Source of the DNA: Liolophura sinensis
Lineage: Eukaryota > Mollusca > Polyplacophora > Chitonida > Chitonidae
Length of the DNA: 64,000 nucleotides
Direction of reading: 5' to 3'
Assembly: GCF_032854445.1 (NCBI RefSeq)
Contig: NC_088296.1
Span: 11,880,706 to 11,944,705, forward strand
Below are positions 1 to 64,000 of the stretch, piece by piece (the stretch's first letter is position 1; each line of letters begins with the position of its first letter). The translations under genes and the position numbers were made by a program. Below the pieces are notes generated by a model, which saw only the letters and a list, made by a program, of their open reading frames with translations, was not told the DNA's origin and ran no database searches.

Positions 1-2928
1 TGGTTGGACCTTTTTGTCATGAATTGGTTGAACCCTTTTGTCATGAATTGGTTGGAAACTATTGTCATGAATTGGTTGGACCTTTTTGTCATGAATTGGT
101 TGGACCCTGTTGTCATGAATTGGTTGAACCCTTTTGTCATGAATTGGTTGGACACTTTTGTCATAAATTGGTTGGACCCTTTTGTCATGAATTGGTTGGA
201 CCCTTTTGTCATGAATTGGTTGGACCCTTTTGTCATGAATTGGTTGGACGCTTTTGTCATGAATTGGCTGGACCTTTTTTTTTCATGAATCAGTTGGACA
301 CTTTTGTCATAAATTGGTTGGACCTTTTTGTCATAAATCAGTTGAACCCTTTTGTTATGAATTGTTTGGATCTTTTTTCATGAATCGGTTGGACCTTTTG
401 TCATAAATTGGTTTAACCCTTTTGTCATGAATTGGTTAGACCCTATTGTCATGAATAGGTTGGACTCTTTTGTTATGAATTGGTTGGACCTTTTTGTCAT
501 GAATTGGTTGGACCCTTTTGTCATGAATTGGTTGGACCTTTTTGTCATGAATTGGTTGGACCCTTTTGTCATGAATTGGTTGGACCCTTTTGTCATGAAT
601 TGGTTGGACCTTTTTGTCATGAATTGGTTGGACCCTTTTGTCATGAATTGGTTGGACCTTTAGTAATGAATTGGTTGGACCCTGTTGTCATGAATTGGTT
701 GGACCTTTTTGTCATGAATTGGTTGGACCCTTTTGTTATGAATTGGTTGGACCCTTTTGTCATGAATCGGTTGGATCCTTTTGTCATGAATTGGTTGGAC
801 CTTTTTGTCATGAATTGGTTGGACCCTTTTGTCATGAATTGGTTGTACCATTTTGTCATGAATTGGTTGGACTCCTTTTTCATGAATTGGTTGGACCTTT
901 TTGTCATGAATTGGTTGAACCCTTTTTTCATGAATTGGTTGGACTCTTTTGTCATAAATTGGTTGGACCGTTTTGTTATGAATTGGTTGGACCCTGTTGT
1001 CATGAATTGGTAGGACACTTTTGTCATGCATTGGTTGGACCATTTTGTCATGGATTGGTTGAACCCTTTTGTCATGAAATGGTTGGACCCTGTTGTCATG
1101 AATTGGTTGGACATTTAGTAATGAATTGGTTGGACCCTGTTGTCATGAATTGGTTAGACCCTATTGTCATGAATAGGTTGAACTCTTTTGTCATGAATTG
1201 GTTGGACCCTTTGTTATGAATTGGTTGGACCTTTTTGTCATGAATTGGTTGGACCCTTTTGTCATGAATTGGTTGGACCCTTTTGTCATGAATTGGTTGG
1301 ACCTTTTTGTCATGAATTGGTTGGACCCTTTTGTCATGAATTGGTTGGACTCTTTTTTCATGAATTGGTTGAACCCTTTTGTCATGAATTGGTTGGGCCC
1401 TTTTGTCATGAATTGGTTGGACCTTTTTGTCATGAATTGGTTGGGCCCTTTTGTCATGAATTGGTTGGACTCTTTTTTCATGAATTGGTTGAACCCTTTT
1501 GTCATGAATTGGTTGGACCTTTTTGTCATGAATTGGTTGTACCCTTTTGTTATGAATTGGTTGGACCCTTTTGTCATGAATCGGTTGGACCCTTTTGTCA
1601 TGAATTGGTTGGACCTTTTTGTCATGAATTGGTTGGACCCTGTTGTCATGAATTATTTGAACCCTTTTGTCATGAATTGGTTGGACTCTTTTTTCATGAA
1701 TTGGTTGGACCTTTTTGTCATGAATTGGTTGAACCCTTTTTTCATGAATTGGTTGGACTCTTTTGTCATAAATAGGTTGGACCTTTTTGTTATGAATTGG
1801 TTGGACCCTGTTGTCATGAATTGGTAGGACACTTTTGTCATGCATTGGTTGGACCATTTTGTCATGAATTGGTTGAACCCTTTTGTCATGAAATGGTTGG
1901 ACCCTGTTGTCATGAATTGGTTGGACCTTTAGTAATGAATTGGTTGGACCCTGTTGTCATGAATTGGTTAGACCCTATTGTCATGAATAGGTTGAACTCT
2001 TTTGTCATGAATTGGTTGGACCCTTTGTTATGAATTGGTTGGACTCCTTTGTCATATAATGGTTGGACATTTTGTCATGAATTGGTTCGACCTATTTGTT
2101 ATGAATTGGTTGGACGTATTTGTTATGAATTGGTTGGACCCTGTTGTCATGAATTGGTTGGACCCTGTTGTCATGAAATGGTTGAACTGTTTTGTCATGA
2201 ATTGGTTGAACCCTTTTGTCATGAATTGGTTGGACACTTGTCATAAATTGGTTGGACCTTTTTGTCATGAATTGGTTGGACCTTTTTGTCATGAATTGGT
2301 AGGACACTTTTGTCATGAATTAGTTGGTTACTTTTTCATGAATTGGTTGGACCCTTTTGTCATGAATTGGTTGTACCATTTTGTCATGAATTGGTTGGAC
2401 CCTTTTGTCATGAATTGGTTGGGCCCTTTTCTTCATAAATTACTTGAATCCCTTTTGTCATGAATTGGTTGGACCCTTTTGTTATGAATTGGTTGGACTC
2501 TTTTGTTATGAATTGGTTGAACCCTTTTGTCGTGAATTGGTTGTACCCTTTTGTTATGAATTGGTTGGACCCTTTTGTTATGGATCGGTTGGACCCTTTT
2601 GTTATGAATTGGTTGGGCCCTTTTCTTCATAAATTACTTGAATCCCTTTTGTCATGAATTGGTTGGACCCTTTTGTTATGAATTGGTTGGACTCTTTTGT
2701 TATGAATTGGTTGAACCCTTTTGTCGTGAATTGGTTGTACCCTTTTGTTATGAATTGGTTGGACCCTTTTGTTATGGATCGGTTGGACCCTTTTGTCATG
2801 AATTGGTTGAACCCTTTTGTCATGAATTAGTTGGACCTTTTTGTCATGAATCAGTTGGACTCTTTTGTCATGAATGGGTTGGATCCTATTGTCATGAATT
2901 TGTTGGACCCTTTTGTCATGAAATTTGA
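1..2928. repeat. 24-bp minisatellite array
   Basis: Tandem array of a 24-bp unit close to TTGTCATGAATTGGTTGGAC plus CCTT, running from the window edge to about 2928. Units vary by point changes and small indels. Because 24 is a multiple of three and the unit lacks stops in several frames, four of six frames stay open for long stretches: MNWLDPFV and HELVGPFC on the plus strand, NQFMTKGS and PIHDKRVQ on the minus strand. Higher-order copies are visible: a block at about 1115-1220 recurs at about 1929-2041, and a block starting at 2421 recurs at 2615. I see no start context, splice structure or single preferred frame, so I treat it as non-coding satellite DNA. The left end is outside the window. 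Confidence 0.95.
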
Positions 2929-2955
2929 GTCATTGAGGGCAATCACGTTCTATTA

Positions 2956-3307
2956 CACAGTTGGTAGAGCGTCCGCTTCGGGACGGTTAGATCCAGGGTC
3001 AATCCTTGATCGAGTCACACCTAAGACTTTAAAAGAGCAAGTTGTAACTTCCTCGCTTGGCGTTCAGCATGAAGGGGATAGTGCAACGACTGGTTGACCC
3101 GTATCAGTATAATGGCTCAGGCGGGGCGGCTTACTTGCCTTCGGTAAGTAGTCTCAGTGAAGCAGCACTAAATAAAAGAGCTGTGGAAATACGTCCTGCA
3201 ACAAGGAGGCACATTACACGTGCATGCACCCTAATGATTCCTTCGTCGTCATATGACTGAAAAATTGTTGAGTACGACGTTAAACGCCAAGCACTCACTC
3301 ACTCACT
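2956..3307 (+). mobile_element. Full-length tRNA-derived SINE with target site duplication
   Basis: The head has tRNA-like promoter parts: an A-box-like TTGGTAGAGCGTCC at about 2960 and a B-box-like GGTCAATCC at about 2997. The body ends in the tail TTGAGTACGACGTTAAACGC and an ACTC microsatellite. It is flanked by a perfect direct repeat CACGTTCTATTA at 2944-2955 and 3308-3319, a target site duplication that marks a complete and fairly recent retroposition. Related copies lie in reverse orientation in the last TRIM intron at about 17965 and 39893. It resembles widespread molluscan SINE families, but I do not assign a named family. Confidence 0.88.
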
Positions 3308-3319
3308 CACGTTCTATTA

Positions 3320-3850
3320 ATCAGAATGGATTAGTTTTATTGGAATGTTTGGAATGACGTAGCTGTATTTCATGACCTTGACTAGTTTAGGATTTCTGCC
3401 TTTTTTGACTCCCCTTTTTGTTGTTATTTACAAATATGTGTAGAGCAAGTAAAGACAAAGATCTGACCTTGAAGTGTCCTTGAATTTTGATAAATAGTTA
3501 GGAAAGGTCCCTGCAAAGTTTATGAATTTGTGATCTGAAAAGTGTATGAGCAGTGTGTTGGATTATCTCCCCTTGTGAATAGGACAATAGGACAATAAAC
3601 TTATAGAGAATTATGACAGAAAAACTTAATGGAAAGTGACTCAGATTTTTTTTAAGTTAAGTGAAAATTGATAGGAACTGATTACTCGTTAAACTTAAAG
3701 AAAAAAAAACAGAAAAGAAGGAAAATAAATATAAATCAAGTTAAGTTTGTTTATAACTGTGTGAATTTTCATCATATTCATTTATATTGTAATAAAAAGA
3801 AATAAGAGCTGAGACACATTTTATCATTTATCCATATTAATTATATGAGC
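3320..3850. other. AT-rich non-coding stretch
   Basis: No gene is visible. The first part (about 3309-3430) is a diverged direct copy of about 4350-4460 on the other side of the AAA-ATPase fragment; both carry a diagnostic string close to TTTTGACTCC. The rest is A/T-rich sequence with short runs. Confidence 0.5.
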
Positions 3851-4130
3851 GCTTGTTTCTGGTAATCTTTATTGATGAAATCGACAGCGTCTGTCGTCAG
3901 CGGAGCTCTCGCGAAGAGGAGCACACTCGACGAATCAAAACTGAACTTCTGAAGCAGATGGAAGGGGCAGACAACTCTAACCAGTCTGACAAAATCTTTC
4001 TGCTGTGTGCCAGCCAACAACTGTCCTTGGGAGTTGGACCCGACATTTCTGCGCAGGTTCCAGACGATGATTTACGTCCCCTCACCAGACAAGTACAGCC
4101 ATTATCTGAGTGTCTCAAGTTAAAACTTAC
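3850..4130 (+). pseudogene. AAA-ATPase fragment (katanin/spastin/VPS4-like clade)
   Basis: The plus strand reads FIDEIDSVCRQRSSREEEHT, then RRIKTELLKQMEGAD and IFLLCA. These match the Walker B (FIDEID) and following helices of the meiotic-clade AAA ATPases, which work on microtubules or ESCRT filaments. After IFLLCA the frame breaks: the expected NCPWELDP and LRRFQTMIYVP are readable only in another frame, consistent with about 4 extra bases near 4008-4020. No Walker A exon, start codon or convincing splice site is present. It is a lone, decayed exon-sized remnant outside the TRIM array. The exact subfamily cannot be decided here. Confidence 0.72.
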
Positions 4131-4159
4131 CCTCAATGGCCCATAAATTTTGTCCATGA

Positions 4160-4945
4160 TTAACTTGCCTATTTTGCCTGAGAGGTCTGTTGATTTCAGA
4201 AAGTAGTTTTGATGTTTGCTTGGAACACGGGACGATCAATTCTGCGATATTCTAATGGAAAATTGTAAGTTTCAGCACCAAAAATAACATTTTGTGACAT
4301 TTATTTTCCTCTACAAATGAACTTTTGTGGAAGATATTTCCGCAAAAGGGGAATCACATTTTATTGATCAGAATAGATTTTGAGTGTTTAGAATGACCTA
4401 CATGTAGGACTATTTTATAAACTAGTTTTAGTTTTCTATCTCTTTTGACTCCACATTTTGCTTGACTCTTACTGATTCATCCATCTTATGGGACCACTAA
4501 AGATTTTTTGTGAAGTTTGTTTAATTTCGTATCAGAAAAACTGACGTGTTGGCATCAAAAGTATCATTTAAGGCCTTTATGTGCTTCTGAAAGTGCCTTT
4601 TTACTAGTCTGCCATACTTTAAGCAAAATAAAGTGTTTCAGTTTTGACAGTACTATTTAGATGTATTTATTGAGTTTCTCAGAATATATCAAAATGATAC
4701 AAGGGAAATATTTTTTGAGTACGGCGTAAAACACCAATCAGATAGATAAATATATCAAAATGACACAGCATAAGAAGAACTGGAATGGTCGGGAAATTAG
4801 GAAAGATTCACCTAGTTTTGGACAAAATCAGGATTTACTGTAATCGAAATTTAGGGATAGTGATGTTGCTTTTGTGATCAAATGATCAGGATTTGAGGCA
4901 TTGAGTTCATGCAAGTGTCAAAACTTCAAACATCTGACTTGAAAT
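4160..4945. other. No gene seen; SINE tail fragment
   Basis: AT-rich sequence without a supportable reading frame. At about 4713-4732 there is an isolated SINE-type 3' tail (TTTTTGAGTACGGCGTAAAA), a remnant of an older insertion. About 4350-4460 is the second copy of the diverged direct repeat described for 3309-3430. Confidence 0.45.
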
Positions 4946-4949
4946 GATC

Positions 4950-5115
4950 CGTTATGGTCAGTAGTCCCACGGCCAGTCCTGGGTCAGATCACACCTAAGA
5001 CCTTAAAGAGGAAGTTGTGACTTCGCTTGGCATTGAGCATTGAAGGGAAGTACAACGACTGGTTGGCTCATATCAGTATAATGGCTCAGGAGGGGCGGCC
5101 TACTTGCCTTACTCA
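4950..5115 (+). mobile_element. Partial SINE, same type as 2956-3307
   Basis: The segment aligns by eye with the middle of the full SINE upstream: TCACACCTAAGACCTTAAAG, then the CAACGACTGGTTG and ATCAGTATAATGGCTCAGG blocks, ending near an ACTC run. Head and 3' tail are missing and small deletions are visible, so this is an older truncated copy. Confidence 0.75.
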
Positions 5116-5454
5116 CTCACTGCATCTAAAATTACATCTGTTTCAGCGAAGTGTTGGGTCAAATACCCGCACAGGTTTTGAGTTGAAAGTCATATACTGT
5201 CAGACCAGTCTTCATTTTGATTAAACCCCTCTCTGAAAATACATCTTGGTTTGATATTCTCTGCATAAAAATGGACCGAAATTCCTCTGCAGTGTATACT
5301 GCACTATTCTGTCAAAAACCTTGTAAGACCTTCAGTATTTTCCCCTAAAAACTTCAGGTTCAAAAAATATCATGAAATACTACTTTCAGTACATTTATTT
5401 GTCTCTAATTTACTTCAAAACTTGATAACTTCAAAACTTGGCTTTGAAGACCTT

Positions 5455-5722
5455 TAAAGGCTTTGAGACTGAGGTGGTTAGCAAGCCAGCAAAGCACAAT
5501 GACCCAGGAGCCTCTCACCATTGTGGTAAATGAGTTCAAGTCCATCTCATGCTGGCTTTCTTTCCGGCTGTATGTGGGAAGGCCTGGCAGCAACCTGTGG
5601 ATGGTCCTGGGATTCCCCAAAGTTTGCCTTGTTTCCTCGCACCATAATGTTGGCTGCCGTCGTACACGTGAAATATTCTTGAGTACGGCGTAAAACACCA
5701 ATCAAATAAATCAGATTTATAA
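5455..5722 (+). mobile_element. tRNA-derived SINE (second head type)
   Basis: The head GAGGTGGTTAGC and the block GAGTTCAAGTCC are A- and B-box-like Pol III promoter parts. The body matches the 27005-27276 element in reverse, and the 3' end reads TTCTTGAGTACGGCGTAAAA CACC followed by CAAATAAAT. A candidate 13-bp flanking repeat ATAACTTCAAAAC occurs at 5425-5437 and 5723-5735, but about 20 bp separate it from the expected head, so the left end is less certain. Confidence 0.78.
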
Positions 5723-5844
5723 ATAACTTCAAAACAGTTTACTGCATGCATGCTCTAAAATTGTTACCATGCTAAATTCTTATCATAGGAATTTTCGTTT
5801 TAATACTGGTACTTAAGAGGTGTCCTAGACTTTCATGACAAATT

Positions 5845-5968
5845 TATTTATTTATTTATTTATTTGATTGGTGTTTTACGCAGTACTCAAGAATATTTCA
5901 CTTATACGACGGCGACCAGCAATATGGTGGAAGAAAACCGGACAGAGCCCGGGGGAAACCCACGACCA
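5845..5968 (-). mobile_element. Truncated SINE at the left boundary of the tandem array
   Basis: On the minus strand this is the 3' half of the second SINE type, from its ATTT-rich tail to a truncation point at CACGACCAAT. The same SINE with the same truncation point starts unit 2 (32421) and unit 3 (54399). Sequence left of position about 5870 is unique to this copy; sequence to the right is shared by all three units. Confidence 0.85.
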
Positions 5969-6329
5969 ATGACAAATTTAAAAATCAGTTCTTAAATATA
6001 AGCTCAGGAATTATTAAAGAACTACTTCTATGAGTGTCAAGACTTGTAGGCCTAAATGATAAGGATTGAGATAGTCTGAATTTCTTTACTAAATTCATCC
6101 ATGCTTTAACGCCAGCAAAACTTCCCATCGTGTGCTCTCCTTGTCTTCTGGGCCAGTTCAAAAGTGTTTTAGCCGATAGTGGTATTAAGGCATATTTTAT
6201 ATTTAAATTTTTACCCGCACTCAGTAGCCAATGTTGTTCTCCAAAGTCAGAGTATAACAGCAGCAGTTTTAATTCATATTTAATCCAATGGTACATATTT
6301 TTTTTTGGTGAAGTACAAAATTGAAGACT

Positions 6330-6520
6330 AAATTGGTTGTTCAAAACTGGTTTAAGACTTAATACCAGATTTAACTATAAGTCAAGTGAAGACTTGACTT
6401 ATAGTTAAATTTACACCTGGGATTAACTCAAGTCTTCAGTTTTACACCTGGGATTAAGATAAATCTTTCATCAATAAATAATCCCAGTTTAACTTAATCC
6501 TACTTAACTCAAAAATAATT
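6330..6520. repeat. MITE-like region with perfect 19-bp hairpin
   Basis: Arms at 6369-6387 and 6392-6410 are perfect reverse complements (arm ATTTAACTATAAGTCAAGT) around the loop GAAG. The surrounding sequence repeats the motif TTACACCTGGGATTA twice and ends in TTAATCCTACTTAACTC. The unit 3 counterpart at about 54895-54925 has one arm only, so the hairpin is a difference between the copies. Confidence 0.7.
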
Positions 6521-6543
6521 GCGTAACAGTATATGAACTCAAT

Positions 6544-7049
6544 ATGATGCAGAATTTGGACAACTGTATTGGCTGCTGGATTTGGCTAAAGTCTGAAATA
6601 GAAAGTGATTCATTGCAGAAGACGTTAGAAAAGTTTGTTTGTGAGCTGTATGGCTGGGTTGACTCGGACTCAGATGTGGACAGGTCACTGATTGTAAATT
6701 GCCACCAAATGCAGACAACCTATATTTACATGCTATGAGGGCAAATTACCAAACAAAAGTCTACAGATCTTGTTTGAAACAAAACATCTGTGCTCCTAGT
6801 CCAACAGATCATGGCTGGAAGATAACAGACTCCAAGCTCAGTATCCGTTGGTCCACTATGCCCGTAGCACCAGACCAGGTTCTTAAGAAAGTCAGTTGTG
6901 GCTGTCAGAAGAGTTCTTGCGATTTTCTTTAATGTTCATGTAAGAAGGCTGGTATGGACTGTACAGATATGTGTCAATGTAGCGGATGCCAAAATCGTCA
7001 GAACATTAATCTGCAGGAAGACAGTGACGGTGATAACTCCGCTGATTAG
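6544..7049 (+). pseudogene. Broken CXC (tesmin-like) domain coding remnant
   Basis: The readable protein contains LEKFVCELYGW, then LYLHAMRANYQTKVYRSCLK, PSPTDHGWKI and SIRW, followed by a cysteine-rich CGCQKSSC and CSCKKAGMDCTDMCQCSGCQ. This order matches a multi-copy metazoan protein family with a C-terminal cysteine-rich CXC region, usually uncharacterised and apparently linked to transposable elements (recalled, not searched). An in-frame TAA at 6930-6932 splits the cysteine region, and 38 further codons run to a TAG at 7047-7049. An 11-bp insertion relative to unit 3, near 6660-6672, also breaks the upstream frame. Confidence 0.75.
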
Positions 7050-7329
7050 AACTCTTATTATTGCTGTCTTAAAAATACTGTTTACAAATTGTGTGACTGG
7101 TTGCATTTCAGTTCACAATGACTGGCTACACTGCTTTTTTTTTTTGTTGTTGAATGTAGAATAACAGATGAAGTCACAGTCTTCGGCCTTTATGTGTATT
7201 CTAGCATTTACTTGACAGGTTACTTTGAAACCAAGATCTTCTGTTTTTCAGTTATGGATATTTCTAGTACCAGTAATTAAGTTTTTGACAGTAAATATTC
7301 TGTGTAAATAAATAGATTGTGGCCATATG

Positions 7330-7665
7330 CCATTATGTACCATATGAGACGTGGTTTCAATCCCATTCTCGGACAGGGAGCTTTCGAGGCTCCCCCGCTT
7401 CCATTGTTTGTGGTGCCTTGGTAGCAATAAGTGATGGAGGGTGCTCTTTTGTGGGTGGTGTTACATGCAGCCGTTCGTTGGACATCCCCTGCTGTCCACC
7501 ACTGTGACATACGCTAGTGTGTCAGATGTGGGAGAGTCAGTTACTCGCCAAAGGTCGGTGGTTTACAGCGGGCACTTCGCTTTCCTCCACCAATAAAGTC
7601 TGTCCGTCATCACATAAGTGAAAAATTCTTGAGTATGACGTTAAACAACAATCCAAAACAAAAAA
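7330..7665 (+). mobile_element. SINE-like element, third head type
   Basis: A B-box-like GTGGTTTCAATCCC lies at about 7350, and the 3' end reads GAAAAATTCTTGAGTATGAC followed by GTTAAACAACAATCC, the same tail class as the other SINEs. The body differs from both other types. An A-rich run follows. A matching copy lies in unit 3 at about 55797-56125, so the insertion predates the duplication. Confidence 0.65.
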
Positions 7666-7669
7666 AAAA

Positions 7670-9784
7670 GAAGATAAAGGACAGCTAATGGTGTGAACTT
7701 TCTCTTACATGCTGAAAGCAACTATTTCATGATGTCGTCATGAACGTCAATGACGCATGTAAAATTCTTCGACAAACATATATCCTAGCAGGTGTAATTT
7801 ACAAAATATATTGAAACTTAACCTGTACAGCTACTCAAGGGTTGTTATGTTTATAAACCATGTGTTTCTAGGTACGTGTCAGGTGAGATTCATGAAGTAT
7901 TTGATTGGTGTACCGTTTCAAAATAGCGTATACAATTCAGTTCTGAGAAAAAACAACTCCTCCTTCAATGCTTGGTTTTCATTAGTGAACAAATATTTTC
8001 AGTCGAACACTGGTGATTCTGAACAAGGCTTTCACGGGGAACATTTTGATATAAAATTCGTGTATTTAGACTTTCAGGCTGAAGCACTTCAAATTTCTAA
8101 GCCCTTTGACAGATTCGGCCCATGGCCTACATGCAGTATTAGCTATTACATTTTCGAACAACTGGGCCGGGACTCGAACTATCTGACCCACAATTTAACA
8201 ACGGTCACACACGTGCGTGTATACATGTAGGGAGCACTCATCAGATCTGCTATACATACTCTCCGACATTATAAACAGGGCGTAATCATACATTGCGAGA
8301 CCTTTCCGCTATCCCGAGAAATGACAGCTCCCGTAGGCCCAAATCGATCGTTCCTTCAAGACGACCAATCACTGTGGAAGTCTTCGTCACGGGATCTAGC
8401 GTTACGACGTGTGCAAATAACAAGTTGGTTGACTTTGTGCAGAGTGTTTGCATTTGTTGGAAAGCGATAGAGACTATTTTGGAGGACAGAGGATTCTCTT
8501 CACTGACAGATACTGAGGGAGCGATAAAATCTGCACTGGTGAAAAGAATGCAACACTGACACTGTCTTGACAAATTCATTTCCATCAGCGGTTCGGTGGG
8601 TAACAAACAGACCACAAGACGAGGTCACGCCTTCTGGTGAGTAAAATTGACATCAGAATAAACATTCTCTTAGATTTGTGTGTCAGTAAAATGTGACCAG
8701 AGCTGTGTATACGTCAAAGACTCTTGTTACTGAACGATGATTTAGTAATTTTTCTGTTGGGCGCCTTCAATTGTTGAGGTCATTTGCTCGAAACGAAAGT
8801 GAAAGTAACTGCCGGTAGGGCCTATATGAGTGATTGAAATATTATATGTTTTGAACGAATTTATGACATCAAGTTAGTGGTCTTACATAAATTGAAGGAT
8901 CCTGTGCTTGCGTGGGCGGGCGTGTTGGAGATTGTATGTATTCTTATACTACTAAACCGGCTTAATTGAGTTGCTTTGGCAAATTACTATTTTCACTTTC
9001 TTTTTGTACCGGGATTAACTTAATGAGTTTAGAACAACACTGGTTGCTCAATAAAACATACTGCTACAAAACACTACAGTAGAAGTAGCTCAATTAAATT
9101 CAACAATTTCAAATTTTTCACCGTACCGGTATCACATTTAATTTAATTGAGTTACACTGTACTTTCATTGACCGAGTGTTATACATTCGCCTGGTTATAT
9201 TTGGACGGTACCTGGATAGTCATGGATTGCTTCCATCCAACCCTGAAGGATATACTTCGTAAAATGTCGAAGAACAGTCGATTCCTAACCTTTACTGCCT
9301 GTCCAGTTACTCCTTCATGATGCTTATAGGCTGCTATGCTGCCAGGCATATCATCCTAAAGGTAAATCGCCATCGGGAATCGTACAATTAATGTATAGTG
9401 CAAGTAAAATTTGAAGCGAAAAATCAGACCTGCCATTAATTAGTCAATGGAGACCTGTATGATCTACCGTTAATTCAGAATACTGACTTGGGGACACATA
9501 AATGCCATAAATGATAATTGTGTGGCCAAGACTTAAGTTTTCCTGAATTTCACAAGGTGAAATCAGGTGAGTTAATCAAGCAAAATTTGTCGCTTGAAAA
9601 ATGCTAAACTTTAGGTAAAATGCAGTACATATTTACATTCACTTTAACTGCATCATTATTGTTGGTGTGCTCAGTTAGCATCAACTTTGGACTTTTAATT
9701 CTTTTAATTTCATTAATTTCTTAAGTGTGCCCCTTAATTAATTTGAAATGAAGGCCAATACGGGGTACAATTTCTACATGCTCT
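7670..9784. other. No supportable gene
   Basis: Small open frames occur at 7811-8230 (139 codons, non-ATG start) and around 8286-8615 on both strands. They stay open in unit 3, but the few differences I checked in the first frame mostly change amino acids and I recognise no domain. A tRNA B-box-like block (AGTTCGAGTCC on the minus strand, about 8170) suggests another old tRNA-derived fragment. The remainder is AT-rich. Confidence 0.45.
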
Positions 9785-10541
9785 AACTGTCACCTCAATG
9801 AAGAGCAACTGAGAGACCATCACCCTATAATGACTGTGGCCTCAATAAAGAGGAACTGAGAGATAGTCGCCCTGTAATAACTGTGACTTCAGTGAAGAGC
9901 AACTTAGAGACAATCACCCTATAAAACTGTGATTTCAATGAAGAGCAACTGAGAGACAGTAACCCTATAATAACTGTGACCTCAATGAAGAGCAACTGAG
10001 AGACAATCACCCTATAATAACTGTTACCTCAATGAAGAGAAACTGAGAGACAATCACCCTATAATAACTGTAACCTCAAGGAAGAGCAACTGAGAAACAA
10101 TCACCCCATAATAATTGTGACCTCAGTGAAGAGCAACTGAGAGACAATCACCATATAATAACTGTGACCTCGATAAAGAGCAACTGAGAAACAATCGCCC
10201 CATAATAATTGTGACCTCAGTGAAGAGCAACTAAAAGACAATCGCCCCATGATAACTGTGACCTCAATGAATAGCAACTGAGAGACAATCACCCAATAAC
10301 GACTGTGACCTCAATAAAGAGCAACTGAGAGACAATCACCCTATAATAACTGTGACCTCAATGAAGAGCAACTGAGAGATAGTCACCCTGTAATGACTGT
10401 GACCTTAATGAATAGCAACTGAGAGACAATCACCCTATAATAACTGTGACCTCATTGAAGAGGAACTGAGAGACAATCACCCTATAATGACTGCGACCTC
10501 AATGACGAGCAACTGAGAGACAATCACCCTTTAATAACTGT
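9785..10541. repeat. 47-bp minisatellite, unit 1
   Basis: About 16 tandem units of 47 bp built on TGTGACCTCAATGAAGAGCA and ACTGAGAGACAATCACCCTA. The spacing is clear at 10321 and 10368. The array is missing from unit 2 (inside its deletion) and longer in unit 3 (58240-59167). Confidence 0.95.
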
Positions 10542-12101
10542 GCTGTATTATTTTTCAGGAATTCCCAATGAAGAATTTTGCACTGTGAAACCATCACATC
10601 ATTTTTCTTATTAATCGTGTCCCTTTTCATGCAATGCCTTAAAGTTGTCCTAGCTATTACGGATATGCTTAATTTCTTTATTTGACTGTTCAAGAATTCT
10701 TTGACTTGTATGATGACAATCAGCTATAATGGGTAGAGGAAATGCAGCGTGCTAGGAATAAACCACCGACATTTGACAAATTACTCACTAACTTTGTATA
10801 TGTGATGTGTAGACATGCATGTCAAATTAGTGAAGTTCGAAAGGTCTTCAGCAGACAAGGTGTTCATTGTCAGCTGCTCCTTGTCACACACACAGCAGTG
10901 AGCGCAGGGGAATCTACAAATTCCTTTTGTAAGGCCACGGTTTTGAACTTGCCCCTCAACGTCCGATGCCTTAAAGAATGAATATAGATGCATCAAATAT
11001 ACATTCTTGTATATGTAGATTTATGCACAGGGTGTATATTACACAGCACAAGTAGGCCTACGCAATTTTAAGTCAAGGTCGTCCACACACCTGACAAACC
11101 TATACATGTTCTTGTTGGCTGTTAGTCAATACATGCTGAACAGGTCTGTACCAGTTCTTTGCTTCCGAGAATTATGAGTGACATACTTCCATTGTGTAAG
11201 TCAAACACTAACTGAATAAATGCCTTACACCTAGAACTCCTTGAATTACAGAGAGAAACCCCCACAGCCTATTTGTGTGACTGATCTGCTGACGTATTAT
11301 TGTATTACATGTACCTTACCCACTGTGCCTTATAATTTAAGGAAACTTCAGTAGCACTGTACTGCAGGTGGGTACCTTTCTTGCATTAATATATACATTG
11401 TATGCAAACAGTTTTTTCAAACTTCTTTTTATCCCCCCACCCCCACCCCACCCTCCTAACGAAATTTTGGCGGGTGGTGGGTTTGGGTATACTTGAATAG
11501 CCCTGCCTGTCCATGTGTCTGCAGGCACAGTTTTGTCCTCTCATCTCCTCCCAAACAGCTGCACTGGTTTGGATGATGTTTGATGAAACTTTTCATACAT
11601 CGATCTTACCTGTCATCTGAAGTTGTGCATTCTTAGATTTAGTGGCAATCGTCATTATTTTCATAATTAGCCTCATTTAGGACTTGTCTTAATAGTACTT
11701 TTCCATGTATTTAGATTTTTGTCGATGCAACTCTGCCTAAAGCATTGAAACTATTTCCATGTCTTTCCTATTGATCTAAATTTGTGCATGCTTAAGATTG
11801 ATTACAATCAGGTAATTAATTTCGTAAAAGCCCTTGCTGAGCTACGTGCACGTACATGTATAGTGCAATAATAGATTTTCATGTCCGTGCAACTCTGCTA
11901 AAGTATTGCACCAATTTCCCTGAAAACTTTGTGCATAAGTTTTATATCATATAAACATCTGCGTGCAAGAATAATAATGGCACGTTGATTATCATTTTTA
12001 TCTTCATCTTCTTTCTTTCATTGTTGGAATGTTGGAGAAGGAAAATCATCTCAAAGGGTCTTTGATGTGGATTCCGAATATTGTTCTCTTTTCCATTTCA
12101 G
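10542..12101. other. 5' flank of TRIM copy 1
   Basis: No coding sequence is recognised. It contains a C-rich run (about 11432-11455) next to GGCGGGTGGTGGG, conserved in all three units, and ends with a polypyrimidine tract and acceptor TTTCCATTTCAG at the putative non-coding exon. A promoter is expected here or upstream, but I cannot place one. Confidence 0.4.
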
Positions 12102-12151
12102 ACTGCGCCATTTTGTGAAGTTGTGAAGCACGGTGGGATTTGTGTCGACAG
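12102..12151 (+). other. Putative 5' UTR exon of TRIM copy 1
   Basis: A 50-nt segment is bounded by a strong acceptor (TTTTCCATTTCAG) and a consensus donor (GACAG|GTAAGT). It is almost unchanged in unit 2 (33839-33888), splice sites included, while flanking sequence has changed more. It holds no ATG in a useful frame. The next acceptor (13214) lies 18 nt before the TRIM start codon, so this fits an upstream non-coding exon. Transcript support is lacking, and it could instead be an internal UTR exon. Confidence 0.55.
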
Positions 12152-15100
12152 GTAAGTCCTGTAAGATCGAGTATGCCTATTTTTATGGCTGGATGTTTCT
12201 ATCAGGTGAGTGAATTGTCTTTACTCGGTCGTGTTACCGACAGTATTTAGTTGGTTTGGTCGTCCTCAAATCGACGGCGTGTTTTTGTATAGACTCTACC
12301 CTCAGCCTGTGGGTGAAACTCTAACACTGTCGATGCGCAGTCATTATATTTCCATCTCATAGAAAACATCTAACAACAACTTGTATATAAGCGACCTTCC
12401 CGTTATGATGTATATGTTATAAACACCCAGATGTATATGTAAGCATGAAGTGACTATGTGTAGTATTAACGCCACACACAGCAGACATTACAGCCTCGCC
12501 TATTGATCATGGATAATGGAAGGCGTAACACAGCTTCGCCCGTCAGGGCGGTGGTATACCCACATGCAGGACTGGTATAGAACTGGTATAGATAAGATAG
12601 GGCTGCCTGTGTGAGTTTTAACAGATACTAACCTACTTTTACAGCCTATAGCTTACGGATCTCCTGTTCAGGCTGATAAGTTGTCTTTGTATTCCTAACA
12701 ATAACACAATAAAATACTGGAAGGTGGCAGAGTTTGACCCGTCACAATTTTCTCAGATAGAGAAACTTTAGACATTCGACCCCATTATCACATAGTGTCA
12801 TGTTCTACTGACAACCACTGTAGTCCAGACATTTGGCTCCATTATCATGTACAGTTAAGCTCCTTTCCATGCCACTGTCCTCCAGACGTCTGAGCCGATT
12901 ATCTTATACCTGAAGTCCCACCATTTCTGTTGAAGATGTTTGCAAATAGGCTGGTCCTACCTTTAAATCGTCAAATGTCTAACTGAGCAGTTATTTCCAC
13001 TCAGGGAAGCGAGGCGCTCAAACTCTCATGTAACATGTATCGCAATGCTTCTTTAGCAATAGCGACAAAAAATACTGTACCCCATATGTTGTTGGAAGAG
13101 AGGAATATGCACTGAACTGCAGATGGAGACGGTGTACTGTGTTGAAATTTTATATTTTCGTTAATGGAGATTTGTATTGGTACCAGTTTAAGTAATTTGC
13201 TGGTTTTATTTCAGTAAAAAACCGAGGGTGTAATGGCTGAAAGCAAGGAAAATCGTGAAGCAGTCCTCACATGTCCGATATGTGTGGAAACATTCCGCAA
13301 ACCAGTAACGTTACCTTGTCAGCACAGTTTTTGCAGGGAGTGTATTGGTGTGTATGCTGACAAGTTTAAACCTGGACAGACAGATGAGGTCTTCACGGGG
13401 AGTGAGGGTGTTCACCAGCTGATCTCATGCCCTGTATGTCGGACACCAACCAGTCTGGGGAGAGAAGGTGTGGCTGGTCTGCCTCACAACTTTCATCTGG
13501 CTGAAATAGTGGAGAGGTTCTCTTCTGCTGTGAAGTTTGAGGATGATACCCCATATTGTTCTCTGTGTGAGGAGGATAATCAGGCTAAAGCTGTCAAGTT
13601 TTGTACCAACTGTTGTTTACTGTATTGTAAAGACTGTCTGGTTTCTCTTCATCCCATGAGGGGGGCTATGAAACGTCACTGGCTGATTTCCTCCCTGGAG
13701 TACCTCTCTCAGGAAACCTCACAGCGACAGACCAGCAGCAGGGATGAACAATCAACTCAGCAAGCGTCATGTGCGAGACATGGTCAGCCGTTCGTCATGT
13801 ACTGTGAACCGTGTCGGATGGTGATCTGTGTGGGGTGTATGGTTGAGCATCCGGGACATGCTGTGCGGGATATACCATCTGCAGCTGAGAATAACAAGGT
13901 AATGCGAAAAAGACATTCGTATATCAGCCATCGACCAAAATTGATGTTCTGTGTCATTAATAGTAAGGTCAATGCCCAAATCAACAATTGACACGAACCA
14001 TGAAAAAACTAAGAAATTGTACAAAGTACAAGATTACCTTGAGAAAGAGGTGCAATGCAAAGAGAACTGTAGTAAACAGTTATAAATGGTGTGAGAAAGA
14101 CACAAGAAATATTCTAAGCAAACGACTTAAAATCACTCTCCAAATCGTGTACCATGCTAGTATATAAGTCGATAATCAAACTAAATATATCATGACTTGG
14201 AACTATATGTTGACCCAAAGTCTTTAATCTATAGTGAAGAATGGGGCTGTTTGTCTTGTACTGTAATGAGTCGTTTGAATGGCAGATTTTGTAATGTAGC
14301 GTTGTTTCCATTACAGCCAGCTGATTTGAACAAGAGTGGTGAACTGGAGAAAGTGCTAAAAGAAACTAAAGAATCACTGTCAGGAGTTATGAGACTGCAC
14401 AATAAGATACTGGTTGGTATTTTTGATGACACTTGGTCAACTTGTGATTTATTGCATACTTGGTGAGTCGTTTTGAGTATCTAGACTATTGCTATCATTC
14501 ACAAATCCAGGAAACATACAGCTGTCAATTATCTAGGCTAAATAAATCTCTATTCTGTCACATATGATATATGTACATTTTCAACTGAACAGTTAAACCC
14601 GAACAGCGACAACTTTTAACAAGAACTTAAACATGGTAATGCACGGACTACTGCAGGAGTTCATTTGCATGAGGGACGAGTCTATTTGCCTCTTTCTGGT
14701 TTATCTAACCAGACTATTATATCATAATTACAACTTTTTTCTTAGTGACACAACCGCGATATGCTCTCCTCAGGCAACTTCAGCAGATACATCATCGCCG
14801 ATAATACGCTGTCATGATATCTGCATTGTATATACCTACTCCACATATGTGATGGGGTTTAGAGTTTGTGTTTGAGCCAACCACTGGTGGTCTCCACAAC
14901 ATAAAGGCTACACCATCTCACCCTGCCCGGAGCACCATTTGCGATGTTGAACCAACAACGTTTCTGAGTCGACACTTACATGTGTATGTACGCCACTAGA
15001 TTAAAGGAAAATTCCCTCCAGCCAGAAAGTACATTGTTGACCCATTTGTGTGGTGCTTATATTCCACTCTGTTCCACAAGCATGTATAATTTCTTGAACA

Positions 15101-15654
15101 CACCCGCAATAGTCTGGATGAGGTAATAAATGTTGTTTCTGTTTTGCAGGAAAACAAGGAACTTCACATTGAAGAGGTAGAAAGGGCTTATTGTGCAGCC
15201 TTGGAAGCATTACAAGCCTGGAAACAACAGTCCTTAGATGGCATAGAAACCCGCTATTCACAGTGGAGTGTGGAGTGTAGCGCTATACTCAAACATTTCC
15301 AGCTACAGGCTCAGAAAATGGAGAGGATGGTACAGGCTTCCAAGGATTTAGTAGCGTCATTGGACGTCGAGTTTTTACAGGTAAGTCAGTCATGCACAAT
15401 CTCTAACATTGGTTCAGCTGCCTCAACTCCAGTTAAATACTTTTCAACTAACCACACAGGACGACCTGTCAATTATTTGTCAGCCTCAGAGAACATATGT
15501 AGTTTTCTTACATGTATGGACTGTAGATATCTTGGTTCTGACCGCTCAGTTGTAAACAAATGTGATATGTATGTTGTGTACGTACACAGAGGCATCTCAT
15601 TTACCATTGTCACATTATTGAACCTGTGACGGGCCTCATACAATGACATTAATG

Positions 15655-16075
15655 AACAGTGATCAGGTGTTCAAATCCATCTCATGCTGCCAGGTCTGGT
15701 GAATTTTTATTTCCAGGTTCAACTGCTTTGCTTTGTTCAGTGGTTCTCTCTGGTCGCTGTCTGTTTTTCTACCCATAAATGTTACCGCTGTGTAATTAGA
15801 CTAATAAACAACTCCACGATCCTGTATATGTAATATTAAAAAAGAGTACGTTGTTTGATGTTTTTCGAAAACGACGTGTGAATACGAACTGTAATAAAGT
15901 CCTTATCAGTGTTTGAAACAATAAATTAGCCAAGGTACAAATTGTATATAGACAACCATATCTCATTTGATGTCCCCTTGGGCTCTGCCCAGTTTCCTCA
16001 AACCACAATGTTGAACGCCATCATATAAGAAAAATATTTTGAGCACAACATAAAACATCTATCAAACAAACCATC
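15655..16075 (+). mobile_element. Old SINE pieces in TRIM intron 4, unit 1
   Basis: Two SINE-like pieces are readable on the plus strand: a B-box block GTGTTCAAATCCATCTCATG near 15667 and a 3' part with GGGCTCTGCCCAGTTTCCTC near 15978 and a decayed tail TTTTGAGCACAACATAAAAC. Both lie between coding exons 4 and 5 of TRIM copy 1. The same pieces occur in units 2 and 3. Confidence 0.55.
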
Positions 16076-17029
16076 AAGTTTTGGCTCAATATGTTGTCCC
16101 AATTTTCAGTTATCCGGATGATGATGCCTGCTCCTGTTTTGACTTTTGTAGCCTAAAACAGTTGATTTACCTGGATCAGAAAGTTCAGACCCATAGTTGA
16201 TAAGCCATTAACACAACGGCTACTTTCACAAGCTTGTAACACACAAAATATGATAGCATTTACTGTGTTTGAGGTATTTGTTTGTTTGCAATGTTAAACA
16301 TCATCCTTGTTTTATGCACAAGTATATTTCATTCAAACCTAAATTTTTTATAGGCTATTGTTTTCATAAATATGCTGCCAGGATTACATATATATATTAG
16401 CTAAAATGAGCAGGCCAGGTTCCCCAGATTTTAGAAGGAATAGGGTAGGTAAGGAATCTTTGTTTCGGTTATCATTGTTACATGATTTTATATGTATGCT
16501 CAAATGTGTTTGTTGACAGGTTTCCACGGACTTCACCAAAACGTATGTATAAATATGTTATACCTCTCTAGGTTTGTTATACATGTGAACATGTCAGCAG
16601 ATGTGTTTCTGTAACACTGAGTACCAGCACTGTAGTTGTTCAAAACATAACCCAAGTGTAAAATATATCTAGTGTTCAAACATACATTTGCTCAGACAAA
16701 TCAGACGTAACCTGCTAGGTATATCATGACATTTTCATAACTGTGCGGTACACAGGATTACCACACGACTGTGTCTCTTTGTTTTCTCTTCTCTTCTCAC
16801 AGAACTGATGACCAGCTGAATGAGATAAGAGCAGATCTGGAGAAACATGAGGTCAAGAGAAAGAAGCTTCTAGATTCTATACAACATGACCAAGTTGTTC
16901 CTAGACAGGTGACTGTAAAAGAGACAGTGCAAGAACATCAGGACTTAGAAGCAGCAGTTGGTGGACAAATGTCACCCCTACATGTTACAAGTAGGTTCTT
17001 ATATGTATAAAAGGTATACAGCAGGGTGT

Positions 17030-17960
17030 GCTCAAAGGACATAAATGACTTTAGGGTTTACAGTAGTATGTGCATCAAAGACACAAATACAAAGTGGGGA
17101 AGGCGCACAGCTGTGTGTGTGCAAAATAGACGGTATTAAGAAGAAAACAAACCGATATGAGCTGTAACAAAGCAGGGCGCACCCAGAAAAAGAACATTAT
17201 TCCAAGAGTAACAAAAATGAGAAGAGTTTACAAAGAGCACAGACAGTGTGAGGTGTACATTAGGGTGTGAACAAAAGAGAAACTGATGTCAGGCTTACAG
17301 TAGGGTGTGGGCAAAAGACACAGAGTAATGCAGTGTACAATAGGGTGTACACAGAAGACACAAACTAATGTAAGGTATGCATTAGGGTGTGCACAAACAT
17401 AAACTTATTTTCGGCATTAATTAAGATGCTCAGAACAGACACAAACTAATTTGAGGTTTGCGTTAGTGTGGGCACAGAAAAGACAAACTAATGTGAGCCA
17501 AAACAGGTACAAACTTATGTGAGATATATACTGAGGTGTGCACAAAGAATAAAACTAATGTGATAATGTGAGACATACAGTAGGGTGTGCACAGAAGATG
17601 CACACTAATGTAAGGCATACAGTACGGTGTGCACAGAGGACACACACTAATGTGAGGTATACAGTAGGGTGTGTACAGAAAACACAAACTAATGTGAGGT
17701 GTATAGTAGGGTGTGCACAGAAGACACAGACTAATGTGAGGTATACAGTAGGGTGTGCACAGAAGACACAGACTAAAGTGAGGTGTACAGCAGGGTGTGT
17801 ACAGAAGACACAGACTAATGTGAGGTATACAGTAGGATGTGTACAGAAGATACAAACTAATGTGAGGTATACCGTAGGGTGTTTACAGAAAACACAAACT
17901 AATTGTGAGGTGTACAGTAGGATGTGTACATAAGACACAAACTAATGTGAGGTGTACAGA
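17030..17960. repeat. 42-bp minisatellite in TRIM intron, unit 1
   Basis: Tandem units of 42 bp built on AATGTGAGGTATACAGTAGG and GTGTGCACAGAAGACACAAA. The array is regular from about 17560 and degenerate before that. It lies in the intron between the 188-nt exon and the SPRY exon. Since 42 is a multiple of three, 14-residue repeats appear open on both strands (such as VRYTVGCAQKTQTN); there is no sign that they are translated. The unit 2 version has fewer regular repeats. Confidence 0.92.
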
Positions 17961-17964
17961 GTGC

Positions 17965-18316
17965 TTGAATGAGTGAGTGCTTGGGTTTAACGTCGTACTT
18001 AACAATTTTTCAGTCATATGACGACGAGGGAATCCTTAGGGTGCATGTACGTGTAAGGTGCATCCTTGTTGCAGGACGGATTTGCACCGCTCTTTTATCT
18101 AGTGCTGCTTCACTGAGACGACTTATCGAAGGCAAGTAAGGACGCCCCGCCCGAGCCATATACTGATACGGGTCAACCAATCGCTGACTATCCCCTTCAT
18201 GCTGAACGCCAAGCGAGGAAGTTACAACTTCCTCTTTTAAAGTCTTAGGTGTGACTCGTTCAAGGATTGATCCTGGCTGGACCTACCGGTCCCGAAGCGG
18301 ACGTTCTATGAAGACA
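17965..18316 (-). mobile_element. SINE in TRIM intron, unit 1
   Basis: Reverse-complement copy of the 2956-3307 SINE type. From left to right it has the GAGTGAGT microsatellite, the tail (GTTTAACGTCGTACTTAACA), the body (ATGACGACGAGG, CGAGGAAGTTACAACTTCCT) and a head ending in CCGGTCCCGAAGCGGAC. The same insertion is in unit 2, so it predates the duplication. It is followed by a short AT microsatellite. Confidence 0.85.
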
Positions 18317-19549
18317 AGAAGACATATATATATTATCTATATATAGGCCATTTTTTTAATGTTCAAATATTTAACAGTTTTCTTTTGTAAATTACTGCAG
18401 AAAATTTAATCCTATACTTGATTACTACTAATAATTCTGGTAGATTAAATAGACTTTTGGGGTATTGTGCCAAAGAAAGTCACTTGGCAAGTTATGTGTG
18501 CCGAGTTACTCCCCTTACTACACATCCAGCTTCCATAGCTTGTTACTCCACGAATGCCAACACGGCGTACTACGGCTTCACAGTGAATTGTGTGCTTAAA
18601 TGTGCCATAACTGACAACTAAAATCATGTGTCGGATAGAGGAAGGTACTATTCTTGTTGTAGGTGATAAGTTTCAAACAAATTAGAGCACTAAAAGTCTG
18701 TATTTTAACCTAGTACTTGGTCTATGTCGTACCCGTCATTTAGTGATGGGTCCAGTTCTTGTCGAAGCTCATCTCCTTCAAACTGGCTGAAAATGATGTG
18801 TATAAATTACATTCGTGTCAGCAATATGTGTGATTTTATTCCCAAAGAGTGTGTTCAGAAAGTAAAACCACGATATGTGTACAGGTATTTACAGCTCTGT
18901 CTTACAGCGTGTGTTTATGGTTTGCTGTTGTTTATGATGCTTCTGTTGTGTTTTTGCAGAGCCGACGCTGAGATTCACAGAGACAGACCACAGAAAGCTG
19001 AGAATCACTGACAGCGGCTCAGTGGTAAAGGCTGAGGACTTGTCCTGGGGGTGGTGGAGAGCTGTGACAGACGGGTGTACCAGACGGGCAGGTACTACTG
19101 GAGGTGCAGATCACCTGTTCACCTGACTGTAACTGTTGTGTAGGAGTGACACAGGAGAGCTGTGGCGTGAGGGGGAGGATAGACCCTGGCCGTAACTCCT
19201 GGTACATTGGGATGGCGTACCGTGGTGATAAGGTCAGGTGTTGTAGTCACAGTGGTGGTGGTGAGATCAAACCTGACTATCTACAGTACAGGACGTTACA
19301 CTCGACCTCATCACCTGGGTGTGTACCTGGACTGTGATGACCAGTCACTGACAGTCCTGGACTGTGACAACAACCAGGTAATGTACACAGTCAGTGATGT
19401 TGTCGTCACAGAGCCTCTCGTGCCACGGGTTGTGTTTGGTGTCGGGTCTGGATCTGTGTCTGCCTCGTCTGGTAACGGGTGACTCTGCAATTCTGCCTCA
19501 AGTTCTCTGTGATATGATAAGCACTTCCTGACCATGGGGTAATTATTCA

Positions 19550-21510
19550 TTACATCTTTTCCATCATATTATAATTTGTTTCAAATAGAGTGGTTAATTA
19601 TGTCTCTTTGAACAAATTTTGGGTATAAATGTTTTAGTTAATGTCAGAAGTGTGGCTAATTCAGTAATCTGTCACAAGCTTACAGCTTGGTGTAGTTGTA
19701 CACAGTCTGTCTGACTTGTCCTGAACATCAGTGTCCGGTTTCTTCCAGACAAAATACATGTAGATAATGACTGGGTAGTTTTAGTTTTAGTAATTGAGAT
19801 TTGTGAGAAAGAGACTGAGGGTATAAAGGATTATTTTTCTTACCATGAACGGGCCGGTATGTCATAACTCAGGAGTAATTTGAGATTAAATCGTCAAAAA
19901 AGATCAGATCAGATTCACGTTGTTGTTGCAGCACGGTACACAAGACAATTCTATTTTGAATGATACCAGCGATGTTTGTTGAGAGAAATAAAACCATAAT
20001 TTGTAATGGGTTTGAGAATGATTACCTGGCTGAAAGGTATTACCTAACTAGCGATAACAAAGAAAAAGATCACATGGATGAGTACAGGTAGAGCTTTTGG
20101 CACTTGACCTCAGATGCAGATTGGGCTAGAACAGGTTGGTTGGATAAGCTACATGTAGTCATCTTGGTTGTGTTATGTAACTTGGATGTAAGTTTCCAAT
20201 AAAAATGAAAGAAAAACATAACCTGTGGGCCATTATTAAATAAAACCTTTGAGTGCAATCCGACCAGCCCTCAAATAAAAGAACCCTAGCTTGAAAGGGT
20301 ATTTTTCTTATAATAGAAGTTTCATTACTCAGAATATACAAAAAATCCCTATTGACCGACCCTATTTTGTCTCCATGATGAGGTTAATCCCATGCTGAAC
20401 AAGGACTGTTTTTAGGATGCCGTTGTCAGCTGTAAGTTTCTCGTTTTCTGTATGTTTCTCTGTTTTTCAACTTAGTTTATTCAAACATTGGCGTTCTTTG
20501 TCATGATCTGGGCATAGTTTGTGTATCTCACATGTTAACAATAGTAAAACATTTTAAGCTGTTTAATCAGATTTTTATCTTCACTATAAAACACAGTGAC
20601 ATTTACTGGACTATTTGTGTTTTATTGAATACATCTACCACATTACTATGTAAACATCTGGCATGTTTTCTATAATAAACACTTATGTCTTAGTTACCAA
20701 AACAGTTTTTTGATGAATAAATACCAGTTGGCATTAATCCAAACTGTAATAAAACTGTGTTTAAAAACACTTATTTTTATGATGTACTGTAAATCGTTAA
20801 CCTTTAGCCTCTAAAAGTGTTTTCTGGAATCTGTGCATACATTTTTTTATGAAAGTGATGTTAAAATGATTTGTTTGTGTCACTCAAAATGTAAGCTTTC
20901 ATAAAACTGTGCCAATTATTTATCTACACTCTGTAGTTCTCTGACAATATTTCATATTATCGGTTAAAGAGTTGGCTGAAGAGGTTGCAGAGTTAGAGTA
21001 AGCAATATGAGGTAGGCTGAAAAAACTTAGGGTAAGCAATATGAGGAAGGTTGAATAATTAGGATAAGAAATATAAGTAAGTGCTGTGATATGACATGTG
21101 ACATGTATTATTGTATTCACTGTCCTGTAAGCATTAGGCCCACATTGTGATATTTTCTAATACATAGTTTTCTAAAAACATTGATTACTTTACTTGAGGA
21201 AGTGGCTTTTATCCCCAGTACTGTTACTAGGACAACCTGTGGTCAAGATTATGAGGTCACTGCACCATTTTATCAGCTTGCTGTTATTTTGATGTGAGTT
21301 GTTGTTGTGTTCATGTATGATTCGGTGATGTTTTGCCATTATCTGCCTTTGTGTTCACACTTCTGAAACGTATGCTTAATAAAAAATAAGTGATTGTGTA
21401 ATGTGTAGCCGTCGTTTGAATGGTTGAATTACAGTCAATGAGATGTAGTAATACATACAAAAAAATCATACACGCTATGTAGCATTTTTACACTAAGTTA
21501 TACATATACC
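19550..21510. other. 3' flank of TRIM copy 1, no gene seen
   Basis: AT-rich sequence. The first AATAAA after the coding region is at about 19986, a candidate polyadenylation signal. Short local repeats GTAAGCAATATGAGG occur near 20998 and 21033. No reading frame is supportable. Confidence 0.45.
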
Positions 21511-21519
21511 AATTTCACA

Positions 21520-22165
21520 ATCAACATGTTCAAGCTACCTGATGGGTATCTTCTCAGTAGTGCTGGTTTCCTCTCTGTCTGATAACTTGTCGGTATATGA
21601 TCTAATGTGTATCTATTTAGGTGTGGGTGGTTTCCTCTGTGTGACACCTTTGTCCGTATGTTATATGATGTGTATCTTTTCAGCTGTGATGGGTTTCCTG
21701 TCTGTCTGATACCTTGTGCGAATATTACCTGGTGTGTCTTCTCAGGTGTGATAGGTTTCCTGACTCTCTGACACTTGGTCCACACTTGACCTGATGTGTG
21801 TCTTCTCAGGAGAGCTGGTTTTCCCCTCTCTCTAATACCGGGTTCACACATTACCTGATTACCTGATGTGTAACTTCTCAGGAGAGATGGCTTTCCTCTC
21901 TAATGCCATTTCCACACATTGTTATGTTATGTGTTATATTATGTGTGACTTTTCTGGAAAAATGGTTTTGCTTTCTCTAATACCGGGTCCACACATTACA
22001 TGGTGTGTAACTTCTCGGGAGGGCTGGTTTTCCCCTCTCCATAATACCGGGTCCACAAATTACATGGTGTGTAGCTTCTCGGGAAGGCTGTTGTTGCCCT
22101 CTCTCTAATACAGATTCCACACACTACTTGATGTGTAACTTCTCAGGAGGGATGGTTTTCCTCAC
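21520..22165. repeat. About 60-bp minisatellite, unit 1
   Basis: Imperfect units containing TGATGTGTAACTTCTCAGGA, a GGTTTTCCTCTCT block and ATACCGGGTCCACACATTAC. Units are strongly diverged at the left end and more alike to the right. The unit 2 array (43510-44255) has a different number and order of repeats. Confidence 0.88.
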
Positions 22166-22214
22166 TTTTTTAGCTTTAAGCATACTGACGGCTGATTTTA
22201 TAGTCTCTGATATA

Positions 22215-22350
22215 AAGAACGCCAAGTCCAGCTCATGCTGGCTTCCTCTCCGTTCGTACATGTACGCGGAACGGTCTACAGCAACCTGCGGATGGTCGTA
22301 TAAGTGAAACATTGTTGAGTGCGACGTAAAACACCCACCAAATAAATGTG
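22215..22350 (+). mobile_element. Partial SINE after the 60-bp array, unit 1
   Basis: Readable blocks are CAAGTCCAGCTCATGCTGGC, CTGCGGATGGTCGTATAAGT and the tail TTGTTGAGTGCGACGTAAAA followed by CACCCACCAAATAAAT. The tRNA-like head is missing. Unit 2 has the same truncated element at about 44300-44440. Confidence 0.75.
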
Positions 22351-22359
22351 TATAATTTA

Positions 22360-24545
22360 TAACTCTCCACCGGTGAGGTTCTAAAAGCAGCAAGCCTGGG
22401 CTTTAAACTCCTGTGTTGGGCAGAAAAACCTTATAAAGCATGATTTTCTGGCGGAATCGTAAATGATAAAACCATAGGTCATGTACTGCCTAACTTCCTA
22501 TGAGCGGGGAAGGGAAGAATTTAGTTAACCCACTCTTTCCTTGTGTAGGATGATATGATTTCTTGATGGAATGAAGACGTGATGAGCACCAGATGACGAG
22601 GTGTTGAGGTGAAAAGCTACAAAATCAGGAAAAACGAAGTTCGCTAAGTATTTATGTTACATAGACGTTAATCATCAAGATATTAAGAGCTAAAGCATGG
22701 GAATGAAATAAATACAGCGCGCCTGGCGGTAGATGTATGTATATCATAACACAACACAGCAAAATCATTGTTAAAAATTGTATCCATGGGCGGGGGGGGG
22801 GGGGGTGGGCGGGGTTAGTGCGGTATAACAGACTAGCTAATTCTGGAGACACAGGTGCGAGTTTCAGTAGTTCCATGGGGAGTGTACAAACGATCATGAT
22901 ATAATAGACTACGTAGACTCTCATTATAAACATAGCCAGGAACATCATATGTCCACGGTTGCGCCTGTAGGTGAAATAAAGGCTCACCAAAGAAAAGTCT
23001 CCCTAGGTCCGTTTTCTCCCATGAGATATTTTACACGTAACACTGCACTGGCATTACTCTTTTACTCTTTTAGTTCAAAAATGAGATAAGCAAACTATTT
23101 CTAACACACATCGTGTAATATGCAGAGCTACGAGTGATATAGATAACTGTACAGCTGCTATGGTAGACTCACACATGCATACCCGTGTGGAAAAGGCACA
23201 AATATCAATTTTTTCACTTCTATATGCAGTGTTTTCCATAAACGTTTTCACATTTAATTAGCAGATGAAGATTAACTAGAAAGCATACTTAATATTAATG
23301 TATAAAACAACAGTTGTTAGAAAGAAATAGAAAGACTCCAATTGACAATAAGTTCAAATTGTTGGTTTATAAGAGTTGTTTGCAGTACGAAGTCATGCAA
23401 GTGTGAGGAAGGTCACCTAAACTCCATCCCAGGCTGGGGTTGAAAAGCGTTATCTTGGCACTTAACACAAACATAAACTCAGATAGGTAACTTTGGTTTT
23501 AATTTTTAGTATGTAGGCCAACATATGGTTATAAATTTGAATAAGTTTCTTTTCAGTTTATAACTAAAATATATAATAAGCCCCCATATAAATTCCAGTA
23601 TGATTTCAGACAAATGCCCCATGACATTCATATATAATTCATTATTAATATAATTTATTTTCTCTGAAAAATGTATATTTTCAATACTCACATATATATC
23701 TATATATATATATATCTATATACATATTAAATAAAATCAAAAAGTTGATGCAAGTAGATAATTAAAATATATCCAAAGGTAATTAAAATATGTATATCTG
23801 TCTTAATCGCAACATACAGCTGTAAATGAATCATACAAGGACCACGTGGTTAGCACGGTAAGAGGTTGCAATACCCTAGATGGCTATAAACTCCTTTGTT
23901 AAATGTGATAAATGCAGATATTGCAGATACTTATGTTGGTACTTTTTCTTTCATTTTCTTTTATCTGTGCTGGTTTTTGTTAAATAAAATGTTTCTATAT
24001 TGTGGTTATATAAGCAGCCTGTCATGAACTAATATATAATAGAATCGCTAAGTGACGGACTGCTCAATGGTTTGCTAGGGTTCCAATGGTTAAATACATT
24101 ACACTTATTAAGTCTTTGCTCTTCGCTTTAACACATGCAGTGATTGTGGAAGAGTATTAGAATAAGAGGTCAGATATAAGCCAGATTAGAATATCTGCGT
24201 CCACGTTTATGAAATGTGTTTTCTCCTGGGTCTACTGGGTATTTAGGCGTGTAGTTTATAACGTGTTCAGCTTGGATAATTTTACAAATTTTAATGAGGA
24301 AAATAATATGTAAAGGGCTGAAAGTTTAATTTGTCATCGTGAACTACCATTTCAGGCTGCTGTGAAAGTGTACATGATAGACTCTTTATATATTTTAACC
24401 ATCATACATCATATACGATTAAATAAATAATGGGTTTCTCCATGTTTCCTCTGATTTGCTATGAGTGTTGTTTTCAAATTGGTATTTATTCTTTAACAGA
24501 CTAGAAAGTGTTTGCCTAAATTACGGTATTTAATTGAGCATGAGG
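22360..24545. other. No gene seen, unit 1
   Basis: AT-rich spacer conserved with unit 2. It includes a run of about 15 G at 22791-22806 and an AT microsatellite at about 23692-23722, which is expanded in unit 2. No domain or splice-consistent frame is recognised. Confidence 0.45.
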
Positions 24546-24549
24546 TATA

Positions 24550-24772
24550 GGGGCAAAATGGACCTTGGATCGGGGCAAAACGGACCAGTGTGCCGTTTTG
24601 CCCCTTCCCACTCTGGTTAATGGAATGTTCGTGGAAACTGCCACTTGGCAATGAAAGACACACACAAAATATGTGAGCACTGGGGTAAAAACAGGCTTAC
24701 CATAGATCAAAGGCGATCAAAATTTTTCCCGCCCACAAAAGTCGGTTTTGTCGCGTGGGTCCGTTATGCCCC
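24550..24772. mobile_element. MITE-like element with nested hairpin, unit 1
   Basis: The ends are imperfect inverted repeats: GGGGCAAAATGGACC at the left and GGTCCGTTATGCCCC at the right. Inside the left end is a perfect 12-bp inverted repeat, GGGGCAAAACGG at 24572-24583 and CCGTTTTGCCCC at 24593-24604. No coding capacity is present. Terminal inverted repeats and short length fit a non-autonomous DNA transposon; no clear target site duplication is visible and the superfamily is unassigned. Confidence 0.6.
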
Positions 24773-24779
24773 ACTCTCC

Positions 24780-25740
24780 CCCAGACAGCATTAAGATTAT
24801 AAAATTTAAAAAATAAAATTGTATAAAAATTATGAAGATATGCCTGCTATGAAATGACAGACAACTTTCTGTTATTCAGAGTCAAAACGGCCTGCTAACA
24901 ATAGCTGCATGGAATGCAGTGTATTCCTACATGGCGGCGGAGGTTTTAATCCAGAAAGGTGGACGACGAAACATGTGCTTCGAACTCACGTCACTTTTGC
25001 AAACCTGACGCTATCAAAAACGATATATTATGATCAGATATTTATAGATTACAGTTACAGGTATATTAAAACGCTGCAAGTAGACTGGTGCATAATAACG
25101 GAAACAGCCTTTAGACTAATTACAAATTAGACAAGAACACAGTCACTTTCGATTTCAACAAAAATATCTACATCTCTACATCTTCTAATATAAATGTACA
25201 CAGTTCCGTGATATGAAGATGACGGAAGTTAGTTTCATTTATGTTTAAAGTCACCTCACACTGGAGGGAGAATCCGACGAAATTCGAGCCTGTGACACGG
25301 CTCCTGTGTCGTCCGTCCTCAAGGCTAAACGATTTGGCTATAAACAAGCTGGCTGCAGTAATACTGTTCACGTGAAGAACATGGGTCTATTTTCAACGCA
25401 TTAAAAACGTCTAATTGTTACACCCGGGTGCCTTAACTCCTAGGGCCTTGATTGCGGCGTGCATGCCTGATTGTTAGAGCTAAGTTCACATGAATGGGTT
25501 GGCAGCTAGTGAATAGGGTTCTGTGGAGCTGCATGCTATTGTAATGCTTGTTCAATTCTGCACACAACAGTCCTGACAAGCCTGCAGCACAACTTTTTGG
25601 CACAGGCTATCTTTCCTGGCTGTGAAGAATGTAGATATATTACGGGATTTGGTTGTTTTCTGTCAAGCTTTGAAACTATTTTGACCTGACATTTGATAGA
25701 TTTGTGTAGTGAGAGAGATCATAATGGAGACTTACAACAT
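24780..25740. other. No gene seen, unit 1
   Basis: AT-rich spacer shared with unit 2 (about 46880-47860). Small open frames occur but have no recognisable domain. It ends at the recombinase remnant. Confidence 0.4.
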
Positions 25741-25744
25741 GTGT

Positions 25745-26440
25745 GTACGCGCAATTTGTGAGTCGTTCTTTCGAGTCTGTTGCGTCTATACATAATTATC
25801 TCAGTGGAGTTCCTGCTATGCATATTTTGTTAGGGTGGGTAGCTCCCAGTCTTGAGGTTATTAAACTGAGGTAACTACTTCGAGAATTAAAATGTTTCTC
25901 TTGGCCTTTTTGGTATGGCCAGAAATTCTAATTTGGCAACGGTTAGTTTGGCTAAGTCTGACTCTAGCAAACAGTTAGTCTTACAGAAAGTGCATATGAC
26001 CGACGATTATCTAATGTTATTTATGAAGAGGTCTAAAACTATTCAGTTTTGTTAGCGGGAGTTAACCGGGATCTCCTTTATGTCAGGTAGCTTCCTTCAG
26101 GACTACGAGGTCTATGTACAGTTGTGGTGATCCCGATATGGCTCTGTTTTCTCTGCCTCATAAGAATACATTTCGTCCTGTGACATATACGTCGTATCTG
26201 CGTGTTCGTCGCCTGTGTTTGTCTACAGCAGGTTATAATGCTAGCCTATTATTTTAAGCATAGTTTTCGGAGGGGTGGTGCGTCGTACGCATTTCAGGCT
26301 CAGGTTGCAGGTGAAGTCATACAGATGTCAGGAGACTGAGCTAGTGATGTTTACAGATGTTACAGAAGTGGATTTAAAAGGTCGTATAATAGTGTCCCGG
26401 CGCATGAGGAACCTGATCTTGTTTGAGAAGGTATAATACG
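25745..26440 (+). pseudogene. Tyrosine recombinase remnant (DIRS-type), unit 1
   Basis: Plus-strand frames together read VASIHNYLSGVPAMHILLGW (the N-terminal SAM-like core-binding region), then DDYLMLFMKRSKTIQF, and SYLRVRRLCLSTAGYNAS near the catalytic part. The box expected as HSFRRGGASYAFQAQ, present in unit 2, is frame-shifted here by an extra base near 26253. Several stops and frame changes separate the pieces. The family resemblance is to tyrosine recombinases of DIRS/Ngaro-like retroelements or Crypton-like elements; no reverse transcriptase is adjacent. It is dead as a protein gene and ends near 26440. Confidence 0.75.
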
Positions 26441-26449
26441 TGGCGATGA

Positions 26450-26990
26450 TGCAGTTGGTGTCGGACTCTACATGTAATTCTTCTGTTGACCTGTTTATTT
26501 TCTCATAATGGAAAGGAGCGGCGTTGATTTCTTTTCGTGAATGTAGATGTGTTTCATATTTTTTGGCTTTGTTGTGTTTTGTTGTCCGTTGCTTGCGGCC
26601 TGGCTGGGTTCCTTCAAGGTTGTTGTTTCGTGTATTTCATGTTTGTTTTTTTTTTTCAATTTTTATGTATTGTAATGATAGGGTTTATGTAGAATATCAT
26701 CTTGCCTTTGTGCTATTGTAACAACATGTATGTATGTTTCTTAGGTATCGCAATGGGCTGTCGCTGTCTACATTTAAAGCTGTTTTCATTCCCGGATTTG
26801 TAGTCCATGTATGTATGCGTGCATCAGGTCAATTGTAGTGTTTCTATGTGCATTAAAGTTCATAAAGCCTTATATTCAACCCGGTGCTGGAGTCACTTTC
26901 AAAAAATACACCGTGTCATTACACCGAACCCAGTTAAGACCTTACCAAAAATCAACATAAAGTTAGTAAAACAGATCGTCTCCCTTAATA
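26450..26990. other. No gene seen, unit 1
   Basis: T-rich spacer following the recombinase remnant; possibly the 3' part of that element. Small frames only, none recognised. Confidence 0.4.
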
Positions 26991-27004
26991 TCGAAAGCCT
27001 TTAA

Positions 27005-27276
27005 TATTTATTTTATTGATTTATTTGATTGGTGTTTTACGCCGTACTCAAGAATATTTCACTTATACGACGGCGGCCAGCATTACGGTGAGTGGAAACC
27101 GAGCAGAGCCCGGGGGAAAACCACGACCATACGCAGGTTGCTGGCAGACCTTCCCACGTACGTCCGGAGAGGAAACCAGCATGAGCTGGACTTGAACTCG
27201 CAGCCACCGCATTGGTGAGAGACTCCTGGGTCATTACGCTGCGCTAGCGAGCTAACCAACTGAGCCACGGAGGCCC
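27005..27276 (-). mobile_element. Full-length SINE with 13-bp target duplication, unit 1
   Basis: Read on the minus strand, the head is GGGCCTCCGTGGCTCAGTTG followed by GTTAGC (A box), with a B box GCGAGTTCAAGTCC; the tail is ATTCTTGAGTACGGCGTAAA then ACACCAATCAAATAAAT. It is flanked by perfect direct repeats CGAAAGCCTTTAA at 26992-27004 and 27277-27289. These features define a complete tRNA-derived SINE with Pol III promoter. Unit 2 has the same insertion at the same site. Confidence 0.93.
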
Positions 27277-27559
27277 CGAAAGCCTTTAAAAATGTTAACG
27301 TTTGTTCAATGTGTTGACTATGTTCCAGGTATTTTTACGTCACAAAACAAACTTCTGTCAAGAAGGGTGGTTTTGATTTAAGAAATCGGCGATCTAGGGA
27401 CAATGGTTTATACTGGCTTTTACGGTCATTGATGACTTCACCTCGGTCATTGCGTACCAGGGTATAATTTTGGACTTTTGGATTTGTCCACGTCTTACGA
27501 ACAGTTCTTTCTGCAGTTTGTTAAATAGCTTTGTTTGGTCTGAGGGGAGCATTGGATGG

Positions 27560-27930
27560 TACGGAAGTCACATTGTCTGACGTGGAAAGAGCCTTGAGTA
27601 GGGAGGGGGGCGTGCAAGTAACTTAATCTGTCCTGAAATGAGCATTAGAGGGGATGGAAGCCACTTTGTCTGTTCTGGAAAGAGGATTTGGAAGGAATAA
27701 AAGGCTCTTTGCTTAACCTGGAATGAACATCTGATCTGGAAAGAGCATTGTAAAGAATGGAAATCTGACCTGGAAATAGCATGAAGCGAATGAAAGCTGC
27801 TTTGTCTGTCATGAAAAGAGCATTGCTGGGATGGAAACCGCTTTGTAGGAGATAAGAAGAGCATTGGATGGTATGAAAGCCACTTTGTCTGTTCTTGAGA
27901 GATTCATTGGGGGGATGGAAGCCCCTTTGG
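27560..27930. repeat. Degenerate 40-45-bp tandem repeat, unit 1
   Basis: Imperfect repeats combine TCTGGAAAGAGCATTG with GGATGGAAGCCACTTTGTCTG. Spacing wanders around 40-45 bp because of indels. The unit 2 counterpart at about 49690-50015 has lost one or more repeats. Confidence 0.75.
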
Positions 27931-27934
27931 CATG

Positions 27935-28760
27935 CGTATTTGTATCTTACTGGCTTCTCTAACGCTTTGTTTCGAGTGTGAACTTTAGAGATAGAAGTTT
28001 ATATGTGTGATAGAGATATCCGAGCCGTACCTTATATAACATTGAATTGGCTTGCGCGGGTCTATTCTAAAGGTCCAGAAATGAGATACAGTTGCTACCC
28101 CTCGTTGTATGTATGAGACGTCAACCATGCGAGACATGTATATTGACTTTAATAAATACATGTACTTCCTTTAAGTCCACCTAACAGAGCCTTATGAAAG
28201 TTTATTTCGCTATATGGTGAATTCCAACGGATGCCCACTAAAGAACTAAAAGAAAAGGTCTCCCAACCTGTGTGCCCAATACCAATTTATGTAACGAATA
28301 ATGTTATTAGGTTTAGAAGAAGCCTTCCGGTGTAATACGCCTGCTTGTGTATGTATATAATTGCAGTTTATTTGGAGAATCATCTCATGGCCTATACACT
28401 TTGTCAAGTTTGACCGTTTATTATAAAGCCAGGAGGGTAAGCAAAGCAAGAAACAGACGGCAAGAATTATTTCCTCTCTGGTTTGCCCAAACATGCTTTT
28501 TATCTCAAGGATAGACTTATTTCCAACGGCTTTTCTCTCAGACTTGGTACATTCGTTCACATGGTAGTAACAATCAACATGGCCGACATGTAGGCACCTT
28601 TGCAATATTACCTTGGACTGTTGTTTTGTAACGATGGTGATTGTGCGTATAGCAGCGCGTTTCTGGATAACCATTTATCTGGGTGAGTACCGCAAACTTC
28701 AACATTTTGTGTGATGACCATGGAGGATTCCATTCTTCCAGCTTCCTCGCTGGCTTCCTC
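27935..28760. other. No gene seen, unit 1
   Basis: Spacer between the 43-bp repeat and the LINE 3' end, shared with unit 2. Small minus-strand frames are open but have no recognised domain. Confidence 0.4.
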
Positions 28761-28764
28761 TTCT

Positions 28765-30095
28765 TCGATTCAATTCACTTTATTCATTCATTTTGTTAGC
28801 TTACAAGGAATAAGATAGAAGAAGAAAGAAAAACAATGATACATTTGGCTAATCAACAAGAAAAAGGACATTCCATCTACCATAAAGTTTCCTAAATTGA
28901 TTAGTTCTCCCTTAACGGTGTGTTGGAGACGGTATATTACTTTATATACACTTGGTTTTAGCGAAATATGTTTCGTAACCTTAATTGTTTTAAATTTGGG
29001 CATTCCATTAAGAAATGATACTAATTGCCAACACAGCCAGAATCACACCTTTGTATATAAACGATCATTTGTGTTTTCATTGTAACAAAGGCCTGGTTGT
29101 GTGGGGAGTCTATGGTTACTTGTCGTAAATGTAGCAAGACCTTTGTAAGTCTTTGGATTTAACACTGACATATCTACTTCATATGTAATATTCATATTTC
29201 TATCCCATATGTAACCGAATCCAGATTCACACAAGACATTTTCAACCAATGATAACGATATAAAATGACACACATTGCGTAAGGAGTAAATCAGTTGATA
29301 GTTAAAGGTGGAGAAAACATAAACATTACATAAAGTTTAGATGAAAGTGTGCTATCCGTAAACTCATCTATTGGCAACAAAATTTCTTCAGTAGTTCTAA
29401 TGTACTGAGTTAATACAATGAAACAATAATCTGTTACATTTAACAGGGAGCCTGTTGTGTGAGTGATGCTAGAATGCATTCTGTTATTATTATTATGTTA
29501 TCTGTTATTATTATTATGTCATATTCAACATAACATTCCGTTTGTCTAATAGAATCGTTATGGTGTATTAACGGACCATTTGTGTTATATTTAAAGGCAG
29601 AGAAAACAAAAACGGTTCAGATGAAAGCGTACCAAAAGTTAGTCGTAAATGTGGTCTTCAATATTTTTTCCGATTTTTCTTTAAAGAGACACCTGAAAAT
29701 GGTTCTTGTATGGTGAGTATTTGGGGCCACCTTTTCGTATATACATGTATAGTCTTTGTGTAATAATGTTATAAACCAGGATGTAACACACTAAACTTTG
29801 GTCTTTTCTGCTAACAAATATGTCCAACCTGGATTTTGATCATATTTACCTGTTTAATATACTCATAAATATTATTATAATTCAGATTTAAAGCCTGTGT
29901 TTGTCTATAAACAACAAATTTACATTGAAACAAATTTATTGGACATGCAACAGATTCTTATTTAGAACATTATTATGCAAAAATGATAAATACCAAAATG
30001 TGATCCCAAATACCCACCATACAAAAATATTTTTATATACCCTTTTTCTCCGGAAAAAAAATAGTATATATATATCAATATACATAAATATATAA

Positions 30096-30155
<60 letters not shown>

Positions 30156-31690
30156 GACCATAGTGGCAAATAAGTCGCTCTTTCATGTGAATAAAGGAAT
30201 CATTTTTATGTTTTCTTCTGATTTTCTTCACGAAAATGCCTCTAAAATCGAAGTAGGTATTACTTAATAAACCACTTAAAACAGTGCATAAATATATTTT
30301 CATTTATTGTAAAGATTTAAAGGCGTTTAAATAGAACAGGGGTTCTGAGGGGAGCTTTATGGACCATACTATCAGAGTTTAGGAACTCTTACGTCACGGG
30401 AAGTTTTTTTCAACATTTCAAATCACAACACTTAATGTTAAAATAAAAAATAACTAAAATAGTGTTGCCAAAAATTCCTTTGTTCTGGTAAACATCAAGA
30501 AAAAAAAGTGATGTGACACGAGATTTCTTAGATATCGTCAGTAAAGCTCATAAAACCAAATATTTAAATACCTTTCAACACTCCTAAAAAAATCTGAAAG
30601 AATAAATAAAAGTTTTTTTTCGCATAGTTTTCAGTTGTCTGTGTGATGAACCTTACTTCATATTTTAGCTTTCTTTTACTTTAAGTATGATATCTTACTT
30701 TCTCGTCCTTCCGCAATTCGTAACTAAAAAGGCAGCATTGCGCTCGTAAACTCGGATATACAAAGGAAAGACACCAAGTTCTCTTTAAATAGTATAGTCT
30801 GCATATGAAGACTTTAAATTGATAATTTATTTGATCAAAATTTAAGAAAAAGCTTTCGATTAAGATTAAAGATTCCGATCAACAAACTTTACAGCCATGA
30901 AAAGAATTGGTTGGATAGTCTTATTAATAAAAGGTAATTTGTAGATCAATAAGGATCGATAAAGAAGTTATTTTTTTATGTAAGAGCACTTGACACCTGG
31001 ATGATTAGCTGTTTCCTGGCATTAATGTATTATCCAGTAAAATTAAATACAATACCAGGATCCAGAACATCTTTTTATATCTGCTTTCATCCTAATGCCA
31101 AGCGTGACAAAATAAAATCATCCAGATCATTCAGATTTAAAGAAAACAGTAGCGGTGACAATTTGTCACCTTGTCTTACCCCGAACTGGCAAATAAAAAA
31201 AATTACTTCTGCTTTTCTTTTCATCCCATATGCAGGGTTTAATTGAGCTATATATGTTTTTGATACGAGTCAAACATGTCCCCGTTATTTCGTATAGTTT
31301 TGCATAGTTTATCTCACAACCCATCCTTCCAAACTTTATCAAATACTGTAGGGAAATCTATAAGTGTACAATATAACCTTTCTTGTAACTAAGAAAATAA
31401 TTTAAGTTAATAAGTTTCAAACAAAGTATTATCCACGGTAGAGTATTGTTTCCTAAACCCACTCTGTGCCAGAGTCTGTTTTAACAATTGCAGTAGACAT
31501 ATAACCCATACAGCTTAAAATTGTCACAGGGTGATAATTATGTGGTTCAGCTAGGTCGCTCTTGTTTTTGTAAATCGGCCTGACAATCCCAATTATCCAA
31601 CTTTCAGGTATAACCCCGGTATCAAACATATCATTAATTAACTCATATAATAGCAACATTATCAGTCATAATCAGTCAACGAGTCCTCTG
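28765..31690 (-). mobile_element. Decayed non-LTR retrotransposon (LINE), unit 1
   Basis: The minus strand carries pieces of a LINE ORF2 in the expected order from right to left. An RT upstream piece lies at 31453-31659 (FDTGVIPESWIIGIVRPIYK, then NYHPVTILSCMGY). The GVRQGD block with FSLN.NDLDDF lies near 31180-31080. A C-terminal piece RELGVFPLYIRVYERNAAFL lies near 30790-30700. A second C-terminal piece (VENVLCESGFGYIWD, GLATFTTSNHRLP, LKPSVYKVIYRLQH) lies at 29270-28850. The 3' end is near 28770 with GAATGAATAAAGTGAATTGA. I see no intact catalytic YADD and there are many stops. The part between about 29300 and 30650 is degraded or contains inserted AT-rich sequence. The clade is not assigned. 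Confidence 0.75.
30099..30151. repeat. AT microsatellite, unit 1
   Basis: Uninterrupted TA dinucleotides of about 50 bp within the degraded middle of the LINE. The matching stretch is absent from unit 2. Confidence 0.95.
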
Positions 31691-31699
31691 TGTCAGTGT

Positions 31700-31935
31700 A
31701 GTCACTTATCTTAGCAAATATAATGAAAGTTGAAATCTCCCATCAAACACATTTGTTTAAAGCTGGGTCCGAGGCGTGTGATGTCATCTTATAGTTCTAA
31801 TGATAAAACAATGTTCGGCATTGCCTGGTCTTATAAGAACTCCAATGACAGATTGTCCACTTTTTTGAAGAGATGGTTTTGGTAACATAACATAAATAAT
31901 CTGAGATGGATATTATATCAGTGTCTCTTAATCTT
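31700..31935. other. No gene seen, unit 1
   Basis: AT-rich spacer between the LINE and a partial SINE. It may be further decayed LINE sequence but holds no motif I can defend. Confidence 0.35.
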
Positions 31936-31939
31936 GTTG

Positions 31940-32045
31940 TCAGCGCGGCGAAATGACTTTCGAACTTCTCACCAATGCGGTCGCTGTGAGTTTAAGCCCA
32001 ACTCACGCTGGCTTCCTCTCCAGCCATAGGTGGGAAGGTCACAGA
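31940..32045 (+). mobile_element. SINE 5' half near the end of unit 1
   Basis: Contains CTTCTCACCAATGCGGTCGC, a B-box-like GAGTTTAAGCCCAACTCACG and TGGCTTCCTCTCCAGCCATA, matching the head-side half of the second SINE type. The 3' half and tail are absent. Unit 2 has the same fragment at about 53932-54045. Confidence 0.7.
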
Positions 32046-32420
32046 GTCCTAGCTAGCGTTTTATCGATTGGCGCTCATTCATGCCTCTCGGAACGTTGGC
32101 CATCTCTCTGTGAAACAGCAGTACCTAGCGCCATGCCTAAAAATGTCCTTTGTAAAGTATTTTTCCGCATTTTTAATTTACTGTCGAATAAAACAACGTT
32201 ATGCACTATAATTCCATCGGCAAACGATATCGCACACAAGTGTGGTTATTTTTCGCCTCCAATTCCCGAGAGTTACTTTCAAATCGGAAACCTGTTAGTT
32301 AAGACATGTTGAGAGCCTGAGGCATGGTTTCCGAAGTTCCGGAATCAGCTGGCTGCGCAAATGTCTGTGCAGACGCTCAAATTTTGTGACCTTCCCAAGC
32401 CATTGCTTAATAAATCGTTG

Positions 32421-32518
32421 GTGTTTTACGCCGTACTCAAGAATATTTCACCTATACGACGGCGACCAGCATTATGGTCGGAGGAAACCGGGCAGAGCCC
32501 GGGGGAAACCCACGACCA
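32421..32518 (-). mobile_element. Truncated SINE at the unit 1/unit 2 junction
   Basis: The same 3'-half SINE as at 5845-5968, with the same truncation at CACGACCAAT. Here the sequence joined to its tail is the right end of unit 1, not the ATTT-rich flank found at the left edge of the array. This makes it the junction product of the duplication. Confidence 0.85.
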
Positions 32519-33838
32519 ATGACAAATTTAAAAATCAGTTCTTAAATATAAGCTCAGGAATTATTAAAGAACTACTTCGATGAGTGTCAAGACTTGTAGG
32601 CCTAAATGATAAGGATTGAGATAGTCTAAACTTCTTTACTAAATTCATCCATGCTTTAACGCCAGCAAAACTTCCCATCCGGTGCTCTCCTTGTCTTTTG
32701 GGCAGTTGTTTCGAAAGTGTTTTAGGCAATACTGGTATTAAGTCATATTTTCTATTTAAATTTTTACCCGCACTCAGCAGCCAATGCAGTTCTCCAGTCT
32801 ATGTATAACTGCAGCAGTTTTAATTCATAACACCTGACAAGCCTGTCATGTTCTTGTTGGCTGTTAGTCAATACATGCTGAACAGGTCTATACCAGTTCC
32901 TTGCTTCCGAGAATTATGAGTGACCTACTTCCATTGTGTAAGTCAAACACTAACTGAATAAATGCCTTACATACCTAGAACTCCTTGAAATACAGAGAGA
33001 AACCCCCACAGCCCATCTGTGTGACTGATCTGCTGACGTATTATTGTATTACATGTACCTTACCCACTGTGCCTTATAATTTAAGGAAACTTCATTAGCA
33101 GTGTACTGCAGGTGGGTACCTTTCTTGCATTAATATATACATTGTATGCAAACAGTTTTTTCAAACTCCTTTTTATCCCCCCCACCCCCACCCCACCCCA
33201 CCCTCCTAACGAAATTTTGGCGGGTGGTGGGTTTGGGTATACTTGAATAGCCCTGCCTGTCCATCTGTCTGCAGAATTTGGTCCTCTCATCTCCTCCCAA
33301 ACAGCTGCACTGGTTTTGACGATGTTTGATGAAACTTTTCATACATCGATCTTACCTGTCATCTGAAGTTGTGCATTCTTAGGTTTAGTGGCACTCGTCA
33401 TTATTTTCATAATTAGCCTCATTTAGGACTTGTCTTAATAGTACTTTTCCATGTATTTAGATTTTGTCGATGCAACTCTTCCTGAAGCATTGAAACTATT
33501 TCCATGTCTTTCCTATTGATCTAAATTTGTGCATGTTTAAGATTAATTACAATCAGGTAATTAATTTCGTAAAAGCCCTTGCTGAGCTACGTGCACGTAC
33601 ATGTATCGTGCAATAATAGATGATAATAACTCTGCTAAAGTATTGCACCAATTTCCCTGAAAACTTTGTGCATATCTTTTATATCATATAAACATCTGCG
33701 CGCAAGAATAATAATGGCACGTTGATTATCATTTTTATCTTCATCTTCTTTCTTTCATTGTTGGAATGTTGGAGAAGGAAAATCATCTCAAAGGCTGTTT
33801 GATGTGGATTCCGAATATTGTTCTCTTTTCCATTTCAG

Positions 33839-33888
33839 ACTGCGCCATTTTGTGAAGTTGTGAAGCACGGTGGGATTTGTGTCGACAG
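33839..33888 (+). other. Putative 5' UTR exon of TRIM copy 2
   Basis: A 50-nt segment nearly identical to 12102-12151, with the same acceptor (CCATTTCAG) and donor (GACAG|GTAAGT). The following intron of about 1.35 kb ends at 35238, 18 nt before the TRIM start codon. Non-coding exon is an inference from conserved splice sites. Confidence 0.55.
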
Positions 33889-34064
33889 GTAAGTCCTGTA
33901 AGATCGAGTATGCCTATTGTTATGGCTGGATGTTTCTGTCAGGTGAGGGAATTGTCTTTACTCGGTCGTGTTACCGACAGTATTTAGTTGGGTGGTCGAC
34001 GTCAAATCGACCCAAACTAGACATACGCAGTCATTATATTTCCATCTCATAGAAAGCAACTAAT

Positions 34065-34225
34065 TTTGGCTGATATTGTTAATTGTGTCGATCTTGTCAC
34101 TATATATACAGGGCGATGGTAAGGCGTTATGCAGAGTTATGCTTATGATCGATTACTGGCTGTGCCGGAAGAACCTAATTTTTGTTTGTTTCTTTGTTTA
34201 CAACGCTTGCCTGCCTAAACCAAAT

Positions 34226-34257
<32 letters not shown>
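34065..34257 (+). mobile_element. Poly(A)-tailed insertion specific to unit 2
   Basis: Unit 1 runs from CATCTCATAGAAA into ACAACTTGTATATAAGCG with only a few bases between. Unit 2 has about 190 extra bases ending in about 31 A residues (34227-34257). A sequence ending in pure poly(A) at a copy-specific insertion fits a retroposed transcript or SINE-like insertion. No long target duplication is visible and I cannot identify the source sequence. Confidence 0.6.
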
Positions 34258-34259
<2 letters not shown>

Positions 34260-35256
34260 TGTATATAAGCGACCTTCCCTTTATGATGTATTTGATGTAT
34301 ATTTATGCATGAGGTGACTACATGTAATATTAACGCCACACGCCACACACAGCAGACATTACAGCCTCGCCTATTGATCACGGATGATGGAAGGCGTAAC
34401 TTGACACAGCTTCGCCCGTCGGGACGGTGGTATACCCACATGCAGGACTGGTATAGAGCTGGTATAGATTAGATAGGGCTGTCTGTGTGAAGTTTAAACA
34501 GGTACTAACCTACTTCTACAGCCTATAGCTTACAGATCTCCTGTTCAGGCTGATAAGTTGTCTTTATATTCCTAACAATAACACAATAAAACACTGGAAG
34601 GTGGCAGAGTTTGACCCGTCACAATTTTCTCAGATAGAGAAACTTTAGACATTCGACCCCATTATCATATAGTGTCCTGCTCTACTGACTACCGCCGTAG
34701 TCCAGACGTTTGACTCCATTATCATGTACAGTTAAACTCCTTTCCTTGCCACTGTCGTCCAGACTTTTGATCCGATTATCATATAGGGTCATGCATCCAT
34801 CACTGTCATTATAGTCCAGATGTTTGAACCAATTATCTTATACCTGAAGTCCCACCATTTCTGTTGAAGATGTTTGCAATTTGGCTGGTCTTACCTTTAA
34901 ATCAGCAGACTCTTATTTTTACACACCAATCTGCTATTCATGGGTGGAGCTGTAAAAAGTTGTCTCGTATACATGATAAATGCTAGAATCGTCAAATGTC
35001 TAACTAAGCAATTATTTCCTCTCAAGGAAGCGAGGCGCTGAAACTCACCTCTAACATATGTATAGCAATGCTTCTTCAGTAATAGCGACAAAAAATACTG
35101 TACCCCATATGTTGTTGGAAGAGAGGAATATGCACTGAACTGCAGATGGAGACGGTGTACTGTGTTGAAATTTTATATTTTCGTTAATGGAGGATCTGTA
35201 TTGGTACCAGTTTAAGTAATTTGCTGGTTTTATTTCAGTAAAAAACCGAGGGTGTA

Positions 35257-38200
35257 ATGGCTGAAAGCAAGGAAAATCGTGAAGCAGTCCTCACATGTCC
35301 GATATGTGTGGAAACATTCCGCAAACCAGTAACGTTACCTTGTCAGCACAGTTTTTGCAGGGAGTGTATTGGTGTGTATGTTGATAAGTCTAAACCTGGA
35401 CAGACAGATGAGGTCTCCACGGGGAGTGAGGGTGTTCACCAGCTGATCTCATGCCCTGTATGTCGGATACCAACCAGTCTGGGGAGAGAAGGTGTGGCTG
35501 GTCTGCCTCACAACTTTCATCTGGCAGAAATAGTGGAGAGGTTCTCTTCTGCTGTGAAGGTTGAGGATGACATCCCATACTGTTCTCTGTGTGAGGATGA
35601 TAATCAGGCTAAAGCTGTCAAGTTTTGTACCGACTGTTGTTTACTGTATTGTAAAGACTGTCTGGCTACTCTTCATCCCATGAGGGGGGCTATGAAACGT
35701 CACCGGTTGATTTCCTCCCTGGAGTACCTCTCTCAGGAAACCTCACAGCGACAGACCAGCGGCAGGGATGAACAATCAACTCAGCAAGCGTCATGTGCGA
35801 GACATGGTCAGCCATTTGGCATGTACTGTATCCCATGCCGGATGGTGATCTGTATGGGGTGTGTGGTTGACCATCCGAAACACGCTGTGCAAGATATACC
35901 ATCTGCAGCTGAGAATGACAAGGTAATGCGAAAAAGACATTCGTATATCAGCCATCGACCAAAAAGGATGTTCTGTGTCATTAATAGTAAGGTCAATTCC
36001 CAAATCAACAATTGACACGAACCTTGAAAAAACTAAGAAATTGTACAAAGTACAAGATTACCTTGAGAAAGAGGTGCAAAGAGAACTGTAGTAAACAGTT
36101 ATAAATGGTGTGAGAAAGACACAAGAAATATTCTAAGCGAATGACTTAAAATCACTCTCCAAATCGTGTACCATGCTAGTATATAAGTCGATAATCAAAC
36201 TAAATAAATCATGACTTGGAACTATATGTTGACCCAAAGTCTTTAATCTATAGTGAAGAATGGGGCTGTTTGTCCTGTACTGTAAGTCGTTTGGAAGGCG
36301 GATTTTGTAATGTAGCGTTGTTTCCATTACAGCCGGCTGTTTTGAACAAGAGTGGTGAACTGGAGAAAGTGCTAAAAGAAACTAAAGAATCACTGTCAGA
36401 AGTTACGAGGCTGCACAATAAGATACTGGTTGGTATTTTTGATGACACTTGGTCAACATGTGATTTATTGCATACTTGGTGACTCGTTTTAAGTATCTAG
36501 ACTATTGCTATCATTCACAAATCCAGGAAACATACCGCTGTCAATTATCTAGGCTAGATAAATCTCTATTCTGTCATATATGATATATGTACATTTTCAA
36601 TTGAACAGTTAAACCCAAACAGCGACAACTTTTAACAAGAACTTAAACATGGTAATGCACGGACGACTGCAGGGATTCATTTGCATGAGGGACGAGTCTA
36701 TTTACCTCTTTCTGGTTTATCTAACCAGACTATCATATCATAATTATGACTTTCTTCTTTGTGACACACGCTCGATATGCCCCCCTCAGGCAGCTTCAGT
36801 AGATACATCCTCGCCGATAATACGCTGTCATAATATCTATATTGTATATACCTACTCCACATATGTAATTGGGTTTAGAGTTTGTGTTTGAAAAAAACAC
36901 TGGTGGTCTCCACAGCATAAAGGCTACACCCTGCCCGGAGCACCAGTTGTAATGTTGAACCAACAGCGTTTCTGAGTCGACACTTACATGTGTATGTACG
37001 CCACTACATTGAAGGAAAATTCCCTCCAGCCAGAACGTACATTGTTGACCCATTTGTGTGGTGCTTATATTCCACTCTGTTACACAGGCATGTATAATTT
37101 CTTGAACGCACCTGCAATAGTTTGGATGAGGTAATAAATGTTGTTTCTGTTTGGCAGGAAAACAAGGAACTTCACATTGAAGAGGTAGAAAGGGCTTATT
37201 GTGCAGCCTTGGAAGCCTTACAAGCCTGGAAACAACAGTCCTTAGATGGCATAGAAACCCGCTATTCACAGTGGAGTGTGGAGTGTAGCGCTATACTCAA
37301 ACATTTCCAGCTACAGGCTCAAAAAATGGAGAGGATGGTACAGGCTTCCAAGGATTTAGTTACGTCAATGGACGTCGAGTTTTTACAAGTAAGTCAAACA
37401 TGCATAGTTTTCTACCATTGGTTCAACTGCCTCAACTCCAGGTAAATACCTCAACTAACCACACAAGACAACGTGTCAATTATTTGTCAGCTTCAGAGAA
37501 CATATAAAGTTTTCTTACATGTATGGGCTGTAGATATCTTGGTTCTGACCGCTCAGTTGTAAACAAATGTGATATGTATGTTGTGTACGTACACAGAGGC
37601 ATCTCATTTACCATTGTCACATTATTGAACCTGTGACGGGCCTCATACAATGACACTAATGAATAGTGATCAGGTGTTCAAATCCATCTCATGCTGCCAG
37701 GTCTAGTGAATTTTTATTTCCAGGGTTCAAACTGCTTTGCTTTGTTCAGTGGTTCTCTCTGGTCGCTGTCTGTTTTTCTACCCATAAACATTACCCCTGT
37801 GCAATTAGACTAATAAACAACACGACAATCCTATATATGTAATATTAAAAAAGAGCACGTTGTTTGATGTTTTTCGAAAACGACGTGTGAATACGAACAG
37901 TAATAAAGTCCTTATCAGTGTTTGAAACAATAAATTAGCCAAGGTACAAACCGTATATAGACAACCATATCTCATTTGATGTCCCCCCGGACTCTGCCCA
38001 GTTTCCTCAAACCACAATGCTGAACGCCATCATATAAGAAAAATATTTTGAGAACAACATAAAACATCTATCAAACAAACCATCAAGTTTTGGCTCAATA
38101 TGTTGTCCCAATTTTCAGTCATCCGGATGATGATGCCTGCTCCTGTTTTGACTTTTGTAGCCCAAAACAGTTGATTTACCTGGATCAGAAAGTTCAGACC

Positions 38201-40250
38201 CATAGTCGATAAGCCATTAACATAACAGCTACTTTCACAAGCTTGTAACACACAAAATATGATAGCATTTACTGTGTTTGAGGTATTTGTTTGTTTGCAA
38301 TGTTAAACATCATCCTTGTTTTATGCACATGTATATTTCATTCAAACCTAAATTTTTTTATAGGCTATTGTTTTCATAAATATGCTGCCAGGATTACATA
38401 TATATATTAGCTAAAATGAGCAGGCCAGGTTCCCCAGATTTTAGAAGGAATAGGGTAGGTAAGGAATCTTTGTTTCGGTTATCATTGTTACATGATTTCA
38501 TATGTATGCTCAAATGTGTTTGTTGACAGGTTTCCTCGGACTTCATCAAAACGTAGGTATAAATATATTATACCTCTTAAGGTTTGTTATACATGTGCAC
38601 ATGACTATTGTCAACAGATGTGTTTCTGTAACACTGAGTACCAGCACTGTAGTTGTTCAAAACATAACCCAAGTGTAAAATATATCTAGTGTTCAAACAT
38701 ACATTTGCTCAGACAAATCAGACGTAACCTGCTAGGTATATCATGACATTTTCATAACTGTGTGGTACACAGGATTACCACACGACTGTGTCTCTTTGTT
38801 TTCTCTCCTCTTCTCACAGAACTGATGACCAGCTGAATGAGATAAGAGTAGATCTGGAGAAACATGAGGTCAGCAGAAAGAAACTTCTAGATTCTATACA
38901 ACATGACCAAGTTGTTCCTAGACAGGTGACTGCAAAAGAGACAGTGCAAGAACGTCAGGATTTAGAAGCAGCAGTCGGTGGACAAATGTCACCCTTACTT
39001 GTTACAAGTAGGTTTTTATATGTATAAAAAGTATACAGCAGGGTGTGCTCAAAGGACATAAACGACTTTAGGGTTTACACTAGTATGTGCATCAAAGACA
39101 CAAATGCAAAGTGGGGAAGGCCCACAGCTGTGTGTGTGCAAAACAGACGATATTAAGAAGAAAACAAACCGATATGAGCTGTAACAAAGCAGGGCACACC
39201 CAGAAAAAGAACAGTATTCCAAGAGTAACAAGAATGAGAAGAGTTTACAAAGAGCACAGATAGTGTGAGGTGTACATTAGGGTGTGAACAAAAGAGAAAC
39301 TGATGTCAGGCTTACAGTAGGGTGTGGGCAAAAGACACAAAGTAATGCAGTGCACAAAAGGGTGTACACAGAAGACACAAACTAATGTAAGGTATGCATT
39401 AGGGTGTGCACAAACATAAACTTATTTCCGGCATTAATTAAGATGCTCAGAACAGACACAAACTAATTTGAGGTTTGCGTTAGTGTGGGCACAGAAAAGA
39501 CAAACTAATGTGAGCCAAAACAGATACAAACTAATGTGGGATATATACTGAGGTGTGCACAAAGAATATAAACTAATGTGATAATGTGAGACATACAGTA
39601 GGGTGTGCACAGAAGATGCACACTAATGTAAGGCATACAGTACGGTGTGCACAGAGGACACACACTAATGTGAGGTATACAGTAGGGTGTGCACAGAAAA
39701 CACAAACTAATGTGAGGTGTACAGTAGGGTGTGCACAGAAGACACAGACTAATGTGAGGTATACAGTAGGGTGTTTACAGAAGACACACACTAATGTGAG
39801 GTATACCGTAGGGTGTTTACAGAAAACACAAACTAATGTGAGGTGTACAGTAGGATGTGTACATAAGACACAAACTAATGTGAGGTGTACAGAGTGCTTG
39901 AGTGAGTGAGTGCTTGGGGTTTAACGTCGTACTCAACAATTTTTCAGTCATATGACGACGAAGGAATCCTTAGGGTGCATGTACGTGTAATGTGCCTCCT
40001 TGTTGCAGGACGGATTTGCACCGCTCTTTTATCTAGTGCTGCTTCACTGAGACGACTTACCGAAGGCAAGTAAGCCGCCCCGCCCGAGTCATTATACTGA
40101 TACGGGTCAACCAATCGCTGACTATCCCCTTCATGCTGAACGCCAAGCGAGGAAGTTACAACTTCCTCTTTTAAAGTCTTAGGTGTGACTCGTTCAAGGA
40201 TTGATCCTGGACCTACCGGTCCCGAAGCGGACATTCTATGAAGACAAGAA

Positions 40251-40312
<62 letters not shown>

Positions 40313-41498
40313 CCATTTTTTCAATGTTCAAATATTTAACAGTTTTCTTTTTGTAAATTACTGCAGAAAATTTAATCCTATACTTGATTACTACTAATAA
40401 TTCTGGTAGATTAAATAGACTTTGTGGTATTGTGCCAAAGAAAGTCACTTGGCAAGTTATGTGTGGCGAGTTACCTCCCTTACTACACATCCAGCTTCCA
40501 TAGCTTGTTACTCCACGAATGCCATCAGGCGTACTACGGCTTCACAGTGAATTGTGTGCTTAAATGTGCCATAACTGACAACTAAAATCATGTGTCGGAT
40601 AGAGGAAGGTATTATTCTTGTTGTAGGTGATAAGTTTCAAACAAATTAGAGCACTAAAAGTCTGTATTTTAACCTAGTACTTGGTCTATGTCGTACCCGT
40701 CATTTAGTGATGGGTCCAGTTCTTGTCGAAGCTCATCTCTTTCAAACTACCTGAAAATGATGTGTATAAATTACATTCGTGTCAGCAATATGTGTGATTT
40801 TATTCCCAGAGAGTGTGTTCAGAAAGTAAAACCACGATATGTGTACAGGTATTTACATCTCAGTCTTACAGCGTGTGTTTATGGTTTGCTGTTGTTTATG
40901 ATGCTTTTGTTGTGTTTTTGCAGAGCCGACGCTGAGATTCACAGAGACAGACGACAGAAAGCTGAGAATCACTGACAGCGGCTCATTGGTAAAGGCTGAG
41001 GGCTTGTCCGAGGGGTGGTGTGGGAGAGCTGTGACAGACGGGCGTTACCAGACGGGCAGGTACTACTGGGAGGTGCAGATCACCTGTTCACCTGACTGTT
41101 ACTGCTGTGTAGGAGTGACACAGGAGAACTGTGGTGTGAGGAGGACAGACCCTGGCCGTAACTCCTGGTACATTGGGATGGGGTACCGTGGTGATGAGGT
41201 CTGGTGTTATAGTGACTGTGGAGGTGAGATCAAACCTGCCTATCTACAGTACAGACGTTACACACGACCTCATCACCTGGGTGTGTACCTGGACTGTGAT
41301 GACCACACACTGACAGTCCTGGACTGTGACAACAACCAGGTAATGTACACTGACAGTGATGTTATCGTCACAGAGCCTCTCGTGCCATGGGTTGGGTTTG
41401 GTGTCGGGTCTGGATCTGGACCTGTGTCTGCTCGTCTGGTAACGGGGGACTCTGCAACTCTGCCTCAAGTTCTCTGTGATATGATAAGCACTTCCTGA
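35257..41498 (+). CDS. TRIM protein, intact copy 2 (RING, two B-boxes, coiled coil, B30.2/SPRY)
   Basis: Six coding exons, 35257-35922, 36333-36428, 37158-37388, 38530-38552, 38820-39007 and 40924-41498, join in frame to 592 aa. The RING is C3HC4 (C14, C17, C29, H31, C34, C37, C66, C69). B-box 1 spans about 109-149 and B-box 2 about 180-209, with zinc ligands in place. A coiled coil follows (about 223-400; EVERAYCAALEALQAWKQQ is typical). B30.2/SPRY runs 403-592 (GRYYWEVQI, HLGVYLDCDDHTLTVLDCD). TRIM proteins are RING E3 ubiquitin ligases that dimerise through the coiled coil; the SPRY domain binds targets, often in innate immunity, so a cytoplasmic role is inferred. The start is the first ATG after an acceptor. 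The 96-nt exon needs a weak donor (CTG|GTTGGT); the later GT near TTGGTGACTC breaks the frame. The nearest TRIM subfamily is undecided. Confidence 0.92.
36333..38552 (+). other. Coiled-coil exon set 96/231/23 nt of TRIM copy 2
   Basis: The three exons 36333-36428 (96 nt), 37158-37388 (231 nt) and 38530-38552 (23 nt) encode most of the coiled coil. The 23-nt micro-exon is forced by the reading frame: without it the next exon would open with an in-frame TGA. It sits between TTTGTTGACAG and GTAGGT and reads VSSDFIK plus two bases. Automatic gene finders often miss such an exon. Units 1 and 3 keep it at 16520-16542 and 63722-63744. Confidence 0.88.
37671..38090 (+). mobile_element. Old SINE pieces in TRIM intron 4, unit 2
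   Basis: Same two decayed SINE pieces as in unit 1, with the B-box block at about 37675 and tail part at about 37990-38075. They are intronic and carry no coding sequence. Confidence 0.55.
39050..39893. repeat. 42-bp minisatellite in TRIM intron, unit 2
   Basis: Same repeat as 17030-17960, between the 188-nt exon and the SPRY exon. The regular part (from about 39580) has fewer repeats than in unit 1, showing slippage since duplication. Confidence 0.92.
39895..40240 (-). mobile_element. SINE in TRIM intron, unit 2
   Basis: Orthologous to the unit 1 intronic SINE at 17965-18316: same orientation, GAGTGAGT run, tail and body. The head ends in CCGGTCCCGAAGCGGAC and is followed by an AT microsatellite that is much longer than in unit 1. 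Confidence 0.85.
40254..40310. repeat. AT microsatellite in TRIM intron, unit 2
   Basis: About 57 bp of uninterrupted TA dinucleotides. Unit 1 has only about 20 bp with interruptions at the same place (about 18325-18346). Confidence 0.95.
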
Positions 41499-41499
41499 C

Positions 41500-43505
41500 C
41501 ATCGGGTAATTATTCATTACATCTTTTCCATCATATTATACTTTGTTTCAAATAGAGTGGTTAATTATGTCTCTTTGAACAAATTTTTGGGTATAAATGT
41601 TTTAGTTAATGTCAGCAGTGTGGCTAATTCAGTAATCTGTCACAAGCTCACAGCTTGGTGTAGTTGTACACACTCTGTCTGACTTGTCTTGAACATCAGT
41701 GTCCGGTTTCTTCCAGACAAAATACATGTAGATAATGACTGGGTAGTTTCAGTTTTAGTAATTGAGATTTGTGAGAAAGCGACCGAGGGTATAAAGGATT
41801 ATTTTTCTTACCATGATCGGGGCGGTATGTCATAACTCAGGAGTGATTTCAGATTAAATCGTCAAAAAAGATCAGATCACACTCACGTTGTTGTTGCAGC
41901 ATGTTACACAAGACAGTTCTATTTTGAATGATACTAGCGATGTTTGTTGAGAGAAATAAACCATAATTTGTAATGGGTTTGAGAATGATTACCTGGCTGA
42001 AAGGTATTATATAACTAGCGACAACAAAGAAAAAGATCACATGGATGAGTACTGGTAGAGCTTTTGGCACTTGACCTCAGATGGAGATTGGGCTTGGTTG
42101 TGTTATGTAACTTGGATGTAAGTTTCGGATAAAAATGAGAGAAAAACATAACCTGTGGGCCATTATTAAATTAAAGTGAGTGCAATCCAACCATCCCTCC
42201 AATAAAGGGCCTACCTGAAAGGGTGATTTTCTTATAATAGAAGTTTCATTACGCAGAATATACAAAAAATCCCTATTGACCGACCCTATTTTGTCTCCAT
42301 GATGAGGTTAATCCCATGCTGAACAAGGACTGTTTTTAGGATGCTGTTGTCAGCTGTAAGTTTCTCGTTTTCTGTAAGTTTCTCTGTTTTTCAACTTAGT
42401 TTATTCGAACATTGGCGTTCTTAACACTTTGTCATGATCTGGGCATAGTTTGTGTATCTCACAAGTTAACAATAGTAAACATTTTAAGCTGTTTATCAGA
42501 TTTTTATCTTCACTATAAACACAGTGACATTTACTGGACTATTTGTGTTTATTGAATACATCTACCACATTACTATGTAAACATCTGGCATGTTTTCTAT
42601 AATAAACACTTATGTCTTAGTTACCAAACAGTTTTTTGATGAATAAATACCAGTTGGCATTAATCCAAACTGTAATAAAACTGTGTTTAAAAACACTTAT
42701 TTTTATGATGTACTGTAAATCGTTAACCTTTTTAGCCTCTAAAAGTGTTTTCTGGAATCTGTGCATATATTTATTATGAAAATGATGCTAAAATGATTTG
42801 TTTGTGTCACTCAAGAAGTAAGCTTCATAAAACTGTGTCAATTATTTATCTACACTCTGTAGTTCTCTGACAATATTTCAAATTATCGGTTAAAGAGGTG
42901 GCTGAAGAGGTTGTAGAGTTTATAGTAAGCTATATGAGGAAGGTTGAAAAACTTAGGGTAAGGGATATGAGGAAGGTTGAACAATTAGGATAAGAAATAT
43001 AAGGAAGGATACCACAGATATATTTTATGTATATGACTTTTTTTCCTTTAAATAAATTTTACTTGTAAGTGCTGTGATATGACATGTGACATGTATTATT
43101 GTATTCACTGTCCTGTAAGCATTAGGCCCACATTGTGATATTTTCTAACACATAGTTTCCAAAAACATTGATTACTTTACTTGAGGAAGTGGCTTTATCC
43201 CCAGTACTGTTACTAGGACAACCTGTGGTCAAGATTATGAGGTCACTGCACCATTTTATCAGCTTGCTGTTATTTTGACGTGAGTTGTTGTTGTGTTCAT
43301 GTATAATTCGGTGATGTTTTGCCATTATCTGCCTTTTGTGTTCACACTTCTGAAACGTATGCTTAATAAAAATAAGTGATTGTGTAATGTGTAGCCGTCG
43401 TTTGAATGGTTGAATTACACTGTCGTGAAATGTAGTAATACACACAGAAAAACCATGCTCAGTATGAAGCATTTTTACACAAAGTTATACATATACCAAT
43501 TTCAC
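41500..43505. other. 3' flank of TRIM copy 2, candidate poly(A) signals
   Basis: No gene is seen. After the stop codon, the first ATTAAA is at about 41853 and the first AATAAA at about 41955, either of which could serve as polyadenylation signal. The rest is AT-rich and collinear with 19550-21510 of unit 1, plus a unit 2-specific stretch near 43005-43065. Confidence 0.45.
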
Positions 43506-43509
43506 AATC

Positions 43510-44255
43510 AACATGTTCAAGTTACCTGATGGGTATTTCTCAGTAGTGCTGGTTTCCTCTCTGTGTGACACCTTGTCGTTATGTTATATGATGTGTATCT
43601 TTTCAGCTGTGATGGGTTTCCTGTCTGTCTGATACCTTGTGCGAATATTACCTGATGTGTGTCTTCTCAGGTGTGATAGGTTTCCTGACTCTCTGACACT
43701 TGGTCCACACTTGACCTGATGTGTGTCTTCTCAGGAGAGCTGGTTTTCCCCACTCTCTAATACCGGGTTCACACATTACCTGATTACCTGATGTGTAACT
43801 TCTCAGGAGAGATGGCTTTCCCTCTCTAATGCCATTTCCACACATTGTACGTTATGTATGACTTTTCTGGAAAAATGGTTTTCCTCTCTTTAATACCGGG
43901 TCAACACATTACCTGATGTGTGTCTTCTCAGGAGAGATGGTATTGCCCTCTCTCTAATACAGATTTCACACACTACTTGATGTGTAACTTCTCAGGAGGG
44001 ATGTTTTTCCCCTCTGTAATACCGGGTCCACACATTACATGGTGTGTAACTTCTCAGGAGAGATGGTTTTGCTTTCTCTAATACCGGGTCCACACATTAC
44101 ATGGTGTGTAACTTCTCGGGAGGTTGGTTTTCCCCTCTCCATAATACCGGGTCCACACATTACATGGTAATCTCAGGAGAGATGGTGTTGCCCTCTCTCT
44201 AATACAGATTCCACACACTACTTGATGTGTAACTTCTCAGGAGGGATGGTTTTCC
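43510..44255. repeat. About 60-bp minisatellite, unit 2
   Basis: Same family as 21520-22165, with extra units such as those ending near 43920 and 44040. The unit order differs from unit 1. Confidence 0.88.
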
Positions 44256-44299
44256 TCACTCTTTTAGCTTTAAGCGTACTGACGGCTGATTTTATAGTT

Positions 44300-44440
44300 T
44301 CTGATATAAAGAACGCCAAGTCCAGCTCATGCTGGCTTCCTCTCCGTTCGTACATGTACACGGAACGGTCTACAGCAACCTGCGGATGGTCGTATAAGTG
44401 AAACATTGTTGAGTGAGGCGTAAAACACCCACCAAATAAA
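44300..44440 (+). mobile_element. Partial SINE after the 60-bp array, unit 2
   Basis: Orthologous to 22215-22350: CAAGTCCAGCTCATGCTGGC through the tail TTGTTGAGTGAGGCGTAAAA. The head is missing. Confidence 0.75.
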
Positions 44441-44444
44441 TGTG

Positions 44445-45733
44445 TATAATTTATAACTCACCACCGGTGAGGTTCTAAAAGCAGCAAGCCTGGGCTTTAA
44501 ACTCCTGTGTTGGGCAGAAAAACCTTATAAAGCATGATTTTCTGGCGGAATCGTAAATGATAAAACCATAGGTCATGTACTGTCTAACTTCGTATGAGCG
44601 GGGAAAGGAAGAATTTAGTTAACCCACGACTCTTTCCTTGTGTAGAATGATATGATTTCTTGGTGGAATGAAGACATGACGAGCGCCAGATGACAAGGTG
44701 TTGAGGTGAAAAGCTACAAAATCAGGAAAAAACGAAGTTCGCTAAGTATTTATCTTACATAGAAGCTGTTCATCAAGGTATTAAGAGTTAAAGCATGGGG
44801 AATGAAATAAATACAGCACGCCTGGCGGTAGATGTGTGTATATCATAACACAACACAGCAAAATCATTGTTAAAAATTTTATCCATGGGGGGAGGGGGGT
44901 GTTTTAGCTAATTCTGGAGGCACAGGCGCGAGTTTCAGTAGTTCCATGGTTAGTGTACAAACGATCATGTTATAATAGACTACGTAGACTCTTGTTATAA
45001 ACATAGCCAGGAACATCATATGTCGACGGTTGCGCCAGTAGGTGAAAAAAAAAGCTCACCAAAGAAAAATCTCCCTTTTTACACGTAACTCTGCACTGGC
45101 ATTACGCTTTTTACTCTTTTAGTTCAAAAATGAGATAAACAAACTATTTCTAACACACATCGTGTAATATTCAGAGCTACGAATGATATAGACAACCGTA
45201 CAACTGCTATGGTAGACTAACACATGCATACCCGTGTGGAAAAGGCACAAATATCATTTTTTTTCACTTCTATATGCAGCGTTTTCCATAAACGTTTTCA
45301 CATTTAATTAGCAGATGAACATTAACTGGAAAGCATACTTAATATTAATGTATAAAACAACAGTTGTTAGAAAGAAATAGAAAGACTTCAATTGACAAAA
45401 AGTTCAAATTGTTGGTTTATAAGAGTTGTTTGCAGTACGAAGTCATGCAACTGTGAGGAAGGTCACCTAAACTCCATCCCATGCTGGGGTTGAAAAGCGT
45501 TATCTTGGTACTTAACACAAACATAAACTCAGATAGGTAACTTTGGTTTTAAATTTTAGCATGTAGGCCAACATATGGTTTTAAATTTGAATAATTTTTT
45601 TTCCGTTTAAAACTAAAATATATAATAAGCCCCATATAAATTCCAGTATGATTTCAGACACATGTCCCATGACATTCATGTATAATTCATTATTAATATA
45701 ATTCATTTTGCTGAAAAATGTATATTATCAATA

Positions 45734-45808
<75 letters not shown>

Positions 45809-46640
45809 ATATACATATTAAATAAAATCAAAAAGTTGATGCAAGTAGATAATTAAAATATATCCAAAGGTAATTAAAATATGTATATCTGTCTTAATAG
45901 CAACATACAGCTGTAAATGAATCATACAAGGACCACGTGGTTAGCACGGTAAGAGGTTGCAATACCCTAGATGGCTATAAACTCCTTTATTAAATGTGAT
46001 AAATGCAGATATTGCAGATACTTATGTTGGTACTTTTTCTTTCATTTTCTTTTATCTGTACTGGTTTTTGTTAAATAAAATGTTTCTATATTGTGGTTAT
46101 ATAAGCAGCCTGTCATGAACTAATATATAATAGAATCGCTAAGTGACGGACTGTTCAATGGTTTACTAGGGTTCCAATGGTTGAATACATTACACTTTTT
46201 AAGTCTTTCCTGTTCGCTTTAGCACATGCAGTGAATGTGGAAAAGTTTCAATATTAGAATAAGAGGTCAGATATAAGCCAGATTAGGATATCTGCGTCCA
46301 CGTTTAAAATATTCATGAAATGTTGTGTTTTCTCGTGGGTCTACTCGGTATTAAGGCCTATAGATTATAACATGTTTTCAGCTTGGATAATGTTAGAATT
46401 TTAATGAGGAAAATAATATGAAAAGGGCTGGAAGTTTAATTTGTCATCGTAAACTACCATTTGAGGCTGCTGTGAATGTGTACATGATACACTCTTTATA
46501 TATTTTAACCATCATACATCATATAGGTTTATAGTGGGTTTCTCCATGTTTCCTCTGATTGTTGTTTTCAAACTGGTATTTATTCTTTAACAGACTAGAA
46601 AGTGTTTGCCTAAATTACGGTATTTAATTGAGCATATGAG
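44445..46640. other. No gene seen, unit 2
   Basis: Spacer collinear with 22360-24545. The G-run segment near 44886 is shorter, and an AT microsatellite of about 70 bp lies at 45737-45806. No supportable frame. Confidence 0.45.
45737..45806. repeat. AT microsatellite, unit 2
   Basis: About 70 bp of AT dinucleotides, compared with about 30 interrupted bases at the same place in unit 1 (about 23692-23722). Confidence 0.95.
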
Positions 46641-46645
46641 GTAAA

Positions 46646-46876
46646 GGGGCAAAATGGACCTTGGGTCGGGGCAAAACGGCACACTGGTCCTCTTCCCACT
46701 GTGGTTGATGAAATGGTCTTGGAAATTAATGCAACTTTGCAATGAAAGAAAGGGTAAAAACAGGCTTACCATAGATAAAAGGTGATCAAAATTTTGCCCG
46801 CCCATAAAAACGGTACGACGAATGGTACAAAATGTGGCACAAAGGTCGGTTTTGTCCCGTGGGTCCGTTATGCCCC
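46646..46876. mobile_element. MITE-like element, unit 2
   Basis: Orthologue of 24550-24772 with the same ends, GGGGCAAAATGGACC and GGTCCGTTATGCCCC. The nested hairpin is broken by changes in its right arm, and an inserted stretch (ACGGTACGACGAATGG) lies near 46810. Confidence 0.6.
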
Positions 46877-46879
46877 ACT

Positions 46880-47860
46880 CTCCCCCTGACAGTATTAAGA
46901 TTATAAAATTAAAAAAATAAAATTGTATCAAATAATAAAGATATTCCTGCCATGAAATGACAGACAACTTTATGTTATTCAGAGTCAAAACATAGCGGCC
47001 TGCTAACAATAGCTGCATGGAATGCAGCTATTGAGGCGACGGAGGTATTAATCCAGAAAGGTGGACGACAAAACATGTGCTTATAGAACTCGCGTCACTT
47101 TTGCAAAACTGACGCTATCAAAAACGATATATCATGATAAGATATTTATAGATTACAGTTACAGGTATATCAGAACGGAGTAAGTAGACTGGTGCTTAAT
47201 AACGGAAACAGCCATTAGACTAATTTGAAACTCGACGGGAACACAGTCACTTTCGATTTCAACAAAAATATCTACATCTCTCATCAATAAATGTTTTTCA
47301 GATAAATGTACACAGTTCCGTGACATGAAGACGACGGAAGTTAGTTTCATTTATGTTTAAAGTTACCTCACACTGGAGGGAGAATCCGACGAAAATCGAG
47401 CCTGTGACACGGCTCCTGTGTCGTCCGTCCTCAAGGCTAAACGATTTCACTATAAACAAGCTGGCTGCAGTAATACTGTTCACGTGAAGAACATGGGTCT
47501 ATTTTCAACGCATTAAAAACGTCTAATTGTTACACCCGGGTGCCTTAACTCCTAGGGCCTTGATTGCGGCGTGCATGCCTGATTGTTAGAGCTAAGTTCA
47601 CATGAATGGGTTGGCAGCTAGTGAATAGGGTTCTGTGGAGCTGCATGCTATTGTAATGCTTGTTCAATTCTGCACACAACAGTCCTGATAAGCCTGCAGC
47701 ACAACTTTTTGGCACAGGTTATCTTTCCTGGCTGTGAAGAATGTAGATATATAAAGGGATTTGGTTGTTTTCTGTCAAACTTTGAAACTATTTTGACCTG
47801 ACATTTGATAAATTTGTGTAGTGGGAGAGATCTCAATGGAGACTTATAACGTGTGTACGC
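46880..47860. other. No gene seen, unit 2
   Basis: Spacer collinear with 24780-25740; small frames only. Confidence 0.4.
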
Positions 47861-47869
47861 ACAATTTGT

Positions 47870-48565
47870 GAGTCGTTCTTTCGAGTCTGTTGCGTCTATA
47901 CATAATTATCTCAGTGGAGTTCCTGTTATGCATATTTTGTTAGGGTGGGTAGCTCCCAGTCTTGAGGTTATTAAACTGAGGTAACTACTTCGAGAATTAA
48001 AATGTTTATCTTCGCCTTTTTGGTATGGCCAGAAATTCTAATTTGGTACCGGTTAGTTTGGCTAAGTCTGACTCTGGCAAACAGCTAGCCTTGCAGAAAG
48101 TGCATATGACCGATGATTATCTAATGTTATTTATGAAGAGGTCTAAAACTATTCAGTTTTGTTAGCGGGAGTTAAGGTTTCCCCTGGTTGCAAAACCGGG
48201 ATCTGCTTTTTGCCAGGTAGCTTCCTTCAGGACTACAAGGTCTATGTACAGTTGTGGCGATCCTGATATGGCTCTGTTTTCTCTGCCTCATAAGAATACA
48301 TTTCGTCCTGTGACATACATGTCGTATCTGCGTGTTCGTCGTCTGTGTTTGTCTACAGCAGGTTATAATGCTAGCATATTTTCTAAGCATAGTTTTCGGA
48401 GGGGTGGCGCGTCGTACGCATTTCAGGCTCAGGTTGCAGGTGAAGTCATACAGATGTCAGGAGACTAGGCTAGTGATGCTTACAAATGTTACTTAGAAGT
48501 GGATTTAAAAGGTCGTATAATAGTGTCCCGGCGCATGAGGAACCTGATCTTGTTTGAGAAGGCAT
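47870..48565 (+). pseudogene. Tyrosine recombinase remnant (DIRS-type), unit 2
   Basis: Better preserved than the unit 1 copy. Readable pieces are VASIHNYLSGVPVMHILLGW, FGMARNSNLVPVSLAKSDSG, DDYLMLFMKRSKTIQF and, at about 48385-48470, the catalytic-type box KHSFRRGGASYAFQAQVAGE followed by VIQMSGD. The H-x2-R box and the SKTIQF block are characteristic of the tyrosine recombinases in DIRS/Ngaro and related elements, which integrate circular DNA. Stops (one follows QMSGD) and frame changes show it is dead. Confidence 0.8.
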
Positions 48566-48569
48566 AATA

Positions 48570-49118
48570 CGTGGTGATGGTGCAGCTGGTGTCGGACTCT
48601 ACATGTAATTCTTCTGTTGACCTGTTCATTTTCTCATAATGGAAAGGAGCAGCGTTGATTTCCTTTCGTGAATGTAGATGTGTTTCATATTTTTTTGCTT
48701 TGTTGTGTTTTGTTGTCCGTTGCTTGCGGCCTGGCTGGGTTCCTTCGGGGTTGTTGTTTCGTGTATTTCATGTTTTTTTCTTTCAATTTTTATGTATTGT
48801 AATGATAGGGTTTATGTAGAACATCATCTTGCCTTTGTGCCAATGTAACAATATGTATGTATGTTTGATAGGTATCGCAAAGGGCTATCTCTGTCTACAT
48901 TTAAAGCTGTTTTCATTCCCGGATTTGTAGTCCATGTATGTATGTGTGCATCAGGTCAATTGTAGTGTTTCTATGTGCATTAAAGTTCATAAAGCCTTAT
49001 ATTCAACCCGGTGCTGGAGTCACTTTCAAAAAATACACTGTGTCATTACACCGAACCCAGTTAAGACCTTACCAAAAATCAACATAAAGTTAGTAAAACA
49101 GATCGTCTCCCTTAATAT
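48570..49118. other. No gene seen, unit 2
   Basis: T-rich spacer after the recombinase remnant, collinear with 26450-26990. Confidence 0.4.
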
Positions 49119-49131
49119 CGAAAGCCTTTAA

Positions 49132-49403
49132 TATTTATTTTATTGATTTATTTGATTGGTGTTTTACGCCGTACTCAAGAATATTTCACTTATACGACGG
49201 CGGCCAGCATTACGGTGAGTGGAAACCGAGCAGAGCCCGGGGGAAAACCACGACCATACGCAGGTTGCTGGCAGACCTTCCCACGTACGACTGGAGAGGA
49301 AACCAGCATGAGCTGGACTTGAACTCGCAGCCACCGCATTGGTGAGAGACTCCTGGGTCACTACGCTGCGCTAGCGCGCTAACCAACTGAGCCACGGAGG
49401 CCC
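49132..49403 (-). mobile_element. Full-length SINE with target duplication, unit 2
   Basis: Same insertion as 27005-27276, of equal length (272 bp). The target duplication CGAAAGCCTTTAA is perfect again, at 49119-49131 and 49404-49416. A and B boxes are intact by eye. Confidence 0.93.
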
Positions 49404-49689
49404 CGAAAGCCTTTAATAATGTTAACGTTTGTTCAATGTGTTGACTATGTTCCAGATATTTTTACGTCACAAAACAAACTTCTGTCAAGAAGGATGGTTT
49501 TTGGATTTAAGAAATCGGCGATCTAGGACAATGGTTTATACTGGCTTTTATGGTCATTGATGACTTCACCATGGTCATTGGCGTACCAGGGTATAATTTT
49601 GGACTTTTGGATTTGTCCACGTCTTACGAACAGTTCTTTCTGCAGTTGTTAAAATAGCTTTGTTTGGTCTTAGGGGAGCGTTGGATGGT

Positions 49690-50015
49690 ACGAAAGTCAC
49701 ATTGTCTGACGTGGAAAGAGCCTTGAGTCGGGAGGGGGGCGTGCAAGTAACATAATCTGTCCTGGAATGAGCATTAGAGGGGATGGAAGCCACTTTGTCT
49801 GTTCTGGAAAGAGGATTTGGAAGGAATAAAAGGCTCTTTGCTTAACCTGGAATGAACATCTGATCTGGAAAGAGCATTGTAAGGAATGGAAATCACTTTT
49901 TCTGACCTGAAAATAGCATGGAGCGAATGAAAGCTGCTTTGTCTGTCATGAAAAGAGCATTGCTGGTATGGAAACCGCTTTGTCTGTTCTTGAGAGATCA
50001 TTAAGGGGATGGAAA
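49690..50015. repeat. Degenerate 40-45-bp tandem repeat, unit 2
   Basis: Same repeat as 27560-27930, shorter by about one unit at the right end. Confidence 0.72.
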
Positions 50016-50019
50016 CCCC

Positions 50020-50855
50020 TTTGGCATGCGTATTTGTATCTTACTGGCTTCTCTAACGTTTTGTTTCCAGTGTAAACTTTAGAGATAGAAGTTTATATGT
50101 GTGAACAGATATCCGAGCCGTACCTAATATAACATTGAATTGGCTTGCGCGGGTCTATTCTAAAGACCCAGAAATGAGATACAGTTGCTACCCCTCGTTG
50201 TATGTATGAGACTTCAACCATGCGAGACATGTATATTGACTTTAATAAATACATGTACTTCCTTTAAGTTCACCTAACAGAGCCTTACGTTATGAAGTTT
50301 ATTTTCGCTATATGGTGAATTCCAACGGATGCCCACTAAAGAACTAATTGAAAAGATCTCCCAACCTGTGTGCCCAGTACCAATTTGTGTAACGAATAAT
50401 GTTATTAGGTTTAGAAGAAGCCTTCCGGTGTAATACGCCTGCTTGTATATGTATATAATTGCAGTTTATTTGGAGAATCTTCTCATGGCCTATACACTTT
50501 GTCAAGTTTGACCGTTTATTATAAAGCGAGGAGGGTAAGCAAAGCAACAGACTGCAAGAATTATTTCCTCTCTGGTTTGCCCAAACATGCTTTTTATCTC
50601 AAGGATAGACTTATTTCCAACGGCTTTTCTCTCAGATTTGGTACATTCGTTCACATGGTAGTAACAATCAACATGGCCGATATGTAGGCACCTTTGCAAT
50701 ATTACCTTGGACTGTTGTTTTGTAACGATGGTGATTGTGCGTATAGTAGCGCGTTTCTGGATAACCATTTATCTGGGTGAGTACCGCAAACTTCAACATT
50801 TTGTGTGATGACCATGGAGGATTCCATTCTTCCAGCTTCCTCGCTGGCTTCCTCT
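50020..50855. other. No gene seen, unit 2
   Basis: Spacer collinear with 27935-28760; no recognised domain. Confidence 0.4.
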
Positions 50856-50859
50856 TCTT

Positions 50860-53690
50860 CAATTCAATTCACTTTATTCATTCATTTTGTTAGCTTACAA
50901 GGAATAAAATAGAAGAAGAAAGAAAAACGATGATACATCAGGATAATCAACAAGAAAAGGGACATTCCATCTACCATAAAGTTTCCTAAATTGATTAGTT
51001 CTCCCTTAACGGTGTGTTGGAGACGGTATATTACTTTATATGCACTTGGCTTTAGCCAAATATGTTTCGGGATTCAACGTAACCTTAATTGTTTTAAATT
51101 TGGGCATTCCATTAAGAAATGATACTAATTGCCAACACAGCCAGAATCACACCCTTGTATATAAACGATCGTTTGTGTTTTCATTGTACCAAAGACCTGT
51201 CTGTGTGGGGAGTCTATGGTTACTTGTCGTAAATGTAGCAAGACCTTTGTAAGTCTTTGGATTTAACACTGACATATCTAGTTCATATGTAATATTCATA
51301 GTTCTATCCCATATGTAACCGAATCCAGATTCACACAAGACATTTTCAACCAATGATAACGATATAAAATGACACACATTGCGTAAGGAATAAATCAGTT
51401 GATAGTTAAAGGTGGAGAAAACATAAACATTACATAAAGTTCAGATGAAAGTGTGCCAAAAGTTATCCGTAAACTCATCTATTGGATACAAAATTTCTTC
51501 AGTAGTTCTAATGTACTGAGTTAATACAATGAAAAAATAATCTGTTACATTTAACAGGGAGCCTGTTGTGTGAGTGATGCTAGAATGCATTCTGTTATTA
51601 TTATTATGTTATCTGTTATTATTATTATGTCATATTCAACATAATATTCTGCTTGTCTAACAGAATCGTTACGTTGTATTAACGGACCATTTGTGTTATA
51701 TTTCAAGGCAGAGAAAACAAAAACAGTTCAGATGAAAGTGTGCCAAAAGTTAGTCGTAAATGTGGTCTTCAATATTTTTTCCGATTTTTCTTTAAAGAGA
51801 CACCTGAAAATGGTTCTTGTATGGTGAGTATTTGGGGCCACCTTTTCGTATATATAGTCTTTGTGTAATAATGTTATAAACAAGAATGTAACACATCTTT
51901 AATAAACATATTTGCAATAGAATTTTGTCTTTTCAGCTGACAAATATGTTCAACCTGGATTTTGATCATATTTGCGTGTTAAATATATTCATGAATAATA
52001 TTATAATTCAAATTAAATGCCTGTGTTTGGCTGTCAACAGCAAATTTACATCAAAATAAATTTATTGGTAATGCAGCAGATTCTTATTTCGAACATTATT
52101 ATGCAAAAATGATAAATACCTTTTCGCAAATACATGTATAGGATGTAACACACTAAACTTTGGTCTTTTCTGCTAACAAATATGTCCAACCTGGATTTTG
52201 ATCATATTTACATGTTTAATATACTCTTAAAAATTATTGTAATTCAGATTTAAAGCCTGTGTTTGTCTATAAACAACAAATTTACATTGAAACAAATTTA
52301 TTGGACATGCAACAGATTCTTGTTTAGAACAGAACAGGGGTTCTGAGGGGAGCTTTATGGAACATACTATCAGAGTTTAGGAACTCTTACGTCACGGGAA
52401 GTTTTTTTCAACATTTTAAATCACAACGCTTAATGTTAAAATTAAATAACTAAAATAATGTTGCCAAAAATTCCTTTGTTCTGGTAAACATCAAGAAAAA
52501 AGGTGATGTGACGTGAGAGTTCTTACATATCGTCAGTAAAGCTCATAAAACCAAATATTTAAATACCTTTCAACACTCCTAAAAAAATCTGAAAGAATAA
52601 ATAAAAGTTTTTTTCGCATAGTTATCAGTTGTCTGTGTGATGAACCTTACTTCATATTTTAGCTTTCTTTTACTTTAAGTATGATATCTTACTTTCTCGT
52701 CCTTCCGCAATTCGTAACTAAAAAGGCAGCATTGCGCTCGTAAACTCGGATATACAAAGGAAAGACACCAAGTTCCCTTTAAATAGTATAGTCTACATAT
52801 GAAGACTTTAAATTGATAATTTATTTGATAAAAATTTAAGAAAAAGCTTTTAATTAAGATTAAAGATTCCGATCAACAATCTTTACAGACATGAAAAGGA
52901 CTGGTTGGATAGTCTTATTAATAAAAGGTAATTTGTAGATCAATAAGGATCGATAAAGAAGTTATTTTTTATGTAAGAGCACTTGACACCTGGATGATTA
53001 GCTGTTTCCTGGCAATAATGTATTATCCAGTAAACTTAAATACAATACCAGGATCCGCAATATCTTTTTATATCTGCTTTCATCCTAATGCCAAGCGTGA
53101 CAAAATAAAATCATCCAGATCATTCAGATTTAAAGAAAACAGCAGCGGTAACAATTTGTCACCTTGCCTTACCCCGAATTGGCAAATAAAAAAATTACTT
53201 CTGCTTTTCTTTTCATCCCATATGCAGAGTTTAACTGAGCTATACATGTTTTTGATACGAGTCAAACATGTCCCCGTTATTTCGTATAGTTTTGCATAGT
53301 TTATCTCACAACCCATCCTTCCAAACTTTATCAAATGCTTTAGGGAAATCTATAAGTGTACAATATAACCTTTTTTGTAACTAAGAAAATAATTTAAGTT
53401 AATAAGTCTCAAACAAAGTATTATGCACGGTAGAGTATTGTTTCCTAAACCCACTCTGTGCCAGAGTCTGTTTTAACAATTGCAGTAGACATATAACCCA
53501 TACAGCTTAAAATTGTCACAGGGTGATAATTATGTGGATCAGCTAGGTCGCCCTTGTTTTTATAAATCGGCCTGACAATCCCAATTATCCAACTTTCAGG
53601 TATAAACCTGGTATCAAACATATCATTAATCAACTGATATAACAGCAACATTATCAGTCATAATCAGTCAACGAGTCCTCTGTGTCAATG
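50860..53690 (-). mobile_element. Decayed LINE, unit 2
   Basis: Same element as in unit 1. The minus strand reads FIPESWIIGIVRPIYKNKGD and NYHPVTILSCMGY at 53445-53651, QFGVRQGDKLLPLLFSLNLN plus DLDDF at about 53190-53080, and the C-terminal SGFGYIWD and LATFTTSNHRLP pieces at 51377-51147. A local duplication of about 250 bp lies in its middle at about 51880-52330. Confidence 0.75.
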
Positions 53691-53931
53691 TAGTCACTTA
53701 TCTTTGCAAATATAATGAAAGTTGAAATCTCCCATCAAACACATTTGTTTAAAGCTGGGTCCGAGGCGTGTGATGTCATCTTATAGTTCTAATGATAAAA
53801 CAATGTTCGGCATTGTCTGGTCTTATAAGAACTCCAATGACAGATTGTCCACTTTTTTGAAGAGATGGTTTTGGTAACATAACATAAATAATCTGAGATG
53901 GATATTATATCAGTGTCTCTTAATCTTGTTG

Positions 53932-54045
53932 TCAGCGCGGCGAAATGACCTTCGAACTTCTCACTAATGCGGTCGCTGTGAGTTTAAGTCCAACTCACAC
54001 TGGCTTCCTCTCCAGCCATAGGTGGGAAGGTCACAGAGTCCTTGC
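53932..54045 (+). mobile_element. SINE 5' half near the end of unit 2
   Basis: Orthologue of 31940-32045, with CTTCTCACTAATGCGGTCGC and the B-box-like GAGTTTAAGTCC. The 3' half is absent. Confidence 0.7.
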
Positions 54046-54398
54046 TGGCGCTCATTCATGCCTCTCGGAACGTTGGCCATCTCTCTGTGAAACCGCAGTA
54101 CCTAGCGCCATGCCTAAAAATGTCCTTTGTAAAGTATTTTTTCCGCATTTTTAATTTACTGTCGAATAAAACAACGCTATGCACTATAATTCCATCGGCA
54201 AACGATATCGCACACACCTGTAGTTATTTTTCGCCTCCAATTCCCGAGAGTTACTTCCAAATCGGAAACCCGTTAGTTAAGACATCTTGAGGGCCTGAGG
54301 CATGGTTTCCGAAGTTCCGGAATCAGCTGGCTGCGCAAATGTCTGTGCAGACGCTCAAATTTTGTGACCTTCCCAAGCCATTGCTTAATAAATCGTTG

Positions 54399-54496
54399 GT
54401 GTTTTACGCCGTACTCAAAAATATTTCACTTATACGACGGCGACCAGCATTATGGTCGGAGGAAACCGGGCAGAGCCCGGGGGAAACCCACGACCA
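54399..54496 (-). mobile_element. Truncated SINE at the unit 2/unit 3 junction
   Basis: Same SINE half and truncation as at 5845-5968 and 32421-32518; its flank is the unit right end, as in unit 2. Confidence 0.85.
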
Positions 54497-55024
54497 ATGA
54501 CAAATTAAAAAATCAGTTCTTAAATATAAGCTCAGGAATTATTAAAGAACTACTTCTATGAGTGTCAAGACTTGTAGGCCTAAATGATAAGGATTGAGAT
54601 AGTCTGAATTTCTTTACTAAATTCATCCATGCTTTAACGCCAGCAAAACTTCCCATCCTGTGCTCTCCTTGTGTTCTGGGTCAGTTGTTCGAAAGTGTTT
54701 TAGCCGACAGTGGTATTAAGGCATATTTTATATTTAAAGTTTTAGCCGCACTCAGCAGCCAATGCAATTGTCCAGTCTATGTATAACTGCAGCAGTTTTA
54801 ATCCATTTTTAATCCAATGGTACATATTTTTTAGGTGAAGTACAAACTTAAAGACTTAATTGTTTGTTCAAAACTGGTTTAAGACTTAATACCAGATTGA
54901 ACTATAAGTCAAGTTTTCAGTTTTACACCTGGGATTAGGATAAATCTGTCATCAATAAATAATCCCAGTTTAACTTAATCCTACTTAACTCAAAAATAAT
55001 TGCGTAACAGTATATGAACTCAAT

Positions 55025-55519
55025 ATGATGCAGAATTTGGACAACTGTATTGGCTGCTGGATTTGGCTAAATTCTGAAATAGAAAGTGATTCATTGCAGA
55101 AGACGTTAGAAAAGTTTGTGTGTGAGCTGTATGGCTGGGTTGGATGTGGACAGGCCACTGATTGTAAATTGCCACCAAATGCAGACAACCTATATTTACA
55201 TGCTATGAGGGCAAATTACCAAACAAAAGTCTACAGATCTTGTTTGAAACAAAACATCTGTGTTCCTAGTCCAACAGATCATGGCTGGAAGATAACAGAC
55301 TCCAAGCTCAGTATCCGTTGGTCCACTATGCCCGTAGCACCAGACCAGGTTCTTAAGAATGTCAGTTGTGGCTGTCAGAAGAGTTCTTGCGATTTTCTTT
55401 AATGTTCATGTAAGAAGGCTGGTATGGACTGTACAGATATGTGTCAATGTAGCGGATGCCAAAATCGTCAGAACATTAATCTGCAGGAAGACAGTGACGG
55501 TGATAACTCCGCTGATTAG
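55025..55519 (+). pseudogene. CXC-domain coding remnant, unit 3
   Basis: One open frame of 125 codons from 55025 reads LEKFVCELYGWVGCGQ, NLYLHAMRANYQTKVYRSCL, PSPTDHGWKI, SIRW and CGCQKSSC, then stops at TAA 55400-55402. In the same frame CSCKKAGMDCTDMCQCSGCQ follows, running to TAG at 55517-55519. The stop is shared with unit 1, so it predates the duplication. The upstream frame is intact here but frame-shifted in unit 1. The family is the same uncharacterised, transposon-associated CXC type. A short truncated product cannot be excluded. Confidence 0.72.
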
Positions 55520-55796
55520 AACTCTTATTATTGCTGTCTTAAAAATACTGTTTACAAATTGTGTGACTGGTTGCAATTCAGTTCACAATGACTGGCTACA
55601 CTGCTTTTTTTTTTTGTTGAATGTAGAATAACAGATGAAGTCACAGTCTTCGGCCTTTATGTGTATTCTAGCATTTATTTGACAGGTTACTTTGAAACCA
55701 AGATCTTCTGTTTTTCAGTTATGGATATTTCCAGTACCAGTAATTAAGTTTTTGACAGTAAATATTCTGTGTAAGTAAATAGATTGTGGCCATATG

Positions 55797-56125
55797 CCAT
55801 TATGTACCACATGAGACGTGGTTTCAATCCCATTCTCGGACAGGGAGCTTTCGAGGCTCCCCCGCTTCCATTGTTTGTGGTGCCTTGGTAGCAATAAGTG
55901 ATGGAGGGTGCTCTTTTGTGGGTGGTGTTACATGCAGCCGTTCGTTGGACATCCCCTGCTGCCCACCATTGTGACATACGCTAGTGTGTCAGATGTGGGA
56001 GAGTCAGTTACTCGCCAAAGGTCGGTGGTTTACAGCGGGCACTTCGCTTTCCTCCACCAATAAAGTCTGTCCGTCATCGCATAAGTGAAAAATTCTTGAG
56101 TATGACATTAAGCAACAATCCAAAA
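55797..56125 (+). mobile_element. SINE-like element, third head type, unit 3
   Basis: Orthologue of 7330-7665, with GTGGTTTCAATCCC and the tail GAAAAATTCTTGAGTATGAC followed by ATTAAGCAACAATCC. Confidence 0.65.
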
Positions 56126-56129
56126 CAAA

Positions 56130-58235
56130 AAAAAGAAGATAAATGACAGCTAATGGTGTGAACTTTCTCTTACATGCTGAAAGCAACTATTTTATGATGT
56201 CGTCATGAACGTCAATGACGCATGTAAAATTCTTCGACAAACATATATCCTAGCAGGTGTAATTTACAAAATATATTGAAACTTAACCTGTACAGCTACT
56301 CAAGGGTTGTTATGTTTATAAACCATGTTTTTCTAGGTACGTGTCAGGTGAGATTCATGAAGTATTTGATTGGTGTACCGTTTCAAAATAGCGTATACAA
56401 TGCAGTTCTGAGAAAAAACAACTCCTCCTTCAATGCTTGGTTTTCATTAGTGAACAAATATTTTCAGTCGAACACTGGTGATTCTGAACAAGGCTTTCAC
56501 GGGGAACATTTTGATATAAAATTCGTGTATTTACCCTTTCAGGCTGAAGCACTTCAAATTTCTAAGCCCTTTGACATATTCGGCCCATGGCCTACATGCA
56601 GTATTAGCTATTACATTTTCGAACAACTGGGCCGGGACTCGAACTATCTGACCCACAATTTAACAACGATCACACACGTGCGTGTATACATGTAGGGAGC
56701 ACTCATCAGACCTGCTATACATACTCTCCGACATTGTAAACAGGGCGTAATCATACATTGCGAGACCTTTCCGCTATCCCGAGAAATGACAGCTCCCGTA
56801 GGCCCAAATCGATCGTTCCTTCAAGTCGACCAATCACTGTGGAAGTCTTCGTTACGGGATCTAGCGTTACGACGTGTGCAAATAACAAGTTGGTTGACTT
56901 TGTGCAGAGTGTTTGCATTTGTTGGAAAGCGATAGAGACTATTTTGGAGGACAGAGGATTCTCTTCACTGACAGGTACTGAGGGAACGATAAAATCTGCA
57001 CTGGTGAAAAGAATGCAACACTGACACTGTCTTGACAAATTCATTTCCATCAGCGGTTCGGTGGGTAACAAACAGACCACAAGACGAGGTCACGCCTTCT
57101 GGTGAGTAAAATTGACATCAGAATAAACATTCTCTTAGATTTGTGTGTCAGTAAAATGTGCCCAGAGCTGTGTATACGTCAAAGACTCTTGTACTGAACG
57201 ATGATTTAGTAATTTTTCTGTGGCGCGCCTTCAATTGTTGAGGTCATTTGCTCGAAACGAAAGTGAAAGTAACTGCCGGTATATGAGTGATTGAAATATT
57301 ATATGTTTTGAACGAATTCATGACATCAAGTTAGTGGTCTTACATAAATTGAAGGATCCTGTGCTTGCGTGGGCGGGCGTGTTGGAGATTGTATGTATTC
57401 TTATACTACTAAACCGGCTTAATTGAGTTGCTTTGGCAAATGACTATTTTCACTTTCTTTTTGTACCGGATTACTTAATGAGTTTAGAACAACACTGGTT
57501 GCTCAATAAAACATACTGCTACAAAACACTAAAGTAGAAGTAGCTCAATTAAATTCAACAATTTCAAATTTTTCACCGTACCGGTATCACATTTAATTTA
57601 AATTGAGTTACACTGTACTTTCATTGACCGAGTGTTATACATTCGCCTGGTTATCTTTGGACGGTACCTGGATAGTCATGGATTGCTTCCATCCAGCCCT
57701 GAAGGATATACTTCGTAAAATGTCGAAGAACAGTCGATTCCTAACCTTTACTGCCTGTCCAGTTACTCCTTCATGATGCTTATAGGCTGCTATGCTGCCA
57801 GGCATATCATCCTAAAGGTAAATCGCCATCGGGAATCGTACAATTAATGTATAGTGCAAGTAAAATTTGAAGCGAAAAATCAGACCTGCCATTAATTAGT
57901 CAATGGAGACCTGTATGATTTACCGTTAATTCAGAATACTGACTTGGGGACACATAAATGCCATAAATGATAATTGTGTGGCCAAGACTTAAGTTTTCCT
58001 GAATTTCACAAGGTGAAATCAGGTGAGTTAATCAAGCAAAATTTGTCGCTTGAAAAATGTTAAACTTAAGGTAAAATGCAGTACATATTTACATTCACTT
58101 TAACTGCACCATTATTGTTGGTGTGCTCAGTTAGCATCAACTTTGAACTTTCAATTCTTTTAATTTCATTAATTTCTTAAGTGTGCCCCTTAATTAATTT
58201 GAAATGAAGGCCAATACGGGGTACAATTTTTACAT
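56130..58235. other. No supportable gene, unit 3
   Basis: Collinear with 7670-9784. The small frames at 56276-56695 and 56758-57024 are equal in length to those of unit 1, but the first differs mostly at amino-acid-changing positions and no domain is recognised. Confidence 0.45.
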
Positions 58236-58239
58236 GCTC

Positions 58240-59167
58240 TAACTGTCACCTCAATGAAGAGCAACTGAGAGACCATCACCCTATAATAACTGTGATCTCA
58301 ATGAAGAGCAACTGAGAGACATTCACCATATAATAACTGTGACCTCAATGAAGAACAACAATCACCCTATAATGACTGTGACCTCAAGGAAGAGCAACTG
58401 AGAGACAATCACCCTATAATAACTGTGACCTCGATAAAGAGCAACTGAGAAACAATCACCCCATAATAATTGTGACCTCAGTGAAGAGCAACTAAAACAC
58501 AATCACCCTATAATAACTGTGACCACAATGAAGAGCAACTAAAACACAATCACCCTATAATAACTGTGACCACAATGAAGAGCAAGTGAGAGACCATCAC
58601 CCTATAAAACTGTGACCTCAATGAGCGGAACTGAGAGACAATCACCCTATAATAACTGTGATCTCAATGAAGAGCAACTGAGAGACATTCACCATATAAT
58701 AACTGTGACCTCAATGAAGAACAACAATCACCCTATAATGATTGTGACCTCAAGGAAGAGCAACTGAGAGACAGTCACCCTATAAAACTGTGACCTCAAT
58801 GAGCGGAACTGAGAGACAATCACCCTATAATAACTGTGATCTCAATGAAGAGCAACTGAGAGACAATCGCCCCATAACGACTGTGACCTCAATAAAGAGC
58901 AACTGAGAGACAATCAACCTTTAATAACTGTGACCTCAATGAAGAGCAACTGAGAGACAATCACCCTATAATAACTGTGACCTCATTGAAGAGCAACTGA
59001 GAGACAATCACCCTATAATGACTGTGACTTCAATGAAGAGCAACTGAGAGACAATCGCCCTATAATGACTGTGACTTCAATGAAGAGCAACTGAGAGACA
59101 ATCACCCTATAATAACTGTGACCTCAATTAAGAACAACTGAGAGACAATCACCCTATAATAACTGTG
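58240..59167. repeat. 47-bp minisatellite, unit 3
   Basis: Same repeat family as 9785-10541, longer and with shortened variant units (GAAGAACAACAATCACCC). A block starting TGTGATCTCA recurs at about 58291, 58657 and 58836, showing higher-order copying inside the array. Confidence 0.95.
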
Positions 59168-59169
59168 CT

Positions 59170-60707
59170 GTATTATTTTTCAGGAATTCCCAATGAAGAA
59201 TTTTGCACTGTGAAACCATCACATCATTTCTCTTATTAATTGTGTCCTTTTTCATGCAATGCCTTAAAGTTGTCCTAACTATTACGGATATGCTTAATTT
59301 CTTTATTTGACTGTTCAAGAATTCTTTGACTTGTATGATGACAGTCAGCTATAATGGGTAGAGAAAATGCATCGTGCTAGGAATAAACCACCGACATTTG
59401 ACAAATTACTCACAAACTTTGTATATGTGATGTGTAGACATGCATGTCAAATTAGCGAACTTCGAAAGGTCTTCAGCAGACAAGGTGTTCATTGTCAGCT
59501 GCTCCTTGTCACACACACAGCAGTGAGCGCAGGGAATCTACAAATTCCTTTTGTAAGGACACGGTTTTGAACTTGCCCCTCAACGTCTGATGCCTTAAAG
59601 AATGAATATAGATGCTTTATGTAGATCAAATATACATTCTTGTATATGTAGATCTATGCACAGGGTGTATATTACACAGCACAAGTAGGCCTACGCAGTT
59701 TTAAGTCAAGGTCGTCCACACACCTGACAAGCCTATACATGTTCTTGTTGGCTGTTAGTCAATACATGCTGAACAGGTCTGTACCAGTTCTTTGCTTCAG
59801 AGAATTATGAGTGACCTACTTCCAATTGTGTAAGTCAAACACTAACTGAATAAATGCCTTACACACCTAGAACTCCTTGAAATACAGAGAGAAACCCCCA
59901 CAGCCCATTTGTGTGACTGATCTGCTGAAGTATTATTGCATTACATGTACCTTACCCACTGTGCCTTATAATTTAAGGAAACTTCATTAGCAGTGTACTG
60001 CAGGTGGGTACCTTTCTTGCATTAATATATACATTGTATGCAAACAGTTTTTTTCAAACTCCTTTTTATCCCCCCACCCCCACCCCATCCTCCTAACGAA
60101 ATTTTGGCGGGTGGTGGGTTTGGGTATACTTGAATCGTCCTGCCTGTCCATGTGTCTGCAGGTACAATTTTGTCCTCTCATCTCCTCCCAAACAGCTGCA
60201 CTGGTTTTGACGATGTTTGATGAAACTTTTCATACATCGATCTTACCTGTCATCTGAACTTGTGCAATTCTTAGGTTTAGTGGCACTCGTCATTATTTTC
60301 ATAATTAGCCTGATTTAGGACTTGTCTTAATAGTACTTTTTCATGTATTTAGATTTTGTCGATGCAACTCTGCCTAAAGCATTGAAACTATTTCCATGTC
60401 TTTCCTATTGATCTAAATTTGTGCATGTTTAAGATTAATTACAGTCAGGTAATTAATTTCGTAAAAGCCCTTGCTGAGCTACGTGCATGTACATGTATTG
60501 TGCAATAATAGATTTTCATGTCCGTGCAACTCTGCTAAAGTATTGCATCAATTTCCCTGAAAACTTTGTGCGTATCTTTTATATCATATAAATATCTGCG
60601 TGCAAGAATAATAATGGCACGTTGATTATCATTTTTATCTTCATCTTTTTTCTTTCATTGTTGGAATGTTGGAGAAGGAAAATCATCTGAAAGGCTGTTT
60701 GATGTGG
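59170..60707. other. 5' flank of TRIM copy 3
   Basis: Collinear with 10542-12070 of unit 1, including the C-rich run near 60070. No gene is recognised. The putative non-coding exon would fall inside the gap. Confidence 0.4.
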
Positions 60708-60907
60708 NNNNNNNNNNNNNNNNNNNNNNNNNNNNNNNNNNNNNNNNNNNNNNNNNNNNNNNNNNNNNNNNNNNNNNNNNNNNNNNNNNNNNNNNNNNNN
60801 NNNNNNNNNNNNNNNNNNNNNNNNNNNNNNNNNNNNNNNNNNNNNNNNNNNNNNNNNNNNNNNNNNNNNNNNNNNNNNNNNNNNNNNNNNNNNNNNNNNN
60901 NNNNNNN
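60708..60907. other. Assembly gap of 200 N
   Basis: Exactly 200 N. By comparison with unit 1 (12071-13684), about 1.6 kb should be here: the putative 5' UTR exon, the first intron, and the RING plus B-box 1 part of the main coding exon. The round length suggests a placeholder, not a measured distance. Confidence 0.97.
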
Positions 60908-63744
60908 ATTTCCTCCCTGGAGTACCTCTCTCAGGAAACCACACAGCGACAGACCAGCAGCAGGGACGAACAATCAACTCAGCAAGCGTCATGTGCGAGA
61001 CATGGTCAGCCGTTCATCATGTACTGTGAACCGTGTCGGATGGTGATCTGTGTGGGGTGTGTGGTTGAGCATCCGGGACATGCTATGCGGGATATACCAT
61101 CTGCAGCTGAGAATGACAAGGTAATGCGAAAAAGACATTCGTATATCAGCCATCGACCAAAATGGATGTTCTGTGTCATTAATAGTAAGGTCAATTCCCA
61201 AATCAACGATTGACACGAACCATGAAAAAACTAAGAAATTGTACAAAGTACAAGATTACCTTGAAAAAGAGGAGCAAAGAGAACTGTAGTAAACAGTTAT
61301 AAATGATGTGAGAAAGACACAAGAAATATTCTAAGCAAATGACTTAAAATCACTCTCCAAATCGTGTACCATGCTAGTATATAAGTCGATAATCAAACTA
61401 AATATATCATGACTTGGAACTATATGTTGACCCAAAGTCTTTAATCTATAGTGAAGAATGGGGCTGTTTGTCTTGTACTGTAATGAGTCGTTTGAATGGC
61501 GGATTTTGTAATGTAGCGTTGTTTCCATTACAGCCAGCTGTTTTGAACAAGAGTGGTGAACTGGAGAAAGTGCTAAAAGAAACTAAAGAATCACTGTCAG
61601 AAGTTACGAGGCTGCACAATAAGATACTGGTTGGTATTTTTGATGACACTTGGTCAACTTGTGATTTATTGCAGACTTGGTGACTCGTTTTGAGTATCTA
61701 GACTATTGCTATCATTCACAAATCCAGGAAACATACAGCTGTCATTTATCTAGGCTAGATAAATCTCTATTCTGTCACATATGATATATGTACATTTTCA
61801 ATTGAACAGTTAAACCCGAACAGCGACAACTTTTAACCAGAGCTTAAACATGGTAATGCACGGACTACTGCAGGGGTTCATTTGCATGAGGGACGAGTCT
61901 ATTTACCTCTTTCTGGTTTATCTAACCAGACTATTATATCATAATTATGACTTTCTTCTTAGTGACACACGCGCGATATGCCCCCCTCAGGCAACTTCAG
62001 TAGATACATCATCGCCGATCATACGCTGTCATAGTATCTATATTGTATATACCTACTCCACATATGTGATGGGGTTTAGAGTTTGTGTTTGAATCAACCA
62101 CTGGTGGTCTCCACAGCATAAAGGCGGCACCATCTCACCCTGCCGGAGCACCATTTGTGATGTTGAACCAACAACGTTTCTGAGTCGACACTTACATGTG
62201 TATGTACGCCACTAAATTAAAGGAAAATTCCCTCCAGCCAGAAAGTACATTGTTGACCCATTTGTGTGGTGCTTATATTCCACTCTGTTACACAGGCATG
62301 TATAATTTCTTGAACACACCCGCAATAGTCTGGATGAGGTAATAAACGTTGTTTCTGTTTGTCAGGAAACTCAGGAACTTCACACTCAAGAGGTAGAAAG
62401 GGCTTATTGTGCAGCCTTGGAAGCATTACAAGCCTGGAAACAGCAGTCCTTAGATGGCATAGAAACCCGCTATTCACAGTGGAGAGTGGAGTGTAGCGCT
62501 ATACTCAAACATTTCCAGCTAAAGGCTCAGAAAATAGAGAGGATGGTACAGGCTTCCAAGGATTTAGTAGCGTCAATGGACGTCGAGTTTTTACAAGTAA
62601 GTCAAACATGCATAGTTTCTACCATTGGTTCAACTGCCTCAACTCCAGGTAAATACCTCAACTAACCACACAAGACAACGTGTCAATTATTTGTCAGCTT
62701 CAGAGAACATATAAAGTTTTCTTACATGTATGAGCTGTAGATATCTTGGTTCTGACTGCTCAATGGTAAACAAATGTGATATGTATGTTGTGTACGTACA
62801 CAGAGGCATCTCATTTACCCTTGTCACATTATTGAACCTGTGACGGGCCTCATACAATGACACTAATGAACAGTGATCAGGTGTTCAAATCCATCTCATG
62901 CTGCCAGGTCTAGTGAATTTTTATTTCCAGGGTTCAACTGCTTTACTTTGTTCAGTGGTTCTCTCTGGTCGCTGTCTGTTTTTCTACCCATAAATGTTAA
63001 CGCTGTGCAATTAGACTGATAATCAACACGACAATCCTATATATGTAATATTAAAAAAGAGTACGTTGTTTGATGTTTTTCGAAAACGACGTGTGAATAC
63101 GAACAGTAATAAAGTCCTTATCAGTGTTTGAAACAATAAATTAGCCAAGGTACAAACCGTATATATACAACCATATCTCATTTGATGTCCCCCCGGGCTC
63201 TGCCCAGTTTCCTCAAACCACAATGCTGAACGCCATCTTTTGAGCACAACATAAAATATCTATCAAACAAACCATCAAGTTTTGGCTCAATATGTTGTCC
63301 CAATTTTCAGTCATCCGGATGATGATGCCTGCTCCTGTTTTGACTTTTGTAGCCCAAAACAGTCGATTTACCGGGATCAGAAAGTTCAGACCCATAGTTG
63401 ATAAGCCATTAACACAACAGCTACTTTCACAAGCTTGTAACACACAAAATATGATAGCATTTACTGTGTTTGAGGTATTTGTTTGTTTGCGATGTTAAAC
63501 ATCATCCTTGTTTTATGCACAAGTATATTTCATTCAAACCTAAATTTTTTTATAGGCTATTGTTTTCATAAATATGCTGCCAGGATTACATATATATATT
63601 AGCTAAAATGAGCAGGCCAGGTTCCCCAGATTTTAGAAGGAATAGGGTAGGTAAGGAATCTTTGTTTCGGTTATCATTGTTACATGATTTTATATATATG
63701 CTCAAATGTGTTTGTTGACAGGTTTCCACGGACTTCATCAAAAC
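60908..63744 (+). CDS. TRIM gene copy 3, partial (gap and window edge)
   Basis: Visible coding parts are 60908-61120 (end of B-box 1 linker, B-box 2 with CARHGQPF and YCEPCRMVICVGC), 61534-61629 (96 nt), 62366-62596 (231 nt) and 63722-63744 (23 nt). All are open and in phase with copies 1 and 2. The RING lies in the gap, and the 188-nt and SPRY exons lie past the window end. Splice sites are conserved, including the weak CTG|GTTGGT donor. The start of the 231-nt exon differs from the other copies (ETQELHTQEVERAY against ENKELHIEEVERAY). Whether the whole gene is functional cannot be judged here. Confidence 0.85.
62874..63275 (+). mobile_element. Old SINE pieces in TRIM intron 4, unit 3
   Basis: Same pieces as in units 1 and 2; a deletion near 63236 has removed part of the tail (the ATATAAGAAAAATA stretch). 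Confidence 0.55.
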
Positions 63745-64000
63745 GTAGGTATAAATGTATTATACCTCTCTAGGTTTGTTATACATGTGCACATGACTGT
63801 TGTCAGCAGATGTGTTTCTGTAACACTGAGTACCAGCACTGTAGTTGTTCAAAACATAACCCTAGTGTAAAATATATCTAGTGTTCAAACATACATTTGC
63901 TCAGACAAATCAGACCTAACCTGCTAGGTATATCATGACATTTTCATAACTGTGTGGTACACAGGATTACCACACGGCTGTGTCTCTTTGTTTTCTCTCC

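Follow-up and report, generated by a model that had tools for sequence, protein, structure and literature searches.

Eight tandem copies of a TRIM locus in a chiton, probably founded by one non-homologous join, and SPRY exons that diverge independently of their RING exons

How did copies of a TRIM-bearing locus come to stand head to tail in the genome of the chiton Liolophura sinensis, and how have the genes within them evolved since? In a self-comparison of the window, by which we mean the whole analysed stretch of 64,000 nucleotides, the longest matches between units run to 2.3-8.7 kb at 87-96% identity, far above chance. The window holds the left part of an array of eight direct tandem units (C2:11886576-12095105), five of which lie beyond it to the right; across the array, unit lengths vary from 21,978 to 32,477 bp and pairwise identities from 93.1 to 96.6%. 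The copies are direct, collinear and adjacent and share a novel junction, and they thus form a tandem segmental duplication. We give a probability of roughly 0.85 to the reading that a TRIM locus was segmentally duplicated into eight direct tandem units, with a single founding join and growth by homologous exchange. An earlier note on this DNA had described three collinear direct copies, starting at 5871, 32421 and 54399, of a 26.5-kb TRIM-bearing unit with a common junction in a SINE; the tandem duplication, the three starts and the common junction are borne out by the collinear copies and their identical join, whereas the count of three falls short and the size fits unit 1 only. The parts of the array needed here are as follows:

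5871..32420, + strand: unit 1, 26,550 bp, leftmost of the eight, with a broken SPRY exon
32421..54398, + strand: unit 2, 21,978 bp, without a 4.8-kb stretch homologous to 6279-11086, its RING/B-box and SPRY exons open
54399..64000, + strand: unit 3, truncated by the end of the window but running on to C2:11967580, 32,477 bp in total, with a scaffold gap inside
60708..60907, no strand: assembly gap of 200 N in unit 3, the RING part being absent here
6279..11086, + strand: the 4.8-kb stretch, present whole or in large part in units 1, 3, 4 and 7; units 2, 5, 6 and 8 have lost it by deletion, all at one and the same base

The absence of the 4.8-kb stretch is the derived state, because a paralogous locus, L018, continues past 6279. 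The 200-N gap means that unit 3, as far as it lies within the window, consists of two assembled pieces. One end of an unplaced contig, C189, matches the RING part absent at the gap, with 99.5% identity to unit 5, and abuts the base following the gap; the assembly joins unit 3 across the gap, and C189 gives a different continuation there.

The units carry a predicted TRIM gene with a RING, two B-boxes, a coiled coil and a SPRY domain, the exons of which lie in the window as listed:

13233..13898, + strand: RING and two B-box exon of unit 1 (Pfam)
15090..15401, + strand: coiled-coil exon of unit 1, a weak TRIM_CC match
18956..19531, + strand: SPRY exon of unit 1, broken, with matches spread over several frames
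35257..35922, + strand: RING and B-box exon of unit 2 (Pfam)
37098..37409, + strand: coiled-coil exon of unit 2
40920..41498, + strand: SPRY exon of unit 2, open (Pfam)
62306..62617, + strand: coiled-coil exon of unit 3

Pfam finds the RING and B-box zinc fingers in both unit 1 and unit 2, and the TRIM_CC match of unit 1 (E=0.0035, 17.6 bits) lies below the cut-off of 30. All 19 chiton SPRY exons scanned match PF00622, and none of these 19 matches the PRY family, so that Pfam sees SPRY alone. A single SPRY sequence found no match in the PDB at E 0.001; a profile built from the 19 members matched TRIM21 and an RFPL1-like protein (4 sequences, E 0.01). The TRIM-SPRY family to which the array belongs has about 70 members and is concentrated on this chromosome.

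The two ends of the gene evolve very differently. Within the array, the SPRY exon has a dN/dS of 2.04, with dN exceeding dS in 21/21 pairs and a bootstrap range of 1.26-3.38 for the uncorrected ratio, and the RING a dN/dS of 0.43; one-ratio estimates of omega are 2.17 for SPRY and 0.52 for RING in the array, and 2.68 and 0.40, respectively, at ten other loci. By these pairwise and one-ratio estimates, which are taken over the whole exon, the SPRY/B30.2 domain is under positive selection. Synonymous divergence is likewise uncoupled: among 26 loci, RING dS is greater than SPRY dS in 320 of the 325 pairs, and the two are uncorrelated (r 0.06). This suggests that SPRY exons are probably passing between loci by gene conversion, an explanation that we favour but do not regard as proven. 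Under it, conversion would supply recognition variants to genes whose RING/B-box part is conserved. We lean, with some reserve, towards regarding the SPRY exons as one pool, in which conversion would connect loci separated by megabases and, occasionally, loci on different chromosomes, with diversifying selection keeping the copies different; the pool would be a protostome counterpart, probably an independent one, of fish NLR-B30.2 and finTRIM.

The likeness of SPRY exons between loci may instead come from constrained synonymous sites, with no exchange at all, an explanation that we consider doubtful but keep in sight. In its favour, a run-length test, a weak one, gave little excess of discrete conversion tracts: long shared SPRY tracts were found in 10/325 pairs at p<0.01 (3.2 expected) and in 12/946 (9.5 expected), and RING came out above SPRY (33/325 pairs). 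Also, intron block 2401-2550, away from the SPRY exon, is alike between loci (91.0%), which means that local likeness has other causes too. Constraint fits less well with mean SPRY dS values of 0.032, 0.044, 0.054, 0.066 and 0.056 in bins of rising RING dS, the highest bin being 0.30-0.60, nor does it readily account for array SPRYs that are about as near to distant loci as to one another when most intron blocks a few hundred bases from the exon lack such closeness. The trees also speak against it: that of the RING groups the array with 1 label change, whereas that of SPRY, weakly resolved with 1/14 inner branches well supported and a bootstrap that has not settled, leaves the array ungrouped with 5 label changes against 5.7 in shuffles (200/500 shuffles as low). 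Against exchange, SPRY distance still depends on physical distance, with a Mantel r of 0.272 (2/2000 permutations as high; RING, 0.370 and 0/2000), and the weak resolution of the SPRY tree also counts against it. A compatibility analysis of synonymous SPRY sites rested on 4 sites and was uninformative.

An array of this kind could also be built by an assembler, if it strung together, head to tail, the divergent haplotypes of a single unit or of a shorter array. The Liolophura japonica genome paper reports HiFi reads of 8.3 kb on average at 14x coverage; the mean is less than the unit length, and the number and order of the units thus rest on the assembler. This coverage and read length, the 200-N gap inside unit 3 and the unplaced contig that adjoins it speak for joined haplotypes. 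On the other hand, the units differ by 3.4-6.9%, that is 2.7 to 5.6 times the genome heterozygosity of 1.24% given in the same paper, and purge_dups was applied in the assembly. The units show no block pattern (pairs 1-5, 2-6, 3-7 and 4-8 are 96.0, 94.8, 95.2 and 94.0% identical), and the join, which a haplotype with a single copy would lack, is present seven times. This is not conclusive, since an immune-type locus may be more heterozygous than the genome on average. We hold joined haplotypes to be unlikely, and give them very little credence.

The edges of the array and its junctions bear on the origin of the duplication, and the following features lie there:

5846..5968, - strand: truncated SINE, with an (ATTT)n tail at 5846-5870 and the core from 5871
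5835..5845, + strand: left copy of the SINE target-site duplication, ATGACAAATTT, 11 bp, with an empty site in L018
5969..5979, + strand: right copy of the target-site duplication, 11 bp
32042..32418, + strand: initial part of a dispersed transposon that has inverted ends; the duplication breakpoint truncates it here, where unit 1 ends on the right
32409..32431, + strand: junction between units 1 and 2, AATAAATCGT joined to TGGTGTTTTACGC
54387..54409, + strand: junction between units 2 and 3, its join identical to that of the first junction

The SINE, which we take from its structure to lie on the minus strand and presumably belongs to MetaSINE, is of an abundant family, a 30-mer across its tail/core boundary having 7,439 exact copies in the genome. 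Paralogue L018 is an empty site for it, and its tail is present in unit 1 alone of the eight. No Rfam match was found in the 64-kb window at gathering thresholds, and neither the window nor either of two SINE loci contained a tRNA gene. At the other end, the right edge of the array retains the pre-duplication state, with the transposon uninterrupted (5' motif at 214073, break at 214400 and 3' end at 215523 in window coordinates extended rightward). The element runs through the breakpoint in four of the five dispersed copies compared, the match at L022 ending 9 bases short, and it is absent at the corresponding place in both paralogous TRIM loci compared, L019 and L025. It may be a hAT element. 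Such elements have short terminal inverted repeats and an 8-bp target duplication; here, the ends read CAGAGTCCTAGCTAGC in unit 1 and GCTAGCTAGGGGTCTG at the right edge, with an imperfect duplication only, around AGGTC. The end of the unit was also considered as a transposon terminus, which is ruled out by the element continuing past the base where matches stopped.

All seven internal junctions carry the same join, and a 27-base pattern of it, with up to 2 mismatches allowed, matches the genome seven times, always within the array (reversed control, 0). In the join, the interior of the transposon meets the boundary between SINE tail and core, and the microhomology there is 1 bp at most; the founding of the array was for that reason non-homologous. 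Because of one shared T, the breakpoint can be placed only to within a base.

The earlier note had placed both window junctions in the 3' tail of the same truncated SINE, taken the ATTT-rich left flank as unique and proposed that the array grew as SINE copies in the same orientation underwent unequal crossing over. The junctions do fall in the SINE, more precisely at its tail/core boundary and without the tail in 7/7; the ATTT-rich flank is the SINE's own 3' tail, the 11-bp duplication standing on either side of the whole element. The proposed growth, and with it the idea that the array was both founded and enlarged by exchange between two same-orientation SINEs, we consider very improbable. 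The position of the junction and the abundance of the family speak for it, as does a stretch some hundreds of bases past the right edge that, by eye, resembles a diverged SINE of the same orientation. The model requires that the right breakpoint have a SINE in the same orientation and that the junctions hold a hybrid, tailed SINE, and it is left unsupported as neither is present: the right breakpoint lies in uninterrupted transposon with no SINE, so that the breakpoints do not both have a SINE in the same orientation, and the junctions lack the tail expected of a SINE that arrived by target-primed reverse transcription. Like Alu-Alu-type crossing over, the chiton event left a junction in a SINE; unlike it, the join used one SINE only, the partner breakpoint being in another element. 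Aberrant transposition of the right-hand transposon, suggested by the right breakpoint falling within that element, is hardly credible as the founding event with the break about 330 bp inside the element, away from its ends.

Crossovers confined to the SINE would, moreover, leave the units whole, and the units are internally mosaic. Across 703 informative sites, adjacent-site incompatibility is 0.161 against 0.502 in shuffled order, and incompatibility climbs with distance, being 0.106 for sites within 50 bp of each other and 0.60 for those more than 5 kb apart. Large indels conflict as well: units 1, 3, 4 and 7 share the 4.8-kb stretch, units 4 and 6 share deletions, and an insertion of about 555 bp is common to units 4, 5 and 8. 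Homologous recombination among the units after the founding is strongly supported, and the mosaicism implies that the 22-32 kb of homology is where the later exchanges took place. To restate the favoured history, the assembled sequence shows that a SINE inserted to the left of an ancestral TRIM locus and a dispersed transposon to its right, and that one event then joined the transposon interior to the SINE tail/core boundary, a single join that today is present seven times. That event was probably end joining or replicative template switching. Afterwards, exchange among repeats of 22-32 kb, by unequal crossing over and/or gene conversion, made the units mosaic. As both edges of the locus, the empty sites of both elements and the single join all survive, the non-homologous founding can be separated from the homologous growth, and the case shows that a SINE at a junction does not imply SINE-SINE recombination.

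The TRIM-SPRY result is the weightier of the two, and it has parallels in vertebrates. Most zebrafish NLR-B30.2 genes sit on one chromosome arm, gene conversion differs between the B30.2 and the remainder of the gene, and the B30.2 is positively selected, according to the part of that report used here (PMC4852459); the chiton TRIM-SPRY genes resemble them in their concentration on one chromosome, in selection on SPRY/B30.2 and in the uncoupling of SPRY from RING, and differ in being TRIM-type genes of a mollusc where those are fish NLRs, and in that their conversion tracts are putative. The teleost finTRIMs are, in the sections of the paper drawn on, a TRIM family grown large by duplication, the B30.2/SPRY domain of which is positively selected (PMC2657112). 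The chiton family is likewise large, duplicated and positively selected in SPRY, but its SPRY exons lack a PRY match (19 scanned) and its host is a protostome. The portion of an earlier TRIM survey available to us describes a fast-evolving group 2 and reports no invertebrate members of the SPRY groups, naming worm, fruit fly and Ciona; the predicted chiton gene would have the RING, B-box(es), coiled coil and SPRY of those groups, and it belongs to a mollusc. Among the matches listed in our literature search there was no mollusc TRIM-SPRY family of this kind, which is no proof of its being unpublished. In a mollusc, a dN/dS of about 2 over the whole SPRY exon, together with SPRY divergence independent of the RING, points to a fast-evolving recognition repertoire outside the vertebrates.

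Self-comparison confirmed the three collinear direct copies, starting at 5871, 32421 and 54399, that the earlier note had seen in the window, but three is not their total. Probing the genome with both unit ends (best 40 of 4,118 and best 40 of 2,724 candidates) showed that the array extends beyond the window, and once C2:11944706-12099705 (C2 being contig NC_088296.1) had been added, we counted eight units, of 26,550, 21,978, 32,477, 25,565, 22,532, 30,490, 26,413 and 22,525 bp from left to right. Their pairwise identity is 93.1-96.6% over aligned bases, in an alignment anchored on unit 1 with insertions dropped. The array is a well-preserved case of a known kind, and the features of the region, numbered from the window's first base and on past its right end unless a contig is given, are as follows.

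1-2922: 24-base tandem repeat, 122 copies, left of the array
9784-10542: 47-base tandem repeat in unit 1, 16.2 copies
58240-59167: the same 47-base repeat in unit 3, 20.2 copies
60708-60907: run of 200 Ns inside unit 3, the only one in the 219 kb
76233-83590: insertion of about 7.4 kb private to unit 3
136998-145293: insertion of about 8.3 kb private to unit 6
about 214070 to 215523: dispersed transposon with inverted ends, containing the right-hand array break at 214400
C2:12111040-12116954 (L033 and L051): another TRIM gene, lying beyond the array's right edge and not part of the duplication

In unit 3, the 600 bases that follow the gap match unit 5 at 99.3-99.7% identity. The opening 1.2 kb of the unplaced contig C189 (72.9 kb, first 10 kb examined) adjoins them with no base between, at what would be 13685/13686 in unit 1, and is itself 99.5% identical to unit 5; the order at the gap therefore depends on scaffolding. 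Further along, C189:1206-5331 is repeat DNA that a probe from C189:2500-4500 also found on contigs C13 (14.90-14.94 Mb), C8 (40.48 Mb) and C9. The genome comprises 609,464,459 bases in 632 contigs; the Liolophura japonica assembly is described as built from HiFi reads (mean 8,347 bp, 14x) with hifiasm, then purge_dups and YaHS scaffolding (PMC11068029). That the units are joined haplotypes rather than true copies is strongly, though not conclusively, contradicted by their divergence of 3.4-6.9%, against a mean heterozygosity given for L. japonica as 1.24% (PMC11068029), since heterozygosity at an immune-type locus can exceed the mean.

The units begin in a truncated SINE (left edge TTTATTTGATTGGTGTTTTACGC) and end in the dispersed transposon (right edge TTAATAAATCGTAAATTACGCG). 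The internal junction, AATAAATCGTTGGTGTTTTACGC, is present seven times, one copy having a single upstream change; allowing up to two mismatches, the pattern has seven forward matches in the searchable part of the assembled genome, all at array junctions, and its reversed control none. The ATTT flank, previously thought unique, belongs to the SINE, as a 30-mer spanning tail and core has 7,439 exact genome copies (control 0). ATGACAAATTT stands on both sides of the SINE (5835-5845 and 5969-5979), and L018 (C2:11831800-11834800), a paralogue in inverted orientation that covers part of the unit's left end and the flank beside it, has a matching site lacking the SINE and so acts as its empty site. 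On the right, four of the five dispersed element copies examined cross the breakpoint uninterrupted, as does the array edge, the match to the fifth (L022) ending 9 bases before it; the element is absent from two paralogous TRIM loci, L019 and L025. Unequal crossing over between SINE copies, the mechanism first proposed, is wrong in its key step: under it, the right breakpoint should hold another SINE and each junction a hybrid SINE complete with tail, and neither is there. The sequence common to both sides of the join is a single T. We conclude that the array was founded by one nonhomologous event, which end joining or template switching would fit equally well.

Later history is another matter. 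Across 703 biallelic informative sites, drawn from columns complete in all eight units with tandem-repeat stretches masked, the minimum number of recombination intervals is 186, a figure that homoplasy can inflate. Adjacent sites have an incompatibility of 0.161, whereas shuffling their order gives 0.502 (200 shuffles, minimum 0.462). The value grows with spacing, from 0.106 for sites at most 50 bp apart to 0.598 for those more than 5 kb apart, and large indels show the same kind of conflict; the units have thus exchanged sequence internally, by crossing over or conversion. Units 4 and 6 have in common a divergent block and deletions in the region homologous to about 12000-18900, as well as a two-residue RING insertion also present in the 17-locus consensus; of the 426 informative sites between 11871 and 20870, 191 separate these two units from the other six.

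The units match Pfam models for RING, two B-boxes and SPRY, and weakly for a coiled coil; we infer that these exons are joined in one gene. RING is open in all seven units where it can be read, the gap affecting unit 3, and SPRY is open in seven of eight, being broken in unit 1. Searched with the SPRY of unit 2, the genome yielded 127 matches (all 137 candidates scored), among which we counted 73 with at least 70% identity over at least 150 residues; of these 73, 68 lack a stop and 59 lie on C2, which is 4.7% of the genome. More distant exons (about 42-57% identity) cluster on C13 at 3.2-3.3 and 13.0-13.1 Mb. In the PDB, a profile of 19 SPRY sequences hits TRIM21 and an RFPL1-like protein, and by eye the variable sites seem to lie in loose parts of that alignment.

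The dN/dS ratio differs between the domains. Array SPRY exons (seven units) have mean dN 0.102 and dS 0.050, with dN above dS in 21/21 pairs and a bootstrap range of 1.26-3.38 for the uncorrected ratio, against a dN/dS of 0.43 (0.30-0.65) for RING/B-box and 0.61 (bootstrap interval 0.36-1.13) for the coiled coil. One-ratio codon models give 2.17 (array), 2.68 (ten other loci) and 2.51 (all 17) for SPRY, and 0.516, 0.397 and 0.435 for RING; diversity by codon position is 0.091/0.105/0.060 and 0.066/0.060/0.107, respectively (17 sequences each). In a larger set of 44 of the 73 SPRY exons (seven array, 37 others), all chosen for open frames and leaving aside 29 matches, five of them with stops, dN exceeds dS in 21/21 array, 254/259 array-other and 646/666 other-other pairs, and all 44 proteins are distinct.

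The RING and SPRY exons are uncoupled in their divergence. Among 26 loci with both, the two exons being assigned to each other by strand and closeness, dS is higher in RING than in SPRY in 320/325 pairs and SPRY dN exceeds dS in 317; dS ranges over 0.007-0.547 for RING and 0.007-0.123 for SPRY, with a correlation of 0.06, and mean SPRY dS by rising bin of RING dS is 0.032 (4 pairs), 0.044 (14), 0.054 (119), 0.066 (117) and 0.056 (71). Of the two trees built for 17 loci, the one from RING recovers the array as a group, with 86% bootstrap support; the one from SPRY requires 5 label changes vs. 5.7 in shuffles, but is poorly resolved, with one of 14 inner branches well supported and the bootstrap not settled. 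In 150-base blocks, the SPRY exon is 87.8-94.0% identical within the array and 88.4-94.2% to the ten other loci, and intron blocks at distances beyond a few hundred bases are mostly 46-77% identical to those loci (one exception, 91.0%). Near-neighbour compatibility, as low in 0/1000 shuffles for 26 SPRY sequences and 24/1000 for 44, suggests recombination within SPRY; for RING, 219/1000 shuffles were as low. Against conversion of SPRY, a run-length test found little excess there and a larger one in RING, and SPRY distance is still related to how far apart the loci lie on C2 (Mantel r 0.272, 2/2000 permutations as high; RING 0.370, 0/2000). Interlocus conversion of SPRY is favoured, but not proven.

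The TRIM-SPRY family is the part of the result most worth following. In a 2008 survey, no invertebrate gene fell into the TRIM groups that carry SPRY (PMC2533329). For zebrafish NLRs, whose genes sit together on one arm of a chromosome, the B30.2 domain is described as undergoing both conversion and positive selection (PMC4852459), and for finTRIMs selection on B30.2 is described (PMC2657112). The chiton family would work in a similar way, a likeness of mode that need not mean membership in finTRIM or group 2.
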